From NCBI GenBank assembly GCA_017511005.1, contig JAFWLP010000028.1, forward strand, positions 1-64,000: a stretch of 64,000 nucleotides of DNA, read 5' to 3'. The notes beneath the pieces were generated by a model that did not search any database, had not been told where the DNA came from, and was given only the letters and a program-made list of their open reading frames with translations. The DNA comes from Clostridiales bacterium (lineage in GTDB: Bacteria; Bacillota; Clostridia; Saccharofermentanales; Saccharofermentanaceae). This document shows positions 1 to 64,000 of this stretch, piece by piece (the stretch's first letter is position 1; each line of letters opens with the position of its first letter). The translations under genes were made by a program, and so were the position numbers.

Positions 1-504
1 ATCGATTCTCTTGAAGAAGGAATGATATTGGATTTCACAGGCTGGTTAGAACTTAACACAGTAACGGTTCAGTCTGTTGATACCATGATAATTGAACCAT
101 ATTCATATATGGGCACAGACTATACAGGTGAGGTAGTTAATCTGACAACTGATAAAGGAAATATCAGTTTTTGCAAAGTTGATGGAGTTGATACATGGAA
201 AGCGTTAATTATGCCTCATTCTGAACCGCTAAGAATGTACAATAATCCGGTTAGTGTAAATGTTGCAGATGACTGCATTATTTATGATGCAGTTTCTGTC
301 CTTAATTCAATTGATCTAAACAGTTCGGAAACATCTCAAATTGATTTACAAGCCGTTAGTGATTTTTCTGACAAAGAAATGACAAAAGGTGTAACTGTCA
401 GCATCAAAGATTTCTTTGATAAATGGCATTGTGACAGATTTGATTATACAGTGGTCAAGATTGAAAACAACGCTGTTACTGAAGTGTATTTTTGGCATAG
501 TTAA
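1..504 (+). CDS. hypothetical protein, 5' end outside window
   Basis: The frame is open from base 1 and runs through the ATG at 22 without a stop, so the gene very probably begins before the window. At least 167 residues are visible. An internal start at 22 is possible, but GAAGGA sits directly against that ATG, too close for a normal ribosome binding site. The product is acidic, with no transmembrane segment or signal peptide in the visible part, and I recognise no family. It lies ahead of two small membrane protein genes on the same strand; 139 bases separate it from the next start. Confidence 0.6.
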   Translation: MDSLEEGMILDFTGWLELNTVTVQSVDTMIIEPYSYMGTDYTGEVVNLTTDKGNISFCKVDGVDTWKALIMPHSEPLRMYNNPVSVNVADDCIIYDAVSVLNSIDLNSSETSQIDLQAVSDFSDKEMTKGVTVSIKDFFDKWHCDRFDYTVVKIENNAVTEVYFWHS

Positions 505-643
505 CAACTTAATAAAAAGAGGTATTGACAAAGATTCTTAAAGAAAGTTTTGGATGAACGGGGTTGAAATGGTCGCAATAAGGGGATATTGTAGTAAATA
601 ATAAAATAACTTTGATATCAGAAGAAAGTGAAACAGCGTTACA

Positions 644-1273
644 ATGAAAAGCCAGTTGAAAGTAACAATAATTGTTTGCAGTGTGTTTCTGATTGTTACT
701 ACTTTATTGATGCTTTTTGTTGCGTATATTTCGACACCCTCTATCGATCTAAAAAAAGTTTTGTGTGTCCCCGTGTCCGTTAAAAAAGTTCCGGAAGATC
801 AGGATATCTTGGTTCAGATCGAACCATGCGGATTGATGCCTCACGGCTGGAATGATGAAGAGCATGAACTGAGCCTGAATGATATTAATAGAGGCTGGAT
901 TACCGACTATTATGACGGAAAATGCCGGCTTGTATTTTTGAAGGAAGATTCAACCGGGAGTGAAGATGTTTTTGGGAACTATAAATCCTATGGACGCAAT
1001 AAAGAATACTATTATGCGGAAATAGTTCCCCGAAACAGAGTCGTCTTAAAGAATCCTTTGGACTTGTCTAAGATCAAAAATGCCACATCTGATCCGTTCT
1101 CAGAAGAATCACACAAGAATTCCTGTTTTATCGTAGCCGACTATGCCATTCCAACATATACCTGGTATATGAAGTTAACTAAGTGGTTATTGATTGCAAA
1201 TGTAGTGTTTATATTATTTGCGGTGGTTTTCAATGTCTGCATAAGCAGCATAAAGAAAAGCAAGAGGTATTAG
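644..1273 (+). CDS. hypothetical protein with a membrane segment at each end
   Basis: 209 residues. A hydrophobic segment at about residues 8-29 and another at about 181-202 flank a charged, probably extracytoplasmic middle region, followed by a short basic tail. No family recognised. The stop is one base ahead of the next start, so the two genes are probably co-translated. The ribosome binding site (GAAAGTG) is weak. A known topology of this type is a two-pass protein with one large outer loop; function is open. Confidence 0.7.
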   Translation: MKSQLKVTIIVCSVFLIVTTLLMLFVAYISTPSIDLKKVLCVPVSVKKVPEDQDILVQIEPCGLMPHGWNDEEHELSLNDINRGWITDYYDGKCRLVFLKEDSTGSEDVFGNYKSYGRNKEYYYAEIVPRNRVVLKNPLDLSKIKNATSDPFSEESHKNSCFIVADYAIPTYTWYMKLTKWLLIANVVFILFAVVFNVCISSIKKSKRY

Positions 1274-1274
1274 T

Positions 1275-2087
1275 ATGGAAAAGATAAAGATACATAAATG
1301 GCTAATAGTACTTATAGTAATTGTTTCTATATGTCATGTCGTCTTATTATTTCCTCTTCCTTATGCTTTATCAGATGGTGGTTCTACTGGAGCCTGTTCG
1401 CTATTTGGACTTGGACTTATCTATGATGTGAGGAATTGTCATGAATTACGCAGCAGCGGTAAAGATATAGATGGAGTAAATTACCATTACGAGCCTTCAA
1501 CGGTGAGATATAATGTCGGGAACCGAGTTTCAATCTTTGGCTTTGTTGTATTTGATAATACTCAACTTGATTCGCCTTTGGACGAGCATTTAAAATATGA
1601 GGAAGAAGTTAAAGAACTTATCGACTATTACAATTCACATCGGGTAAATGACGTTGAACTGAGAAGCATTTTTGTAAGAGAGTGTGATTCGCTCCGTTAT
1701 GTTAATTTAGCTTTTTGTGAAATTGATAAAATAGAAGTTTCGGATGAAATCGTTAAAGTCATGAAAGGATATCTTGATGAAAATCCTGATAGTTTTCTTT
1801 ATAAAGATTTCAAACTGACAATTTCTGCTAGACATAATGAATTGGTCGAAAAAAAACTAAACTCCGAAGCATGGGAAGTGTATGAAGCAGAATATGAACT
1901 TAGCCTTCCCGATAAATCTATAACAGAACTCACCCTGTCACCTGCCATGATTCCCGACACAGTTCCGATAGGATATGATTTTGAAGATGTGCAAAAGATT
2001 TCTTTTGTTATTGTTAGTTCAGTCAGTGAAGATAAAGAAATAATTTTGAGAAGCATGTATCCGAATGCAGAAATAGCATCTGAGTGA
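1275..2087 (+). CDS. hypothetical membrane-anchored protein
   Basis: 270 residues with an N-terminal hydrophobic segment (about residues 9-30) that could be a signal anchor. The rest is soluble and acidic, without a lipobox and without a motif I recognise. It starts one base after the preceding stop, so it is likely the second gene of a two-gene unit that ends at the hairpin terminator at 2122-2158. The pairing of two membrane-anchored proteins of unknown family suggests a small envelope module, but that is inference. Confidence 0.7.
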   Translation: MEKIKIHKWLIVLIVIVSICHVVLLFPLPYALSDGGSTGACSLFGLGLIYDVRNCHELRSSGKDIDGVNYHYEPSTVRYNVGNRVSIFGFVVFDNTQLDSPLDEHLKYEEEVKELIDYYNSHRVNDVELRSIFVRECDSLRYVNLAFCEIDKIEVSDEIVKVMKGYLDENPDSFLYKDFKLTISARHNELVEKKLNSEAWEVYEAEYELSLPDKSITELTLSPAMIPDTVPIGYDFEDVQKISFVIVSSVSEDKEIILRSMYPNAEIASE

Positions 2088-2121
2088 TATATCGAAAAAG
2101 TTTTATAACTGCATATATTTA

Positions 2122-2158
2122 GAAACGACCGGTTATAATGCCGGTCGTTTCTTGTTTT
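2122..2158 (+). terminator. Rho-independent terminator
   Basis: A perfect 10-bp stem AAACGACCGG / CCGGTCGTTT with an 8-nt loop is followed by a T-rich run. It lies 35 bases after the stop of the 1275-2087 gene. Confidence 0.75.
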
Positions 2159-2172
2159 GGGCGTACCTTTTA

Positions 2173-2192
2173 TTTGTCGTAAGTTTGTCGTA
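2173..2192. repeat. tandem TTTGTCGTA repeats beside the tRNA
   Basis: Two copies of TTTGTCGTA (2173-2181 and 2184-2192) lie in the downstream flank of the tRNA-Ala gene. A third copy is at 9441-9449, next to a sequence that matches a tRNA T-arm. Short repeats of this kind can be arm sites of integrases, but no integrase gene is in the window. Confidence 0.4.
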
Positions 2193-2267
2193 AATTGTGC
2201 TTTCAAGAACCATAATGGCTTTACAAACACTTATTTTATTGACTTTTCACGACTAGTACCATGTAAT

Positions 2268-2342
2268 TGGTGGAGCATACGGGACTTGAACCCGTGACCC
2301 CCACACTGCCAGTGTGATGCGCTCCCACTGCGCTAATGCCCC
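2268..2342 (-). tRNA. tRNA-Ala (anticodon GGC)
   Basis: 75 nt including an encoded CCA. Reading the minus strand: acceptor GGGGCAT/ATGCTCC, D-stem GCGC/GCGC, anticodon stem TCACA/TGTGG around the loop CTGGCAG, variable loop GGGTC, T-arm ACGGG TTCAAGT CCCGT. The anticodon GGC reads the alanine codon GCC. The third acceptor pair is G3:U70, the classic identity element for alanyl-tRNA synthetase, which supports the assignment independently of the anticodon. Confidence 0.97.
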
Positions 2343-2457
2343 GTACGGACAGATTATACTTGGCGGAAATTCATCTGGCAACAATAAGATTGTGAAAAAT
2401 GAAATTCGGTATAACCCTTTTTCATAATCAACTTAAGATTATATAAACACAGGCTTA

Positions 2458-3999
2458 TCATTCCTCCAGGAATCCTTCAGGGAAATCATCATGCTGGTCT
2501 GCCATGAAGGCCTCTTCCATCTCTTCCTCTTCCGTTTTAGGTGCTTCAGGTTCATCGGCATCTTCCGATTCATCATTCTTTGTTATGCTTTCCGGTTCCT
2601 TCGGGTCTTTTGGATCAGGTTCATAGAACAATGTCTTTGAGGGGATCCACCATACGGAGTCTTTACCGGTAGCACCGTGACGGTTTTTTGAAAGATATAT
2701 AAAAGCCGGCATTGCCTCGTTGATATCGATCTTTTTCTGTTCCTGTTCGGGCATCGAAGGCGTGTTTCCGTTGTTGTTCTCGCCATAGTAATCGGGTCTG
2801 TCCACGAACATTACGGTATCGGCATCCTGTTCTATTGCACCTGAATCCTTGAGATCGGCCAATTGCGGGGTATGGTCGTTTCTTTTTGCGGTATCCCTTG
2901 AGACTTGGGCAAGAGCTATTATCGGGACTTTCAGTTCCTTTGCCAGACGTTTAAGCTGGTTAGATATGGCAGTGACCTCCTCATATCTGGATCTGCCGGA
3001 CATCTCCTTCAGATGTATGAGCTGCAGATAGTCCACTATTATCAGCCTAGGCGGATTGCCTGAAGATATCAGCTGCTGAATGGAAGTCTTTATAGAGTCC
3101 GGGGTCGTATTGGAACTGTCATCGAGATATATGGGGTATTCGGAAAGCTTCATTAGGGCATTGTCTATCTGCATTTTATCTGCATCTGACAGTTTCTTTG
3201 AACTCAGTATTTCATTTAATGGCTTGTTCATGGCAGAGGATAAAAGACGCGTATTGATCTCGTCCTTGCTCATCTCCACGGAAAAGATTGCGACAGTCTT
3301 GTTGTTTGCCGCGACGTTTACGGCCATGTTGACGGCCAGAGCGGATTTGCCCATGGCAGGACGCGCTGCAAGAATGTTAAGTGATCCCGGTCTTAATCCC
3401 CCGAGCATGGAGTCGAGTTTGGGGAATCCTACCTTTATCTTGCGGCCGGCGTTTTCATCATTAAGCTCGGCCATGATACGGGTCATGGTGGTTTTCAGGC
3501 TGCTTGAGAGCTTTTCAAGGCCGGCAGTATTGCCTTCGGGTCTTATCTTAGTGAGCTCAGAGATTGCTCGATCCAACACTTCATCGGATCTCCGGTTGCC
3601 TTTAAGAGCCGCCCTTTTTATCTCGTCTGCAGCACTTACGATCTTATGGATCGTGCTCCTCTCCTTTATCGCTTCGATATAGCCGTCAAGAGCGGAGGAA
3701 ACAGCGGTCATATCACCGATACGGTAAACATAGCGCTGGCCGCCCGCTTTATCTGCGAGGTTGCGTCTTTCGAGCTCGCTCATGACGGTAAACCTGTCTA
3801 TCTGGGCGTTCGCGAAAAACATATCCATTACAACCATAAATATCAGCTTATTCCTGTTGTCAGTAAAATCGTCTGAGGTGATCTTGTTCCAGGAGGCTTC
3901 CAATATTGCATTGTTCTTTCTCATGCATAAAGAAAGCAGTGCCATCTCGACATCGATATCGTTAGTGTATTCTTCTATGAGATTATCCATATTTTCCAT
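2458..3999 (-). CDS. dnaB: replicative DNA helicase DnaB
   Basis: 513 residues. The N-terminal primase-binding domain spans about 10-150; the RecA-like motor follows, with Walker A ARPAMGKSA, a Walker B ending LIIVDYLQL, and the SGAIEQDAD loop. It should unwind DNA 5'-3' ahead of the replisome as a ring hexamer. The start is supported by GAGGAGAG 9 nt upstream of ATG. The last 60-70 residues form an unusually long, acidic, proline-rich tail. It stands alone here, between a tRNA and unknown genes, and not with rplI as in many Firmicutes; whether it is the only dnaB of the genome cannot be seen. Confidence 0.95.
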   Translation of the reverse strand: MENMDNLIEEYTNDIDVEMALLSLCMRKNNAILEASWNKITSDDFTDNRNKLIFMVVMDMFFANAQIDRFTVMSELERRNLADKAGGQRYVYRIGDMTAVSSALDGYIEAIKERSTIHKIVSAADEIKRAALKGNRRSDEVLDRAISELTKIRPEGNTAGLEKLSSSLKTTMTRIMAELNDENAGRKIKVGFPKLDSMLGGLRPGSLNILAARPAMGKSALAVNMAVNVAANNKTVAIFSVEMSKDEINTRLLSSAMNKPLNEILSSKKLSDADKMQIDNALMKLSEYPIYLDDSSNTTPDSIKTSIQQLISSGNPPRLIIVDYLQLIHLKEMSGRSRYEEVTAISNQLKRLAKELKVPIIALAQVSRDTAKRNDHTPQLADLKDSGAIEQDADTVMFVDRPDYYGENNNGNTPSMPEQEQKKIDINEAMPAFIYLSKNRHGATGKDSVWWIPSKTLFYEPDPKDPKEPESITKNDESEDADEPEAPKTEEEEMEEAFMADQHDDFPEGFLEE

Positions 4000-4091
4000 T
4001 TACAGCTCTCCTCTTTTCTCTGGGTTATGGATTCATTTTAGAAATCTTTAGGTCCCGTTTTTATGACAAAAGTTTGGTTTTGGGGACAGTT

Positions 4092-4511
4092 TTACGAATC
4101 TTCCGATTCACCGTTTTGCGAAAAATTAAGCCAGCTTGTAACAGGATCCTTGCAACTGATATTTGAATAAAAAAGCGAGCTTAAAACAAAGCCGCAGAAC
4201 TCTGCCACTTTCTTTCTTTCTGTCACATCGAAATCGCATATCTTATCGACATTTGCTTCCTGGCAAAGCTCGTTTAACAAGCTGCAGGCGTTGATGGCAG
4301 CATCGTGAGCATCACTTCTTAACTTGTTCCAAAACCTCGTATCATGATACGAAATTCCTTCCTCAGGGTGAAACGTTCCAAGAAAACCGAGCTGTTCTTC
4401 TACAACGAGCACAGAATAGATTTTAATAGTTTCAATGCAAGCTATTGCTTCAGGCCGTTTATCAATGGGCAGCGCTTTATATAGTTCCATTAATCGTTTA
4501 ATTAAATCCAT
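4092..4511 (-). CDS. hypothetical protein, possibly DUF3232-like
   Basis: 139 residues, mostly helical in composition, without membrane segments. The centre (WNKLRSDAHDAAINACSLLN) faintly resembles the DUF3232 family of small Firmicutes proteins of unknown role, a comparison from memory and not a firm call. GAGGTAATATC precedes the ATG. The promoter carries copy 1 of the shared 20-bp box (4548-4567) with its -10 at 4533-4538, so transcription should begin about 20 bases before the start codon. Confidence 0.7.
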   Translation of the reverse strand: MDLIKRLMELYKALPIDKRPEAIACIETIKIYSVLVVEEQLGFLGTFHPEEGISYHDTRFWNKLRSDAHDAAINACSLLNELCQEANVDKICDFDVTERKKVAEFCGFVLSSLFYSNISCKDPVTSWLNFSQNGESEDS

Positions 4512-4532
4512 ATGATATTACCTCGCACTATC

Positions 4533-4567
4533 AGGATAATTCTAGCGATGGGGCAAATAATGTTCAC
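4533..4567 (-). promoter_or_regulatory. shared-box promoter, copy 1
   Basis: On the minus strand the box (4548-4567) ends TTTGCCCCAT; nine bases later comes TATCCT (4533-4538). It drives the 4092-4511 gene. This copy begins GTG, not ATG. Confidence 0.6.
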
Positions 4568-4571
4568 AAGA

Positions 4572-5153
4572 TTAGACTGCCTTGATGTTTTCCGTCAGGA
4601 TGCCACAGACTTCACCGTTTTCGTTAAATTCCTTAACGATCCGCTTCACCTTTATGTTTCCCAAACCATAATTGCTGCAAACATAATTCATCGACTTCTT
4701 TTCATGACAGCACTTGATTACCACCAGAGCGCTCTCGATACTCTGATCCGCCATCTGACTGACTTTATCCCAGAACTGACCCGTTAATCCCGAACAGTCA
4801 GGATCCGCACATCCATTCGGCAGAAACCGGATGCCAAGCGTTCCTGAATAATACTCACCTATCAGTTCGCAGGCTCTGTGGATGTAACGCCTTAAAGACC
4901 TTGGCGTATAGTGTGTCCTTCTTGCCACTTTAATCTCGGAATAGCAGGACTCGAGATATGCCATTGCCGCTTTATACTCGTGATCACGCATATTGCCGGC
5001 TGCATACGCCAGCGCATCACTCAGTTTATCCCTGATAAATGCATAAGTGACAGCATGTCCGGCAAAACCGTGATCGGCAAGCTTTCTTACAGTTTCATTT
5101 AAAAGACGCGGCCTTCTGAACAGGTCTTTTACTGTGCAGGCAAAGACAATCAT
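4572..5153 (-). CDS. hypothetical protein
   Basis: 193 residues, basic N-terminal half, no membrane segment, helical in character. It contains scattered cysteines (CADPDCSGL near residue 113 and CCHEK later) but no clear zinc-binding pair, and I do not recognise the family. Its ATG overlaps the stop of the upstream gene (ATGA), so the two are translationally coupled and probably act together. Both depend on the box promoter at 5607-5641. Confidence 0.65.
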   Translation of the reverse strand: MIVFACTVKDLFRRPRLLNETVRKLADHGFAGHAVTYAFIRDKLSDALAYAAGNMRDHEYKAAMAYLESCYSEIKVARRTHYTPRSLRRYIHRACELIGEYYSGTLGIRFLPNGCADPDCSGLTGQFWDKVSQMADQSIESALVVIKCCHEKKSMNYVCSNYGLGNIKVKRIVKEFNENGEVCGILTENIKAV

Positions 5154-5563
5154 GAATGGACCTCTATAAGATCGGGCCTGCTAATCCGGAATACCGGTTC
5201 CAAAGAGTAAAAATATTCTTCAATGGAGATCTGACCGTCAATGATCTCTTCCTTATTGTTTGTTTCCAGAAAAGAATCCACCCGGATCCCGTATCTTCTA
5301 ATCAATACGCATTTTAGTGACTTGATCATGCTCTCATACCAGCCTTTTGACGAACAATCCGATATAGACGGATAGCTCGGATTGATCCACACCGATACAG
5401 GCAATACTTCATATTTATATCTTTCAATCTTCTCACGAAAATCTATTTCTTCGATGCAGTCGTTATATGAATCAATCCGCATCAGGAGATCGCAGATTTT
5501 TTCCCAATCTGAACAATCGCGGATTCCGCGCAAATAAACTTTAAATATCGTAAGGTATCTCAT
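5150..5563 (-). CDS. hypothetical protein, first gene of a coupled pair
   Basis: 137 residues from the ATG at 5563 (MRYLTIFKVYLRG...). The open frame runs further upstream to 5797, but this start is chosen because AGGAG lies 8 nt before it and because the box promoter at 5607-5641 would start transcription downstream of the earlier candidate codons. No family recognised; there is no membrane segment. The stop overlaps the next start by ATGA, which indicates coupling to the 4572-5153 gene. Confidence 0.65.
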   Translation of the reverse strand: MRYLTIFKVYLRGIRDCSDWEKICDLLMRIDSYNDCIEEIDFREKIERYKYEVLPVSVWINPSYPSISDCSSKGWYESMIKSLKCVLIRRYGIRVDSFLETNNKEEIIDGQISIEEYFYSLEPVFRISRPDLIEVHS

Positions 5564-5606
5564 AGGGGCAACTCCTGAAAACTCTGGTTTATTCTTTCCC
5601 AAATTC

Positions 5607-5641
5607 AGATTAACCTTTGCCATGGGGAATTTATGCCCCAT
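5607..5641 (-). promoter_or_regulatory. shared-box promoter, copy 2
   Basis: The box at 5622-5641 is a perfect inverted repeat, ATGGGG-N8-CCCCAT. Nine bases further on the minus strand is the -10 TAATCT (5607-5612). The predicted start of transcription is about 35 bases before the ATG at 5563. Confidence 0.65.
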
Positions 5642-5691
5642 CACACTTATAAGGCGAAAACAAACTGTCATGAGTATAGATATCCCTTTCC

Positions 5692-5726
5692 ATGCGCCAT
5701 TTTTGTCCCATTGAACCCGATAACAT
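5692..5726 (+). promoter_or_regulatory. shared-box promoter, copy 3
   Basis: The box ATGCGCCATTTTTGTCCCAT (5692-5711) is followed after nine bases by TAACAT (5721-5726). It is divergent from copy 2 and drives the broken gene at 5759. Confidence 0.65.
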
Positions 5727-5758
5727 ATCCTCAAACGAGATAATTGGAGGGCGCGATA

Positions 5759-6519
5759 ATGAGAACTACAAAAGATGCGATCAAAAAGTTCAAGCATATC
5801 TGCTGGTATCCTTCGGCAGGAAAAGACTTAAGGCCGCTGTTGTTCATATCTGATTGGAATTACAAGAAGAACAATGTACCAATGGATGAAGGCCAGGAAT
5901 TTCCGGATCTTTTCATTCTTACGGACCTTTGCGGGTTCTTTGACAGTTATGGGGACTCCGATTGTTTAGGTGATGCCTATTATCAGCTCAATGATGGGTT
6001 CTGCGAACCGGGTTCCAGCCTGATCACGTATCGTATAAGAACAGTTCAACAGAGATCATCGTAAAGAAATTCGAGAAGCTGCAGGATCTCGATCTTCCTT
6101 TTAATCCGAAGTATGCGGCTATCGAGAAAGCATCTGATTACAATTCATCAATCCTGCTCAATGTTGAGGCAGTGTCACGGATCGATGATGTTGTTAACAG
6201 ATACAAGACATCGATCCTTTATGTGGCAGCTCTGAATGAGTATTTCGCCAACGATTTCCTCATTCCCAACGGGATTAGGACAGAATACCAGGTAATCGTG
6301 GCTTACGGTGGTTTCGGTGGTGGCCATTACGGTCCTCAATGGATTCCTCAGAAATATAAGGAATTTGGAACAAAGTATATTATTGGTTACGACTATGGCT
6401 GGCACCATCTGTCAGAAGACTATCCTGATAAGCCCGCTCCGCACTTTGAAGCACTTTACTGGATTGACGGAAAACAATGGTCTAAGGATATTCCGGTTAT
6501 CTGGTTCAGGCTTACGTGA
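5759..6519 (+). pseudogene. frameshifted gene of unknown function
   Basis: The ATG at 5759 has GGAGG upstream and opens a 101-codon frame ending at 6064. From about 6030 a second frame is open and runs without a break to 6519, with a sequence that reads as natural continuation. One small frame change near 6030-6060 would join them into a protein of about 250 residues. No slippery heptamer is visible at the junction, so a mutation or sequencing error is more likely than programmed frameshifting. The N-terminal part has the string ICWYPSAGKDLRPLLF, which I have seen in clostridial proteins of unknown function; the C-terminal part has YGGFGGGHYGP. Driven by box promoter copy 3. Confidence 0.65.
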
Positions 6520-6541
6520 TCACTAAGCACAAGTAAAAGAG

Positions 6542-6576
6542 ATGTGACATATTTGTCACCCGCACTGCAATATCAT
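6542..6576 (+). promoter_or_regulatory. shared-box promoter, copy 4
   Basis: The box ATGTGACATATTTGTCACCC (6542-6561) is the most divergent copy at its right end but holds an internal repeat GTGAC/GTCAC. TATCAT follows after exactly nine bases (6571-6576). It drives the 6622 gene. Confidence 0.5.
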
Positions 6577-6621
6577 AAAAACGAAAACAAAAACACATTT
6601 GAAATACAAAGGAGGTGTACC

Positions 6622-6906
6622 ATGGCAGTTACAGAGTTAGTCAGAGTTCATACAGCAAAAAAGCCTGATAAAAATTATGTTGAAAATCCTGCTATCGTCA
6701 AAGTTGCAAAGCTTGCTTTGATCCTGGCAGACAAGGACACTGACATCGATACGAAGTGTCTTTGTGTCAAAGCACTCGAAATATTTGAATACATTACCCC
6801 GGAGGAAGCAACTCAGCTCCTTATGTACAGAACAAATCTTGAAAGATTTTTCGATGATATCGAAGATGATGAAGACGACAAACAGGATACTGCAACTCCC
6901 TCTTAG
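6622..6906 (+). CDS. small acidic-tailed hypothetical protein
   Basis: 94 residues from the ATG at 6622, chosen because AAAGGAGG lies 5 nt upstream; the frame is open further upstream but has no other site. The body is helical and ends in a run of Asp/Glu (FFDDIEDDEDDK). No family recognised. It ends with TAG, which shows that TAG is an ordinary stop codon here. A hairpin terminator (6940-6963) follows, so it is a single-gene unit under box promoter copy 4. Confidence 0.75.
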   Translation: MAVTELVRVHTAKKPDKNYVENPAIVKVAKLALILADKDTDIDTKCLCVKALEIFEYITPEEATQLLMYRTNLERFFDDIEDDEDDKQDTATPS

Positions 6907-6939
6907 AGTTGCTAAAAGCATTATCTAATGTATCAGAAA

Positions 6940-6963
6940 GGGCATTTGACGATGCCCTTTTTT
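6940..6963 (+). terminator. Rho-independent terminator
   Basis: The stem GGGCAT/ATGCCC with a 6-nt loop is followed by six T. It ends the 6622-6906 transcript. Confidence 0.85.
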
Positions 6964-7032
6964 GCCGCACGAGAAACGATAATATACTTACAGGAAGATA
7001 ATGTTTTTGAATTGATCAAGGAGGCAAATAAC

Positions 7033-7287
7033 ATGGAAGAGAAAGAGCCGGGCTTCCCTGCCAACTGGGATGAGATCTGCTATGAAATCATGAAAAACAT
7101 CCTGATCGCCAAGTTCTCCGTTCCGGAGTTAAAAGACAAATTGAAAGCCACAGGTGATGCGGTTCTCATTGAAGGCAATAATCATCATGACAACCGCTGG
7201 GGCAACTGCATTTGTGACAGGAGCAAGAATAAGGAAGGACAGAATTGGCTCGGAAAGATCCTTATGGAAGTGAGGGATACATTATGA
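7033..7287 (+). pseudogene. NADAR-family protein, 5'-truncated copy
   Basis: 84 residues from an ATG with AAGGAGG 8 nt upstream. It matches only the C-terminal part of the NADAR (YbiA/RibX-like) family: the KATGDAVLIEGN segment, the DNRWG motif, and the closing WLGKILMEVRDTL. The N-terminal half, including the EAAFQAQK region of the active site, is missing. The family hydrolyses N-glycosidic bonds of riboflavin intermediates or removes ADP-ribose from guanine. This fragment is unlikely to be active alone. It is closely similar to the gene at 7417, whose C-terminus is lost instead. Confidence 0.75.
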
Positions 7288-7318
7288 GTTGGCTGTGTTA
7301 TGTAATCACCGTTCAAAT

Positions 7319-7343
7319 GCCGCTTCTTGCAAGCGGCTTTTTT
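7319..7343 (+). terminator. Rho-independent terminator
   Basis: A perfect 7-bp stem GCCGCTT/AAGCGGC with a 5-nt loop is followed by six T. It closes the truncated NADAR unit just before box promoter copy 5. Confidence 0.88.
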
Positions 7344-7344
7344 A

Positions 7345-7379
7345 ATGGTCAGATTTTGTCCCATGCCAATCGTTAATAT
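7345..7379 (+). promoter_or_regulatory. shared-box promoter, copy 5
   Basis: The box ATGGTCAGATTTTGTCCCAT (7345-7364) is followed after nine bases by TAATAT (7374-7379). It drives the second NADAR gene at 7417. Confidence 0.65.
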
Positions 7380-7416
7380 ATGTGTAGAAAACATAAAGAA
7401 AGCGGGGTTGTTTATC

Positions 7417-7836
7417 ATGGAAAACAATAATGAGATTCGAGTAATTGAAGAATTCAAGGGAGATTACAGATTTCTCTCGAACTTCTACAACAAGAGTGAT
7501 TTTGAATTTGAAGGTTTGACTTATCACTCTTCCGAGGCAGCTTTCCAGGCTCAGAAGTGTTCAACCGCAGAGGAAAAGATCAAGTATACAGAAGTAACAA
7601 ATCCGGTGGTTGCAAAGCGCATGGGCAAAAAGGAACCGGGCTTTCCTTCCAACTGGGATGAGATCAGCTATGGGATCATGAAGAGAATTCTCATGGCAAA
7701 GTTCTCCGTTCCGGAACTCAGGGAAAAGCTTAAGGCAACAGGTGATGCAGTTCTCATCGAAGGCAATAAGCATCATGACAACCGCTGGGGTAAATGCATG
7801 TGTGACAGCTGCAAGAATAAGGAAGGTCAGAATTAG
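7417..7836 (+). pseudogene. NADAR-family protein with in-frame TAG
   Basis: 139 residues up to a TAG at 7834-7836. The N-terminus (FLSNFY, then SSEAAFQAQK) and the NRWGKCMCDSCKN segment are intact and typical of NADAR N-glycosidases. After the TAG the same frame continues LGKILMEVRDSV to a TGA at 7873-7875, exactly the family's normal end; the sister copy at 7033 has TGG (Trp) at that codon. A TGG-to-TAG change therefore removed about 12 residues, and residual activity is uncertain. The start has GGGG 10 nt upstream. Confidence 0.8.
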
Positions 7837-7871
7837 CTCGGAAAGATTCTTATGGAGGTAAGAGATTCAGT

Positions 7872-8042
7872 ATGAAGCATGATGATAAAAACAAGAAGAT
7901 CAAAAACATTATTAAACTATTCCGTAATCATATGAATGCTGCAGATTATTTGTCGCAGGCATATGAGTATATTGAACTCGCAAACACTTTGCTCGGCATG
8001 GCTTATCAAGATGAATTTGCGAATACGTGCGAGATCGTTTAG
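7872..8042 (+). CDS. small hypothetical protein coupled to the NADAR frame
   Basis: 56 residues. Its ATG overlaps the original TGA stop of the NADAR frame (ATGA), so it was probably coupled to it before the nonsense mutation. The sequence is lysine-rich at the start (MKHDDKNKKIK) and then helical. It too ends at a TAG (8040-8042) after which the same frame stays open for 17 codons (RPQDAYSEMLRKYYERV) to a TAA at 8094-8096, so it may be a shortened version of a 74-residue protein. No family recognised. Confidence 0.5.
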   Translation: MKHDDKNKKIKNIIKLFRNHMNAADYLSQAYEYIELANTLLGMAYQDEFANTCEIV

Positions 8043-8121
8043 AGACCTCAGGATGCATATTCTGAGATGTTAAGAAAGTACTATGAACGCGTATAAACAA
8101 TCATAGGATGTAATAAAACGT

Positions 8122-8724
8122 ATGAAATATAGTGAATATACAGAACTCATAAAAGACATACCCTGCACAGAGTCTCTCAGATACTTCCAGTACAAGAGCT
8201 ACTGGCCGGCAATCGTCATGGGTGATAACGGATCCTCGGAAATCATAAAGATTCCCCCGCGCACAGTCATTAACGGAAACGATGTCGGAGTATCCGGCTT
8301 TACAACCAATGCCTTTAAGGATAATACAAATATCACCGATCTGATATTCACACGGCTTGATCCGGTCTTCATGGGACCTGTATTATTCTGCGGCAGCTTT
8401 TCCGGTGCTTTGTCAGGCTGCAACAACCTCAGAAGGATTACTATTCCGCGAAGCATCACGATCATCGGGAAAGGCACTTTCAACAATTGCAATAATCTCG
8501 AAGATATCTACTACGAAGGTTCCGTCGAAGACTGGAAGAAGATCAAAATAACTCACGAGAAATATGAGGTCGAGTTCGGCCAACAACTGCCCGGCATGCC
8601 CGTTTGCGAGAAGATTGATGAAAGATTAGTACATATTCCGGGTAATGATGCGCTCTTCACTGCCAACATTCACTTTAACTGTAATCTTATGGAATTGTAC
8701 AGTTCTGAAAAATGTGTTAAATAA
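8122..8724 (+). CDS. leucine-rich-repeat (LRR_5/BspA-like) protein
   Basis: 200 residues. The middle carries two or three BspA-type repeats, recognisable from LSGCNNLRRITIPRSI and GTFNNCNNLEDIYYEG, the usual pattern of a repeat ending in 'F.NC.NL..I'. Such proteins present a curved beta-solenoid surface for binding; most are surface proteins, but this one has no signal peptide or anchor, so it is probably cytoplasmic. It is short for the family. The ribosome binding site is weak (AGGA 14 nt upstream). Confidence 0.75.
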   Translation: MKYSEYTELIKDIPCTESLRYFQYKSYWPAIVMGDNGSSEIIKIPPRTVINGNDVGVSGFTTNAFKDNTNITDLIFTRLDPVFMGPVLFCGSFSGALSGCNNLRRITIPRSITIIGKGTFNNCNNLEDIYYEGSVEDWKKIKITHEKYEVEFGQQLPGMPVCEKIDERLVHIPGNDALFTANIHFNCNLMELYSSEKCVK

Positions 8725-8739
8725 AACAAACTTCAAAAA

Positions 8740-9279
8740 CTATTCAATTATCTGCCAGCGTTCGTATTTACCCGAATCGCCGCAGCTGGAGGCACGAGCA
8801 TAACACTGCCTGTTAAGTTCAACTTTTCGTTTCACATACCAGTCTGGCGCAAACAGACCGAATTCCCTGCATATAACCTGATAGACAAGACTGTTGGGAA
8901 CATAGAACGGATTCTCCCAAACAACTTTGTCGCTCCTTCCTGACATGCGGAGAACTGCGGCTGCAACAGCAGGACTTCTGGATCCGCCTTTCGAGCAGCA
9001 CACATAAAGATCAGTGACCTCCTCAGGCAAATGGCGCAGGAACCTGATGATCATCCTGGCATGGGCTCCTCTTATGGACATCGGATGGTCCGGATCCTCC
9101 ACATCAGCAAAAGGCACAATACATTTCTGTTCATCAGGGAACAGACTTAAAAACTTGTTATCCCTTTCGGTACATGCAATGATCGCACACCGGCTCATCG
9201 GAATGTCAAAGACTTCCGGACTTATCGCAGGGATTGCAAGGATATGGATGATGTATTTCTTGATCTTATGTTGACGCAT
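8740..9279 (-). CDS. protein-tyrosine-phosphatase-like protein (CX5R)
   Basis: 179 residues. The string VCCSKGGSRSPAVAAAVLR contains a CX5R phosphate-binding loop (C-SKGGS-R) followed by Ser-Pro and a helix, as in cysteine-dependent phosphatases. An aspartate-rich stretch near residue 60 (FADVEDPDHP) could supply the general acid. It is likely a small cytoplasmic phosphatase; the substrate (protein, nucleotide or RNA) is unknown. Proteins of this shape often travel with mobile or conflict-related islands. The start codon has no strong ribosome binding site, so the true start is uncertain. Its upstream region (9282-9310) has at most a degenerate version of the shared box. Confidence 0.75.
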   Translation of the reverse strand: MRQHKIKKYIIHILAIPAISPEVFDIPMSRCAIIACTERDNKFLSLFPDEQKCIVPFADVEDPDHPMSIRGAHARMIIRFLRHLPEEVTDLYVCCSKGGSRSPAVAAAVLRMSGRSDKVVWENPFYVPNSLVYQVICREFGLFAPDWYVKRKVELNRQCYARASSCGDSGKYERWQIIE

Positions 9280-9583
9280 AATTTAATCTACCACTAATTG
9301 CCAAATTATGATCATCCCTTTGCTTATAATCTATTCGAAAACATCTTGTATAATTCCCCTAACCCGCCCTCGTCAACCGGTTAACAATTGGTAGTAAATC
9401 GTAAATCATCGTGTATAAACAGGTGTTGCGTACAGCTTGATTTGTCGTAGGGACTTGAACCCTTCTATTTCCGTGACCTTTATGATCTCAGCCTCTGCTG
9501 CTCATTCACTGCCTATACAGTATGAGCGGATCATTCTCATCCGCTAAGAGATCTTGTTCACCCCGGCCTGACTACCTGCATTA
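9280..9583. other. gene-free stretch with tRNA-like fragment and hairpin
   Basis: No convincing gene. GGGTTCAAGTCCC (minus strand, 9450-9462) is identical to the T-arm core of the tRNA-Ala at 2268, and TTTGTCGTA sits directly beside it at 9441-9449. I could not complete a cloverleaf: no matching 5' acceptor strand is found upstream on the minus strand. A perfect 7-bp hairpin (AGCGGAT/ATCCGCT) lies at about 9525-9546. This may be the remnant of a tRNA gene or of an integration site. Confidence 0.4.
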
Positions 9584-10039
9584 TCAAATCAATTCCGTTG
9601 TCCAATTGAGTTCCTGAATCTTATCGTCCAAAGTCCTGTATTCCTTGCAAAGGGCATCAAGTTTCTCCTGCAGTTCGGCAACAGGGACTGTGCTGTAGAT
9701 CCTGACTTCGGACTTAGTATAATAACGGTCTATAAGATCGCTAGACTTTAAGAGAAAACTCTTCATTTTCTGGATTTTGCCCAGAAGACATTCTCTTTTT
9801 GCCAGAAGCTCAACCAATGAGACATCACCGCACATCGTCACATCATTTGTGTGATTGATCTTTGCTATAAGCACCTCAAGGCGTTCATAGCAACTGTCCA
9901 ACTCCCTGATCAAAGCATTTGGATCTTCAGTCGGCTTCTCGCCTTCCTGTACTTTTGCGTTTTTGTTCAGTCTTGCTGCCAGATCTCCAATCTTTTCCTG
10001 AAGATCTGCTCTTTCAGATAATGCTAATGCCAATTTCAT
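9584..10039 (-). CDS. DIP1984-family protein
   Basis: 151 residues from the ATG at 10039, which has AAGGAG 9 nt upstream and matches the usual family N-terminus (MKLALALSERADLQEKI). The conserved VQEGEKPTEDP motif, the long alpha-helical body, and the C-terminal 'DDKIQELNWTTELI' are typical of the DIP1984 family, which includes the so-called septicolysins. It is a coiled-coil protein with no established biochemical role. It starts one base after the preceding gene's stop, so it is co-translated with the 10041-11099 gene under box promoter copy 6. Confidence 0.9.
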   Translation of the reverse strand: MKLALALSERADLQEKIGDLAARLNKNAKVQEGEKPTEDPNALIRELDSCYERLEVLIAKINHTNDVTMCGDVSLVELLAKRECLLGKIQKMKSFLLKSSDLIDRYYTKSEVRIYSTVPVAELQEKLDALCKEYRTLDDKIQELNWTTELI

Positions 10040-10040
10040 A

Positions 10041-11099
10041 TCATTCATCTCCTTCCACCGGGAATCCGGCCAATTTCAATCCTTCTTTCGTATAAAGCGC
10101 GGGAACAGCCGAGGATAAGTATTCTTCCAGCATGATGCGGTGATATCCTGCAAGGAGCAAATCTAACGAATCACCGAGTTCTCCCTTAAGCCAGTTGCTT
10201 ATGGGCTTAAGCACACGGTTATAGCCTTTCAGTTCCCCACGGTAGTATTCCGCATCCATATAGTTCCACCAGACTTCGCTGTATACGCCGCGGTATCCGC
10301 TGACCCATTCCACATTGGCTGCATAGCCGCAGATGTTCATATCGGATATATCTCCGTGTTCACGGCGCTTGCTTATGTATTCTTCTTCGTCCAAACCGTG
10401 TGGAACGATGATGCCGTCTATGACTACCGGATCCCGGTCTTTAGGATGGTAACGGTTGCATATGGCTACAATATCTCCACGCTTAAACGGGACTGGGAAA
10501 TTAAACCAAAGACCGTCAAAAAATGTACTCAGATAATACCAGCGCTCGTTTCCCTCTTTGTCATAATCAGTAGATATCTCTAATATCTCTCCAGATAAAT
10601 TAATATCTACTGTGCCGTGAACAATGCGATTCCCGGTCTCATCAGGCAGCCTTCTATTAATCTCATAAAAAGCCGCGTCCTCAGCATCTTCAGTATTCAT
10701 GATATGAGATATGCATTTTTCCCAGCTTGAGAAGAAACCTTCAAAATCGGATGTTCCCCATTCGGACTTGGCCGAACGTTCGTATCTTCTGTATTTATAG
10801 AGATAACCACCAGCATTGTCTTGGAATTCCTTAATAAAGGTGTTTTCCAATTCCATGTATTCGAGGAGAATCTTATGTATAGACTCTTCTGTGAAATGGC
10901 ATGCCGATCTTCCGCACTCTTTAACTTCCAAATCCGGCATGTTGTCGATTATCCACTGCCATGCCTTGTGCTTCTTTTCAAGAGTTATGCTGTTGCACTG
11001 ATAAACAAGCCAGGCTGCTTCAAGGGAGTTGTATTTATAGCCGGTATCTCTGTGGTACTTCTTAATATCTTTTGAATTTATAAAACTTGAAACATCCAT
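10041..11099 (-). CDS. hypothetical protein
   Basis: 352 residues; ATG preceded by GGAGG at 7 nt. Soluble, rich in Trp and Tyr (for example SEVWWNYMDAEYYRGEL), with no membrane segment or motif that I recognise. The middle (residues about 190-230, WYYLSTFFDGLWFNFPVPFKRG) looks like a beta-rich domain involving 'KRGDIVAI'. It is co-transcribed with the DIP1984 gene downstream, which links it to a family itself without known role. Regulated from box promoter copy 6 at 11121-11155. Confidence 0.75.
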   Translation of the reverse strand: MDVSSFINSKDIKKYHRDTGYKYNSLEAAWLVYQCNSITLEKKHKAWQWIIDNMPDLEVKECGRSACHFTEESIHKILLEYMELENTFIKEFQDNAGGYLYKYRRYERSAKSEWGTSDFEGFFSSWEKCISHIMNTEDAEDAAFYEINRRLPDETGNRIVHGTVDINLSGEILEISTDYDKEGNERWYYLSTFFDGLWFNFPVPFKRGDIVAICNRYHPKDRDPVVIDGIIVPHGLDEEEYISKRREHGDISDMNICGYAANVEWVSGYRGVYSEVWWNYMDAEYYRGELKGYNRVLKPISNWLKGELGDSLDLLLAGYHRIMLEEYLSSAVPALYTKEGLKLAGFPVEGDE

Positions 11100-11120
11100 T
11101 GTTCTGCCTCCTTTTTCATC

Positions 11121-11155
11121 AGTTTAAAACGAGGTATGGGTAAATTTAGGTGCAT
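11121..11155 (-). promoter_or_regulatory. shared-box promoter, copy 6
   Basis: On the minus strand the box ATGCACCTAAATTTACCCAT (11136-11155) is followed after nine bases by TAAACT (11121-11126). The ribosome binding site of the 10041-11099 gene follows directly, so the leader is short. Confidence 0.55.
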
Positions 11156-11321
11156 TAGTACGTTGGTTGCCTGATGCTCTATTTTGACAGCGGTGACATG
11201 GACAGGATGCACGAAGAAGGCAGAATTATCGATGAGATCGATGTGAATAAGGATGATTAAGTTGATAAAAGCAATGCTGTTCTGTTTCAATTTTTCACGT
11301 AAAAAGCGCATTTCAGTCAGA

Positions 11322-11353
11322 TGTACAGAAATGTACACATATGATCTGATAAT
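11322..11353 (+). promoter_or_regulatory. TGTACA operator-like repeat and -10
   Basis: TGTACA-GAAA-TGTACA (11322-11337) is a perfect inverted repeat, the size of a dimeric regulator's site. GATAAT (11348-11353) is a plausible -10 on the plus strand, 10 bases downstream. Transcription from here would enter the tRNA-like structure at 11401 after about 40 bases. Confidence 0.45.
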
Positions 11354-11400
11354 ATGAAATCAAGAGATGCTTGCAGCAGTTTCAGAAGGCATCTTGTACA

Positions 11401-11521
11401 GGATCTGATCCGTTAACGTCATCTGAAGGACGGTGGTTAAAACCCACCCGCACCGGAGCATTGGGACCGTTTCCGGGTGTGTAGCTCAGTCCGGGAGAGC
11501 GTCAGTGGCAGGATCAGATCC
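11401..11521 (+). ncRNA. circularly permuted tRNA-like RNA (candidate)
   Basis: Order along the strand: outer stem GGATCTGATCC (11401-11411); anticodon-stem 3' strand TCTGA (11422-11426); variable loop AGGAC (11427-11431); T-arm GGTGG-TTAAAAC-CCACC (11432-11448); acceptor 3' strand CGCACCG (11449-11455); linker; acceptor 5' strand GGGTGTG (11475-11481); TA; D-arm GCTC-AGTCCGGGA-GAGC (11484-11500); G26; anticodon-stem 5' strand TCAGT (11502-11506); outer stem GGATCAGATCC (11511-11521). Arm lengths are those of a tRNA, and U8, A14, G15, G18, G19, A21, G26, C48 are all in place. Departures: mismatches at 1-72 and 31-39, A instead of C56, and no anticodon loop. Folded by hand. Confidence 0.55.
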
Positions 11522-11686
11522 GAAAGTAATAAAGACACAAACAGCAATATATGTAATAACGGCCTAACAAAAACAGAAATGTGTCTTGTAACTTAACGGA
11601 AACTTTATATCTGAAGCGAACAATATGAATTTTGTGAGGTATTTGGACATGCAGTAGTTAGTTTTATTCAAGGAGGACTACAATGC
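11522..11686. other. gene-free leader with an inverted repeat
   Basis: AAGACACA (11532-11539) and TGTGTCTT (11580-11587) form an 8-bp inverted repeat enclosing 40 bases. The ribosome binding site of the 11687 gene (AGGAGG, 11671-11676) is at the end. No other feature is seen. Confidence 0.4.
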
Positions 11687-12040
11687 ATGAGACTTCAAAC
11701 TTTTGACGGGATCACTTATCGTTACAGATATGATCCCGTGCCATACTGTGGCGTATATCGCCGCAGGAAACCGATACCACCATACAATAAACGTAACCGT
11801 GTTTTGAACTCTATTCAGGAAGAAGAAGAACGGCCGTTCAAAGATCCTGTATTCAAAGAAGTGGTCAGTCTATATGGCGGGGGATGTATACTTTGCTATA
11901 GATATTTGATCAATTACGAGCGACATACGGACAGATGCTGGAAAACAAGCTATAAGTGCACGAAGCAATGGATGAAGCACCAGAAAAGGCATTATCCGGT
12001 AGTCAAGATAAGTCCTCGTGAAGAGTTCGATGACAGTTGA
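11687..12040 (+). CDS. small basic tyrosine-rich hypothetical protein
   Basis: 117 residues. The ATG at 11687 is chosen: an ATG four bases earlier meets a stop after seven codons, and AGGAGG is 10 nt upstream. The protein is strongly basic, rich in Arg and Tyr (MRLQTFDGITYRYRYDPVPY), with four cysteines in the second half (CILCYRYLINYERHTDRC and a later C) that could bind a metal. A nucleic-acid-binding role is suggested by charge only. It lies directly downstream of the permuted tRNA-like structure on the same strand, and the two may share a transcript. Confidence 0.6.
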   Translation: MRLQTFDGITYRYRYDPVPYCGVYRRRKPIPPYNKRNRVLNSIQEEEERPFKDPVFKEVVSLYGGGCILCYRYLINYERHTDRCWKTSYKCTKQWMKHQKRHYPVVKISPREEFDDS

Positions 12041-12105
12041 CCGATGAACTAGTCTTGGAGTATCAGTCAAGAATTATTGCCCTGTAAAATGTAATATATC
12101 CATTT

Positions 12106-13065
12106 TTATTCCTCAGTCATTGCCTCGAGATCGTAATCGATCCAGTCTTTGAGATCTGAAATGCCGTTACAGATCTCAGTGTTAATCTGTATCTGATCGA
12201 GCATATATGACGTTCCGTTCTTAAGATTTATGACGCGATTATCTGCAGTAACTGATCCTTCAGCTGCAGCACCCGGCAATACAAAGGCTGAAAACCTGTA
12301 ACAAAGTATTCCCATAGGATCATCATACATACTCCCATAAAAACACCTTAGGAAACATGAAGCTTTCGCCATCTCAGACTGAGCCTCAAAAACAACGGAA
12401 TAATCCTTAGGATTGTTGAAACGATATCCTTTCGTCCTGTTCTTCATGAATTCTATCAATGCAGAATTAACATCAAGGTCTCTGATATCTTCAGAAGACA
12501 ATCCGGCCTGCGTGTTCTCACCGGCACGCGTCATATAAAGTCTTATGTCGTAAAGAACATTAAAAACATTACCATTTAAAGGTTTTCTGAGCTTAAGATA
12601 ATTGTCCAGAAAGAATTTCCTGTATATTCCTTCTGTATCACCACCGTCATCAATATAATATCCGCCGAAAACAAGTTCCTTATCCGCCATAAACACAAGG
12701 AAATCATCAAATTCAGGAAATTCTATATTGGGCTTTGGATCAGATATCATCATATCAGAAAGCCTAAAGGCTAAATCAATTTCGCCTTTGAATTTCTTAA
12801 TATCTTCTTTCGGATTATTGTCAAAGCAAAGATAGAGGTTACATTCTTCATACGGAACATCAGAATCCCTATGCCTGACGGCACAGATCCTGACAGAATT
12901 GATCACATACCGTCCCGGGTATTTTCTCCTTACATCAGGAAGTTCAACCAATGCGAAAAGCTTATCATTCAGCATCCGGCTTAAGGCTTCAGTCTGATCG
13001 CCTTTCATGATTATTTCCTGACCCTTAATCGGCTTTAAGCTTCCCAATCTACACCTTACTGCCAT
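12106..13065 (-). CDS. hypothetical protein, third gene of SLOG operon
   Basis: 319 residues from the ATG at 13065, which has GAGGTG 7 nt upstream; the frame opens eight codons earlier without a site. Soluble and acidic, no membrane segment; residues about 150-165 read YYIDDGGDTEGIYRKFFLDN. No family recognised. It follows the 13134 gene at a distance of 68 bases and the SLOG gene before that, all on the minus strand, so the three are probably one operon under box promoter copy 7. Confidence 0.7.
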   Translation of the reverse strand: MAVRCRLGSLKPIKGQEIIMKGDQTEALSRMLNDKLFALVELPDVRRKYPGRYVINSVRICAVRHRDSDVPYEECNLYLCFDNNPKEDIKKFKGEIDLAFRLSDMMISDPKPNIEFPEFDDFLVFMADKELVFGGYYIDDGGDTEGIYRKFFLDNYLKLRKPLNGNVFNVLYDIRLYMTRAGENTQAGLSSEDIRDLDVNSALIEFMKNRTKGYRFNNPKDYSVVFEAQSEMAKASCFLRCFYGSMYDDPMGILCYRFSAFVLPGAAAEGSVTADNRVINLKNGTSYMLDQIQINTEICNGISDLKDWIDYDLEAMTEE

Positions 13066-13133
13066 ATCGTTCACCTCATATAACAACACTTCGTCAACCG
13101 GAAACAGCTTATCTTCCCAGCACTTTTGACGGC

Positions 13134-13598
13134 TTATTCTCCACTAACAACAAGAATCCTGTTCCGTTCAGAATAGACCTTGATCAATACAGGTTCCTGC
13201 TTAAATGTTCTGCATAATTCTTCGCCAATACTAATTAATTCCTCATCAGAAACCCCTGTAATTTCCACTGACAAACTGTCATCGGAATACACTTTCCCTT
13301 TTATGCCGGTACAGCGACCATTGCAGAAATTGCCTATAATCCAATTCAAAGCAGAAGGAGACGTCTGTTGAAACCATTCTTTAAGTTTGTCCTTAGATAA
13401 CTGCGCGACGTTTTCTTCCTGAGCGAAAACAATTATTCCGCCCTTCTTATCATTAGGAGCATTCAAATCAGATCTGCCTTCACTATTCGTTGCAAATACA
13501 GGTCTACCTTTAACATCAATAGCAGCACACATATAAGCAATGGCTGAATACGCATTACATCTATGAAAGTCAATACCCGGTTTAAGATCCCGTTTCAT
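13134..13598 (-). CDS. hypothetical protein, second gene of SLOG operon
   Basis: 154 residues; GGGGGG lies 6 nt before the ATG. Soluble, mixed alpha/beta composition with a cysteine pair around residue 95 (NFCNGRCTG). I recognise no family. It starts 11 bases after the stop of the SLOG-family gene, a spacing that implies co-transcription and likely a shared function. If the SLOG protein senses a nucleotide signal, this gene and the 12106 gene are the candidate effectors, which is inference only. Confidence 0.65.
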   Translation of the reverse strand: MKRDLKPGIDFHRCNAYSAIAYMCAAIDVKGRPVFATNSEGRSDLNAPNDKKGGIIVFAQEENVAQLSKDKLKEWFQQTSPSALNWIIGNFCNGRCTGIKGKVYSDDSLSVEITGVSDEELISIGEELCRTFKQEPVLIKVYSERNRILVVSGE

Positions 13599-13609
13599 AT
13601 TGTGCCCCC

Positions 13610-14089
13610 CTACTTAATCGTTATTACCTCAAGGCCATGGTTCTTTGCATACCAGACGGTCTCTTTTGTTCCGCCCGGAGCACCGGTATAAACTCCGATC
13701 AATCTTGATGAGTTGTCGACCATCCAGTGATTTCTGTCAAAGAAAGCAGCTCTGCCCGGTTTCTTGCTCACATAAACAATATTGTCGGAACCCATGAGGA
13801 TCCTGGTATATCTCTTCTTCCACTCCGGTTCCCAGTCTTTTTCCATGCCGTTCCAGGCACATGCGGAAATAAGATGAACCTTCTTCCCTTCTTTCTTGAG
13901 ATTAATTACTATCTCGGCAGCCCAGATATCAACGCCTCTCTGCATACCTGAGATAAAGTCTGTATAGCCGGCCTCTACGGCCTTTCTTATCTGCTCTTCG
14001 AGCCAGGAAATTACCTTTTCCTCACTCATATCAAGTCTTTCGGGTCTGTGTCCCGTAAAGGAACACGCATGCTTAATATCAATTTCCAT
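13610..14089 (-). CDS. SLOG-family (DUF1273/YpsA-like) protein
   Basis: 159 residues from the ATG at 14089, chosen for GGAG 6 nt upstream. The N-terminal SFTGHRPERL motif and the FISGMQRGVDIWAAE segment are hallmarks of the DUF1273/YpsA branch of the SLOG superfamily, a Rossmann-like fold thought to bind nucleotide-derived ligands; some SLOG proteins sense signals in conflict systems. The C-terminal part (IGVYTGAPGGTKETVWYAKNHG) is also typical. It is the first gene of a three-gene operon and has the box promoter with the best -10 (TATAAT). Confidence 0.9.
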   Translation of the reverse strand: MEIDIKHACSFTGHRPERLDMSEEKVISWLEEQIRKAVEAGYTDFISGMQRGVDIWAAEIVINLKKEGKKVHLISACAWNGMEKDWEPEWKKRYTRILMGSDNIVYVSKKPGRAAFFDRNHWMVDNSSRLIGVYTGAPGGTKETVWYAKNHGLEVITIK

Positions 14090-14138
14090 AATTAACTCCG
14101 TTTCCAATTATTGTTTCTTGCACATACCTTATGCCTCG

Positions 14139-14173
14139 ATTATAGGAGGTACCATGGGTTAGAAATGTCCCAT
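14139..14173 (-). promoter_or_regulatory. shared-box promoter, copy 7
   Basis: The box ATGGGACATTTCTAACCCAT (14154-14173) has inverted ends ATGGG/CCCAT. After nine bases comes a perfect TATAAT (14139-14144, minus strand). From CATTTCT to TCGAG it is almost identical to copy 8, 5 kb away. Confidence 0.8.
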
Positions 14174-14198
14174 CTAACTAAAATACAAATCATCAAAA

Positions 14199-17144
14199 TT
14201 ACTGATTCTTCCTCACCTTCATCTCAAGCCATTCAGTCATTGTTATCAATATTTTTCTGGGTTTGCTTCCTTCAAGAGGTCCAATGATCTTTCTTTTCTC
14301 AAGTTCATCAACAAGTCTTGAAGCTCTCGGATAACCGAGACCAAGTCTTCTTTGTAGAAGAGATGTGCTTGCACTACCGTTCTCAATGACAGTCTGTACA
14401 GCTTGTTCGAATAATTCATCGTCATCTGATCCATTTCCGGATGGATTCGTTCCCTCGATATTTGACTGATCGCCACTTGAAGTTGCTCTTTCGACATCTT
14501 TAATTATTTCTTCGTCATACATAGGTCCGTATCTTGTCTGAAGATAGTTAATAATTGCTGGAACCTCTTTATCATCATCAACCAGCGCACCCTGGCCTCT
14601 TCGGGGTTGCGGAGCCGTCATCGGCGCATACAACATATCTCCGTGTCCAAGGAGTTTCTCGGCACCGTCCTGATTGAGTATCGTTCTTGAATCGTACCCT
14701 GATGCAACTGCGAAGGCAATCCTTGAGCCTATATTGGCCTTGATAGATCCTGTAATAACGTGTACATCAGGTCTCTGTGTCGCAATGAGCAGGTGTATTC
14801 CTGCAGCTCTTGCCAAAGCCGCAAGTCTGGATATATATACTTCAACTTCTTTTGCAGCTACCAGCATAAGTTCCGCAAGCTCGTCTATAACGATAAGGAT
14901 CAGCGGAAGATGCTCCGAATCAGGATCATCCTTGAATTTCGAATTAAAGCTTTTTATGTCTTTTACATGCGTATCTTCAAAAAGTCTGTATCTGCGCTGC
15001 ATTTCGATTACTGCCCAATTCAGTGCTCCGGCTGCTTTTTTCGAGTCAGTGATAACAGGCATAATAAGATGAGGTATACCGTTATATACAGGAAGTTCCA
15101 CCATCTTCGGGTCGATCAGGATCATCCTGACGTCAAATGGTGATGCATGGACAAGGATACTTGTAAGAATCGAATTAATGCATACGGATTTACCTGATCC
15201 TGTTGAACCGGCAATCATCATATGCGGCATCTTTGCAATATCACAGTATATCGGTCTGCCGGGAATATCTCTACCGAGAGCAACCGTCAAAGGTGTTGAT
15301 GCTTTGAATTCAGCAGTCTCAACAAGCGGTCTTAGGTATACAATCTCCTGGACTTTATTCGGTATCTCTATTCCAATCGCACTCTCACCAGGAATAGGCG
15401 CTTCGATCCTTATTGATTTAGCTGACATAGCGAGCATGATATCATTCTGCAGAGATGTAACTCTTGACACCTTTGTTCCCTTTTCGATCGTCAGTTCGAA
15501 TCTTGTAATCGTCGGTCCATGCGTTATATTTATGACTTTGGAATTTATACCGAAGCTTTGCAGTGTCTCTTCCAGTTCCAGAGCCCGTGTCCAGAGTTTT
15601 CTCTCCAGATCCTTATCTGTCAGTTTCTTTTCCTCCTGTGACAGCAATCTGGTCGGAACGGGCACGTAATTTTTCAGTCTTTTCAACTGATTCTGACGTT
15701 CTGTCACCTTTTTGTCAGGTCGAACGTCATGAGCATCTTCATTTGGATCAACAAGTGTACCGGTTGCCGCTGAACTATTTTTTGATTTTCCATCTATACG
15801 GCTGTCATCCTTTTCGCAATCCGGATTGATTGGAATATTGCGGTTCTTGGCAGACTTAACAACAGGCATATTGGCTTGTTCTGCTATTCTTTCATCTTCT
15901 GAACCGGAAAGCCTATCGTACAAAGACGAATCAATAACAGTCTGCCGGATCTTTCTTTCATGTTCAGAATAATTGTAAGCTGAACCTTCCGGATCTTCTG
16001 CTACCTCATAGAGATCATCTGAAGGATTACCGTCATCATGATCATCATCGCTTTGTGAAAGATTGTAGAAATCCACCTTTTTATTTTCAAGAAATGACGG
16101 AGTGCCGACCTTTTTCCTGAACTTGGCGGTACCAGGAACACTAAGCGGATCTGTTGTAAAACCGAAATCTGCCGATGCATCATCTGTTTTGGTTACATCG
16201 TATTCGCTGTCTTTATATGCCAACCTGCCATTCGCTTGTGAAACAGGACGGATCTGTCCGTCAGTCATCTTATCTATATCGGTGAACCCAGTATCACCGT
16301 CGACCGGCATATTTGTCAGAAATGGTCCATGCATCCCGGGAGAATGACAGACGTTCTGAACAAACGGTGAGTTTTCCCTACCATTTGAACGCAGCACTTC
16401 ATTTTCATACGTGGCCAAAGCCCAATCCGCTCCTGCCTGTTCTGCAATTTCCTGCTCATGTTTGCCATAGCCGTTACCGGAATATATCTGATAACCGGAA
16501 TTATCCTGTCCTTTATGGCTTACAACGCTGTTATAAACTTTTGACGATGCCGCGCCAATTGCATGAGCTGTCTTTTTCGCGGTTGCCTTAATCGAGACTC
16601 TAAACACGAGTAGAACCTGTGTAAGAAGAAAAACAATTACTGTAAGCACGCCGATAACTTTACCGGTCACCTCATATAGGGCTACAGCAATAGAACCGCC
16701 GATAATACCTCCGGTAAGAGTAGGCGATGATTTCACCGGATTAGTAATTAATTTTGCTTCAGGGCCTGATTTCCAAAGAAATGATAATGCTTTTATTGCA
16801 GACGCATTGCCTGAACTGTTAATACACAAGCTCTCAAAGTAGTCCATGTCCATGGATACAAGCGCAAGAAGTGCTGAGACGGATACAAGAAGCAATATAA
16901 CACTTCTTACTCTTATCTTGGATACACCCTCCCGTTTCTCGAAAAAGACATCCAAAGCAACGTATAGTATGTAGACCGGGATAGCATATGCCGCAACGCC
17001 TATAAGACCTAAAAAGAAATCTTTTACCGCAACCCCAATGATCCCTGTCAAAGTTACAGGAAGATAGAATATTAATATTATGACTATAGCAACGAAAAAC
17101 AGCACTATTCCCATTGCTTCTTTGCGAGAAGTATCCCTGTTCAA
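14199..17144 (-). CDS. ftsK: DNA translocase FtsK/SpoIIIE
   Basis: 981 residues from a TTG at 17144 (GGAGG 9 nt upstream). Four membrane helices occupy about residues 15-185, followed by a long variable acidic linker (about 190-470). The motor domain has Walker A AGSTGSGKSVCIN and a Walker B region LILIVIDELAELM. The C-terminal winged-helix gamma domain (LLQRRLGLGYPRASRLVDELE) reads KOPS-type DNA polarity signals. It pumps chromosomal DNA across the division septum. The gene order (SLOG operon on one side, AAA+ ATPase on the other) is not the usual one for ftsK. Confidence 0.95.
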   Translation of the reverse strand: MNRDTSRKEAMGIVLFFVAIVIILIFYLPVTLTGIIGVAVKDFFLGLIGVAAYAIPVYILYVALDVFFEKREGVSKIRVRSVILLLVSVSALLALVSMDMDYFESLCINSSGNASAIKALSFLWKSGPEAKLITNPVKSSPTLTGGIIGGSIAVALYEVTGKVIGVLTVIVFLLTQVLLVFRVSIKATAKKTAHAIGAASSKVYNSVVSHKGQDNSGYQIYSGNGYGKHEQEIAEQAGADWALATYENEVLRSNGRENSPFVQNVCHSPGMHGPFLTNMPVDGDTGFTDIDKMTDGQIRPVSQANGRLAYKDSEYDVTKTDDASADFGFTTDPLSVPGTAKFRKKVGTPSFLENKKVDFYNLSQSDDDHDDGNPSDDLYEVAEDPEGSAYNYSEHERKIRQTVIDSSLYDRLSGSEDERIAEQANMPVVKSAKNRNIPINPDCEKDDSRIDGKSKNSSAATGTLVDPNEDAHDVRPDKKVTERQNQLKRLKNYVPVPTRLLSQEEKKLTDKDLERKLWTRALELEETLQSFGINSKVINITHGPTITRFELTIEKGTKVSRVTSLQNDIMLAMSAKSIRIEAPIPGESAIGIEIPNKVQEIVYLRPLVETAEFKASTPLTVALGRDIPGRPIYCDIAKMPHMMIAGSTGSGKSVCINSILTSILVHASPFDVRMILIDPKMVELPVYNGIPHLIMPVITDSKKAAGALNWAVIEMQRRYRLFEDTHVKDIKSFNSKFKDDPDSEHLPLILIVIDELAELMLVAAKEVEVYISRLAALARAAGIHLLIATQRPDVHVITGSIKANIGSRIAFAVASGYDSRTILNQDGAEKLLGHGDMLYAPMTAPQPRRGQGALVDDDKEVPAIINYLQTRYGPMYDEEIIKDVERATSSGDQSNIEGTNPSGNGSDDDELFEQAVQTVIENGSASTSLLQRRLGLGYPRASRLVDELEKRKIIGPLEGSKPRKILITMTEWLEMKVRKNQ

Positions 17145-17234
17145 GACTGCATCCTCCAAAACTTTTTATGAGTTTTCAGATTATATGAGTCTTAATGATG
17201 ACAAACTGTCTCATCCGGATTATTCAGTTTACAA

Positions 17235-19253
17235 TTACGCACAGAATCCGAACTTAATAGGCTTAATTCTCTGAACCGGCATTTCTATATCAGATGCAAC
17301 TATTGTCTTGAGATCTTCGTTGCTTACACTGGCATAATCCATTGCTACGAGTCTTGATGCCTGAGCCATCTTTGCTTTTTCGAGGACATTGCGGACATAT
17401 CTGCCGTTGCCGAAGTCATCATCCTTTATGGCAAGTTCAAACATGTCGCGCATCTTCTCACGCGCATCTTCTGCAAGGATCAGGCCTTTTTTCTTCGAGA
17501 TCAGATCTGCGATGCCGCAGAGTTCTTCAACGGTGTAATCATCGAATGGAACGTGGTAAGCGATTCGTGATCTAAGGCCGGGGTTTTTCTGTAAGAATTT
17601 CTCCATCTTATCGGGATATCCGGCGAAGATGACAACTACGTCATCACGGTGATTCTCCATTTCCTGGACTATTGTATTAATTGCCTCATCACCATAGGAA
17701 CCATTTCGATCATCTACCAGAGAATATGCCTCATCAATAAAGAGAACACTTCCTTCGGCTTCCTTGAATTTGTTCTTTATCGCAGGAGCTGTCCATCCTA
17801 CATATCTGCCGACAAGATCAGCTCTGCCACACTCAATGAGTCTACCCTGAGCTAGGACATCGTTATCCTTCATTATCTGTGCGAAAAGCCTTGCCACACT
17901 TGTCTTGGCGGTTCCAGGATTGCCGGTGAATATCATGTGCATGGATGTTCTGTCGAACTGCGCACCTTTGTTTGCAAAAATCTTCTGCGCCTTGCTGTAG
18001 TTCAGAGCCTGCTTAATTACTTCCTTGGCCTTTTTCAGACCGATCATATTCATAAGCTCATCGTACGCATTTCCTCTGGGACCATCATTTATGATCTCGC
18101 ATTTAACAGTTGAAATGTTCTTATACTGTGGGAAAAGAACTGTCTTGAGTTTGTTTGAATACCAGAAGTTGTACATATCATTCAGTTCAGAAGTCAAATA
18201 GTATTTGCCATTCTCCAGATTCTCGAAAAGTTTCTTGTCTGTTCTTACCTGCTTCTCGCTTGCTATGAGTTTAAGGTACTCTTTTGCCTTCTCTAAATCT
18301 GCGGCTTTATCACATATCTCTACAATATTGATATTTTCGAGTCTTTCGTAAATAAGCTTTCTCGTTGTTTCACTTTTCTTAGGGATCCAGATTATCGTAA
18401 GAACATCATTGGCGTTTTCCTTCAGCATTGAACAAAGTATCTCGATATTTTCCATTCCTTGCGAAGCATAATTACTTTCCCTGTCATTACTGTAATTGAC
18501 CTGAACCAGAACCGTACCACCCTTCCCGCTCGTATAGATAGGTTTGAAATCATCTGTCGAGCACTTGGCGCGAGATTTAAAACCTATGGTCGTATATCGC
18601 CTGCTTAACAGTCTGTTATTTGCATACAGGCTGCCGACAAGCACTTCAGCGATCTTTACGCTCTCTTCCTTGTTGTCACTTCGGATCAGATAATGTACCG
18701 GGTGTCCTTTAACATATTTTTTCTTACTGCAGGACGAGATCCTCTCCAGTTCTTCGTTCAGCGATTCCCTTACCATAAAACAGCTTGTGCCGTTCAATGT
18801 TGTTTGAATACCATGGTCCTCGATCAAATACTCCATATATGCGAAGCTTGTTGAGCCATACTCGCGTCCATCCATACAGCTGATATCAAAATTACGCAGG
18901 ATCTCATCGGCATCTTCAACATAATCAGAGCGATCTGCATTTATTATCATCTGATTGATTACTTTAAAAACAACTTCATGGTATTCAACATCAGATACTT
19001 CAACAGACAGCTTGCGGATAAACTCGTTTATTTGCTGATCTATTTTCCTGTTATCGTCACATATAAGCCCGATATCGATATTGTTTTTTGATACGCCGGA
19101 AACGAAAAAGAATCTTGTTCTGTTAGAGCGTTCATACAGTTCAACACTAAGAGCCGAGAGTTTATTTCTTTCAATATAACCGCTGTGTCCGCCTTTCATC
19201 TTATCGGCAAACTCTACATCTGCTATCTTTCCCGTAATCTTGTAGTAGAACAT
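17235..19253 (-). CDS. CbxX/CfxQ-type AAA+ ATPase with long N-terminal region
   Basis: 672 residues from the ATG at 19253 (GGAGG 7 nt upstream). The C-terminal 260 residues are a CbxX/SpoVK-type AAA+ module: Walker A FTGNPGTAKTS, Walker B SVLFIDEAYSLV, sensor 1 VVVIFAGYPDKM, arginine finger region NPGLRSRIAYH and a lid domain. The first 400 residues are not recognised; they may form substrate-binding or partner-binding domains, with an inner segment (LTIIWIPKKSETTRK) resembling a degenerate Rossmann-like fold. Relatives remodel protein complexes, for example Rubisco activases and the EccA component of type VII secretion. No secretion genes are nearby. Driven by box promoter copy 8. Confidence 0.88.
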   Translation of the reverse strand: MFYYKITGKIADVEFADKMKGGHSGYIERNKLSALSVELYERSNRTRFFFVSGVSKNNIDIGLICDDNRKIDQQINEFIRKLSVEVSDVEYHEVVFKVINQMIINADRSDYVEDADEILRNFDISCMDGREYGSTSFAYMEYLIEDHGIQTTLNGTSCFMVRESLNEELERISSCSKKKYVKGHPVHYLIRSDNKEESVKIAEVLVGSLYANNRLLSRRYTTIGFKSRAKCSTDDFKPIYTSGKGGTVLVQVNYSNDRESNYASQGMENIEILCSMLKENANDVLTIIWIPKKSETTRKLIYERLENINIVEICDKAADLEKAKEYLKLIASEKQVRTDKKLFENLENGKYYLTSELNDMYNFWYSNKLKTVLFPQYKNISTVKCEIINDGPRGNAYDELMNMIGLKKAKEVIKQALNYSKAQKIFANKGAQFDRTSMHMIFTGNPGTAKTSVARLFAQIMKDNDVLAQGRLIECGRADLVGRYVGWTAPAIKNKFKEAEGSVLFIDEAYSLVDDRNGSYGDEAINTIVQEMENHRDDVVVIFAGYPDKMEKFLQKNPGLRSRIAYHVPFDDYTVEELCGIADLISKKKGLILAEDAREKMRDMFELAIKDDDFGNGRYVRNVLEKAKMAQASRLVAMDYASVSNEDLKTIVASDIEMPVQRIKPIKFGFCA

Positions 19254-19295
19254 AAAAAACCTCCAATATTCGAAATCTTCATTATATCTGACTCG

Positions 19296-19330
19296 ATTAT
19301 AGGAGGTGGCATGGGGCAGAAATGACACAT
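19296..19330 (-). promoter_or_regulatory. shared-box promoter, copy 8
   Basis: The box ATGTGTCATTTCTGCCCCAT (19311-19330) is followed after nine bases by TATAAT (19296-19301, minus strand). It drives the AAA+ ATPase gene. Confidence 0.8.
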
Positions 19331-19352
19331 TGCAAGGATATGACCAGTCACA

Positions 19353-19949
19353 TCACTTTACACGTCTGAACTTCTCTCCTTCATACTTACGTACCGGATT
19401 GCCTCTGACGATCTCAGTATGCTTCTGCCAAGCACTGTTCAAAGCTTCAGCGTTGTTATCTTCCTGCTTTGCTGAAAGAATTCCCGCCAAGCGTTTCATA
19501 GCGCGAGTTTTATTCTGCACCTGGCTTCTTTCCTCTGTGCATGCAACAACGATACCTGTAGGCTTATGCGTGATTCTTACGCCAGTCTCAACCTTATTTA
19601 CATTCTGGCCGCCTTTGCCGCCGCAGTGCATTGTGGTTATCTCACAGTCTTCAGGATCAAATTCACCTACTTCTTCAGCTTCCTTTATCACATGCACGTC
19701 TATATACCAGTTCTTACGCTGATGGCCCGGTCTTATGGTACTCTTCCACACCCATAAGACCGTTCCTTCAAGCGAAGATACATCACCATCGAATTCCATA
19801 ACCGCTGACTTGTAACCGTTGCCGGAATAGTCAGCGTTTACGGATACGATACGTGAACCATCAAACTCTTTGAGGAGGGCCTTGCAGAGCTTCTCCACTC
19901 CGGCGGAGCACTCGACAGGTCCCTGTCCCGAACTTATCTGAATCAACAT
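19353..19949 (-). CDS. prfH: peptide chain release factor homologue PrfH
   Basis: 198 residues. The [21 protein letters not shown] region holds the GGQ motif that triggers peptidyl-tRNA hydrolysis; the stop-codon recognition domain of RF1/RF2 is absent, as expected for PrfH. PrfH releases peptides from ribosomes whose 16S rRNA has been cut at the decoding centre, making the rRNA accessible for resealing by RtcB. The gene begins three bases after the rtcB stop with GAGGTAATT as binding site, so the pair is one operon. This matches the described RtcB2-PrfH systems that protect from colicin E3-type ribotoxins. Confidence 0.95.
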
Positions 19950-19952
19950 TAA

Positions 19953-21071
19953 TTACCTCACTTTGCCTGCCTTGAAGTTATATACAGGCTTTACGATTTC
20001 TTTGATTTCAACCGTATCTTCGATCACAGACATGATCTCATCGATTCCGCGGTAAGCCACAGGCGCTTCATCCAGCGTATCAGCACTTATGGATGTGCTG
20101 TAGATACCCGTCATGTCTTTCTTAAATGCAGATACGGTATAACCATTCTGTACATCCAATCTCTTGATCTTGCGGCCTGAACCGTGCGGTGCAGAATAAT
20201 TCCAATCAGGATTGCCTTTACCAATACCCAGGATCACTCCGTCACGCATGTTGACCGGGATTACTACCTTCTCACCTTCAAGGGCAGATGCAGCGCCTTT
20301 GCGAAGAATATGCGTTCCGTCAGGAAGTGTCGAAATATAGTTATGAACGGATTCATACCGCTCCTCTTCCTTCCACTTCATGCCCTTCAGGATCTCTTGA
20401 AGGATGATCTCACGGTTAAGTGATGCATATGCCGTTGCGATCGCGGCATCGTGGAGATAGTCTTCCATCATGGGACCTTCCACATAAGCCATCTCATACG
20501 GAACATCCCTACCCATGTTAACGAGCCTTCTTCTGGCATTCTCGGTGTAATAGTCAGCAACTTCAACACCCAAATGACGGCTGCCCGTATGGATTACTAT
20601 GTAATATCCGTCTTCGCCTTTATCGACTTCGATGAAGTGATTTCCGCCGCCCAAAGTTCCAAGGCTCTTTAATGCTTTGTCTCCGTTAACCGCACGTAAG
20701 CATCTGAGGTCAGAGATTACATCGAAGGAAGCCTTGTTATGCGGAGCTTTGCGGATTGCAAATCCTGCCGGAACGTTCTCTTTTATAACCTTATCTAGCT
20801 TCGGGAATTCGATGTTCCTTACCTTGATCTTGGAGACCAGCATACCGCATCCGATGTCGATACCCATGAGCTGAGGAATAACCTTGTAACCAACCGTCAT
20901 GGTAAGCCCGATGGGACCGACCTTGCCCGGATGGCAGTCCGGCATTATCCGTACTTTCGAATCAAGAGATATATCGTTGTCGCAGATCATCTTGATCTGT
21001 GCTTTGGCGTAGTCATCAATGCTCGAAGCATATATTACCGCCTCAGCGTAGTTACCTTTAATAGTGTCCAT
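19953..21071 (-). CDS. rtcB: RNA-splicing ligase RtcB (PrfH-associated type)
   Basis: 372 residues from the ATG at 21071 (AAAGGA upstream). Active-site elements are visible: DIGCGM (metal-binding Cys), LGGGNHF, HTGSRHLG and APHGSGR, whose His is the site of guanylylation in characterised RtcB. It joins 2',3'-cyclic phosphate or 3'-phosphate ends to 5'-OH ends using GTP and Mn2+. At about 370 residues it is shorter than the tRNA-splicing RtcB (over 400), as for the RtcB2 type that partners PrfH. A sigma-A-type promoter and a short leader ORF lie upstream (21166-21300). Confidence 0.96.
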   Translation of the reverse strand: MDTIKGNYAEAVIYASSIDDYAKAQIKMICDNDISLDSKVRIMPDCHPGKVGPIGLTMTVGYKVIPQLMGIDIGCGMLVSKIKVRNIEFPKLDKVIKENVPAGFAIRKAPHNKASFDVISDLRCLRAVNGDKALKSLGTLGGGNHFIEVDKGEDGYYIVIHTGSRHLGVEVADYYTENARRRLVNMGRDVPYEMAYVEGPMMEDYLHDAAIATAYASLNREIILQEILKGMKWKEEERYESVHNYISTLPDGTHILRKGAASALEGEKVVIPVNMRDGVILGIGKGNPDWNYSAPHGSGRKIKRLDVQNGYTVSAFKKDMTGIYSTSISADTLDEAPVAYRGIDEIMSVIEDTVEIKEIVKPVYNFKAGKVR

Positions 21072-21165
21072 AATTCTTTCCTTTCTTTTTTCGAAAGGGC
21101 ATGCAAATAAGACCTCAAAGAGGTGCATCATTATGGATCACGCTTGGAATAGATTAATCAGATAA

Positions 21166-21237
21166 TTAAGCTACAGAAGCAGATCCTGCACGCCCGTTGT
21201 TGATCGTTCTAATGTATGATTCAGTTGTTCTTGTCAT
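21166..21237 (-). CDS. 23-residue leader peptide upstream of rtcB
   Basis: A 23-codon frame begins MTRTTESYIRTINN and ends ASVA before TAA. Its ATG follows an extended purine-rich binding site (GGGAGGAGG), much stronger than that of rtcB itself. It starts about 35 bases downstream of the promoter -10 and ends 94 bases before the rtcB start. The position suits a leader peptide whose translation state controls rtcB-prfH expression. No homologue is known to me. Confidence 0.5.
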   Translation of the reverse strand: MTRTTESYIRTINNGRAGSASVA

Positions 21238-21271
21238 TGCCAGGACCTCCTCCCGATTGATGATAGCGGTG

Positions 21272-21300
21272 ATTATACCCGTACGTTTTCGAAAATGCAA
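21272..21300 (-). promoter_or_regulatory. sigma-A-type promoter of rtcB-prfH
   Basis: On the minus strand TTGCAT (21295-21300) and TATAAT (21272-21277) are separated by 17 bases. The shared box is not present, so this operon is not in that group. Confidence 0.75.
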
Positions 21301-21445
21301 CACCCGTCAATTAAAGACACGGATAATTGCGCGCGAATCTGCTTTGTGCAGCCATAAATCCAAACATGGTCTGATTAGGTATCGCAAACAACGGCCGGCT
21401 GATGCACGACCGGTCTATGATTATCAGTATATTCTGTCATGATAG

Positions 21446-21829
21446 TTACCTCGTGTGCTCTCTAACCCAAATCAGAAGATCCTCATAATCTTTTCCTTCG
21501 CTGCCGGATGCAACGGAATAGATGATATCGGCGAACTCCTTATTTGTTGAATCAATCGAATAACCATTAAGTTCAAGCAGCGTTAACAGTGCCAGTGCTC
21601 CGATCCGCTTATTCCCGTCGTGGAAAGGATGATTACCAATAAGACCGTATCCAAAACGGACTATCTTATCCATATCGGTCGGATAGAGATCCTGCCCCGC
21701 AAAAGTCTGGAAAGGAGCCTCCAGAGCGGAATCTAAAAGTCCCTCATCACGGACACCGTAAGAACCGCCGTAACGGTCGTAAATGCATTTATGCAGGAGT
21801 AAAACCTGTTCTTTGGTTAACGTGATCAT
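21446..21829 (-). CDS. doc: Doc-type toxin (Fic fold)
   Basis: 127 residues. The Fic signature HPFHDGNKRIG is complete, and the start (MITLTKEQVLLLHKCIYDRYGGSYGVRDEGLLDSAL, here only summarised by its first residues) matches the death-on-curing family. Doc phosphorylates elongation factor Tu and halts translation. Its ATG overlaps the stop of a 34-codon gene (ATGA), the expected place of an antitoxin. The gene is the last of a minus-strand run reaching back to box promoter copy 9. Confidence 0.92.
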   Translation of the reverse strand: MITLTKEQVLLLHKCIYDRYGGSYGVRDEGLLDSALEAPFQTFAGQDLYPTDMDKIVRFGYGLIGNHPFHDGNKRIGALALLTLLELNGYSIDSTNKEFADIIYSVASGSEGKDYEDLLIWVREHTR

Positions 21830-21930
21830 TTTGCAAGCTCCTTGAATGCTTCATCGAATTCATCCATGATCGATTCAGCAATAGCAATAACTTCTTCGTT
21901 GCTTAATGTCTTAATCTCTTCGTTTTCCAT
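21826..21930 (-). CDS. probable short antitoxin partner of Doc
   Basis: 34 residues, MENEEIKTLSNEEVIAIAES at the start and FDEAFKELAK at the end; acidic and helical, with AAAGGA about 8 nt before the ATG. The stop overlaps the doc start by ATGA. Classical Phd antitoxins have an N-terminal DNA-binding domain plus a Doc-binding helix; this protein has room only for the helix, so it could neutralise Doc but not repress its own promoter. Function is inferred from position and composition. Confidence 0.7.
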   Translation of the reverse strand: MENEEIKTLSNEEVIAIAESIMDEFDEAFKELAK

Positions 21931-21967
21931 TATTCTTTATCCTTTTAGGGCTTCCGACAGTCTCTCT

Positions 21968-22435
21968 TTAGATCAACGCCCACTGCATTTCATAATCCTT
22001 CTTATACAACGAACCATTAATTGCAGCTGAATCTTCATTAATCTTCTGTCTTCTTATTCTTCTTGCTGCCTCTTTCTTCAAGTCTTTGGCATTCTTGTTG
22101 ATCCTTTTAACAATGGATACAGGAATGATCTTTACATCCGTTTCCCTTTTGCCAGTATGAGCGGGACAGACTGTTTTCTCGGCAACATACACCTTCTCAC
22201 CTGTCTGCTTGTACCAATCCCAGTCGATCTTTTCATAAGTATAGATCTCTTCCGGGATTTCCACTTCTTCATATCTGCAAGTGCGGCGTTCATCTTCATG
22301 GTAATAACCCCAATAGTAGTATACGCCCTGCTTGGCATTGCGGATTCTTGTCTTTTTCTTATGAGCTGTCTCATACCGTCTTTGACGGTGAAGTGCTTTC
22401 TGTTTGGTATCGATATAAGATTTAACCTTTGACAT
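21968..22435 (-). CDS. basic hypothetical protein
   Basis: 155 residues from the ATG at 22435 (AAAGGATG 8 nt upstream; the earlier frame start lacks a site). Very basic at both ends, with an aromatic middle (QGVYYYWGYYHEDERRTCRYEEVEIPEE). The composition suggests nucleic acid binding, but no domain is recognised. It is 55 bases downstream of the 22491 gene and 37 bases upstream of the Doc antitoxin, in the same direction. Confidence 0.65.
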   Translation of the reverse strand: MSKVKSYIDTKQKALHRQRRYETAHKKKTRIRNAKQGVYYYWGYYHEDERRTCRYEEVEIPEEIYTYEKIDWDWYKQTGEKVYVAEKTVCPAHTGKRETDVKIIPVSIVKRINKNAKDLKKEAARRIRRQKINEDSAAINGSLYKKDYEMQWALI

Positions 22436-22490
22436 AATTACATCCTTTTCATCACATAACAAAATCTTACTTAACAATAAGCACGATCAA

Positions 22491-22745
22491 CTAGTCATCA
22501 ATCCTTATCTGCTCCATCCAGAGCTGAAGGAGTTTTTCGCCTAATGCCTTATGTTCATTCGTGTCCATGCATTCGGTGTCAGCTATCCATGTTGTTTCTT
22601 CAGGTTTTTCTTGATCGTTATGATCAGTGGTAATGCAATATTCACCGAATCCGATATCAGAACTCCATCTGATAATTATTCCTTCCCAACATGGTATAAC
22701 ACTGTCTATACGAAGATTTATTGATTCTACTTTTTCTTTTTTCAT
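22491..22745 (-). CDS. small hypothetical protein
   Basis: 84 residues from the ATG at 22745, with GAGGTG 6 nt upstream. No membrane segment; WEGIIIRWSSDIGFGEYCI looks like a beta-hairpin. No family recognised. It is the first gene after box promoter copy 9 and may head a unit that includes the 21968 gene and the Doc pair. Confidence 0.6.
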   Translation of the reverse strand: MKKEKVESINLRIDSVIPCWEGIIIRWSSDIGFGEYCITTDHNDQEKPEETTWIADTECMDTNEHKALGEKLLQLWMEQIRIDD

Positions 22746-22809
22746 TTTAGTCACCTCATAATTCTCAAATGCTGATACTTGCTTGAATAGTCTTCATTCA
22801 TCTATACGA

Positions 22810-22844
22810 ATTATGCGCTGACCCATGAGACATTTTTAACCCAT
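22810..22844 (-). promoter_or_regulatory. shared-box promoter, copy 9
   Basis: On the minus strand the box ATGGGTTAAAAATGTCTCAT (22825-22844) is followed after nine bases by CATAAT (22810-22815). Its upstream end touches the stop codon of the 22844-23404 gene. Confidence 0.6.
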
Positions 22845-23404
22845 CATATGTATATCGTGTAATCTCTGTTGAACAATTCTCTCGAAATGAGCAGATCAAG
22901 CTTATCTTCACTGATCTTCTCGATAAGCTTTGCCCGCAGCCTTGCTTTGCCGAACTGTGCGTATTTAAATTTCAGGCATTCGTCTCTTATGGTTGCCAGT
23001 TCGCGATACCAAAGGAAACTCAGCTTATGATCTATCTTACGCTTGGGATTCCTGGCTGCAGACTTTACCTCTTCAAAACAGACCTCACCGTCTTTTTCGA
23101 AACACGAGATGATACCCCAGTATTTGGGTATATGCTCTTCAACATGCTTCAGATGACTCTTCCCGACAACAACATAGTTGTAATCGAAATACTTATCGTA
23201 ATCCCTGATCTGACGCTTAAGGCGCGCATAAGAATCAGCATCGCTCTTGATCTCCAGCCCGGTAATCGCATCATCTGTGACCATCATGATATCCGCACGC
23301 GATCTGCCTATCTCCTTCTCTTCGAAGAAGCGAACTTTGCAGAGCTTTAAGTCAAAATATGTGAAGAGCGGCTCTCTTATGTCTTTATCAAGAAGTTTTT
23401 TCAT
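22844..23404 (-). CDS. sce7726-like predicted nuclease
   Basis: 186 residues from the ATG at 23404. The stretch GRSRADIMMVTDDAITGLEIKSDADS has the PD-(D/E)XK pattern (Asp in RADI, Glu-x-Lys in EIK), followed by RLKRQIRDYDKYFDYNYVVVG, typical of sce7726-family proteins. These are predicted DNases often found in genomic islands; a biological role has not been established to my knowledge. The binding site is weak, so a TTG nine codons earlier is possible. No methylase or partner gene adjoins it, so a classical restriction role is not supported. Confidence 0.8.
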   Translation of the reverse strand: MKKLLDKDIREPLFTYFDLKLCKVRFFEEKEIGRSRADIMMVTDDAITGLEIKSDADSYARLKRQIRDYDKYFDYNYVVVGKSHLKHVEEHIPKYWGIISCFEKDGEVCFEEVKSAARNPKRKIDHKLSFLWYRELATIRDECLKFKYAQFGKARLRAKLIEKISEDKLDLLISRELFNRDYTIYI

Positions 23405-23488
23405 TAGGAAGTCCGATACGAAAATAAGCAATGAAGTAATCTACGTGCCGTAATGACATAAGACTAACATTCATTACGTAGTCTTCTA

Positions 23489-23770
23489 TTATCTTATCTC
23501 GCGGAGCTCATCAAGGATCTCAGCCTCTGTATTGTTCTCAACAAATTCCGATATCTCATCCATGATGCTGTCTGCCATCGCTTTGTGCGGAACTATGGCC
23601 GCCACACCGATGACTATGATTTGATGAACGTCCTGCTCATCTATCTCAGCCGCTGACACATGGAATTTGTTCTGGAGCTTTGCAACAAGGCTCTTGACGA
23701 TCATGCGCTTCTCTTTAAGGCTGTGCACCCATGGTGCGTGAAGTTTGAATGTAATAGTTGTTATTTTCAT
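23489..23770 (-). CDS. DUF503 family protein (YlxP-like)
   Basis: 93 residues. The N-terminus (MKITTITFKLHAPWVHSLKEKR) and the LVAKLQNKFHVSAAEIDEQD segment are characteristic of DUF503, a ferredoxin-like fold; YlxP in Bacillus sits in the rbfA-infB region and is linked to ribosome assembly. Here it stands alone among accessory genes, away from infB, so its partner cannot be read from context. Confidence 0.9.
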   Translation of the reverse strand: MKITTITFKLHAPWVHSLKEKRMIVKSLVAKLQNKFHVSAAEIDEQDVHQIIVIGVAAIVPHKAMADSIMDEISEFVENNTEAEILDELREIR

Positions 23771-23817
23771 TTTCTTCTTAATTCACCCATAAATATATAT
23801 CATTGTTTTATTGTAGC

Positions 23818-24576
23818 CTATTCAATTCCACATATACAATCTATAGGCCTTACCTTGCTGAATACCAGCGAGAACTTATCCCAGTCCATGTCCCTGTGAT
23901 AATGTCCGAAATACCAGTGATCAAACTTCAGATTATGTACTGTTATCAATTCATCCAGGAACTTTGTCAGTCTGTTACCTGATCTGTCACACACACCGGT
24001 CATATTGTCCGCCAGCATTCGTCCGATATCACTGTTATAAACCGGTTTCATATTCTTGCCGATATAGCCTTCTGGTGCACAGTGAGTCAGCACAACATCG
24101 ACTTCGAAATTGACCTTCTCAATGTTTTTAAGAGCTTCTTCATACTCTTCATCGGAAGGCAACTCGCGTGCCCACCAGGAAACGCCTTCTTTACGGTACT
24201 TCTTGTCGGTGGATTCGGCACCGCCCATAACAAAGAACCTTGTATCAAAAATGGTATATACCTGGCCACGCATCAGGTGTATCACACGCTCTGATATCCT
24301 GTGGATCATTCCACCACACCACTCCTCAACAGGGTATTTATTAAGAAGATCATGATTTTCGTGATTACCATCAATAAACAAGGTGGTGAAATTTCTTTTG
24401 TCATACGCCTTGAGGATATACTTATCCTCCTCAGATCCATCCCAAACGCTGCCAAAGTCACCCAATATGATCAGGAAATCATTTTGCGGAGTCATATGCT
24501 TCTGTTCGGGGAAATTTGAAGTATTTATCTTCTCCCAATCTTCCACCCCATGAGTGTCGCCGGTAATGTAGATCAT
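23818..24576 (-). CDS. calcineurin-like metallophosphoesterase
   Basis: 252 residues. All metal-binding motifs are present in order: GDTHG at residue 6, GDFGSVWDG, GNHENHD, VVLTHCAPEG and FGHYHRD. Such enzymes hydrolyse phosphomonoesters or diesters with two metal ions; the substrate is unknown. The ribosome binding site AGGAAGAGG is clear. Transcribed from box promoter copy 10, divergent from the 24722 gene. Confidence 0.92.
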   Translation of the reverse strand: MIYITGDTHGVEDWEKINTSNFPEQKHMTPQNDFLIILGDFGSVWDGSEEDKYILKAYDKRNFTTLFIDGNHENHDLLNKYPVEEWCGGMIHRISERVIHLMRGQVYTIFDTRFFVMGGAESTDKKYRKEGVSWWARELPSDEEYEEALKNIEKVNFEVDVVLTHCAPEGYIGKNMKPVYNSDIGRMLADNMTGVCDRSGNRLTKFLDELITVHNLKFDHWYFGHYHRDMDWDKFSLVFSKVRPIDCICGIE

Positions 24577-24623
24577 TTCTTTATTCCTCTTCCTATTATT
24601 TCTGTAATTCCTGATTCATTCTT

Positions 24624-24658
24624 ATAATATCCGGCACCATGGGACAAAATGCACTCAT
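24624..24658 (-). promoter_or_regulatory. shared-box promoter, copy 10
   Basis: On the minus strand the box ATGAGTGCATTTTGTCCCAT (24639-24658) is followed after nine bases by TATTAT (24624-24629). It drives the metallophosphoesterase gene. Confidence 0.7.
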
Positions 24659-24721
24659 CATTCTTCCTAATATATGGTTGGGATGTTGACACCCACACTT
24701 AAATTTATAGGGGTAAATAAC

Positions 24722-25372
24722 ATGAAATTTATGGATAATCATGATTCTTTAACTGATGCATCTATTGGAAGATTGCTTCAGCGCTTGACTAATGCAGATT
24801 CCTGCTTTGCTGTAATAGGTGCCAGAGATAAGGAGACCGGTGAATTAAGAACTGATGAACTCTATCAGTTGGTAACTCAATATAATGACTTACATCATAA
24901 TGGATATAATAAGTCTTTCGGAAGATATGAATACACTGATGGCCCGTTTAAGGATACGACTAAAGATGAACCCAGTATCATTATTTATAATATTCTGTTG
25001 GAAGATGCTTTAAGTATCGCTGAAAATATAAATCAGGAATCTATTGTATATAAAGATAAGAATATATTTGGTATCTACTATACTGACGGGTCCGTGGATA
25101 CGGAATTTGATAATCAATCTTTGTCTTTGGATTCCAAAGATGATCAGGGCGTAAAGCTGGCCGAAGAATTTGGAACTAAAATAGCTGATATGGTGAGCTG
25201 GGATAATAATCATCCAAAAGGCAATAAATCTCACTACATTTTTACGGCTTATGCAGGACGACCTAATTCTTGGAAGCATGGGAAAATCATAAATGCAGAT
25301 ACAGCTAATCTGGGTATATCGTATTCTGCGGTATTTAAGGTAGTGGATTTAGTGAGAGTTATGAACAGTTAA
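24722..25372 (+). CDS. hypothetical protein
   Basis: 216 residues from the ATG at 24722 (AGGGG 9 nt upstream). Acidic and soluble. The opening (SLTDASIGRLLQRLTNADSCFAVIGA) recalls small phage-type or mobile-element proteins, but I cannot name a family. Base composition is more AT-rich than in the flanking minus-strand genes, which fits recent acquisition. It is divergent from the metallophosphoesterase and convergent with the lipoprotein at 25381. Confidence 0.65.
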   Translation: MKFMDNHDSLTDASIGRLLQRLTNADSCFAVIGARDKETGELRTDELYQLVTQYNDLHHNGYNKSFGRYEYTDGPFKDTTKDEPSIIIYNILLEDALSIAENINQESIVYKDKNIFGIYYTDGSVDTEFDNQSLSLDSKDDQGVKLAEEFGTKIADMVSWDNNHPKGNKSHYIFTAYAGRPNSWKHGKIINADTANLGISYSAVFKVVDLVRVMNS

Positions 25373-25380
25373 GACCCCTG

Positions 25381-26541
25381 CTATCCCTGAGGAATAAGAT
25401 CGTTGAATTCTGACCTTATAAAAATCACATAGATATTAATTGAATTATCGCCGGCATCTTCGTCCATGGGATGACTGCCGTTGACATAAAGCCTGAGATC
25501 TTTATCGTAGTTGATGACCGAGCCGCTTTCGAAGTTGCCGGTCAATATCAGGACATCACATTTCTTGGCAGGCCCGTCATCGTCGTTGTAATCGCTCCAG
25601 CGGCCTTTGGCTCTGTCTGACCAGCCATAGTAAATGTTACCGTAAAGCCAGTCTTCGAGGCCAAGCTCCTCTGCGGTCTTGGTCTCCATTTCCTCGTATG
25701 AGATGACCCTTCTGCCTTCGTCGGGCATTTGATCAGCAGTGAAGCGGTAAACATTGTTGTAAAATTTCGAGCCGGTAGCGAGCTTCTCGAGAGTATCAAA
25801 GTCATTGTCGCTAGTACCTCTTTCGCCGTCGGAGTGATAACAGTCAATGAAGACAAATTCAGGATCGTCGTCATATTCCCCCTTTATCAGTTTGTCTGTT
25901 ATGTAACTTTCAGACAGCGTCCAGTTGCAGAACACGTTGAACTGCAGATCTGTTCTGACGCCGTTGATTTCAACAGGATAAGTCACCTCTTTCATGCTGC
26001 TGTAATGAGTCTTTCCGTTCTTTGCCGAGAAGACATCATAACCGCCGAAGGTGCTCTTGAACGCAACGTAAGGAGCTTCCCCCGACAGCCCCCCTGCCAT
26101 CGGGAAATCAGAATCCCAGTCGCTGTTCCAGCCGTAGCCGTTCTCGAAAAGCTTATCGTAACTGCACTCGCTGTAATCGTATACAGTAAGGAAATAGTAA
26201 TCATGCACACCGCCGACACCGCCGGTTATCAGCTGTGCATCGTAAGTGATCGTATAAGCTTTGCCGGGGGTAACATTGCAAAGACCGTCAGGAGAATACG
26301 GCGAACTATTCCCGTGCCTCATTATGTAGAGCATGACCTCGCCGTTTCCGTCTCTGTATGCAATGAAATTATCGGTCTGATTTTCTTCAGTATGGTAATG
26401 GAAACCATCATATATACCGGGCGACGGATCCTCGTTGATATAAGGCTTGCCGCTGGTCTTATATTTGTTTCCGCTGCCACATGCGAATAGAGGCAGACAC
26501 ATTGCCGATATCAGGATAATAGCTGTGACTTGTTTTATCAT
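25381..26541 (-). CDS. lipoprotein of unknown function
   Basis: 386 residues from the ATG at 26541 (GGGGG upstream). The signal peptide ends in the lipobox LFACG at about residue 21, so the mature protein is anchored by lipid to the outer face of the membrane. The rest is acidic and aromatic, with no catalytic motif I recognise. The promoter region contains ATGGG...CCCTAACCCAT-like sequence (26582-26601), but without a -10 at the fixed distance, so I do not count it in the shared-box group. Confidence 0.75.
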   Translation of the reverse strand: MIKQVTAIILISAMCLPLFACGSGNKYKTSGKPYINEDPSPGIYDGFHYHTEENQTDNFIAYRDGNGEVMLYIMRHGNSSPYSPDGLCNVTPGKAYTITYDAQLITGGVGGVHDYYFLTVYDYSECSYDKLFENGYGWNSDWDSDFPMAGGLSGEAPYVAFKSTFGGYDVFSAKNGKTHYSSMKEVTYPVEINGVRTDLQFNVFCNWTLSESYITDKLIKGEYDDDPEFVFIDCYHSDGERGTSDNDFDTLEKLATGSKFYNNVYRFTADQMPDEGRRVISYEEMETKTAEELGLEDWLYGNIYYGWSDRAKGRWSDYNDDDGPAKKCDVLILTGNFESGSVINYDKDLRLYVNGSHPMDEDAGDNSINIYVIFIRSEFNDLIPQG

Positions 26542-26677
26542 AGATCTGCCCCCTGATAATAGATTAGCATCCCGTGTCATTATGGGTTAGGGACAAATTC
26601 TTATGTTTATACCGCCGAAATATATATGATTTGAAAGCTTTGATGAATGAGTTCCGCTAACAAAACACAGAAGATTA

Positions 26678-26962
26678 TTATTCTTCTGTTTCCTCCTCAT
26701 CATCGTCTTCATCTTCTGCTTCCAGTTCATCAACGATTTTGCACAGTCTATCGAATTCCTCATCGGAATCAATACTGACTAATTCATCCCCTTCAGGTGT
26801 AGATACCAATTCAAATATATATGAATCTGTGTCATCTTCCAGATCATATGCAATTACATAAAGCTTTCCACCATCTTCAAAATGAGAAACAATTTCCACT
26901 TTAAGTGTTTCGCCTTCATCATCAACCATTTCAACTATTAACGGGTTATTTTTCTCTTCCAT
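26678..26962 (-). CDS. DUF1292 family protein (YrzB-like)
   Basis: 94 residues from the ATG at 26962 (GGAGG 8 nt upstream). The order 'VDDEGETLKVEIVSHFE...LYVIAYDLEDDTDSYIFELV' is that of DUF1292, a small Firmicutes protein often found beside the Holliday-junction resolvase YrrK and ribosome-linked genes. The tail is a run of acidic residues. Here it stands alone. Function unknown. Confidence 0.88.
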   Translation of the reverse strand: MEEKNNPLIVEMVDDEGETLKVEIVSHFEDGGKLYVIAYDLEDDTDSYIFELVSTPEGDELVSIDSDEEFDRLCKIVDELEAEDEDDDEEETEE

Positions 26963-27252
26963 AGATTCCTCCATCAAATAAAGTATAAGTTGAATGAACC
27001 GCGAACACGGTGCATCGTTTAACAAGAATATTAATATACACCATTTCACATTTTATCCGACTTTTCGAGTCAATAATCTCGGCAAAAAAGTCGGATTTCC
27101 GGATTTCCGACTATTTGTCCGAGTTTTTGAAGCGAAATAGTCGGCAAAAAAGTCGGATTTTCCGCAAGCCGATCAACGGCATACGGGCGGGTTCTAACGT
27201 TCCATTTATATCAATCTTCGAAAAATTTATATCGAATAACGATAAATTGTAA
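26963..27252. other. gene-free stretch with repeats
   Basis: No gene is supported. It contains the 20-bp direct repeat described separately (27079-27098 and 27141-27160) and several further TCCGAC/GTCGGA half-sites that can pair with each other, so the RNA could fold into alternative hairpins. Confidence 0.4.
27079..27160. repeat. 20-bp direct repeat, two copies
   Basis: TCGGCAAAAAAGTCGGATTT occurs at 27079-27098 and 27141-27160, 62 bases apart. Each copy is surrounded by inverted TCCGAC/GTCGGA elements. Confidence 0.7.
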
Positions 27253-27281
27253 TTGAAAAACAATATCAGCTGTGCTATGAT
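27253..27281 (+). promoter_or_regulatory. sigma-A-type promoter of the 27318 gene
   Basis: TTGAAA (27253-27258) and TATGAT (27276-27281) with 17 bases between. The AAGGAGGAG ribosome binding site follows about 20 bases on. Confidence 0.65.
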
Positions 27282-27317
27282 ATTCCCAACAGAGCAGCTA
27301 AGGAGGAGAAAAGATCC

Positions 27318-27800
27318 ATGAAGAATTGGAGTGTTCTGAAGACAGTGGTCATCACGATCCTGTGCCTGATCTTTGCCGTTTTTCTTTATGGCTTTATCCA
27401 AATAGCCAGATATCTTCACAAGACACGAGTTATCGAGACTGAGCAATACTGTGCCGAGGCATTAATGCCTGCTTATGCTGATGTATCCGTAAGATATGGA
27501 ATAGTTGATGGCGGTTACTACGCTTTCGAAACAAAGAAATATAAGAACTTAGATAAGCTCGGTGATGCTTTGCCGGCAGGCTGTAAACAGGCCGTCAAAG
27601 ATGCTGTTGATAACGGTGTCGGTCTATATAAAACGGATATTAAAGACGAACCTGTCACAAGGTATGAAGTGCCTGCAAAAGATCTTCCGCTGGTCCAAAG
27701 CAATTCCGAATCTCACTATGACTGCCATTATTGTGTTCTCGAATATCCTAACCATACTTACCGGTTTGCGATAATTATCGAAATGCACACCACCCGTTAA
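27318..27800 (+). CDS. hypothetical membrane-anchored protein
   Basis: 160 residues with an N-terminal membrane segment (about 8-30, TVVITILCLIFAVFLYGFI) and an extracytoplasmic soluble part. A cysteine pair (YDCHYCVL, near residue 135) could form a disulphide or bind a metal. No family recognised. The gene has its own promoter and a strong AAGGAGGAG binding site 11 nt before the ATG. Confidence 0.7.
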   Translation: MKNWSVLKTVVITILCLIFAVFLYGFIQIARYLHKTRVIETEQYCAEALMPAYADVSVRYGIVDGGYYAFETKKYKNLDKLGDALPAGCKQAVKDAVDNGVGLYKTDIKDEPVTRYEVPAKDLPLVQSNSESHYDCHYCVLEYPNHTYRFAIIIEMHTTR

Positions 27801-27994
27801 GCAGGTGTGATGACCAGAACTGTTGTAACCGTATTATCTCTTACAACAAGCCATTATCTTAAGCCCAACTCCAACAATCTATAATTACACGGTGTTAGTG
27901 TCAGAGTTTGTCCGTTGTTGCACCGGGTTTTCGAGTGCTAACCTATAGATGACAAAAGGGGATATCTACGGAGATGCTTTGGGAGGATGATACC

Positions 27995-28915
27995 ATGGCA
28001 AGTCTCGAAAGTGTTTCGTACAAAAAGATAAGATGCAGGAAAAAGCCGGCAGCTTCGGATATTGTCTTCAACGTGTTCATCTATGGGATCTTCATTATTT
28101 TCGCGATAGTGATCATTTATCCGATCATCAACATGCTGGCATATTCTTTCAGCTACGGTGCTGATTCCTTAAAAGGAAGGATCTACATTTTCCCGCGCGT
28201 ATGGTCATTGGAAACCTACAAAGATGTTCTGTTTGAAAGGAAGGGTCTCAGATACGGCGCTGTCACCACCATATCAAGAACAGTGATAGGAACGGCAGCG
28301 GGTGTATTTGCAAATGCTTTGCTCGCTTACATCATAAGCCGCAAGAATTCCATCTTTAAGCATGCTCTTTCATTGTTCTGGATCATCACGATATATGCTC
28401 AGGGCGGTCTTATCACGACATTGCTCCTGTATTGGAAAATGGGACTCAAAGATACTTTCTGGGTCTACGTTATCCCGGGGCTTGTCAGTGGTATATATTT
28501 GCTCGTTATGAGAACGTATATGAAGAGCATTCCGGATTCGCTTGAAGAATCGGCAAAGCTTGAAGGCGCAGGTTTTATGCGGATCTTCTGGAGCATCATC
28601 TCCCCTATATGTAAACCTGTTTATGCCGCGATCGCGGTCTTCATTGCCACGACACATTGGAACTCGTGGTTCGACGCAATGATATACAACAGATTCAATC
28701 CTGAGTACACAACCCTGCAGTACGAATTGATGAAGATAATAACTTATGTCAGTGGAGGTGTTATTACAGAGAACTCACCCCGGCCCTACCCTGTCTCCGT
28801 TATAACACTCAGGGCAGCCGTGTCGGTCCTCACGATGCTTCCAATTCTCATCATCTATCCGTTTTTCCAGAAATACTACGTTGCCGGGCTTACGATAAGA
28901 GGAATTAAGGATTAA
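27995..28915 (+). CDS. carbohydrate ABC transporter permease (LplC/YtcP type), orphan
   Basis: 306 residues from the ATG at 27995 (GGGAGG about 10 nt upstream). Six membrane helices and the EAA loop EESAKLEGAGFMRIFWSIISP, which contacts the ATPase, identify a MalG-side permease; the C-terminal 'FFQKYYVAGLTIRGIKD' is typical of the LplC/YtcP branch that moves complex oligosaccharides. The usual neighbours, an LplB-type permease and a lipoprotein binding protein, are absent on both sides. It may pair with subunits encoded elsewhere or be a remnant. Confidence 0.9.
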   Translation: MASLESVSYKKIRCRKKPAASDIVFNVFIYGIFIIFAIVIIYPIINMLAYSFSYGADSLKGRIYIFPRVWSLETYKDVLFERKGLRYGAVTTISRTVIGTAAGVFANALLAYIISRKNSIFKHALSLFWIITIYAQGGLITTLLLYWKMGLKDTFWVYVIPGLVSGIYLLVMRTYMKSIPDSLEESAKLEGAGFMRIFWSIISPICKPVYAAIAVFIATTHWNSWFDAMIYNRFNPEYTTLQYELMKIITYVSGGVITENSPRPYPVSVITLRAAVSVLTMLPILIIYPFFQKYYVAGLTIRGIKD

Positions 28916-28961
28916 GAGGCTGTTTGGTTTTAAGACTTCAACCATCACCCCGCATTTTAAA

Positions 28962-29003
28962 CAACACTAGTGCACGAATTATCGTTTTCATGCACTACTG
29001 TTG
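28962..29003. repeat. 13-bp hairpin
   Basis: CAACACTAGTGCA (28962-28974) and TGCACTACTGTTG (28991-29003) pair over 13 positions with one mismatch. A third TAGTGCA is at 29021-29027. No T-run follows, so it is not an ordinary terminator. Confidence 0.5.
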
Positions 29004-29122
29004 CGTATCTTTCGGGTCCGTAGTGCATTTTTCGGATTTCTCGAAAACTTTTAAGTTCATTTTAGGTTCGGGTGTAATAATGACATCAGTTTAGCAAACA
29101 AGTCTTCATTACATCCCCCTCC

Positions 29123-29160
29123 AAAAGCCCGGATTACAGCATCCGGGTTTTAACTTTTTC
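29123..29160. terminator. probable bidirectional terminator
   Basis: A perfect 7-bp stem CCCGGAT/ATCCGGG is flanked by A-rich sequence on one side and TTTTAACTTTTT on the other. It lies between the permease and the convergent XRE gene and can serve both. Confidence 0.65.
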
Positions 29161-29201
29161 ATTTTTTAGCGACATATACGCAGAACTGTTTTGATAATGC
29201 T

Positions 29202-29870
29202 TCAGTTTCTTCTTTTGCAGCGTTTCAGCATCTCGTCAGCGTCCCTGAAGCCACGTACTTTCTCCAGTTCAGTCACAGCGCTTTTGTAAGCCTTATTGTC
29301 AAAGAAATGCTTGCCCCTGCAGTAGATCTCGAGCTGCTCGGCTTTTGACTGTCCCTCATTGCAGACCTTGACAAGCTCGGCAGAGATCGCATCGTTAAAC
29401 TTATTGCACTCGATTATGGCTTGCCTGAAAAGAAGATTCGCTTCATCCGCCGAAGCAAGATCCGTCTTTCTGTCCAGGATCCTATTAGCTTTGGTGATGG
29501 TTGCAATTACACCGGCATACTTGGGATACAGCTCGGAAATGGACCACTTATTTCCGCAATTTGCGCATCTGCATGTCCCGTCGGTATAGTTATAATCCAG
29601 GTCTCCCCCGCAGATCTTGCAATTGAATGATATCTTATCTGTAGCCACAGGATTACTGTTGTCGGCTGTCTCATCTTCCAATAATGAATCCACGGTAACA
29701 TCGTAAAAATCCGCGATCTTAACGATCATCTTATATTCCAGCGGCAGGCGGCCTGCCTCCCACATATAAACAGCAATTGCCGTAACACCCAAGGCTTCGG
29801 CAAGTGCTTCCTGGGTGATCGAGTGCTTTTCTCTCAGCTTCTTTAAGTTCTCGGCTAATATAGTATCCAT
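29202..29870 (-). CDS. XRE-family regulator with zinc ribbon and helical repeats
   Basis: 222 residues from the ATG at 29870. An HTH_3 domain (residues about 5-60, SITQEALAEALGVTAIAVYMWE) is followed by a zinc ribbon (CKICGG...CRCANCGNKW, four cysteines) and a C-terminal helical, TPR-like region. It is likely a DNA-binding transcription factor that also uses the ribbon for binding a partner or nucleic acid. It is divergent from a small lipoprotein gene at 30070, a possible target. Confidence 0.88.
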   Translation of the reverse strand: MDTILAENLKKLREKHSITQEALAEALGVTAIAVYMWEAGRLPLEYKMIVKIADFYDVTVDSLLEDETADNSNPVATDKISFNCKICGGDLDYNYTDGTCRCANCGNKWSISELYPKYAGVIATITKANRILDRKTDLASADEANLLFRQAIIECNKFNDAISAELVKVCNEGQSKAEQLEIYCRGKHFFDNKAYKSAVTELEKVRGFRDADEMLKRCKRRN

Positions 29871-30069
29871 TTTGAACACTCCTGTGCGCTGTCATCTCAT
29901 ATTATGATAAATGAACAGAGCCATTTTGACCACCCCGCCGAATCCGGTGCGAAGCATCAACTTTTTTGACAGCTTTTCTTTGCATTTGCCGCGAAAATAG
30001 GTTACCATTCTCGGCACAAAGACATATGACGGCATGAGATTAAAGTAAGCCGGGAAGGAATAAACAGGA

Positions 30070-30465
30070 ATGGGCAGGAAAGTTATAGCAGTATTGGTCA
30101 TGCTGGTTCTCAGCATCATGGTGTTTACCGGCTGCGGTGAAAAAGGGATAGAAGGAACGTGGGTCCTGGCAGAAGAGCTCATGGCTGACGGTACAAAAAT
30201 AACCAAGAAAGAACTTGAAGAGATTGCTATCTCCGAGACCTATGTGATCAAAGATGATACCGTAACCTACACTTTGGAGATGGATACGCTTTCAAAGCCT
30301 GTCACCATTGAATACAAGCTCGAAGATCTTGGCAACAACATGTACAATTTCAACATCCCGAACGGCAGGTTTACTTTTGCCACTGCCGTGGTCGACGGCA
30401 ACACCATGTACTATTATGTGGGTGAAGACGACGAGGCAATGAAGATGATATTCAAGAGAAAATAA
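30070..30465 (+). CDS. small lipoprotein
   Basis: 131 residues. Signal peptide with lipobox VFTGCG at about residue 18-23. The mature part begins GIEGTWVLAEEL and reads like the lipocalin-type 'GxW' beta-barrels found in many Clostridia lipoproteins, with KDDTVTYTLE strands; that comparison is from pattern only. The gene is one base upstream of a HAD hydrolase gene and shares its transcript. Confidence 0.8.
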   Translation: MGRKVIAVLVMLVLSIMVFTGCGEKGIEGTWVLAEELMADGTKITKKELEEIAISETYVIKDDTVTYTLEMDTLSKPVTIEYKLEDLGNNMYNFNIPNGRFTFATAVVDGNTMYYYVGEDDEAMKMIFKRK

Positions 30466-30466
30466 C

Positions 30467-31159
30467 ATGAACGGGATATTGGCAGATAAGAAAGTCATAT
30501 TTTTCGATGTCGGATATACCATAGACTATCCTGCCTCAGGAGACTGGATGTTCACCCGCAGATTCGATGAGATCGCGGGCGAACGCATCAGGAAATGTTC
30601 TGAGGACCGGATACTTCAAGCCCAAAGATCAGGAATAGAATTCCTTGAGAGGCATCACTTAATCCGCGATGAGCAGGAAGAGCTCGAGAATCTGTATCAA
30701 TTCTACAGGATCATTTCTGACGAACTTGATCTGGGAATGACATCAGATGAGCTTAAGGCCATTGCTTCCGACCGCACATACAACATGGATAACTATGTAA
30801 TCTATCCGGACGCGAAGAATGTCATCGAGGAGCTCAGCAAGACATTCCGGCTCGGGATCATTTCTGATACTTGGCCGAGCATCAACCATCAGCTCAGTGC
30901 ATTGGGCGTTTTGCAGTATTTTTCATTTGCCACGTACAGTTTCGAACTCGGAGTTTTCAAGCCTGATCCGGGGATGTATCAGGACGCACTCAGGAAATGC
31001 GGTTGTGACGCAAAAGAAACCGTCTTTATCGACGACAGTCCCGTGAATCTTGCCGGAGCTGCCTCAGTAGGCATCACGCCGGTCCTGATCGCCGCAAACC
31101 CCGCATCTGATGTTGAGACACCGTACCTAAAGATACATTCTCTTTCAGAACTTTTGTAA
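30467..31159 (+). CDS. HAD-family hydrolase
   Basis: 230 residues. Motif I is FFDVGYT, with the nucleophile Asp but Gly where most phosphatases have the second, acid-base Asp; motif II ISDT, motif III KPDPGMY and motif IV VFIDDSPVNLAGA are normal. The helical cap between motifs I and II places it in subfamily IA. With the acid-base Asp missing it may act on an unusual substrate or have weak activity. It follows the lipoprotein gene without a gap. Confidence 0.88.
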   Translation: MNGILADKKVIFFDVGYTIDYPASGDWMFTRRFDEIAGERIRKCSEDRILQAQRSGIEFLERHHLIRDEQEELENLYQFYRIISDELDLGMTSDELKAIASDRTYNMDNYVIYPDAKNVIEELSKTFRLGIISDTWPSINHQLSALGVLQYFSFATYSFELGVFKPDPGMYQDALRKCGCDAKETVFIDDSPVNLAGAASVGITPVLIAANPASDVETPYLKIHSLSELL

Positions 31160-31235
31160 GATTATATTTGTGCGGAATCAGTCTTTTTTCCGTTCAAATA
31201 TCAGGTTTAAAATCAGCTGACCATTTCTTTTCCTG

Positions 31236-31331
31236 AAGATTTCCTGTTTTTCTTTTTTCGGGAAATGATTTTGGTAATTTGACGGTATTTTTCCAAGATC
31301 ATTACCAAAATCCGGCCATTCAGGAAATCTT
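31236..31331. repeat. nested inverted repeats
   Basis: Outer arms AAGATTTCCTG (31236-31246) and CAGGAAATCTT (31321-31331) are perfect over 11 bp; inner arms TTTTGGTAAT (31269-31278) and ATTACCAAAA (31301-31310) are perfect over 10 bp. The element is 96 bp and lies in the 279-bp gap between two convergent genes. The rest of that gap (31160-31438) shows nothing else. Confidence 0.7.
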
Positions 31332-31438
31332 TAAGAAAAGGTGAACCTTACACTTTCTGACAGACTTCCCACAAAAAAGCCTGAAAAAAGAAAATACATA
31401 CAATTTCACTACCGTTAATCAATTCACAACGACTGTTT

Positions 31439-32512
31439 TCACTCATATCTGAACTCATGTTCCCCGGCCGAATCCTTGTAATAGATGACGTTCTTTTCCG
31501 TGTCATAGCCTGTGCAGTATGAGCCGTCAGGCAGGCGGTAAGAATCGTCACGGGCAACGAACTCATATTCCCTGCACTCATTCGCATAGATGACGTGGAG
31601 CAGCGGTACCTCAAGCTCGTCATAGATATAGCCTGCGGCATCACGGTCACTGTCAGTCATTAGGAAATAATCAAGAGAGACTTCCTGCATACCGGTCTCA
31701 GATAATAAGGCCGCAGTAACGTCTATGTGATAGTTCTCGCCGTTGATGTTGACAAATGTCCATGCGTGATAGCCTGCACTTGATGCTATGCCGTCATTCT
31801 GAACCGCGATCGCATCCACACCGCACTGCATCAGCAGATATGCATACAATGTGCCTATCTCATTGCATATCCCTTTCTTCAATCTGAAGCATGAATAGCA
31901 GGCTCCGTCATCTGACTGCCCGACCTCATCCATGTGATCATACTGATAGTTGGAAGACATGTAATCGTAGAGAACGAGGCATTTCTCGAGATCCGTGTAA
32001 TATGATCTGACATTACTGTTCAGTATATCCGTTATCTCACGCATGAAAGCTTCCTGCCTTTCCAGATATTCTCCGACAGGGATCTCATAACGGATGTGTC
32101 CCGTACCGTTCTCGTAACCGGCATCGCCAAAATCATTATTGCGTATGATCTGTTTGCATGCGACAGGATACAGCTCATCCAGTGTCGCCGGTTCCATGCA
32201 GAATTCATAAGCCTCTTTGCTCGGGCATTCGAAAGTATCCCTGCCTTCACTCAGCGCGTCACAGAGATTGAAGAATGCATCGCGGTAATCTTCCGGATAG
32301 CAGATCTCAAGGAATGATGAATATGCGTGCGGATTGAAAACGAACGGTTCGTCCTCACTTGCATCTCTCAAAGTAATGTTCCCCGCCGTTACATTTTCGC
32401 TTATCACGGCAGGATCAGTAAGAGAATCAGACGTCATAGCCGTTCCGCACCCCGGCAAAAGAAGTGCCGCGGCAAGCAACGCTGACATCAATCCGGCTCT
32501 TGCCCTGAACAT
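31439..32512 (-). CDS. transglutaminase-like lipoprotein
   Basis: 357 residues from the ATG at 32512. Lipobox LLPGCG near residue 21. A transglutaminase/protease-like core holds the triad: Cys in KKGICNEIGTLYAYLL, His in AGYHAWTFV and Asp in YHIDVT. Related proteins process peptides or peptidoglycan cross-bridges outside the cell. The ATG is one base after the stop of the upstream lipoprotein gene, so both are made together and may form a complex on the membrane surface. Confidence 0.88.
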   Translation of the reverse strand: MFRARAGLMSALLAAALLLPGCGTAMTSDSLTDPAVISENVTAGNITLRDASEDEPFVFNPHAYSSFLEICYPEDYRDAFFNLCDALSEGRDTFECPSKEAYEFCMEPATLDELYPVACKQIIRNNDFGDAGYENGTGHIRYEIPVGEYLERQEAFMREITDILNSNVRSYYTDLEKCLVLYDYMSSNYQYDHMDEVGQSDDGACYSCFRLKKGICNEIGTLYAYLLMQCGVDAIAVQNDGIASSAGYHAWTFVNINGENYHIDVTAALLSETGMQEVSLDYFLMTDSDRDAAGYIYDELEVPLLHVIYANECREYEFVARDDSYRLPDGSYCTGYDTEKNVIYYKDSAGEHEFRYE

Positions 32513-32513
32513 G

Positions 32514-32987
32514 TTAGATCTGATTAATGTCAAATACCAGGTTCTCACCGTCGAAAACAGCATAATAAACATTAACTGTCTTGTAGTTATCTTTTATGAA
32601 ATCATTGCTACTGTACCAGGGACCCTCACCGATGACGCTGTCATCAACCTTGTCGAATTCAAACTCCGGAGCCGGGATCTCCTCCCATTCGTACTCATTC
32701 CAAAGCCTTTCGGCTTCATCATCCGTAAGATAGACTATTCCCCTGAACCTGAAATCGTGCGGTCCGATACCATCGAATATTCCTGCCGTAAATGTCACCC
32801 GTTCGTATTCGACGCGCTCATAATCCTCAACAGACTCCATGTATCTGTCCATTATCGAAGTATCCGTCAGAAGATCAACAACCTTCTTCATCTCACCGTT
32901 CCTGGATCTCCGACATCCCGCGAAAAGACTGACGGCCATAACCGCTATCAGCAGGATACCTGCCTTCTTTATCCCTATCTTTCCCAT
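32514..32987 (-). CDS. lipoprotein of unknown function
   Basis: 157 residues from the ATG at 32987, chosen because AAGGG lies 10 nt upstream of it, unlike the in-frame ATG six codons earlier. The signal peptide ends with lipobox LFAGC. The mature protein is acidic with tyrosine-rich helices (DRYMESVEDYERVEYERV). No family recognised. Coupled to the transglutaminase-like lipoprotein that follows. Confidence 0.75.
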   Translation of the reverse strand: MGKIGIKKAGILLIAVMAVSLFAGCRRSRNGEMKKVVDLLTDTSIMDRYMESVEDYERVEYERVTFTAGIFDGIGPHDFRFRGIVYLTDDEAERLWNEYEWEEIPAPEFEFDKVDDSVIGEGPWYSSNDFIKDNYKTVNVYYAVFDGENLVFDINQI

Positions 32988-33145
32988 ATTACATAATCCC
33001 TTCATTTATTTGCTCAATGTCAAGATTATAAAGAAATGACTCATCATGAAAAGATGATAATCTAGTTAATTCTATGGTAAATGCGCCGTGAAGATCAGCC
33101 TGAATGCCTCTCCCCTTCAGCCGCCGCACCTGCGTCACCGTATAA

Positions 33146-33913
33146 TCAGAGTTCCAGGTCCTTAACCCTTTTCTGCTTGATATCGGCCAACTTCTTCCTC
33201 AGAGTCTTCAGCTGTTTTTTATGGATGCACAGCTTTTCCTTACAGTTGGCACATCCGAGATAGCCGTTTGTCTCTTCCGAGAACCGCTCGGGATAGTGAT
33301 AGAACGTCAGTTCCCAACGGAGAGTAAGAATAAATGCCATTCCTAACAGCACCCAGCCGTACCACCTGTTAACAAAGAACAGAGGCGTAAACATCATGGC
33401 ATAGTCCCAATTGTAGATACGGCACGTGGCGCAGCACTTGTTGTGCAGAAACCACGTCTGGAACGGACAGAAGAACAGTATGCAGATCAAATCGCATATA
33501 GAATAAAAAGCCGCTATCAGGATCATAATCCCGTCATCGAATATCTGATACCTGTGCAGCAGCCCGAAAACACAGTTCAGCCCGATCCATACCAGCGCCA
33601 CGAGCACAATGCCGTGATTGTCTTCTATGATGATATTGGTCTTTCCTGTCTTGACATAATTGCGCTTGAACTGTTTCTGGCAGCCGGGACTCTCAAGGGC
33701 ACTCGGAAAGAAGCGGAGCGTCATCTCGATGATGAACATAACAAAGATGACGATGACAGCGATCTCCTCGATGACATTTGACTTGAAGATATCGACCCCG
33801 TCCATGATCTTATGGGAAATGTATTGATAAAGCAGCACCAGAAATATCCCGCTCCTTATGACGAGCCGGACATAATGATATATGCCTACCTTTGTAATCT
33901 TCGCCTTACCCAC
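33146..33913 (-). CDS. conserved membrane protein with cysteine motifs
   Basis: 255 residues from a GTG at 33913 (AGAGG upstream). About five membrane helices. A cluster FCPFQTWFLHNKCCATCRIYNWD lies in the middle (written here in part: CPFQ, KCC-x2-C) and a second one near the C-terminus reads CANCKEKLC, so it may bind metal ions or undergo redox changes. A basic coiled-coil tail closes the protein. I have seen such proteins in several Clostridia and Actinobacteria, without known function. Confidence 0.78.
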   Translation of the reverse strand: MGKAKITKVGIYHYVRLVIRSGIFLVLLYQYISHKIMDGVDIFKSNVIEEIAVIVIFVMFIIEMTLRFFPSALESPGCQKQFKRNYVKTGKTNIIIEDNHGIVLVALVWIGLNCVFGLLHRYQIFDDGIMILIAAFYSICDLICILFFCPFQTWFLHNKCCATCRIYNWDYAMMFTPLFFVNRWYGWVLLGMAFILTLRWELTFYHYPERFSEETNGYLGCANCKEKLCIHKKQLKTLRKKLADIKQKRVKDLEL

Positions 33914-33989
33914 TCTGAGCCTCTAAAACACTCACGTTGTCAGTTATTATACTATGCAATCATTCCCTACGCTAAAACAACCCGTAAAA

Positions 33990-35225
33990 TCAATCAGAAG
34001 GTTCGTCATTCTGACACTTCCTGATAGCATCTATCCGCTGCGACAATGTAGGGTGTGAATAATTGAGGATAACCATTGCCGGGTGCGGATTGACGCCGGA
34101 CAAAGACTCTTTGCTGAGCCGTTTTAATGCAGAGATAAGAACCTGCCCGTATCCTTCTTTCGCAGCGAAAGCATCTGCCTGATATTCATGTTTTCTGGAA
34201 ATGTAGTTTCCGACAATGCCCATTGCCGTGCTCAAAGGCCAAATGATCACACCTGACATCATCTGCGCGAAATAATAATTCATGCCGTCAAACCCAAACG
34301 CCGTATAAAGTGACGGTATGTTCAAAACAATGGCAAGCGATACGAACGATATCAGGATCCCGAGGACCGAGAACGGCAGGCTCTTTATCACATGCCTGAA
34401 TTTTGCATGAGCAAATTCATGGGCAAAGACCGCCGTTATCTCGTCCGCGGAATATGCATTTACCAGATTGTCATCCAAAGATATCGTCTTCCTGTTTCCG
34501 ATACCCGTACAAAATGCATTTGACGTTGTCGTCCTTCTGCTTGCATCTTTTACGACGATCCGCTTGACCCTGACACCATACTTATCGCAAAGCGCCAGAA
34601 GCTTATCCTTCAGCTCCCCTTCCTCCAACGGTTCGAATTTATTGAATATTCTCATCAGAGGGATGATGATCAGCATGATAATGACGGCTATGACGATCAT
34701 CGCAAGCGTACACCATATTATCGCCATGTTTCCGAACTTCTCGAAAAGAACCATTATAAGCACAATAAGCGCATATGAGATAACGGTTCCCAGAACGGTT
34801 TCTTTTATTGTGTCCAATGCGAACGTCATTTTCGTTGATTTATTGAGGCCGTATTTTTCCTCTATGACAAATGTATCGTAATAATCAAACGGCAGATCTA
34901 TAACCATGCTCAATACCGTAAATATAGCAACCACGATCAGATACTGAACATATACGTTAAGTCCCGATATCATTCCAAACAGCCAGGCGTGTATGTTAAG
35001 TATCAGGATCAGTAATGTGATAAGAATATTTATCGCACTCGATATCAATCCAAGATGTCTGCTCTCCTCCCTGTACGAGAGAAATCTCTTGTACTCCCCT
35101 TCGTTATATACGTCTTTGACGTTATCCGGGAGTTCCTTCTTCAGATAGCTTTTATTCAGGTATTCAATAACCATATTGAACGCCTTGTTTGTAAGATACA
35201 TGAAGATAATAAAGATCTTTACCAT
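33990..35225 (-). CDS. M48-family membrane metalloprotease (Ste24-like)
   Basis: 411 residues with several membrane helices in the first 200 residues and the zinc motif VFAHEFAHAKFRH at about residue 278; the third ligand is likely the Glu in SRKHEYQADAFA. This order is that of Ste24/CAAX-prenyl-protease-1-type enzymes, which cleave membrane proteins or damaged proteins. The ATG at 35225 follows AGGAACAGGA. It stands as a single gene. Confidence 0.93.
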   Translation of the reverse strand: MVKIFIIFMYLTNKAFNMVIEYLNKSYLKKELPDNVKDVYNEGEYKRFLSYREESRHLGLISSAINILITLLILILNIHAWLFGMISGLNVYVQYLIVVAIFTVLSMVIDLPFDYYDTFVIEEKYGLNKSTKMTFALDTIKETVLGTVISYALIVLIMVLFEKFGNMAIIWCTLAMIVIAVIIMLIIIPLMRIFNKFEPLEEGELKDKLLALCDKYGVRVKRIVVKDASRRTTTSNAFCTGIGNRKTISLDDNLVNAYSADEITAVFAHEFAHAKFRHVIKSLPFSVLGILISFVSLAIVLNIPSLYTAFGFDGMNYYFAQMMSGVIIWPLSTAMGIVGNYISRKHEYQADAFAAKEGYGQVLISALKRLSKESLSGVNPHPAMVILNYSHPTLSQRIDAIRKCQNDEPSD

Positions 35226-35477
35226 AATCCTGTTCCTATAGTTTTAAGTTTTTCCTTTCGAAAGAAGATTCTGAAACCATATAATAATTTTAATATAAAC
35301 CGTATGTCGATATGATTTACACCATGTAAACAAAGCTTGAAGACTTATACGGACTTTTCCATTTCTAAACATCGCAGGCAATCCAAGATTCCTAATCCCT
35401 GCTTATTCTTTGCTATAATACCTCTGAACAGGCTTACGGGTCTGTCCGCGAAATCTATGTGGAAAGCAGAACAGCAT

Positions 35478-36719
35478 ATGTCAGCAGATAACGTAACAGG
35501 CAGATTTTTAAGATATATCGCCGTGGATACGGCATCAGATGAGAGCACCGGAACTTCACCCAGCACAATGCGCCAGTTTGATCTTGCGGAGATACTCATT
35601 GACGAACTGAGATCGATGGGAATACCCGGAGAGGATATCAGGTTCGACAAAGAGCATTGCTATATCTACTGCAGGATCAAAGCTTCTGAAGGCATTGATG
35701 AAGCAACACCGAAGATAGGTTTTATAGCCCATATGGACACATCTCCCGAAGCACCGGGAAAATGTGTTTCGCCGAAGATAATCGAAAACTATGACGGCAG
35801 CGACATCATACTCGGTGCCGGAAAAGTCCTTTCTCCGGAAAACTTCCCTGACCTGAAGCTATATGAGGGACAGACACTGATCACCACAGACGGAACCACG
35901 CTCCTGGGAGCTGATGACAAGGCCGGAGTCGCCGAGATCATGAGCATGGCGGAATACTTCATGGCGCATCCTGAAGAACAGCACGGCGAGATATGGATCG
36001 CCTTTACGCCGGATGAAGAGATCGGTGAAGGAACGAAGCATTTCGACATAGAAGTATTCGGCGCTGACTTTGCTTATACGGTCGACGGGGGTAGGATCGG
36101 AGAGATATCTTACGAGAACTTCAATGCGGCAAGCGCGAACATAACGGTAACGGGACGCAACGTTCACCCGGGTGATGCTTACGGCAAGATGGTGAATTCA
36201 TTAAGGATAGCAGGCATTATAGATTCCCTGATACCTTCTGACGAGCGCCCGGAGACGACACGTGACCATGAGGGATTCTATCATCTTTTCGAGATGAACG
36301 GAGCATGCGGGGAAACGGTCATGCGATATCTGATCCGCGACCATGACGGGGATAAGTTCGAAGAGAAAAAGGCACGTCTCAGAAGCATATGCGGGAAGGT
36401 CATGGCAGATAATCCCGGCTCGGTCATTGACGCCGTTATTACCGATACTTACTACAACATGATATCCAGGATAATCCCTGAAAATGAGGCCATCATCGAC
36501 AGATGCATCGGTGCAATGAAGCGTGTCGGGATCGAACCTTTTACCGAGCCCATACGCGGAGGAACAGACGGTGCAACATTGTCATTCATGGGACTTCCCT
36601 GCCCCAACATCTGCTCAGGCGGTCACAATTATCACGGAGTTTATGAGTTCGTATGCAGGGAATCAATGGAAAGGATAACAGCACTCCTGATAGAGATCGC
36701 ACGCGGCAAGCAGGCATAA
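35478..36719 (+). CDS. pepT: peptidase T (tripeptide aminopeptidase)
   Basis: 413 residues from the ATG at 35478, which gives the usual PepT length; the frame is open upstream but would add 47 residues that do not belong to the family. M20 metal and catalytic residues are visible: AHMDTSPEAPG, LGADDKAGVAEI, PDEEIGEG and, near the end, SGGHNYHGVYEF. It removes the N-terminal residue of tripeptides in the cytoplasm. Monocistronic. Confidence 0.94.
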   Translation: MSADNVTGRFLRYIAVDTASDESTGTSPSTMRQFDLAEILIDELRSMGIPGEDIRFDKEHCYIYCRIKASEGIDEATPKIGFIAHMDTSPEAPGKCVSPKIIENYDGSDIILGAGKVLSPENFPDLKLYEGQTLITTDGTTLLGADDKAGVAEIMSMAEYFMAHPEEQHGEIWIAFTPDEEIGEGTKHFDIEVFGADFAYTVDGGRIGEISYENFNAASANITVTGRNVHPGDAYGKMVNSLRIAGIIDSLIPSDERPETTRDHEGFYHLFEMNGACGETVMRYLIRDHDGDKFEEKKARLRSICGKVMADNPGSVIDAVITDTYYNMISRIIPENEAIIDRCIGAMKRVGIEPFTEPIRGGTDGATLSFMGLPCPNICSGGHNYHGVYEFVCRESMERITALLIEIARGKQA

Positions 36720-36771
36720 CAGATCATAAACAGCGTGCAATAACTATTTATTTCTTATTTAACAGTTTCTT

Positions 36772-36814
36772 CAAAAGCGTTTTGTATAATCCAATTATCA
36801 GAACACCGCTTTTG
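36772..36814 (+). promoter_or_regulatory. promoter with inverted-repeat operator for the sugar operon
   Basis: TATAAT (36785-36790) lies inside an 8-bp inverted repeat CAAAAGCG (36772-36779) / CGCTTTTG (36807-36814). The -35 is weak. A regulator bound here would cover the -10, so repression is the natural reading. Confidence 0.5.
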
Positions 36815-36827
36815 TATGGAGATCATC

Positions 36828-38117
36828 ATGCTTAGAAAAACTGTTTCATTTATTCTGGCATCAGCTCTTATGCTGGGTTTATGCGGCTGCGGCAAACCCA
36901 ACGGCGGATATGTCTATTACCTGAACTTCAAACCTGAGGCTGACGCGGCATGGCAGGAACTGGCACAAGAATATACAGAGAAGACCGGTGTCCCGGTAAA
37001 GGTGGTTACTGCCGCTTCCAACACTTATGACGATACGCTCAGTGCGCAGCTCAACAAATCATACTGTCCCACGCTCTTCATATGCAATAACGCGCAGGGA
37101 CTCGAGGATCTGGGAAACTATCCCTATGATCTCACCGGCACTGCCCTGGAAGGTCAGCTGGAGAATTACGAATATTGTCTCTGGGGCAAGAACGGCGAGA
37201 TATTCGGGATGGGATTCTGCTATGAAGCATACGGAATAATTACAAATAAAGCTCTGCTGGCACAGGCAGGCTACAGCGTTGAAGACATCAACTGCTTTGA
37301 AGACCTTAAGAACGTTGCGGAAGACATACACGCAAGATCAGAAGAACTCGGCTTCGATGCGTTCACATCATCAGGCCTTGATCCTTCATCCTCATGGAGA
37401 TTCAGCGGTCATCTCGCGAACATGCCCTTATACTATGAGCTTTTCGAGACTGACCTTACGACACAGCCTGCCGAGATAACCGGCAGCAAGCTTAACCTCT
37501 ACAGGAACATCTGGGATCTCTATATAAACAATTCAGGCACAAGCAAGACTTCGCTTACCACGGCGACCGGTAATCAGGCCGAAGAGGAATTCGGTTCCGG
37601 CAAGGCAGTTTTCTTCCAGAACGGAACATGGGAATATTCATCTCTTACGGATCCCGCGAAATACGGCATCGCGCCTGAAGACCTTACCATGATCCCCATC
37701 TACTGCGGCGGTGATTATGAAGAGAACTGCGCACTTTGCTGCGGAACTGAAAACTACTGGGTCGTCAATTCCAAAGCTTCACAGGAGAGCATCGATGCCA
37801 CGCTGGATTTCCTGTACTGGGTGGTAACCTCCGATGAGGGTAAGACCATGCTCTCAAAAGAATTCGGCGTCACTCCTTTCAAGGACAGCATTCCCACCGA
37901 CAATGTTTTCTTCAATGCCGAGAAGGCATACGAGGAACAGGGCAAACATCCCGTGAAGTGGACATTCTGCATGACACCGAATACCGATGTCTGGCGTGAA
38001 GGCGTTACAAGCGCTCTCGCAGATTATTCTGCGGGAATTGGAACCTGGGATGCTGTCGAGAATGCCTTCGTAAACGGCTGGAAGTTCCAGTACAAACTGG
38101 AACACGGAACGATGTAA
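36828..38117 (+). CDS. carbohydrate-binding lipoprotein of ABC transporter (family 1)
   Basis: 429 residues from the ATG at 36828 (GGAG 6 nt upstream). Lipobox GLCGCG at about residue 20. The mature protein has the pattern of family 1 extracellular binding proteins: WQELAQEYTEKTGVPVKVVTA, an AVFFQNGTWEYS segment and a C-terminal domain ending WDAVENAFVNGWKFQY. It captures an oligosaccharide for the two permeases that follow 10 bases downstream. The substrate is not deducible; the GH2 enzyme in the operon points to a beta-linked sugar. Confidence 0.93.
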   Translation: MLRKTVSFILASALMLGLCGCGKPNGGYVYYLNFKPEADAAWQELAQEYTEKTGVPVKVVTAASNTYDDTLSAQLNKSYCPTLFICNNAQGLEDLGNYPYDLTGTALEGQLENYEYCLWGKNGEIFGMGFCYEAYGIITNKALLAQAGYSVEDINCFEDLKNVAEDIHARSEELGFDAFTSSGLDPSSSWRFSGHLANMPLYYELFETDLTTQPAEITGSKLNLYRNIWDLYINNSGTSKTSLTTATGNQAEEEFGSGKAVFFQNGTWEYSSLTDPAKYGIAPEDLTMIPIYCGGDYEENCALCCGTENYWVVNSKASQESIDATLDFLYWVVTSDEGKTMLSKEFGVTPFKDSIPTDNVFFNAEKAYEEQGKHPVKWTFCMTPNTDVWREGVTSALADYSAGIGTWDAVENAFVNGWKFQYKLEHGTM

Positions 38118-38127
38118 GGAGGCGGGC

Positions 38128-39021
38128 ATGAAAGATCCTGTCAAGAAATACTTTCCTTTATTTGTCCTCCCTGTCCTGGTATGTTTCTGCCTGTTCTTTG
38201 TCTGGCCGTTCATTCAGGGCGTGTATCTTTCTTTCTGCAATTTCTTCATTCCAAAGGACGCGACGTTTACCGGTGTGTCGAATTATGTGACTGTCTTCAG
38301 GGATACGAGCTTCTGGCACGCTTTCCTTATCACATGTCTTTATGCGGTTGCATCGATCATATGCGTTAATGTCCCCGCATTCTTTATCGCATATCTTCTC
38401 AAGGAGAGATTCAGGGGTGTAACATTGTTCCGCGCCTCGTTTTTCCTGCCAAACCTTATAGGCGGAGTCGTTCTCGGATATATTTGGAGCATGCTTTTCG
38501 ACGGCATATTGAGCCAGTTCGGGACTTATCTCACAGCGAGCTCCGTATTCGGGTTCTGGGGCCTCGTCATACTCGTTGCGTGGCAGCAGATAGGTTACAT
38601 GATGATAATCTACATCGCAGGCTTTACGGCGCTTCCTGAAGAGATGCTGGAGGCATCGCAGATGGACGGAGCCAACCGGTTCCAGAGGATGACGAAGATA
38701 ATAATCCCGAACATGAAGTCTTCGATAGCCATCTGCACCTTCCTGACTCTCACCAACAGCTTCAAGCTCTTCGACCAGAACCTTGCGCTTACGGGAGGAC
38801 AGCCCGTGAGAACGCTTGAGAGCGGAATGCAGATCAAGACCACGGAACTTCTTGCCATGAACATCTATTCGACTTATCAGATCAATAACCACTGGCACGG
38901 TACGGCACAGGCCAAGGCCGTCATATTCTTCCTCCTTGTAGCCGCATTCGGAGCCTTACAGTTGTATGCGACACGCGAGAAAAAAGAGAAGAAGGCAAAG
39001 TCTGGGGAGAAAAAATCATGA
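38128..39021 (+). CDS. sugar ABC transporter permease (MalF/UgpA type)
   Basis: 297 residues, six membrane helices, AAGGAGG directly upstream. The EAA loop EEMLEASQMDGANRFQRMTKIIIP docks to the ATPase. It pairs with the next gene to form the channel. The stop overlaps the next start (ATGA). No ATPase gene is in the operon, as is common when a shared MsmK-type ATPase is used. Confidence 0.94.
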   Translation: MKDPVKKYFPLFVLPVLVCFCLFFVWPFIQGVYLSFCNFFIPKDATFTGVSNYVTVFRDTSFWHAFLITCLYAVASIICVNVPAFFIAYLLKERFRGVTLFRASFFLPNLIGGVVLGYIWSMLFDGILSQFGTYLTASSVFGFWGLVILVAWQQIGYMMIIYIAGFTALPEEMLEASQMDGANRFQRMTKIIIPNMKSSIAICTFLTLTNSFKLFDQNLALTGGQPVRTLESGMQIKTTELLAMNIYSTYQINNHWHGTAQAKAVIFFLLVAAFGALQLYATREKKEKKAKSGEKKS

Positions 39022-39854
39022 ACACTCAGAAATACACGGCCAGAAAGATAGTCTTCATACTGATCTCGCTCCTCTGGGTAATGCCGATCGTATTCTCGGT
39101 CCTGAATTCATTCAAGAGGAGCGGAGAGATCAGTACGGATATGTTCTCGGTTCCCGCAGGCGATTCTTTCGTCGGATTCGAGAACTACAACACCGCTCTC
39201 ACATTCGGCAATTATCCGTTTGCGCAGGCATTTCTCTACACAGTGCTGATCAGCGTTGTATCCACGCTGCTGATCATCATCTGCTGCTCAATGGCTGCAT
39301 GGTACATCGTCAGGGTAAATAATCTCTTCACTAAGATCTTCTACGGTGCATGCCTCTTCTCGCTCGCCGTGCCGTTCCAGATGGTCATGTTCCCTCTGTC
39401 ATCTGATGCAAGCATGTTCGGAATGGATACGCCCTATACGATACCGTTTGTCTATCTGGGATACGGTGCGGGAATGGCCATATTCCTGTTCACGGGATTC
39501 ATCAGGTCACTGCCTTATGAAGTCGAGGAAGCTGCGGTCATAGACGGTTTCAACACTGTACAGCGTTACTTCAGGGTGGTTTTCCCGATGCTCCTTCCGG
39601 TTACAATATCGGTCGGGATACTTGAGTTCATGTGGATCTGGAATGACTATCTCCTCCCCTATCTTGTGCTCGACATGACAAAATACAGAACGATCCCGAT
39701 CCAGGTCCAGTATCTCAAGGGAAGCTACGGAAGCGTCGATCTCGGTGCCTCCCTGGCCGTCATAGTCATGTCTCTCGTACCGATACTGATCATATACATG
39801 CTCTGCCAGAAATACATCGTAAAAGGCATTGCGGCAGGCGCAGTCAAAGGATGA
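39018..39854 (+). CDS. sugar ABC transporter permease (MalG/UgpE type)
   Basis: 278 residues with six membrane helices and the EAA loop VEEAAVIDGFNTVQRYFRVV. The C-terminus 'CQKYIVKGIAAGAVKG' is the standard end of MalG-type permeases. Translationally coupled to the preceding permease. The PAP2 gene follows after 31 bases. Confidence 0.94.
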   Translation: MNTQKYTARKIVFILISLLWVMPIVFSVLNSFKRSGEISTDMFSVPAGDSFVGFENYNTALTFGNYPFAQAFLYTVLISVVSTLLIIICCSMAAWYIVRVNNLFTKIFYGACLFSLAVPFQMVMFPLSSDASMFGMDTPYTIPFVYLGYGAGMAIFLFTGFIRSLPYEVEEAAVIDGFNTVQRYFRVVFPMLLPVTISVGILEFMWIWNDYLLPYLVLDMTKYRTIPIQVQYLKGSYGSVDLGASLAVIVMSLVPILIIYMLCQKYIVKGIAAGAVKG

Positions 39855-39885
39855 TAATAGTCTCATCAGGAAAAGGAGGTCTCTT

Positions 39886-40827
39886 ATGGATATAGCTTAT
39901 CTGCTCTGGTGGCAGGATTTCCGTAACGCCATTAACGATGCACTTACTCCGTTCATGGAAGAGGTATCACTGTTTGCGGTAACTTATCTGATAATCATTG
40001 TCGCGTTTATCTATTGGTGCGTAAACAAACGGGCAGGCCTTTATATACTCTCATCCTATACGGCGGCCAAAGCATTCAATGCTTCGTTAAAGCTCACAGT
40101 CTGTGCATACAGGCCATGGATCAGAGATCCCCGCATTATTCCGGCAGGTGACGCGATCACTACGGCTACGGGTTATTCTTTCCCGAGCGGTCATACTATC
40201 ACTGCAACGCCTATTTACGGCGGCATAGCGCTCAACACTTGGAAAAAGATGAGATGGATATCGGTAATCTGCCTGGCGCTCATTGCAGTCACGGGCATTT
40301 CGCGCAACTATCTCGGCGTGCACACCCCGCAGGATGTTGCCGTTGCAATGATAGAAGGTTTTGTTTTCCTTTTCGCAATGCACAAACTGTCCGGTTATCT
40401 GGAGAAACACCCTGAGAAAGAAAACTTCTTCCTCATCGCTGGTGTCATCCTTGGAATAATCGCGATCTGCTATATCACATTCAAATCCTATCCAATGGAT
40501 TACGTCAATGGTGAGCTGCTCGTTGACCCCAAGAAAATGATGAAGGACGGATACGGTGATACCGGTTCTTTCATCGCATTCTGCGTCGGCCGCTTTATAG
40601 AGAAAACATGGATCAGATTCGAGCCTGAACTCGAGAAAAAGACCATCTCATCAGGCATGGCCGGCTGTCTTATCCTGTTCTTCCTGATAAGGCTGTTAGG
40701 CTCGCCTCTTAAAGAGTTCCTGGGTCTCCAGTGGGGCAGCTTTGCCAATAATTTCATAATCATGCTTTTCATCATGGCTATATGGCCCGCTGTCATGAAG
40801 CTCATTCAAAAACGCACAGAAAGGTAA
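39886..40827 (+). CDS. PAP2-family membrane phosphatase
   Basis: 313 residues from the ATG at 39886 (AAAAGGAGG 6 nt upstream). Eight or so membrane helices. The three phosphatase motifs are present: KLTVCAYRPWI, FPSGHT and SRNYLGVHTPQD. The family dephosphorylates lipid phosphates such as undecaprenyl pyrophosphate or phosphatidic acid. Its place between sugar permeases and a glycosidase is unusual and may be only co-transcription. Confidence 0.92.
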   Translation: MDIAYLLWWQDFRNAINDALTPFMEEVSLFAVTYLIIIVAFIYWCVNKRAGLYILSSYTAAKAFNASLKLTVCAYRPWIRDPRIIPAGDAITTATGYSFPSGHTITATPIYGGIALNTWKKMRWISVICLALIAVTGISRNYLGVHTPQDVAVAMIEGFVFLFAMHKLSGYLEKHPEKENFFLIAGVILGIIAICYITFKSYPMDYVNGELLVDPKKMMKDGYGDTGSFIAFCVGRFIEKTWIRFEPELEKKTISSGMAGCLILFFLIRLLGSPLKEFLGLQWGSFANNFIIMLFIMAIWPAVMKLIQKRTER

Positions 40828-40835
40828 TTGCTTCC

Positions 40836-43178
40836 ATGAAGATCCCGTTCAACAACGACTGGACATACAATGATTCATTTGAGAACCTTCCCGAAGGTGA
40901 ACCGGTCCGCATTCCGCACACGGTGGCGCAGACTCCTTACGATTATTTCGATGAATCCATATATCAGAAGATAAGCGGATATCAGAAAGAATTTGAATAT
41001 CCCGCAGATGCTGACGGCAAGCGTGTCTTCATCGTATTTAACGGGGTTGCCCATCAGGCAACCGTCTATGTTAACGGCATTGAAGTGACATCTCACGCCT
41101 GCGGATATACTGCGTTCGAAGCGGACATCACTGATGTCCTGAAGAAAGACACATCTAACATTGTAAAAGTACGTGTAGACAGCAATGAGACGCTTAACAT
41201 CCCTCCCTTCGGATTTGTAATCGATTACATGACATACGGCGGAATCTACAGAGAGGTTTTTCTCGACATACGGCCTGATAATTACATATCAGACGTATTC
41301 GCCAGAGCAGCTGCAGACGGCATTCTTGATATCGATGTATCGTTCGCGAAAACAGCCACGCCTTATGGCATAAGTCTCAAAGAGAGATCTTCAGGTAAAG
41401 AGGTTTTCGCTGCCACCGGTATAAATGATCCGCACTTCAGCGATAAGATCCCAGACATCAGGCAGTGGGACATCGATGATCCATTTCTCTATGAACTGAC
41501 AGTCTCAACAGCTGACGATTCCTATACGGCAGTAATAGGCTTCAGGGATTCGGAATTCAAGGCTGACGGATACTATCTCAACGGCAAAAAGATAAAGATA
41601 AGAGGTCTTAACCGCCACCAGTCGTATGCCTACGCGGGGTATGCAATGCCGGCTTCAATGCAGAGATACGATGCGGATATCCTCAAGAACGAGCTGGGCG
41701 TAAATGCCGTCAGAACGTCGCACTATCCGCAGTCCCAGCACTTCATAGACAGATGTGACGAACTTGGCCTTCTCGTGTTTACCGAGATACCGGGATGGCA
41801 GCATATCGGTGATGACGCCTGGAAAGCACAGGCCGTAAAGAACGTCGAAGAGATGATCCTTCAGTACAGGAACCATCCTTCCATAATCCTGTGGGGTGTC
41901 CGCATAAACGAATCCGTTGATGACGATGAACTGTATAAAAAGACCAACGAGCTCGCTCACAGACTAGATCCTTCAAGGCCTACGGGCGGCGTGCGCTATC
42001 TCAAGAAGAGCAGCTTCCTTGAAGACGTATATACCTATAACGATTTCAGCCACGACGGGACAACGCCAGGCTGCGACCCGAAGAAAAAGGTGGCTACAGA
42101 TCCTGACGCGCCTTATCTGATAAGCGAATATAACGGCCACATGTTCCCCACCAAGCCTTTCGACTCAGAGGAACACAGACTCGAACACGCTCTCAGGCAC
42201 GCTAACGTGCTTGATGCGGTGGCCGGTTATGACGATATTGCCGGTTCTTTCGGATGGTGTTTCTTCGATTACAACACACATCAGGACTTCGGTTCGGGTG
42301 ACCGTATCTGCTATCACGGCGTAACGGACATGTTCAGGAATCCCAAGCAGGCTTCGTTCGTTTACAGCGCGTGCGGGGATCTTAAGGAACCTTTCCTTGA
42401 AGTCAGTTCATCATTTGACATCGGCGAGCATCCTGCAGGCAACCGCGGCAAAACCTACATCTATACGAACTGCGACAGCGTGAAGATGTATAAGAATGGT
42501 CTCTTCATTAAGGAATACACGCACGATGATACCAAATATAAGAATCTGAAGAACGCCCCCATCCTGATCGATGATTTTATCGGTGACCAGATGAAAGAAA
42601 ATGAGGGCTTCACGGACAGGCAGAACAAGATAGTCAAGGAAGCCATGAACTACATCGGCATCTACGGAATGAACGACATACCCGCAAAGATAAAGATACG
42701 CCTTGTTGAAGCCATGACTGTCTATCACATGAAGTTTGAGGATGCTTACCAGCTTTTCGGCAAGTACATAGGCAACTGGGGCGGCACGATGCTGAAGTTC
42801 GTTTTCGAGGGATATAAAGACGGCAAACCGGTCAAGACCATCACGAAGACATCATTCAAAAAGCTCCATATCGAAGTAAGATGTTCTTCTTACGTTCTGA
42901 CCGAGAAAGACACGTATGACGTTGCCGCAGTAAGGATCTCAGTCCGTGACGAATACGGTAATGTGCAGCCCTTCTTCTGTGACAGCCTGCCACTCACGGT
43001 CAATGGTGCCGGAGAGATTATCGGACCTCCGAGAGCCCGCATCAGCGGCGGTTACGGCGGCACTTACATCAGGAGCAGCGGTCAGGGAAAGATCACACTC
43101 AGGATCTCATGTCCCGAAGGATATGAGCAGGTGTTTGAGGATAATACCGTACAGGTGGAATTCGACTCACGCGTCTGA
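40836..43178 (+). CDS. glycoside hydrolase family 2 enzyme
   Basis: 780 residues from the ATG at 40836 (AAAGG upstream). GH2 order: N-terminal sugar-binding domain (to about 170), immunoglobulin-like domain, catalytic barrel with IRGLNRHQSYAYAG and VNAVRTSHYPQ, then a C-terminal extension of about 250 residues. The acid/base Glu is in ILWGVRINES and the nucleophile Glu in YLISEYNG. No signal peptide, so it acts on sugar already imported by the transporter encoded upstream. Beta-galactosidase or a related exo-beta-glycosidase is likely; the exact sugar is open. Confidence 0.93.
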   Translation: MKIPFNNDWTYNDSFENLPEGEPVRIPHTVAQTPYDYFDESIYQKISGYQKEFEYPADADGKRVFIVFNGVAHQATVYVNGIEVTSHACGYTAFEADITDVLKKDTSNIVKVRVDSNETLNIPPFGFVIDYMTYGGIYREVFLDIRPDNYISDVFARAAADGILDIDVSFAKTATPYGISLKERSSGKEVFAATGINDPHFSDKIPDIRQWDIDDPFLYELTVSTADDSYTAVIGFRDSEFKADGYYLNGKKIKIRGLNRHQSYAYAGYAMPASMQRYDADILKNELGVNAVRTSHYPQSQHFIDRCDELGLLVFTEIPGWQHIGDDAWKAQAVKNVEEMILQYRNHPSIILWGVRINESVDDDELYKKTNELAHRLDPSRPTGGVRYLKKSSFLEDVYTYNDFSHDGTTPGCDPKKKVATDPDAPYLISEYNGHMFPTKPFDSEEHRLEHALRHANVLDAVAGYDDIAGSFGWCFFDYNTHQDFGSGDRICYHGVTDMFRNPKQASFVYSACGDLKEPFLEVSSSFDIGEHPAGNRGKTYIYTNCDSVKMYKNGLFIKEYTHDDTKYKNLKNAPILIDDFIGDQMKENEGFTDRQNKIVKEAMNYIGIYGMNDIPAKIKIRLVEAMTVYHMKFEDAYQLFGKYIGNWGGTMLKFVFEGYKDGKPVKTITKTSFKKLHIEVRCSSYVLTEKDTYDVAAVRISVRDEYGNVQPFFCDSLPLTVNGAGEIIGPPRARISGGYGGTYIRSSGQGKITLRISCPEGYEQVFEDNTVQVEFDSRV

Positions 43179-43183
43179 ACGGA

Positions 43184-44590
43184 TCAGCGCATGAATTCGG
43201 GATGATCGAGATAGTACTTGGCCTTGTCCTCGTACATTCTCTGATCTGCGAGCTTCAGCGCGCCCGTGATGTCGGATGAATCGCTCTGATATGAATAGCC
43301 AAGAGCAAAGGATACGTTGCCGTATTTCTTGGAGAGCTTTCTTGCCTTTTCGATCTTTTCCTTGATCACATCCTCAGTCGTGAATGACATCAGGACCATG
43401 AACTCATCACCGCCGGCTCTGAAGATCTGATCGCCGATAAATACATTCTGAAGGACCATGGCAGCATTCTTAAGGAGAAGATCTCCGGCATCATGACCGT
43501 TCTTATCGTTGACTCTCTTAAGTCCGTTAAGGTCAGCGAAAACAATGCCTATGCCCTTTATCTCGTCACTGTCGCTGTTCCTCAGGGCATCGACTTTGTT
43601 GTTCATCTCGTTTCTGTTCATGACACCTGTGAGCATGTCGATCGTGCTTAATATCTTAAGCCTGTCCATGAGCTTGTGATTTGCGATCTCCGAAGCAACA
43701 AAGTAAATCGTCAGTTCAATGGTTTCCTTGATCTTGACGGAATTCTCCGTATCAAAATTACATGCCCAGATATAGCCAAGGTTCTCATCGTTAAATTTCA
43801 GAGGGAAAAGGACTATGCTCTCGACATTTGCCCTGATCAGCGAATCACACCAAAGGGGATTCTTTTCCCTTAGATATTCCCAGTCATTCCTGTTCTTTAT
43901 GAGAAGACCGTTACTTCCTCCTATCGTATCTTTCCAGGATTCGGTCAGTTCATAGAAATCATCCCTGAGAATATCCCTCATGCTCTGAAGCATGGAGTAT
44001 TCATTCCTTGATTCGCAAAGCACCGAACATTTTCTTGTCTCATGATCGGTAAGGAGGATAACACAGGACTGCGCATCGCAAAGCTTTCTGATATCCGAGA
44101 TGATCTCATCCATCGTATGCTGGAAGTTAGTTGAGCCTCTGAGCTTGATGCACGTGTTGAGCACGTCAGTCGCGATCGAAGCCGAAGTGTTGCTCATCTG
44201 CTCGCTGTCTGCATACTTGGAGACGACCTGCGAATAGGTGCAGTAGTGTATATTCCCTTCACTGCCCAAAGGCATCATGAAAAGATTGAACCAGAAATCG
44301 AACCTCTCCGGATGCACGTATGTATGCATCGGTTGCTTAAGGACTGCGCATCTGAAGCAGAAATCCTCGAAATTAGGATCCGTCGGGAAATAATTCTGGT
44401 AAAGGCTGTCCGGAACGAATTTGCTCGTGAGCATCTTCGGATTCTCGGGATTGGCATGCTCTATGGATGCAATATATGCCGGATTGCCGGTAACGATCCT
44501 GATATCGCCATAAGAACCGTCGTCTTTTGTCTCGACCGAGATAATGCATGTCATGACATCGATCATGTCGACAAAGCTCTGCAAGTCCAT
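43184..44590 (-). CDS. diguanylate cyclase with PAS-like and GAF-like sensor region
   Basis: 468 residues; GGAGG 6 nt before ATG. The C-terminal GGDEF domain is intact: FADLNGLKRVNDKNGHDAGD and FRAGGDEFMVLM. The N-terminal 140 residues look like a PAS fold and residues about 165-300 like a GAF domain (CDAQSCVILLTDHETRK, VESIVLFPLKFNDENLGYIW). It makes cyclic di-GMP in response to an intracellular signal. No inhibitory-site RxxD is visible directly before the motif. No membrane segment. Confidence 0.92.
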   Translation of the reverse strand: MDLQSFVDMIDVMTCIISVETKDDGSYGDIRIVTGNPAYIASIEHANPENPKMLTSKFVPDSLYQNYFPTDPNFEDFCFRCAVLKQPMHTYVHPERFDFWFNLFMMPLGSEGNIHYCTYSQVVSKYADSEQMSNTSASIATDVLNTCIKLRGSTNFQHTMDEIISDIRKLCDAQSCVILLTDHETRKCSVLCESRNEYSMLQSMRDILRDDFYELTESWKDTIGGSNGLLIKNRNDWEYLREKNPLWCDSLIRANVESIVLFPLKFNDENLGYIWACNFDTENSVKIKETIELTIYFVASEIANHKLMDRLKILSTIDMLTGVMNRNEMNNKVDALRNSDSDEIKGIGIVFADLNGLKRVNDKNGHDAGDLLLKNAAMVLQNVFIGDQIFRAGGDEFMVLMSFTTEDVIKEKIEKARKLSKKYGNVSFALGYSYQSDSSDITGALKLADQRMYEDKAKYYLDHPEFMR

Positions 44591-44684
44591 AGTCAGCCTC
44601 CGATAAAAATAATTTTACTTATTAGCATTTTATCACAGGAAAAAATGAAGTTGATAAACAACTTATTAATTTAGTATGGATTTA

Positions 44685-46424
44685 TTATGCCTTCGCCTTC
44701 CAAGTTTTTGGCGCATGCTTATACACGAGTTTACGCATCACAAAGATGAAAGCAGCCGTAAACACCAGCATCAGCGCTGTCAATACCGCCGTGTTCGCCG
44801 GTATCCAGACAAGGATCCCCAGGATCGTGGTAACTATGATGCGGACAGCATTATAGACACCGCTCTTTACGTTTACGGTCGTAGTAAACGGCTGGAAGAG
44901 ATAATACATCGACAGCCAGATTACCGAGTATGAAATGCTCATGAATATGCATACAAGTACCGTCAGGACGTACTGGAACGGATAGTCCTGGCCTCCCGTA
45001 TAGAAGAGTATGAGATCGGCTGAAAGGCCGCATACTATGGCGGGGGCAAGATGTATCTTTATCAGCTGCTTAAGCCTTATGTCGAAGAGCCTGATTATCT
45101 TTTCGCGCTGCTTGAAAAAGCTGAACGTCATGAGGCTGTTGTCACAGTTGATGTACATGGCCTGAGTACTCTTAAATGAATTGTCGGCAATGGATACCGG
45201 AATGAGCATCGCCAGCATGTGATACTGGGCAAGCCATCTGAAGAACGTGTCTGCCGATTCCGCGTCAAACGGAAAAAGAGCGTCCTCGTAATGCCTGAAA
45301 AGCATCAGATTCAGAAGGTTGGTTCCGACCATGTTAAGACAGTTGTCAGATCCGAACTGCATATAGTATTTGTATATGAATCCTGCGATCAGAAGAACCA
45401 TGATGAGCAGTATGAACACGGTAAATACGACGGGCTTTGCCACGAGCATGCCGGCGTGTCTTCTGACGAACAAGGCATTCAGATATTCAAAGCCCTTTTT
45501 ATCACCCTTAACGGTACCTTTTGCCTTGATATTCTTGAAGCTCCTGGTATTGTCAGGCGTCTTGTACCTGGACACTTCATTCCTTACGATATTGTCGTTC
45601 AAAGCCCTTCTGTGAAGAAACGGATCAAAACCGCGCAGTACCGTAAATCCCCATAAGCCCAGCAATACGAGAACTCCTGCAACGGCAAGCAATACGGGCA
45701 GCGGAATATAACAACCATCAGCTATCAGCACGAGAATGAATGGCATCCCCATGAACACGAGGAAGATACCGAAGACGATAGAAAACGTGCTGTCCTTCAT
45801 GGGCTTATGACGCTTATTCTTATTCCTGAACCTTGAAGCTTGGACACCTGTCCCGAAAAGCTTGATAAATACCGCAAGAACGGGTATTGCAGCACATAAC
45901 CAGAAAGGCGCACCCAAGATCAGCCCAAAAATACCCGCGATCAGGTACCCCGCAACGAGCTTTGCAAGGTCGTAGATAAACAGTGTATTGTTCAGTTTCC
46001 GGGCATTCATCCTGAGCATGAACACAAGGTATTCCTTCTCGGGCGTGCACCTGAAGTACGGTCTGTTGATAAGTATTCCGCAGAGGGCATAGACAAGGAA
46101 GAAGAACAGCGCGAGACCGGCAAACACTTCAGATTCCGCAACACTGTTTACAATTTCATTCTCAATGTATCCCTTCGCCAGGAAAAACGATAACAGATAG
46201 ATCATTCCAAGCCCGAAGATCTTGCCGATAAACAGCTTAAAGACCTCCATGATGACATGGAATACCCAGTAGATCACCTTAAGGAACTTTGTGCCGTACA
46301 GCTTATCAGGAATGAGCCTGCCTATCACCGGAGTCTTCTTCAGCGCGTAGACCATTCCGTTGTAGCCGATGATGCTCCTTAAATGGATTACCTTGGCCAG
46401 ATTCTTTCTTAATTCATTAAGCAT
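44685..46424 (-). CDS. ABC exporter membrane subunit
   Basis: 579 residues with roughly 12 predicted membrane helices and several basic cytoplasmic loops. No sequence motif names its substrate. The start overlaps the stop of the ATPase gene upstream by 8 bases, so the two are translationally coupled and form one ABC exporter. Similar large permeases of this kind are found in bacteriocin, antibiotic or lipid export, which cannot be told apart here. Confidence 0.85.
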   Translation of the reverse strand: MLNELRKNLAKVIHLRSIIGYNGMVYALKKTPVIGRLIPDKLYGTKFLKVIYWVFHVIMEVFKLFIGKIFGLGMIYLLSFFLAKGYIENEIVNSVAESEVFAGLALFFFLVYALCGILINRPYFRCTPEKEYLVFMLRMNARKLNNTLFIYDLAKLVAGYLIAGIFGLILGAPFWLCAAIPVLAVFIKLFGTGVQASRFRNKNKRHKPMKDSTFSIVFGIFLVFMGMPFILVLIADGCYIPLPVLLAVAGVLVLLGLWGFTVLRGFDPFLHRRALNDNIVRNEVSRYKTPDNTRSFKNIKAKGTVKGDKKGFEYLNALFVRRHAGMLVAKPVVFTVFILLIMVLLIAGFIYKYYMQFGSDNCLNMVGTNLLNLMLFRHYEDALFPFDAESADTFFRWLAQYHMLAMLIPVSIADNSFKSTQAMYINCDNSLMTFSFFKQREKIIRLFDIRLKQLIKIHLAPAIVCGLSADLILFYTGGQDYPFQYVLTVLVCIFMSISYSVIWLSMYYLFQPFTTTVNVKSGVYNAVRIIVTTILGILVWIPANTAVLTALMLVFTAAFIFVMRKLVYKHAPKTWKAKA

Positions 46425-47124
46425 CGTCCTGATCCCTCAGAGCGGCAATGATCTTTTCCTTGAAAGCATCGTCACCAAGATTGCTCTTATCGATAGGTTC
46501 AAGCCTTCCGTTATGCAGAAGTACGATCTCATCACAAAGATCGACTGCCACATCAAGAAGATGTGTGGAAAAGATCGTTATCCTACCCTGCTTCTGATTC
46601 CTTATGACATTCTTCATCTCTTCGGCTATGATGACGTCAAGCGAAGTCAGAGGCTCATCCAGGAGCATGAGCTTAGGCGATGCAATGATATTAAGGAGCA
46701 TCTGCATCTTATTCTTCGTTCCATGGGAATAATCCTTAAGCAGCCTGTCCCTGTCATCTTCAGGAACCATCATGTAATCGAAGTATTCATCGATCGTCCT
46801 GTCGGGAGTTATCTCCTCATGAACCTCGATAAAGAACTTAAGAAACTCCCTGCCCGTCATGAACTCGGGTACTGTCGGCGTTGATACCAGATAGCCGATG
46901 TCTTCAGGCATGACCGGCACCTTCCCGCCGTCGTTACCGCGGAAATAGAACTCACCGGAATTAATGTCGATGTCGTTGTTTATGCAGTTAAAGAACGTGG
47001 TCTTGCCCGATCCGTTGCGCCCGAGAAGTCCGTATATCCTGCCTTCCCCGAAAACAAAATCCACGTCCTTGAGCACCTGCTTGGAACCATAGCTCTTGAC
47101 CAGATGGCTTATTACAAATTCCAT
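46417..47124 (-). CDS. ABC transporter ATPase subunit
   Basis: 235 residues from the ATG at 47124 (GGGGG 8 nt upstream). Walker A LLGRNGSGKTTFF, Walker B LMLLDEPLTSLD and H-loop IFSTHLLDVAVD are complete. The signature is YSHGTKNKMQM in place of LSGGQ, common among exporter ATPases of the CcmA/NatA class. Works with the membrane protein encoded next. Confidence 0.94.
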   Translation of the reverse strand: MEFVISHLVKSYGSKQVLKDVDFVFGEGRIYGLLGRNGSGKTTFFNCINNDIDINSGEFYFRGNDGGKVPVMPEDIGYLVSTPTVPEFMTGREFLKFFIEVHEEITPDRTIDEYFDYMMVPEDDRDRLLKDYSHGTKNKMQMLLNIIASPKLMLLDEPLTSLDVIIAEEMKNVIRNQKQGRITIFSTHLLDVAVDLCDEIVLLHNGRLEPIDKSNLGDDAFKEKIIAALRDQDDA

Positions 47125-47188
47125 ATGCATACCCCCTGCGCGATATTCTACCACTAAATCAGAGAGCTATTCTTAACGTTATCTTAAT

Positions 47189-47221
47189 TAGGCTGCCTCA
47201 CGCAATCATGAGACAGCCCAA
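47189..47221 (-). terminator. terminator of the leu-ppx-ppk unit (probable)
   Basis: On the minus strand GGCTGTCTCA (47209-47218) pairs with TGAGGCAGCC (47191-47200) around an 8-nt loop, followed by TAATTAAG. The T-run is poor, so confidence is moderate. Confidence 0.55.
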
Positions 47222-47256
47222 CTATAACCATATTATCTTCTAGAAACAGAGCATTC

Positions 47257-49794
47257 TCAGTCTCTCGGACTCTCCTCGGGAATGAACTCGTGGTTGTCTT
47301 CGTTCTTGTGGCGCTCCGCTATCGCTGCATCGGCAAGTTCGATAAATCTCTGCTGTGAATCGAGCTTCTCTTTGCCTCTCAGATCAAGCTTATGATATGA
47401 ACCATCAGGAGACAGGAAATGCGCCCTGACAGTATCAGCCAGCTCGACATCAAGCACTTCCTTAACACGCGCACGGCAGTCCGGATCCTCGACCGGGAAC
47501 AGGAGCTCGACACGGCGGTTGAGATTACGCGGCATCCAGTCTGCCGAAGCCAGGTAGATATCCTCATGGCCTTCGTTGTAGAAATAGAATATCCTCGAAT
47601 GCTCAAGGAAACGTCCTGTTATCGAACGGACAGTGATATTCTCGCTCATGCCCGGAATGCCTGCCCTCAGGCAGCAGATTCCTCTGACGATGAGGTCGAT
47701 CTTAACGCCCGCGTTCGAAGCCGTGTAAAGCGACTTGATTATCGTCTCGTCAACCAGCGAATTGATCTTCGCGATGATGCGTGCAGGCTTGCCTGCTCTT
47801 GCATTGTCGGCTTCCCTTCTGATACGGGCAATAAAATAATCCTTCATCCACAACGGGGCCGGGATGAGCCTTCTCCATGTCTGGGGGATAGAGAATCCCG
47901 AGAGCATGTTGAAGAATTCGGAAGCATCCTCACCGAAGGATTCCTTTGCGGTGAACATGCCGAGATCCGTGTATATCTTGGCCGTTACGTCATTATAGTT
48001 GCCGGTTGCAAGGTGAAGATAACGTCTGATGCCGTCCTCTTCTTTTCTGACGACGAGCGTTATCTTACTGTGGGTCTTGAGACCTACAAGACCGTAGATG
48101 ACGTGGCAGCCGGCATTCTCGAGTTTCTTAGCCCAGTTGATGTTGTTCTCTTCATCGAACCTCGCCTTGAGCTCTACGAGCACCATTACCTGCTTTCCGT
48201 TTTGCGCAGCCTCAAGGAGCGATGCAATGATCGGTGATCTGTCGGAAACGCGGTAGAGTGTCTGTTTGATGGCAAGAACGTTGGGGTCTCTTGCCGCCTG
48301 TCTGACGAATTCCAGTACCGGTTCGAATGTCTCATACGGGTGATGGACTATCCTGTCCTTCTCTCTTATCTGCTCGAAAATATCCAGCTCGCTGACAGGG
48401 CCGTCAAAAGAAGCCGCCTCTGCCGGATCGTGAGCCTTGTAGCAGAGCTCGGGATGCTTAACCTTGCATGCGGAGGCCAGCTTGGAAAGGAACGTCAGAT
48501 CGATGGGACCGTTTACGCTGAATATGTCAGCTTCATCGACTTCAAGTTCATCAACGATATAGTGCAGAAGATCAGAATCGATGTCATCCTGCACCTCAAG
48601 CCTTATGATCTCACCGAATCTTCTGCGCCTTACCTGCGCCTCGATCTCCTTTAAGAGGTCTTCTGCCTCGTCCTCGTCGATGTCAAGGTCTGCATTTCGC
48701 ATAACGCGGTAGAAAGCGGTGGCAACGACATTCTGGCCGTCAAAGAGCATGTCCGTGTTGGCTCTGATGATCTGTTCGACAGGAACGAAAACATCGCCCT
48801 CGTCTGTCGGTATCTGATAGAGTCTCTTAACGACCGTAGGTATCTGAACGGTCGCATACATATACTTGTCTTCGTTAACGGCATGCTTCGCATTGCTTAT
48901 GCCGTCCGTCGCCTTTTCCTGAAGCTTTGTCTTCTTGGGATCGTTCTCGAGCATGACGCACATGTTGAGCATGCGGTTATAGATAAGCGGAAACGGTCTT
49001 GAAGAGTCAACCGCCATAGGCGTAAGGATCGGATAGAGGACCGTCTTGAAATACGAGTCTGCGATCGCCTTGAGCTGGTCGCTCAGCTCATCGTAATTCT
49101 TCAGGAATATCTTCTCCTGGGCCAGCGAAGGAACGAGCGATCTTCCGAATGTGGAATACATCAGTGCCATTGTCCTTCTGGTCTTCTGATCGATCCTCTC
49201 GAGCTGTTCGTCAATTGAGAATCCCGCGATGTCGCGCTCTGCAAAATCGATGCTCTGCATATCCCTTAACGACGCAACCCTGACGATGTAGAACTCATCA
49301 AGATTGGATGCCGTGATCGACAGGAAGTTGAGTCTCTCAAGGAGCGGATTCTTTGTGTCCCTCGCTTCATTCAGGATACGGTCATCGAACTCAAGCCACG
49401 ATAATTCGCGGTTGTAGAAACAGTCATTGCCACTGAGGAAAGAGACGCTTGATTCAAAATCAGCCGAACCGAACGGTTCAGGTGAAGCTATGAATTTCGA
49501 AGACTTTTTGGGCTCAGTCTTCTTGAACGTTCCGGCTTTGGCGCCCGGAGCAGCCTTTACTGCATCTTTTTTCGCAATACCCTTTACGGGAGCTTTCTTT
49601 GAAGCAACCTTTACGGACGATTTCTTCGCAGTGCTCTTTACGGATTCCTTCCCGGAAGATTTCTTTTCCGGAGTTTTCTTTGCCGAAGTCTTCTTGACTG
49701 CGGTCTTCTTCCCTGTTGCTTTCTTAGCAGATGCGGATGTTTTTCCCGTTGATGTATTTGCCTTGCGCGCACCTGCGCTCTTCTTGACTGCCAT
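47257..49794 (-). CDS. ppk: polyphosphate kinase with lysine-rich N-terminal tail
   Basis: 845 residues from the ATG at 49794 (AGGAGGGAAGG upstream). The PPK1 core begins near residue 125 (FYNRELSWLEFDDRILNEA) and continues through the two phospholipase-D-like catalytic domains; GLKTHSKITLVVR contains the phosphorylated His. Residues 1 to about 105 are a Lys/Ala/Ser/Thr tail (MAVKKSAGARKANTSTGK, then KKATGKKTAVKKTSAKKT) like histone H1 C-termini. PPK1 proteins of other bacteria start directly with the core. The tail could bind DNA or polyphosphate. The start codon shares one base with the ppx stop (TAATG). Confidence 0.95.
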   Translation of the reverse strand: MAVKKSAGARKANTSTGKTSASAKKATGKKTAVKKTSAKKTPEKKSSGKESVKSTAKKSSVKVASKKAPVKGIAKKDAVKAAPGAKAGTFKKTEPKKSSKFIASPEPFGSADFESSVSFLSGNDCFYNRELSWLEFDDRILNEARDTKNPLLERLNFLSITASNLDEFYIVRVASLRDMQSIDFAERDIAGFSIDEQLERIDQKTRRTMALMYSTFGRSLVPSLAQEKIFLKNYDELSDQLKAIADSYFKTVLYPILTPMAVDSSRPFPLIYNRMLNMCVMLENDPKKTKLQEKATDGISNAKHAVNEDKYMYATVQIPTVVKRLYQIPTDEGDVFVPVEQIIRANTDMLFDGQNVVATAFYRVMRNADLDIDEDEAEDLLKEIEAQVRRRRFGEIIRLEVQDDIDSDLLHYIVDELEVDEADIFSVNGPIDLTFLSKLASACKVKHPELCYKAHDPAEAASFDGPVSELDIFEQIREKDRIVHHPYETFEPVLEFVRQAARDPNVLAIKQTLYRVSDRSPIIASLLEAAQNGKQVMVLVELKARFDEENNINWAKKLENAGCHVIYGLVGLKTHSKITLVVRKEEDGIRRYLHLATGNYNDVTAKIYTDLGMFTAKESFGEDASEFFNMLSGFSIPQTWRRLIPAPLWMKDYFIARIRREADNARAGKPARIIAKINSLVDETIIKSLYTASNAGVKIDLIVRGICCLRAGIPGMSENITVRSITGRFLEHSRIFYFYNEGHEDIYLASADWMPRNLNRRVELLFPVEDPDCRARVKEVLDVELADTVRAHFLSPDGSYHKLDLRGKEKLDSQQRFIELADAAIAERHKNEDNHEFIPEESPRD

Positions 49795-51332
49795 TAGCCT
49801 TCCCTCCTGGTCTTGAGAACCGGCTTGATTCCCATAACGTCTTCGAACATTACGCTCCTGTTCTCGAATGCCCATTTCTCAAAGGACATGTCTTCAGAAG
49901 CGTCACATGTGATAACGAACTCGTTATCCTTTATTCTGCACTGGATCTTCTTTCCCTTCTCCTTGTGTGAAGCATCGATGGCATCCGCGATCTTGAGAAT
50001 GGACGCGAGCTTGGACACGATGACCTTCTGATCGGTAGGCAGGATCGAATAGTAATAACTGTCGTAAGGCTTTGATCTCGGATAGAGCCTTACTATCATG
50101 GCGACCATGTTGATCTCATCGTGATCGAGGCCCATGAGATTTGTGTTTTTGATAATGGAATATGCAGCGTCACTGTGATTCCTTGAGTGAACGAACTTTC
50201 CTATCTCGTGAAGTATTACCGCAACCTGCAGAAGCAGTCTGTCACGGTTTCCGAGACCGCTTATCTTCTTAGTCTCGTCGAAGATCTGAAGCGCCGCTTT
50301 CTCAACGAATTCAATATGCTTCCTGCTGGAACGGTAGCGCTTTGCGATATGTCTTGAAGCAGAGATAAGATAGCTGTCAGGAGATATCTCCGTCTTAAGC
50401 CCCTGGTTGTTGACGCAGTAATAGTAGATTATTCCGTCAGACAGCGAAGCGTGGGGCATGTAGATCTTATCAACGCCAGTATAATCGAGCATGTTCTTAA
50501 CGATTAGCGCCGTAGGCAGGAGCAGCGGGGCGATCATGGACGGAATGTTCCTGTCGAGCGTCAGGTCGGCAGGTCTTACCTTGAGAAGATAGTTATATAC
50601 CTCAAGGAATTCATCCTTCGTGAGGACCACGGAAGACATTGCGTCGTGACCGGCAAGAAGCTTTATGTATCCCATCTCACCGGAGAAAGCAATAAGGACG
50701 TTATAGACGATCCCTTTCGGTTCCATGGTATGGTAATCATCCATATCCTGTCCGATGAATTCCTGAAGGACCTCATCATAATGTGCCGTCCTGCTCTGAA
50801 GGTCCGAGAGCATTCCGGATATCCTCAGTGAACCAAGAAGAAGGTTCTGGCTGAATACGAATTCGGACTTGTCATAAACCGAAGCCTGGATCGATCCGGA
50901 ACCGATATCAAGGATCATGGTTCCTTCCGATATCATTTTCGCGAAATCCGGATAAATGGCCTGGACAGCCAGCGTCTGATAATAACGCTCCATCGAGTTG
51001 TCAAGGACCTTGATCTTGAATCCGGTCCTTGTCCTTACTTTCTCGATGACGACCTCGGTATTCGACGCGTCCCTGAATGCGGAAGTCGCCACGCAAAAGA
51101 CACGTGCCACTCCGTATTCCCTGCACTTCTCGTCAAACATCTTAAGACATTTGCAGAGCTCATCGACCTGTGCCGGCTGAATGATGCCGGAACTGTATGA
51201 TTTTGCGCCGAGTCCGGTAAACTTGCGTACCGCTTCTATTTCCTTGGGTTTTCCCTTGGATCCGATCTCAAAGATCTTAAGTCTCGCCGTGAGCGATCCG
51301 ATGTCGATCACCGCGACAAGCTTTTTTGCCAT
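49794..51332 (-). CDS. ppx: exopolyphosphatase / guanosine pentaphosphatase (Ppx/GppA)
   Basis: 512 residues. The ASKHA phosphate-binding motifs AVIDIGSLTARLKIFE and MILDIGSGSIQASV are at residues 7 and about 140; the C-terminal HD-type domain has LHEIGKFVHSRNHSDAA. It removes phosphate from the ends of polyphosphate and may hydrolyse pppGpp. The neighbour ppk makes the polymer, so the pair controls its level. The ATG is 25 bases after the leuB stop, so it is probably co-transcribed with the leu genes. Confidence 0.95.
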   Translation of the reverse strand: MAKKLVAVIDIGSLTARLKIFEIGSKGKPKEIEAVRKFTGLGAKSYSSGIIQPAQVDELCKCLKMFDEKCREYGVARVFCVATSAFRDASNTEVVIEKVRTRTGFKIKVLDNSMERYYQTLAVQAIYPDFAKMISEGTMILDIGSGSIQASVYDKSEFVFSQNLLLGSLRISGMLSDLQSRTAHYDEVLQEFIGQDMDDYHTMEPKGIVYNVLIAFSGEMGYIKLLAGHDAMSSVVLTKDEFLEVYNYLLKVRPADLTLDRNIPSMIAPLLLPTALIVKNMLDYTGVDKIYMPHASLSDGIIYYYCVNNQGLKTEISPDSYLISASRHIAKRYRSSRKHIEFVEKAALQIFDETKKISGLGNRDRLLLQVAVILHEIGKFVHSRNHSDAAYSIIKNTNLMGLDHDEINMVAMIVRLYPRSKPYDSYYYSILPTDQKVIVSKLASILKIADAIDASHKEKGKKIQCRIKDNEFVITCDASEDMSFEKWAFENRSVMFEDVMGIKPVLKTRREG

Positions 51333-51357
51333 TTCTGTTTCCTCTTTTCCTGCCGCG

Positions 51358-52464
51358 TCAGAGATTCTCGATAACTGCCTTTGTTATCTCCGCTGTCCCG
51401 ACGAGCTTAACGTTATTACTGTCACCGACGAATGTAATGTCGCCTGTGCGAAGTCCTGATGCAAGTGTCTTTCTGACTGCATTCTCAATGCTGTAAGCGA
51501 CCTCTTCCTCACCGAACATGATCCTCATCATCATTGCGGCGGAAAGGATCGTTCCCAAAGGATTGGCCCTGTTCTGACCCGCGATATCGGGAGCCGAACC
51601 GTGAATGGGTTCGAACAGACCTGGCTTTCCCTCTTCTCCGATAGATGCCGACGGAAGCATTCCGATCGATCCGACTATCTGTCCGGCTTCATCTGATAAT
51701 ATGTCTCCGAAAAGATTGCTCGTAACGATCACGTCAAAGCTTGAAGGCCTGCTGATAAGCTGCATTGCGGCATTGTCGACATAGAGGCATTCAAGCTCAA
51801 CGTCAGGATAGTCAAAGCTCATCTGCCTTGCGAGATTCCTCCACATCCTGCTGCTTACAAGCACATTCGCTTTGTCTACAAGAGTAAGTTTTTTCCTTCT
51901 CTTCATTGCAAGATCGAATGCGATCTTCAGGATCCTGTTGATCTCACCTTCGGAATAGACCTCCGTATCATAAGCGATCTTGCCCTTTACCGTTCCGTCC
52001 GGCAGGCGGTCTCCGCTCTGATACACGCCGTTCTTGCCGAAATAGATACCTCCGGTAAGCTCTCTGACTATGATGAAATCGATCTTTCCGGGATTCTTGA
52101 GAGGCGATGCAGCTTCAAGGCCTTCATGAATAACCACAGGTCTGATATTCGCATACAATCCCAATCCCGATCTTAATCCGAGAATGGCCCTCTCAGGTCT
52201 TAATTCCGGCTCGACGGTATCCCATTTCGGTCCGCCCACGGCTCCGAGCAATACAGCATCGCTGTCTTTGGCTCCGCCGATCGTTTCCTGCGGGAGCGGC
52301 AATCCGAATTTATCGATTGCAGCTCCTCCGGCTGTGAGTTCCTTGGTAAAGATCTCGATATTATTGCGTGAAGACGCAGCCTCCAGGACCTCGATCGCTG
52401 CCGATGTTATCTCCTGACCTATTCCGTCTCCCGGAATAACCGCGATGTTGTACTTTTTTGCCAT
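51358..52464 (-). CDS. leuB: 3-isopropylmalate dehydrogenase
   Basis: 368 residues. The start KYNIAVIPGDGIGQEIT, the substrate loop ELTGGIYFGKNG, the LVDKANVL segment and the metal-binding 'LLSDEAGQIVGSIGMLPSASIG' region (given here in part: DEAGQIVGS) are those of LeuB. It oxidises and decarboxylates 3-isopropylmalate to 2-oxoisocaproate with NAD+ in leucine synthesis. It follows leuD after 11 bases. Confidence 0.97.
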   Translation of the reverse strand: MAKKYNIAVIPGDGIGQEITSAAIEVLEAASSRNNIEIFTKELTAGGAAIDKFGLPLPQETIGGAKDSDAVLLGAVGGPKWDTVEPELRPERAILGLRSGLGLYANIRPVVIHEGLEAASPLKNPGKIDFIIVRELTGGIYFGKNGVYQSGDRLPDGTVKGKIAYDTEVYSEGEINRILKIAFDLAMKRRKKLTLVDKANVLVSSRMWRNLARQMSFDYPDVELECLYVDNAAMQLISRPSSFDVIVTSNLFGDILSDEAGQIVGSIGMLPSASIGEEGKPGLFEPIHGSAPDIAGQNRANPLGTILSAAMMMRIMFGEEEVAYSIENAVRKTLASGLRTGDITFVGDSNNVKLVGTAEITKAVIENL

Positions 52465-52475
52465 TTTTCTTCCCC

Positions 52476-52970
52476 TTAATCTTTTAACTCAGACTCCGTA
52501 TATCCAACGAGTCCGCCGTTTGCCATGATGTTCTTTATAAACTCAGGGAAAGGCTTGGAAACAAAGCTCTCCCCCGTAGTCTTATCCGTAATGATGCCGG
52601 TATCGAAATCAGCTTCTATCTCATCACCGTCATTGATCTTATCCGCAGCTTCCGGACACTCCAGGATCGGAAGTCCGACATTGATGGAATTGCGGTAGAA
52701 GATCCTTGCGAAATCGTTGGCGATGACAAGGGAAATTCCGCTGGCTTTTATTGCCACCGGGGCATGCTCCCTTGATGAGCCGCATCCGAAATTCCTGCCG
52801 GCAACCATGATGTCTCCGGGCTTTACACGGTCTCTGAACGTCAGATCGATATCTTCCATGCAGTGTTCCTTCAGATGTCCGGGATCCGCAGACGTAAGAT
52901 ATCTTGCAGGTATGATCACATCGGTATCAACATTATCTCCGTATTTGAAAACTTTACCGCCGACCTTCAT
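52476..52970 (-). CDS. leuD: 3-isopropylmalate dehydratase small subunit
   Basis: 164 residues, the short LeuD form. [16 protein letters not shown] at the N-terminus and [18 protein letters not shown] are the swivelling-domain signatures. It combines with LeuC to isomerise 2- to 3-isopropylmalate. It begins 15 bases after the leuC stop with AAGGAG as binding site. Confidence 0.97.
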
Positions 52971-52985
52971 TCAGACTCTCCTTCC

Positions 52986-54266
52986 TTACAGTTCGTCAGG
53001 TGTTCCCACACGTCCGAGAACAGCCGAGCTTGCCGCTACCGGAACACCGCTCAGGATAACCTCAGACTCCGGATCACCCATGCGTCCGACGAAGTTCCTG
53101 TTGGTGGTCGATACGCATCTCTCACCTTTCGCGAGAACGCCCATATGACCGCCGAGACACGGGCCGCATGTAGGCGTAGATATAACACACCCCGCATCAT
53201 CAAGATCCGCGAGCCAGCCGTTCTCGAGAGCCTGCCTGTATATCTTCTGTGAACCGGGAATAACGATGCACCTTACGTCTTTATGGACCTTAAGTCCCTT
53301 GAGTATGGTTGCAGCCGCACCGATGTCCTCCAGTCTTCCGTTGGTGCATGAACCGATAACGACCTGATCGATCTTCAGGTCTTTGCATTCGGAAGCTTTT
53401 CTGGTATTCGAAGGAAGATGCGGCAGAGCGACAGTCAGGTCGACCGTATCAAGATCAATATCTATGACCCTGCTGTACTCTGCATCCTCATCAGCCGCGT
53501 AAACCTTATAATCACTCCTGATGAACCTGTCCGGATTTGTCCTTGAGATATACTTGAGCGTATAGTTATCCACAGGGAAGATTCCGTTCTTCGCGCCGCA
53601 TTCTATCGCCATGTTGCACACTGTAAGTCTTCCGTCCATTGAAAGGCTCCTGATGCCTTCCCCGTCGAATTCCAGAGACTTATAAAGCGCGCCGTCAACA
53701 CCGATCATTCCGATTATGCTCAGGATCAGATCCTTCCCGGTCACGAACTTTCTGAATCTTCCCGTAAGGTTGATCTTTATGGCCTCAGGAACCTTAAACC
53801 ATGTAACTCCTCTTGCCATCGCGCACGCGAGATCAGTCGATCCGACGCCGGTCGCAAAGGAACCCAAAGCACCATATGTGCAGGTGTGCGAATCAGCTCC
53901 GATAACGAGATCACCGGGAAGAACGATTCCGTTATCCGGAAGGATAACGTGCTCGATCCCCATCTCTCTTCTTCCGAGTTCATAGTAATGAGTGATATCG
54001 TGTTCGCGCGCAAAGCACCGCATGGTCTTATTGAGTTCTGCGGATTTTATGTCTTTGTTCGGAGTGAAGTGATCCTGTATCATCAGGACTCTGTCTTTAT
54101 CGAAAACGTCCTTTACGCCAAGCTTCTCAAAGACTTTTATCGCCGGCGGAGTGGTTACGTCATTACCGAGGACATAATCCAGCTTTGCTTCGATAAGGTC
54201 ACCGGGGGCAACGCTGTCAAGTCCCGCGTGATCAGCAAGGATCTTCTGCGTCATGGTCATTGGCAT
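52986..54266 (-). CDS. leuC: 3-isopropylmalate dehydratase large subunit
   Basis: 426 residues. The [4Fe-4S] ligands are visible: GSCTNG (Cys near 300) and [10 protein letters not shown] (two Cys). [19 protein letters not shown] is the substrate-binding loop. This is the bacterial/archaeal two-subunit form. It is the first leu gene of the block, with GGAGG 9 nt before the ATG. leuA is not in the window. The 96-base leader is too short for a T-box riboswitch. Confidence 0.97.
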
Positions 54267-54362
54267 AAAAGTGTACCTCCGGAAACAATAATTTATATTT
54301 TACAACATTATTTGATTATTAAAAACACCGGTGGTACTTTTTATATCTATTATTTTCGGGTA

Positions 54363-56267
54363 TCAGTCTTCGTTCAGCTCGAAATATTCATCATAAAGAG
54401 CCGACAGTCTAGAAGCGTTCTCCTCGTATCTTTTCAGATCATCACTGCTGCACGAACCGCCGAACTTTGCTTCCAGTTCCTTCTGCTCGGCTTCAAGTCT
54501 CGTGGTCTCTTTCTCGATGTCAGCTATCCTCTGACGGCGTTTTGCAGACTCCTTGCGTTCCTGTGCGCGGTTTGCGGTGCGCACCGTATTCTCATTTTCC
54601 TGCCTGATCTCTTCGGTAACAGCCGGAGCTGCAGTATCGTTCTGAACGGCTTTGCGGTAGAAATAATACGAATCGTAAAGCGACGCTTTCTTACCGTTAA
54701 AGCCCAATATCCTGTCGGCGCATTTATCAATGAAGAATCTGTCGTGACTTACGCAGACTACGGCACCGCTGTATTCTTTGATAGCATCCTCCAGTATCTC
54801 CCTTGAATTGATGTCGAGGTGATTTGTAGGCTCGTCGAGGAAAAGGACATCGGGGTTTTCCCTGAGCAGACAGCAAAGATAAAGACGGGATCTCTCTCCG
54901 CCGGAGAGCATAGATATCTTCTTGAATGCATCTTCGCCTTTGAATCCGAAACGCGCGAGAAGCGTTCTCGCCTCAGTCGTTCCGATATCGCTTCTTGATA
55001 CGAGTTCGTCAAAACACGTAAGCTCTTCATCATCAAACGGAACAAACTGCTCCATGTAACCCATCGACTGTGCGGAACCTATGAGAACGGTTCCGGAAGA
55101 ACCGCGCAGTTTGTCTCCCGCGTGACCGGACAGGAGCTTTAACAAAGTCGTCTTGCCGCAGCCGTTAGGTCCTGCGAGGAAAAGCTTCTCGTCGGCTGTT
55201 ACCTCAAACGATACGGGATCGAAAAGATTCGTATCACTGTCTTCAAACTTCATCGCAAGTTCTTTTGCCTGAAGGATTATGCGGTCCGATCTTCCCGTGC
55301 GTTCTAGTGGCTGAGCCGTAAAGCTCATTTTCGCGTAACCGGAAGGAAGTCTTGAACGCGCTTCTTCAAGTTTATCCTCAAGCTTGGCAACCATCTTTTC
55401 CCTCTGATGATAACCGCTTATATTCCTGTGCGAGAGCATCGTCTGCTTGACATCAAGCTGATGTGCAAGTTCTTCTTCAAGCGCTTTTGTAACGAGACTC
55501 TGCGACTTTATGAAGTGTTCCTTCTGTTCTTTGTAATCGGTATATCCGCCCTTGTATTCGGTGATGTGACCGCCGTCAAGTTCAATTACTTTTGTTGCGA
55601 CCTGATCGATGAAATGTCTGTCATGCGTGATGACGAAAACAGCTCCGCCGTACGACGCGAGATACTTCTCAAGCCACTCCACGGCCTCCATGTCAAGGTG
55701 GTTTGTCGGCTCGTCGAGAAGAAGGATATCAGGCCTGTCGACAATGAGTCTCGCAAGACAAACGCGCATCTTCTCTCCGCCCGACAGACCGGAATAATCA
55801 TCACGTCCGTGTATGTCATCAAGACCGAGTCCGGCAAGCGCATCCTTCAGACGGTATTCGTAATCGTAACCGCCTGCAGCTTCATAATGCGACTGCAGTT
55901 TTGACAATTCTTCAACAAGAGAGGAAGTATCTTCATGCTTTTCTGAAGCATGGGATATCTTATATGAGATATCATCGATCTTAAGTTCGAGATCAACAAG
56001 ATATGAAGGCTTCAACGTCGCTCCGGAAAGATCCTGTTCATCCATGTTCTGCGACAGATATCCTGCTATTGTATTGCCATGAAGGATAACCTCACCGGCA
56101 TCAGGTGTAAGTGTTCCTTTTATGATCTTGAACAACGTTGTTTTGCCTGCACCGTTATCTCCGATAAACGCGATCCTGTCGCCTTTGTTCACGCGGAAAG
56201 ATATCCCGTCGAGAACGAGCCTGGGACCGTAATGCATGGTAATGTTGTTAAGTGTAAGAAGCGGCAT
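54363..56267 (-). CDS. ABC-F family ATPase
   Basis: 634 residues with two ABC modules and no membrane segment. First module: FIGDNGAGKTTLF, signature YSGLSGGEKMRVC, DILLLDEPTNHLD. Second: LAGPNGCGKTTLL, MLSGGERSRLY, DVLFLDEPTNHLD. Between them is the linker helix pair, and the last 80 residues are a charged coiled coil. ABC-F proteins act on the ribosome E site to rescue stalled translation or protect from antibiotics; subfamily not assigned. Confidence 0.95.
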   Translation of the reverse strand: MPLLTLNNITMHYGPRLVLDGISFRVNKGDRIAFIGDNGAGKTTLFKIIKGTLTPDAGEVILHGNTIAGYLSQNMDEQDLSGATLKPSYLVDLELKIDDISYKISHASEKHEDTSSLVEELSKLQSHYEAAGGYDYEYRLKDALAGLGLDDIHGRDDYSGLSGGEKMRVCLARLIVDRPDILLLDEPTNHLDMEAVEWLEKYLASYGGAVFVITHDRHFIDQVATKVIELDGGHITEYKGGYTDYKEQKEHFIKSQSLVTKALEEELAHQLDVKQTMLSHRNISGYHQREKMVAKLEDKLEEARSRLPSGYAKMSFTAQPLERTGRSDRIILQAKELAMKFEDSDTNLFDPVSFEVTADEKLFLAGPNGCGKTTLLKLLSGHAGDKLRGSSGTVLIGSAQSMGYMEQFVPFDDEELTCFDELVSRSDIGTTEARTLLARFGFKGEDAFKKISMLSGGERSRLYLCCLLRENPDVLFLDEPTNHLDINSREILEDAIKEYSGAVVCVSHDRFFIDKCADRILGFNGKKASLYDSYYFYRKAVQNDTAAPAVTEEIRQENENTVRTANRAQERKESAKRRQRIADIEKETTRLEAEQKELEAKFGGSCSSDDLKRYEENASRLSALYDEYFELNED

Positions 56268-56314
56268 ATTGATTCCTTCAATTTATTGTCACGGCAATCA
56301 TTTTATCACAGAGA

Positions 56315-56347
56315 ATAAAAAAGGGCTGTCTGTTTGAGACAACCCTT
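56315..56347 (-). terminator. Rho-independent terminator
   Basis: On the minus strand AAGGGTTGTC and GACAGCCCTT form a 10-bp stem with one G-U pair, followed by TTTTTT. It ends the lysine/alanine-repeat gene. Confidence 0.85.
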
Positions 56348-56373
56348 AATTATTTTAATTTGCTTTCGCGAAA

Positions 56374-56823
56374 TCAGAAGAGATCTACACCGTTGCCGTC
56401 AACGTCATAAGCCTTCTTCTCAGCAGCTACAACATAGATCTTGCCAGCCTTGGGAAGCTTCTTTGCGATAGCTGTAGCAGAGATTTCCTGACCGTCGATC
56501 TGGAAGATGATCTCAACCTTCTTAGGAGCAGCAGCCTTCTTTGCAACGGGCTTCTTAGCAGCCTTCTTTGCAGCAGGCTTCTTAGCAGCAACCTTCTTTG
56601 CATCAGCTTTCTTAGCCTCAGCCTTAGGAGCAGCAGCCTTCTTTGCAGCGGGCTTCTTGGCAGCAGCCTTCTTTGCTGCGGGCTTCTTAGCAGCAGCCTT
56701 CTTTGCAGCAGGCTTCTTAGCAGCAGCAACCTTCTTTGCAACGGGCTTCTTATCATCAGCCTTAGGAGCTACAGGTGCAGCTGCAGGTGCTTCAATCTTG
56801 ATTTCTTTCTTTTCTGTATCCAT
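56374..56823 (-). CDS. lysine/alanine-repeat protein, histone-H1-like with DUF6465-like end
   Basis: 149 residues from the ATG at 56823 (GGAGG 10 nt upstream). Residues about 25-103 are tandem AAKKPAAKK-type repeats, as in bacterial histone-H1-like proteins and HU C-terminal tails. The last 45 residues form a small folded domain (VEIIFQIDGQEISATAIAKK ... YDVDG), similar in pattern to the DUF6465 family. A single-gene unit with its own terminator, probably abundant and DNA- or polyanion-binding. The repeat is also conserved at DNA level. Confidence 0.88.
   Translation of the reverse strand: MDTEKKEIKIEAPAAAPVAPKADDKKPVAKKVAAAKKPAAKKAAAKKPAAKKAAAKKPAAKKAAAPKAEAKKADAKKVAAKKPAAKKAAKKPVAKKAAAPKKVEIIFQIDGQEISATAIAKKLPKAGKIYVVAAEKKAYDVDGNGVDLF
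56510..56760. repeat. tandem repeats within the lysine/alanine gene
   Basis: GCAGCCTTCTTTGCAGC-type units of about 15 or 30 bases recur with few changes through the repeat region. Such tracts expand and contract by slippage, so the repeat number may differ between strains. Confidence 0.75.
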
Positions 56824-57061
56824 ACTAAAAGAACCTCCGTATTTTTCCTTGTTTGGATACAATAAATCTACATTTCTTTATTATTTGTGTCAACAAACAT
56901 TTTTTATAATTTTTTCAGTATTCCAAGCGTCTCCCGGTTTCTATTTGTTCAGTTTACACACAATAAACATCGGCATTTGCGGTTTTGCAACTAACATTTT
57001 TTTTACAAAAAACTAATTTATTCCGATAGAATTCGAATAAGCATTAAATTAAAATGTCGCT

Positions 57062-58321
57062 ATGAGAAAACTTTTTACCATTTTTGGCTGGGAGATAAGA
57101 AAGCTTTTTTCGAGTTGGAGAAGAACATTCACACTGTTTCTTCTGCCGGCTGTTTTTCTCGTCGGAATGCTGAACGTCTTTCCTCTTCTCATCAATTACA
57201 TGTCAACTGGAACACTTACTAAAAAGCCTGTAACCGTTGTAAATGCACCTGAATCATTTGTGAGATACATCGATGAGACTTTAGACGCGAAAGCCTTCAC
57301 TTATGACTTCAAGACACTTGATGAATTCAAGGAATTCGCAAGCAACAAGACAGAATACAGAAGACAGCTGAAAAAAGGAATGATCGTCTGTCTTTTTATA
57401 TCAGGAAAAGAATCTCTGTCATTTGATGAAGAGGTCAGTGATTACTATAAAGAGCTTACCGAAGGGAATGCGGAAGCTAAAAGCAATGCGACGGTATACA
57501 TCGGTTTTGACGCCAATTCATTAACTTCCAATTCGAGAGCAGGACAATTCAAAGAAGCCATTCTTGAGAAATACCAGGGAAGTCTCATTGAATATCTCGG
57601 CGGTGATTTTGCCGTTATAGGAAGCTCTCTTTTCGTAACTGACACATTCAATCCCGTAACGAAATTCCTTGACTTCAGGACTGTTGCAAACAGTTCGGCA
57701 TCACGCGTCGTTTCCGGCGTACTTATGATCATGATGTATTACACGACGTACTCACTCGTTATCGACATGTTCGCATCCGAACGTGACAGAGGATTCATGG
57801 ATAAACTGATTCTCACGCCTGTTTCCAGAAAGAAGATATATGCCGGCAAGATACTTGCGATCAATATCATCGTCACATTCTCCACCTGCATAACGATGAT
57901 ACTGCTGTTCCTATCATCATGGTTAAACAGGAACAACGACGCGATGTCACTTCTGCCCTTCGGAATGATGCTGACGCCGGATGAACTGCTGATCGTTCTC
58001 TTCTCCATCCCGGTCACCGTGTTCCTCATGACGGCAGTCTGCGTATCAATGGTCTTCTCTCTGAAGAACATTCAGGACATAACGGTCAATCTGCAGCTTC
58101 CGCTGATCTATTTTCTCGGTGATTTTTTCCTTCAGATGTTCAGGGGAACCAGACCGGTAACACTGGAGTATTTCATACCGGTACACAACACTTTGGAATT
58201 GATATCGGAAACGTTCATGGCTCAGGATAAAGCGTGGCACGTGATCCTGGTCTATATGCTCAATCTCGGATTGGCCATTGCCATATTTGCCACCACTTTC
58301 AGAAAAGAGGAAACCAAATGA
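57062..58321 (+). CDS. ABC-2 type exporter permease
   Basis: 419 residues. One membrane helix near the N-terminus, an outer domain of about 200 residues, and five to six helices in the C-terminal half with the cytoplasmic DRGFMDKLILTPVSRKKIYAGKI segment typical of ABC-2 permeases. The outer domain starts VTVVNAPESFVRYIDE, almost the same as in the 59066 protein. No ribosome binding site precedes the ATG. The stop overlaps the ATPase start (ATGA). Confidence 0.9.
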   Translation: MRKLFTIFGWEIRKLFSSWRRTFTLFLLPAVFLVGMLNVFPLLINYMSTGTLTKKPVTVVNAPESFVRYIDETLDAKAFTYDFKTLDEFKEFASNKTEYRRQLKKGMIVCLFISGKESLSFDEEVSDYYKELTEGNAEAKSNATVYIGFDANSLTSNSRAGQFKEAILEKYQGSLIEYLGGDFAVIGSSLFVTDTFNPVTKFLDFRTVANSSASRVVSGVLMIMMYYTTYSLVIDMFASERDRGFMDKLILTPVSRKKIYAGKILAINIIVTFSTCITMILLFLSSWLNRNNDAMSLLPFGMMLTPDELLIVLFSIPVTVFLMTAVCVSMVFSLKNIQDITVNLQLPLIYFLGDFFLQMFRGTRPVTLEYFIPVHNTLELISETFMAQDKAWHVILVYMLNLGLAIAIFATTFRKEETK

Positions 58322-59049
58322 TCCAGTTGATTGATGTGCACAAAAGTTATACAAAGGAGCACGAGACCATCAAAGGTGTCAGCTTTGAGGTTCATGAAGG
58401 ACAGATATTCGGACTTCTCGGTCCGAACGGTGCCGGCAAGACCACGCTGATGCAGATGATCGCAACTCTGATGAAGCCGACTTCAGGTCAGATCCTGATA
58501 GACGGATTGTCGGCTGACAAGTCACTTCTGGAGATCCACAGGAAGATAGGTTTTCTCACGAACGAGATAAAGCTTGATCCGCTGTCAACACCGAATGCTC
58601 TTTTTGAATTCTTCGCAAGTCTGTACGACATACCTAAGAATGAGATGAAGGACAGACGCGACGAGAGCTTCGCCAGGTTCGGGATATCACCATTTGCGGA
58701 GAAGCGCATCAGAGAGCTGTCGACTGGAATGAAGCAGAAGATATCGATCGCGATAAGCCTTATACACGATCCGCCGGTAATCATTTTCGACGAGCCGACG
58801 AACGGTCTCGATATCCTCACCTCCAAACAGGTTACCGATTATCTTAAAGAACTCAGGGATAAAGGTCATGCGATAATCCTTTCCACGCATATCTTCTCCG
58901 TTGCGGAGGAGCTCTGCGATGATATCGCTGTACTTATCGACGGATCGATTGTAGCGCAGGGCAACGTTGAAGAACTGATCGCACAGACTCAGGTAAATAC
59001 TTTTGAAGAGGCGTTCTTCAAGATATACGTAGAGAATCACAAAGAATGA
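58318..59049 (+). CDS. ABC transporter ATPase (NatA/CcmA type)
   Basis: 243 residues from the ATG at 58318. LLGPNGAGKTTLMQM, signature RELSTGMKQKISIA, Walker B VIIFDEPTNGLD and STHIFSVAEELCDD are complete. It powers the two flanking permeases; the overlap with the upstream stop and the 16-base gap to the next gene show a three-gene operon. The set resembles NatAB-type sodium or peptide exporters. Confidence 0.95.
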   Translation: MIQLIDVHKSYTKEHETIKGVSFEVHEGQIFGLLGPNGAGKTTLMQMIATLMKPTSGQILIDGLSADKSLLEIHRKIGFLTNEIKLDPLSTPNALFEFFASLYDIPKNEMKDRRDESFARFGISPFAEKRIRELSTGMKQKISIAISLIHDPPVIIFDEPTNGLDILTSKQVTDYLKELRDKGHAIILSTHIFSVAEELCDDIAVLIDGSIVAQGNVEELIAQTQVNTFEEAFFKIYVENHKE

Positions 59050-59065
59050 CATGCGGGAATGACAT

Positions 59066-61399
59066 ATGACTGCTAAACGAGGAATAAAAACGATAATCGG
59101 AAGTTTCTTCCGCAAAAGAGGACAGATGGGTGCCCAGGCTTCATCTGCGTCTTTTCTTGCTTCCGTAGTCTTCGTCATGGTCTTATTCTTCGTTGCGGTA
59201 TCATGGATGATCTACAGATTCCCTTATCATCTTTTCAGCGATGAAGTCTATAACGTGGTCGTCGTAAATGCTCCGGAATCCTTTGTCAGATTTAATGAAG
59301 AGACACAGGTCTTCCGTGACAAGTCCGCGAAAATGTACGGTGACCGTTATGACATCTTCGGGAACTACGACAACATAATCAATTTTCAGTACAGATACGA
59401 CGGTTACGGACTTACAAAGTTCATTTACAAAGAAAACGATGCGCTTTATGATTTTGTTACTTTCGGCAAATGGATGCGCGAGAACGATGCATATCTTACC
59501 GTTGTCTTCCCTGCTGATTTTGATGAACAGATACAAAGGCGCCAGGAAGGCCTTACGACCAGCAAACCTCAGATACTCACGTATTACCGCACGAATTCTC
59601 TCGAATATTCATCCATGAAAAAAGGATTCATAGATGATTATCTCTATTATTATCAGGTAGATATTCGTGAACACTACGGCTATGCTGTCACCTCCTTCAC
59701 GGATTCACATCTGGTTGACAAACCCATCGTGACTGTTCAGAACGCCAATGGAATAAGAGCCGTTGTCGAATCATTATGCAGATCGTTCATACCTATCCTT
59801 TTATTCATTACGCTCCTATATACTTCAATGAGCATAGGAACAAACGTCATAGCTGGTCAGAAGGAACGCGGAACGTTTACGGGCATACTTCTTACTCCGC
59901 AGCCGCGTTACGCTATCGTTGTCGGTTATCTCGGCGGCGTTGTCCTCAAGGCCATGATACCCTCTTTCTTTATCGCGACGATATCCTCACTGTTTGCGGG
60001 ACAGTTCTCGATTACCGGTTACCTCGCCTTATATCTTTACTTATTCGTTCTTGAGGTATTCATAGCATCGATCACTATCCTGATCTCCGTCATCAATGAT
60101 ACGGTCATCTCCGCTCAGACGGCATTTCTCCCAATCTTCCTGACGCTTGTTGCCGTCTGCGTCACATGCATACAGTCCGTCAACGAGAGGGAAGATTTCT
60201 ACATGTTCCTTCCGGTACACGGCCAGTTCTACGGAATAGGCGACGTTCTTGTCGGCAAGCCCAATGTTGCAGGTCTTGTTGTCAGTTCACTGTTAACGCT
60301 TCTGCTGTCCGCCCTGATCGTATTCATCACAGAAAGACTGCTTCACAGCGAACGCTACACCGTATCGGTTGACTCAGTAAACACAAAGGAAGTCAGGAGA
60401 AGACTTGAAGGCGGCAAGCCCACCGCATGGGAATCGGTCAATCAGGGCTATGACAATCTGAACTTCATCATCAATGAAGCTTTCTATCCGCTCGTAGTCC
60501 TTTCTGTCTATCAGACACTTGCCATGATTCCGGTAGCCGTCTCCTACATGAGGAAGGCTGAATATTCGGATTTCATCAGTGATCTTTCAAACGTAAAATC
60601 ATTGCCGGAAATTTTCGACAAAACATTTGAGGTCTTCGGTATCTTCTTCAGGGATCCGCTCTTCCTTGCTCTTATGGCTTTGGGATATGTACTGGTCATC
60701 ATCACATACTTCATACATGCCGGAAGAGTCTGGAGGATCAAGGGAATCAAAGAAAAGATCTCTGCATGCGGATATCCCCTGTCTGACAGAAAGCACATCA
60801 TCTCGCATTACCTTCTGGGACTTGTATTCGGATTCCTGATGATGTCGTGCACCGTTGCCATAATGATCCTTACCGGCCAGATCAGTTTGTCCGGCTTCAG
60901 CCTCAGTCTCTCAGGACTTGGAGTGTTCCTGTTCAACGTCATAATGTGGATCCCCCAGGGTGCTTCCGAAGAGCTCATGTTCAGAGGATTCATGCTCAGG
61001 TCGTTCTCGAAGAGATTCAAGCCCGCCGTAGGAATAATCGTATCCTCGATCATGTTCTCGGCAATGCATTCGCTCAACAAAGGGTACACTCCGCTCGCAT
61101 CGGTCAATCTCGTGCTGATAGCGGTCCTTTTCGCATTGATCTATTACCTTACGGGCGACATATGGATGACGTCGGCAATGCACACCGCATGGAACCTTAC
61201 ACAGGGAAACATCTACGGTCTGCAGGTCTCCGGTAATGATTCCGCCAATTCCATTGTTACCGCGATATACGGAAACAATGCTTCCACGCTCATTACAGGC
61301 GGATCATTCGGTCCCGAAGGCGGACTCGCAACAACTGCAGTAACAGCCGTATGCTTAGTCATTGTCATTGTCTTACTTATCAGGAAAAACAGGAAATGA
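59066..61399 (+). CDS. ABC-2 permease fused to CPBP intramembrane protease
   Basis: 777 residues. Residues 1 to about 420 are an ABC-2 permease with outer domain (VVVVNAPESFVRFNEE) and the GQKERGTFTGILLTPQPRYAIVVG loop. After a linker, the C-terminal 250 residues are a CPBP (CAAX protease / bacteriocin-processing) domain with GASEELMFRG, MFSAMHSL and MHTAWNLTQ, which supply the glutamates and histidines of the active site. The fusion joins export and proteolysis in one chain, as expected for systems that process and export or degrade membrane peptides. Confidence 0.92.
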   Translation: MTAKRGIKTIIGSFFRKRGQMGAQASSASFLASVVFVMVLFFVAVSWMIYRFPYHLFSDEVYNVVVVNAPESFVRFNEETQVFRDKSAKMYGDRYDIFGNYDNIINFQYRYDGYGLTKFIYKENDALYDFVTFGKWMRENDAYLTVVFPADFDEQIQRRQEGLTTSKPQILTYYRTNSLEYSSMKKGFIDDYLYYYQVDIREHYGYAVTSFTDSHLVDKPIVTVQNANGIRAVVESLCRSFIPILLFITLLYTSMSIGTNVIAGQKERGTFTGILLTPQPRYAIVVGYLGGVVLKAMIPSFFIATISSLFAGQFSITGYLALYLYLFVLEVFIASITILISVINDTVISAQTAFLPIFLTLVAVCVTCIQSVNEREDFYMFLPVHGQFYGIGDVLVGKPNVAGLVVSSLLTLLLSALIVFITERLLHSERYTVSVDSVNTKEVRRRLEGGKPTAWESVNQGYDNLNFIINEAFYPLVVLSVYQTLAMIPVAVSYMRKAEYSDFISDLSNVKSLPEIFDKTFEVFGIFFRDPLFLALMALGYVLVIITYFIHAGRVWRIKGIKEKISACGYPLSDRKHIISHYLLGLVFGFLMMSCTVAIMILTGQISLSGFSLSLSGLGVFLFNVIMWIPQGASEELMFRGFMLRSFSKRFKPAVGIIVSSIMFSAMHSLNKGYTPLASVNLVLIAVLFALIYYLTGDIWMTSAMHTAWNLTQGNIYGLQVSGNDSANSIVTAIYGNNASTLITGGSFGPEGGLATTAVTAVCLVIVIVLLIRKNRK

Positions 61400-61401
61400 T
61401 C

Positions 61402-62775
61402 TCACTCACCTGCGATCTCGCGCGCAACGAAAACTCCTGATGCCGAAGCATGTGACAGCGAATGGGTAACTCCGCTTCCGTCGCCGATCACGTAAAGTCC
61501 CGGATAACGGGTCTCCAGTCTGTCATTTATAGCAACTTCCATGTTGTAGAATTTGACTTCCACACCGTACAGAAGTGTGTCATCATTGGCAGTTCCGGGA
61601 GCGATCTTGTCGAGCGCGTAGATCATCTCGATTATTCCGTCAAGGATCCTCTTAGGCAGAACAAGCGACAGGTCGCCCGGCGTTGCCTTAAGCGTGGGTC
61701 TCACCGTGGATTCCTCTATCCTTGACGCGTTCGATCTTCTTCCCCTCGTCAGGTCACCGAAGCGCTGGACGATAACTCCGCCTCCGAGCATGTTCGAGAG
61801 CCTTGCTATGGATTCGCCGTAACCGTTCGAATCCTTGAACGGTTCAGAGAAATGCTTTGACACGAGAAGCGCGAAATTCGTATTCTCAGACTGCAGTTCC
61901 GGCGCGTCAAAACTGTGGCCGTTAACGGTAACGATGCCGTTCGTATTCTCGGAGACCACATATCCGTACGGGTTCATGCAGAAAGTCCTCACCTTGTCCT
62001 CGAACTTCTCCGTGCGGTAAACGATCTTGCTCTCATAAAGTTCAGACGTAAGGTCTGAGAAAACGACTGCGGGGAGTTCGACCCTTACCCCGATATCCAC
62101 TCTGTTCGAGTGTGTCTCTATGTCAAGTTCACTGCAGACTTTCTCTATCCATTTGCTTCCGGAACGTCCCACCGACACGATGCACTTTTTGCACGTATAA
62201 TATTCTCCGGAGCACTCGATCTCATATGTGCCGTCTTCTTTTACCTTCAGGTCGCCTACCGGTGAATTAAAGAAGAAATCGGCTTTATCCTTGAGCACAT
62301 TGAAGATATTGCCAAGCACCTGATAGTTCTTATCCGTTCCGAGATGCCTTACCGAAGCATCGAGCAGATGGAGTCTGTTCTCAAGACATATCTTTTTGAA
62401 TGATGAACCGGCTGTCGTGTAAAGCTTTGTTCCCTCTCCGCCGTTGGCAAGATTGATCCCGTCAACATACTTCATGAGTTCAAGGGCTTTCTCTTTGCCA
62501 ATATGTTCGTAGAGCGTGCCGCCGAAATCATTCGTGATGTTGTATTTCCCGTCGGAGAACGCACCTGCGCCGCCAAAACCCCGCATTATCGCGCAGGACT
62601 TGCAGTTGATGCAGCTCCTGACCTTATCACCGTCTATGGGACACTTTCTTTCCTCAAGAGGTTTTCCGGCCTCGAAAACAGCGACCTTAAGATCAGGTCT
62701 TAAGTTAACTAATTCATACGCTGAGAATATTCCGCCTGGACCGGCTCCTATAATGATGACATCATAATCTTTCAT
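61402..62775 (-). CDS. FAD-dependent oxidoreductase (COG2509 type)
   Basis: 457 residues from the ATG at 62775 (AAGGAG upstream). The dinucleotide motif DVIIIGAGPGGIFSAYEL is at residue 4, and the C-terminal FAD motif LYVIGDGSGVTHSLSHASASG closes the binding site. A cysteine group near residue 55 (CINCKSCAIMRGFGGAGAFSDGK in part: CINCKSC) is characteristic. The family has FAD-dependent dehydrogenases without a defined substrate. Convergent with the ABC-CPBP gene. Confidence 0.9.
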   Translation of the reverse strand: MKDYDVIIIGAGPGGIFSAYELVNLRPDLKVAVFEAGKPLEERKCPIDGDKVRSCINCKSCAIMRGFGGAGAFSDGKYNITNDFGGTLYEHIGKEKALELMKYVDGINLANGGEGTKLYTTAGSSFKKICLENRLHLLDASVRHLGTDKNYQVLGNIFNVLKDKADFFFNSPVGDLKVKEDGTYEIECSGEYYTCKKCIVSVGRSGSKWIEKVCSELDIETHSNRVDIGVRVELPAVVFSDLTSELYESKIVYRTEKFEDKVRTFCMNPYGYVVSENTNGIVTVNGHSFDAPELQSENTNFALLVSKHFSEPFKDSNGYGESIARLSNMLGGGVIVQRFGDLTRGRRSNASRIEESTVRPTLKATPGDLSLVLPKRILDGIIEMIYALDKIAPGTANDDTLLYGVEVKFYNMEVAINDRLETRYPGLYVIGDGSGVTHSLSHASASGVFVAREIAGE

Positions 62776-62848
62776 AAGACACGCTCCTTCTGTCAAAGGA
62801 TTACGGTTAGATTATAATCCACCATAGCGCGAATACAAAACGCGGAAC

Positions 62849-63367
62849 TTATACCTGTTTCCTGAATTTGATCATAAAGGTAAGCGGAATAGCCAGCAGT
62901 ATTGCGACACCGCCCTGAATAAGGTTAAAGACCAGGGCACCTGCTGCGGCCTCCTTACCGTAGATCAGCGACTCGAACACAAAGTATCCGCCAACCATAA
63001 TGAGTTCCGCAATGATCCCGGCAAATACCCTTATAAGGACATCGGCGGCCTTTTTTCCGCCCGGCATCTTCATTATCAGAGCGGCAACAAGGCCCATAAG
63101 CCCTTTTATCAGAAACGTCGGAGCGATATAAGCAGGATATCCTGCGATCAGATCACCAAGCGCAGATCCGATGGCTGCCGGAAAGAAAGCAGCGGGACCG
63201 GCAAAATATGATGCTATGAGTATAACGCCGTCACCAAGGTTCATGTATCCCAAAGACGTTGGGATCCTCAGTTCCGTTCCGATAAAGACCAGTGCGGCCA
63301 GGATGCCGCATTCCGCGATAAGGCGGAGCCTTGATCTAGTCGTTGGTTTTCTTGGATTATCCGTCAT
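62849..63367 (-). CDS. ECF transporter S component
   Basis: 172 residues, five to six membrane helices, and the signature GYMNLGDGVILIASYFAGP of substrate-binding S components of energy-coupling-factor transporters. The vitamin or precursor it binds cannot be told from sequence. No EcfA or EcfT genes are adjacent, so it is a group II member using a shared energising module. The start is 4 bases after the stop of the HAD gene, so the two are one operon. Confidence 0.9.
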   Translation of the reverse strand: MTDNPRKPTTRSRLRLIAECGILAALVFIGTELRIPTSLGYMNLGDGVILIASYFAGPAAFFPAAIGSALGDLIAGYPAYIAPTFLIKGLMGLVAALIMKMPGGKKAADVLIRVFAGIIAELIMVGGYFVFESLIYGKEAAAGALVFNLIQGGVAILLAIPLTFMIKFRKQV

Positions 63368-63371
63368 GGCG

Positions 63372-64000
63372 TTATCTCATTATGTTTCTCAGATCTATGG
63401 GCTCGGTGCAAATGAACAATGCGCCCTTCTCGACCAGGAACCTGCGTGTCTGGTAGCCCCAGGTGCAGCTGATGCAGTCCACTCCGCTGTTTGCCGCCGT
63501 AAGGATATCGACCTCCGAATCACCGACATAGACGGCCTCACTGTTCTGTATCCCGAGAGAAGCAAGGCAACGCTCCACGGGTTCAGCGGAAGGCTTTCTG
63601 GCGATCCCTGCTTTGGAACCGCAGACATAATCAAAAACACCCGGGAAAAAGTGTTCTATTAGCCTTTGCGCCGGTTCGTCATCCTTGTTGGTTATGCATG
63701 CAAGAAGCATTCCGTCCGCTTTCAGACGTATAAGCACTTCGCCTATGCCGTCATAAAGGCGCGTATCATCAAGATAGTGGGAGTTGTAATATGCCACATA
63801 ATCCTTCAGCAGCCTTTGCTTCATGTCTGAATCATAATGCTTTCTGTCAGCCGCAAGACTCTTCTCCATCATCTTCACGACACCGTTGTTAATGAACGTC
63901 TTGACCTGCTCTTCAGTCTGCGGATGAAGGTTATTCATCCTGCGCGCCGCATTAAGACTCCGGGTGAGCCCACCCAAAGTGTTGATCAGCGTTCCGTCAA
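63372..64000 (-). CDS. HAD-family phosphatase (Gph-like), cut by window end
   Basis: At least 209 residues; the frame continues to the window edge and shows FDGTLINTLGGLTRSLN at the visible N-terminus, which is the second half of motif I. ACITNKDDEPAQRLIEHFF is motif II, SKAGIARKPSAEPVERCL motif III and VYVGDSEVDILTAANSG motif IV. It resembles phosphoglycolate-phosphatase-type enzymes. Operon with the ECF S component suggests a role in the same vitamin route, which is inference. Confidence 0.9.
   Translation of the reverse strand, partial: DGTLINTLGGLTRSLNAARRMNNLHPQTEEQVKTFINNGVVKMMEKSLAADRKHYDSDMKQRLLKDYVAYYNSHYLDDTRLYDGIGEVLIRLKADGMLLACITNKDDEPAQRLIEHFFPGVFDYVCGSKAGIARKPSAEPVERCLASLGIQNSEAVYVGDSEVDILTAANSGVDCISCTWGYQTRRFLVEKGALFICTEPIDLRNIMR

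Follow-up and report, generated by a model that had tools for sequence, protein, structure and literature searches.

Why should ten promoters in a stretch of clostridial DNA carry the same 20-bp box, always nine bases before the -10 hexamer, and what reads that box? Our answer, drawn from sequence comparison, is that the box very probably serves as the binding site of a WYL-family transcription factor, and that the scattered repair and defence genes behind the boxes look like one co-controlled damage-response set. The window (the whole stretch analysed, 64,000 nucleotides from a Clostridiales bacterium) had been predicted to hold ten boxes, and the positions and strands given for all ten proved correct. 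Nine start with ATG, eight end with CCCAT, and exactly nine bases further on all ten have a -10-like hexamer (TANNNT in nine cases, CATAAT in one). The scores below come from a 35-column matrix built on 93 sites, all from other genomes and none from the window.

4533-4567, minus strand: box 4548-4567, N9 and -10 TATCCT (4533-4538); score 14.2; before a 139-aa gene, start 4511
5607-5641, minus strand: box 5622-5641, N9 and -10 TAATCT; score 18.4; before a gene, start 5563
5692-5726, plus strand: box 5692-5711, N9 and -10 TAACAT; score 29.5; before a gene, start 5759
6542-6576, plus strand: box 6542-6561, N9 and -10 TATCAT; score 17.6; before a 94-aa gene, start 6622
7345-7379, plus strand: box 7345-7364, N9 and -10 TAATAT; score 23.4; before a NADAR frame ending at 7836
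11121-11155, minus strand: box 11136-11155, N9 and -10 TAAACT; score 23.9; before a 352-aa gene, start 11099
14139-14173, minus strand: box 14154-14173, N9 and -10 TATAAT; score 31.9; before a YpsA-type SLOG gene, start 14089
19296-19330, minus strand: box 19311-19330, N9 and -10 TATAAT; score 33.7; before an AAA+ (AAA_lid_6) gene, start 19253
22810-22844, minus strand: box 22825-22844, N9 and -10 CATAAT; score 18.9; before an 84-aa gene, start 22745
24624-24658, minus strand: box 24639-24658, N9 and -10 TATTAT; score 24.5; before a metallophosphoesterase gene, start 24576
24639-24673, plus strand: box 24639-24658 in plus reading, -10 TAATAT at N9; score 24.4

All ten boxes were thus recovered by a matrix from foreign genomes (scores 14.2-33.7), and the only further window matches of at least 14, at 24639 (plus strand, 24.4) and 5711 (minus strand, 15.3), are listed boxes in the opposite reading. 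Twenty simulated 64-kb Markov sequences gave two such matches altogether. The window had been said to be free of boxes from about 27 to 64 kb, and this was borne out: the best score between 24.7 and 64 kb is 12.1, and positions 64,001-83,999 of the contig, up to 5.4 kb before its end, hold no site of at least 8. A 3-mismatch search of the whole assembly (1.84 Mb) found six sites on the window's contig and six on other contigs; since the backwards control of this search also yields six in total, the box-like sites on the other contigs are at chance level. On the Markov simulations, the backwards control and the matrix scan, we reject a chance origin for the set.

The boxes lie, as predicted, upstream of correctly oriented genes: nine are followed, 21-64 nt past the -10, by a start codon with an RBS-like word, and box 7345 precedes its NADAR frame without a clear RBS. 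The NADAR, SLOG, AAA+ and metallophosphoesterase genes expected downstream of boxes are there, and the suspected Doc link is a Fic/Doc gene in a putative operon behind box 22825-22844. This operon would comprise the 84-aa gene, a 169-aa gene, Fic/Doc, RtcB and PrfH, with a 315-nt gap upstream of rtcB.

19353-19949, minus strand: prfH, with an RF-1 domain; TIGR03072 at 164.3 bits, slightly below the cut-off of 166.65
19953-21131, minus strand: rtcB, by Pfam RtcB; the NCBIfam RtcB models match it below their cut-offs
21446-21829, minus strand: Fic/Doc family gene

The 352-aa gene (start 11099) and the next gene, DUF6847 (9584-10048), presumably form another operon. Behind box 5692-5711 the gene is split in the window into two separate frames (5759-6064 and 6172-6519), and a partial NADAR frame (6928-7287) follows the 94-aa gene. 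Box 5622-5641 is the end of a stretch collinear with a relative, L049, which has a box at the same place. In its plus reading, box 24639-24658 is a possible divergent promoter toward ORF 24674-25372; a scripted scan of this ORF found no start with an RBS-like word, and the start must be internal if the box is used on the plus strand. PADLOC's defence-gene models matched the window's proteins only weakly (the AAA+ gene to IetA) or as PDC candidates.

What kind of protein would need such a box? The ends had been described as inverted, which is true of the outer ATG/CAT and not of the inner part: in a set of 105 sites from the genus, positions 4-8 and 10 pair less than column frequencies predict. 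A -10-like hexamer stands at nine bases on both sides of 13 of 112 boxes, and the hexamers at box promoters are of the housekeeping type (TATAAT, TATTAT), both being surveys of the genus in loci picked by the motif. Spacing was tested on 69 more distant loci with a 20-bp matrix that drew on the window's ten boxes and left the -10 out. This found 74 sites (two with the reversed matrix) and 68 TANNNT hexamers at spacing 9, both sides counted, with at most 19 at any other spacing. The -35 hexamer TTGACA is depleted, a match of at least 4/6 being present at two of 105 sites where about 22 are expected.

The original prediction had allowed for either one undescribed regulator or an alternative sigma factor in control of a stress or defence set. 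An exact -10 spacing and the lack of a -35 do fit a sigma factor that reads box and -10 together as a promoter, but the housekeeping-type -10 speaks against one. Near-symmetry, the two-sided -10 and the co-occurrence of the box with one WYL family (below) make a WYL factor, and not a sigma factor, the likely binder. We have set the sigma factor aside as extremely improbable, given this bidirectional use and WYL linkage, and keep the other half of that claim, a dimer-type regulator on a stress and defence set.

The idea of a WYL protein started from the mycobacterial consensus tTGTCRgtg-N8-TAnnnT. In 20 box loci the commonest protein belongs to a single WYL family (12 loci), with RtcB next (11). 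For the converse approach, 80 WYL loci, the best 80 of 155, were chosen by the WYL protein alone; 71 share no DNA with the matrix source loci and the remaining nine do. The 71 independent loci hold 195 boxes, against one for the reversed matrix, and 66 of them bear a box (all 80: 259 against one). The WYL gene has its own box within 250 nt upstream in 33 of the 71 and 42 of the 80 loci (none with the reversed matrix), and 38 of these best 80 of 155 have no box of at least 14 in that interval. Around WYL genes of the genus (loci of about 3 kb), a box is present in nine of nine loci of this family versus 0 of 23 for other WYL proteins.

Whole genomes give the same association. Among 115 genomes of the bacterial family, a box at E<=0.1 was found in 17/17 with a strong WYL match (at least 400 bits) versus 9/98 others (Fisher 3.6e-14), and at E<=0.01 in 14/17 versus 4/98. 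Fourteen of the 17 had contributed stretches to the model, and the other three (G035, G058, G081) are box-bearing too. A survey of 293 genomes of the class speaks against the link: 11 had a strong WYL match, and five of these lacked a box at E<=0.01. One could still suppose that the box is read by another, unrecognised DNA-binding protein from the island, the WYL gene being a mere target, as conserved boxes are kept in the window's genome without a close WYL gene. We think this very unlikely: the WYL family is the commonest in box loci and also stands by far the most often directly behind a box (50 of 243 boxes with an ORF in the 80 loci, which were chosen for WYL; next family 14).

As to the WYL protein itself, all 34 aligned members have a WYL domain, followed in 31 by a WCX domain at E<=0.01. 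A Pfam HTH (HTH_11) is called in just two of the 34, and a (D/E)RK[STA] helix is conserved. Some members are fused to leucine-rich repeats, and the protein matches PADLOC's WYL model. Members include BPR_RS19065 of Butyrivibrio proteoclasticus B316 and a protein of Ruminococcaceae bacterium AB4001. When half-site and recognition helix were looked at by eye, B316 differed in both. A phage origin was considered and rejected: the viral contigs searched held no relative, and a phage collection gave 15 records, with at most 27.4% identity among the ten matches listed.

How does this compare with known WYL systems? The WYL factor DriD of Caulobacter crescentus recognises a 20-bp pseudo-palindrome that overlaps a poor -35 and keeps a constant distance to the -10; one site lies in the region of the DriD gene, and several targets are repair genes (PMC12340889). 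Our proposal shares these traits, with a near-palindrome of about 20 bp over the place of the -35; DriD differs in its half-site (ATACGAC/GTCGTAT), its 21-bp consensus, its phylum and its targets. The geometry of the box promoters resembles that of the solved DriD-RNA polymerase promoters: with the -10 placed by us on the printed promoters, these read 21 bp, N8 and -10, at 18.5 nt from centre to -10 versus 19 nt here (PMC12340889). Similarity of the family to the DriD structure 8tp8 is weak in sequence (E 0.002) and confined to the WYL/WCX part. Mycobacterial PafBC is a WYL activator that works with the housekeeping sigma from an element at -26 on a DNA-damage regulon; activation of this kind and the damage regulon are shared with our proposal, whereas PafBC is a heterodimer that touches promoter DNA through the PafB HTH alone (PMC11804915). 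SiwR of Mycobacterium smegmatis is likewise a WYL activator; it binds as a homodimer to an imperfect palindrome of 19 bp between -35 and -10, and is described there for one adjacent operon, not for a dispersed regulon (PMC10693628).

CapW and BrxR are dimeric WYL repressors of phage-defence systems, and share with the present case the WYL family, inverted repeats and defence loci (PMC9122588, PMC9122601). They are the precedent for a WYL protein that would sit on the box as a ligand-released repressor, and autoregulation through a single box fits repression. However, CapW operators overlap the -10 and those of BrxR lie downstream of the promoter (PMC9122588, PMC9122601), whereas the box end here stands 9 nt before the -10 and does not overlap it. 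A blocking repressor also needs no exact distance to the -10, and the -35 is depleted. We consider repression unlikely; promoters without a -35, together with the DriD-like geometry, make activation the best reading. The class of regulator is thus already described (DriD, PafBC, SiwR), and we found no description of this WYL family, its box or its regulon in the literature searched.

Who works the boxes in the window's own host? Its assembly, 76% complete, shows no close WYL gene, and the WYL gene of L049 is missing from the syntenic place. None of the three WYL genes found in it has a box of at least 9 nearby and only one, on contig C48, is related to the family (A1 search), distantly (28% over residues 138-329); we presume that a working regulator serves this host. 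In a cultured species, Butyrivibrio proteoclasticus, plasmid pCY186 has seven boxes, which all fall within 123.9-143.7 kb, a region around two WYL genes. Matches scattered at random relative to start codons would speak against a promoter box; pCY186 does not show such scatter, as seven of 13 matches precede an annotated CDS on their own strand by 44-134 nt, five are the same boxes read backwards and one is a stray. Plasmid relatives of Lachnospira eligens and Ruminococcus albus have no rule-fitting box (best scores 11.8 and 14.7, the latter without TANNNT).

One further box, conserved before an RNA, has no RBS-led ORF within 170 nt behind it.

11321-11355, plus strand: extra box ATGTACAGAAATGTACACAT, N9 and -10 TAATAT; score 13.2
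11401-11521, plus strand: possible YrlA-like tRNA-mimic RNA, with a T-arm-like stem, a middle stem and a D-arm-like sequence inside an 11-bp closing stem

Rfam RF02553 (YrlA) scores 20.3 and 24.2 bits over the full model length, short of the gathering threshold of 69 bits, and no match at E<=5 was obtained for the L175 and L176 copies. Ruminococcaceae bacterium AB4001 carries the RNA at L046 6563-6683. For the window copy, a structure drawn by hand on the pattern of YrlA contains 33 valid pairs, and the D-arm-like GUAGCUCAGUCCGGGAGAGC is found in all four copies. In the free fold and the RNAalifold consensus, the outer, T-arm and middle stems form and the D-arm does not. Covariation is almost absent (one of 54 pairs), the copies being too alike. 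The RNA is possibly a YrlA-like tRNA mimic. In the rsr-yrlBA-rtcBA RNA repair operon of Salmonella, RtcB shares one damage-responsive control with a tRNA-like Y RNA (PMC7790460). That operon has RtcR control, the Ro60 ortholog Rsr and RtcA (PMC7790460), in place of which we have a WYL box, PrfH and no TROVE (the Ro60/Rsr partner) in 32 genomes, including the four with the RNA.

We consider it likely that, as a whole, the boxes are operators of a WYL factor that activates repair and defence promoters in gut and rumen Clostridia. A WYL-WCX factor with a predicted N-terminal HTH, found in many of these bacteria, would bind as a dimer to the 20-bp inverted repeat, spanning about -41 to -22 over the site of the missing -35, and recruit housekeeping RNA polymerase to the -10 exactly nine bases downstream. 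Where a -10 flanks the box on each side, it would be a divergent promoter, and the factor, often on its own promoter, would regulate itself. A nucleic acid is the probable trigger: following damage or attack, the WYL domain would bind ssDNA, as DriD and PafBC do, or a fragment of RNA. The output would be RtcB-PrfH rRNA repair together with NADAR, SLOG, AAA+, metallophosphoesterase, McrBC-like and replication genes, joined in some genomes by the tRNA-mimic RNA. We hold more tentatively, as a possibility somewhat short of an even chance, that this is a WYL-run, SOS-like regulon of Clostridia against RNA and DNA attack. One nucleic-acid signal would here turn on, through the single near-symmetric box, RtcB-PrfH, ADP-ribose processing by NADAR/SLOG, restriction and replication; some genomes would add a Y-RNA-like tRNA mimic that is Ro-less, maybe a decoy for tRNA-targeting nucleases.

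WYL regulators are often tied to defence, and in the literature compared the sites of most are known for one or a few operons. Here the box can be picked out by eye and goes with one WYL family in genomes that bear the names Lachnospiraceae, Oscillospiraceae and Ruminococcaceae, which makes the regulon computable. It may help to uncover defence and repair genes not yet known, many targets being without a Pfam match, and to probe what is sensed by WYL domains in Clostridia. If our reading is true, RtcB-PrfH repair and a Y-RNA-like RNA would stand under one switch outside the RtcR system.

The ten 20-bp boxes that the original prediction placed at 4533..24658, each followed after nine bases by a -10-like hexamer, are present in the window as it described them. 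Scored with a matrix of 93 sites from other genomes, the window's own sites being kept out of training, they reach 14.2-33.7; simulated chance gave two matches of at least 14 in total over 20 windows. The same matrix finds no match of at least 14 past 24.7 kb of the window, nor in contig positions 64,001-83,999. Across the whole assembly, allowing up to three mismatches, there are six sites on this contig and six elsewhere, and six for the backwards control. Nine of the ten boxes have a start codon with an RBS-like word 21-64 nt 3' of the -10. Their putative targets are SLOG (YpsA), AAA+ with AAA_lid_6, a metallophosphoesterase, two NADAR frames, Fic/Doc, RtcB and PrfH, along with others lacking a Pfam match. 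A same-strand box lies at most 1.7 kb upstream of RtcB in 9 of 13 cases (further away or absent in four), and we infer an operon structure for RtcB behind the box.

A pattern search with two mismatches over 115 genomes of the family, including 84 others of the same genus, gave matches in 47; because the backwards control likewise matched in many genomes, only clusters of matches were counted, and these were seen in several species. Nineteen stretches taken around pattern matches, and hence selected by motif, are descriptive rather than proof: each contains 1-11 matches to a matrix trained on the ten window sites, versus 0-2 reversed. After iteration, the window and the 19 stretches held 105 sites versus 0 reversed at equal threshold, with the consensus ATGnnCcAwwTTTggnaCAT-N9-TAnaAT. 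The best match to TTGACA at the usual spacing fell below random expectation: four or more letters agree at 2 of 105 sites, about 22 being expected. Spacing was tested on the 69 more distant loci (L105-L173, 1.06 Mb, WYL identity at most 54%) with a 20-bp matrix that was trained solely on the window's ten boxes and excluded the -10. Here, 74 sites were found versus 2 reversed, and TANNNT occurred 68 times at spacing 9, both sides counted, against at most 19 at any other spacing.

Mycobacterial WYL activators have a -26 element, and the box-to-hexamer spacing had pointed to WYL activators before any clustering; the WYL genes of the window's genome were also searched beforehand. When proteins of 20 box loci were clustered, a WYL family came first (12 of 20), followed by RtcB (11) and PrfH (10). 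Pfam found WYL in this family, plus WCX and leucine-rich repeats in its long members. Its alignment retrieved 155 relatives from GTDB species genomes, and the best 80 of the 155 loci, selected by protein only, hold 259 boxes versus 1 reversed. At least one box is present in 75 of these 80, and one lies within 250 nt upstream of the WYL gene in 42 (reversed, 0). As nine of the 80 have DNA in common with the sources of the matrix, the other 71 were counted apart: 195 boxes versus 1 reversed, a box in 66 loci and upstream of 33 WYL genes, with 0 of the 195 identical to a training site. Names among the best 80 include Lachnospiraceae, Butyrivibrio, Oribacterium, Anaerostipes, Blautia, Ruminococcus and Oscillospiraceae.

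Control comparisons link the box to this family in particular. From 30 genomes of the genus, chosen partly because boxes were present, 32 short WYL loci (up to about 3 kb) were compared: a box accompanies 9 of 9 members and 0 of 23 genes of other WYL families. Among the 115 genomes, boxes occur in 17 of 17 with a strong WYL match versus 9 of 98 others at E<=0.1, and in 14 of 17 versus 4 of 98 at E<=0.01; "strong" means above a 400-bit line set at a wide gap after the scores were seen, and 14 of the 17 supplied training stretches for the box model. The three outside training (G035, G058 and G081) each have a box. Under the stricter filters used for 293 genomes across the class, the counts at E<=0.01 are 6 of 11 versus 4 of 282, and outside the genus 3 of 8 versus 2 of 274. 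One genome without a strong match, G012, carries an orphan member of the set 5' of a leucine-rich-repeat gene (L055, 9780), with an identical 35-mer in G063. Some WYL regulators are about 740 aa long, have leucine-rich repeats following WYL-WCX (L046 9790-12054, L047 4787-7009, L048 15967-18198 and others), and themselves sit behind a box. The box and regulon are undescribed in the titles or abstract starts of literature on WYL in Clostridia/Firmicutes, RtcB/PrfH/NADAR and pCY186, within a coverage that takes in a minority of subscription journals.

Of the 259 boxes in the best 80 of the 155 loci, 243 precede an ORF of at least 50 aa whose start is within 250 nt, and 180 precede one of at least 100 aa within 100 nt, versus 91 of 259 random positions. 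With families named from relatives or by eye, the WYL gene leads (50), ahead of AAA+/M41-like (14), AAA_lid_6 (12), NADAR-like (7) and SLOG-like (5); 69 are singletons. Directly behind a box in L133 (4537), L143 (3827) and L152 (3545), from Clostridia and Ruminococcus MAGs, is a gene that by eye resembles a reverse transcriptase, possibly a retron-like target.

In a protein search of plasmids, pCY186 from Butyrivibrio proteoclasticus B316 proved to carry the WYL family. The whole 186-kb plasmid has 13 matches of at least 13 (reversed, 0): seven promoter-like boxes, all in 123.9-143.7 kb, five that are these boxes in the opposite orientation, and one stray. The seven are mostly ATGTGC/GCACAT, six starting with ATG, with N9 and then TATTAT, TAATAT or TAAAAT. 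All lie 44-134 nt upstream of an annotated same-strand CDS, while 10.5% of plasmid positions fall within 200 nt before one.

Annotated CDSs behind the pCY186 boxes
BPR_RS19010, then PolC
RS19030, AAA ATPase
RS19035
RS19045, then dnaX
RS19050
RS19065, WYL gene
RS19115, AAA ATPase, McrB-like by position, then mcrC and a second WYL gene

A Lachnospira eligens plasmid has a WYL gene two genes before an AAA+ relative and no box of at least 13; on a Ruminococcus albus plasmid the best score is 14.7, without TANNNT.

The box occupies about -41 to -22. DriD sites overlap the -35 and keep a constant distance from the -10 (PMC12340889). For the DriD promoters that are printed there, our own placement of the -10, guided by the paper's conserved G-14, is 8 bases 3' of the 21-bp site (agreement of the bapE site with the consensus is poor, 7 of 14), giving a centre-to-10 distance of 18.5 nt versus 19 nt for the box. 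SiwR, an activator, recognises a palindrome that lies between -35 and -10 (PMC10693628); the CapW operator overlaps the -10, the BrxR operator lies downstream of the promoter, and both proteins repress (PMC9122588, PMC9122601). A -10-like hexamer stands nine bases off on both sides in 13 of 112 boxes, found with a matrix built from sites picked with a -10 (TANNNT background, 1.6% per position). Hexamers on both sides fit a symmetric activator better than an alternative sigma factor. Together with the geometry, they favor the WYL protein acting as an activator. Its ligand and damage signal would be as suggested by DriD and PafBC (PMC11804915).

An extra window box at 11321 (score 13.2) has no ORF behind it and leads a conserved stretch instead, which recurs in G008 and G091 and, in a different setting, G016. 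The stretch is in 4 of the 115 family genomes and absent from all others of 100 sources; box, N9 and -10 are kept in all four copies.

Copies of the candidate box-led RNA
11321-11521, + strand, window
6563-6763, - strand, L046
3765-3965, + strand, L054
1459-1616, + strand, L177

For the window copy, Rfam yields a single match at E<=10, to YrlA over its full model (20.3 bits, E 0.096). YrlA scores 24.2 bits (E 0.13) on the G016 copy and does not match the other two; every copy is far below the gathering score of 69. The sequence can be drawn on the YrlA pattern, with T-arm-like and D-arm-like stems; in free folding the outer, T-arm and middle stems form and the D-arm does not, and stability is no more than moderate (z -2.23; 3 of 200 shuffles equally good). 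No gene for TROVE/Ro60 was found in 32 genomes. On balance, this stretch, shared by four of the genus's genomes, is a possible YrlA-like tRNA-mimic RNA, a reading that is more probable than not.

The window's genome has no close WYL gene. Its relative L049 is collinear up to window position 5641 and again from 5756, and the L049 WYL gene (8412-9443) falls in the part missing between. A gene at 5759-6519 is split into two frames, and both NADAR frames in 6928-7836 are partial, which gives the island a partly decayed appearance. At its edge, a tRNA-Ala gene (2268-2342, - strand) adjoins a dnaB-like gene and is a possible integration site. Either the regulator is encoded in the quarter of the genome that is missing from the assembly, or the island is decaying; the box and WYL set as a whole is independent of the window's genome.
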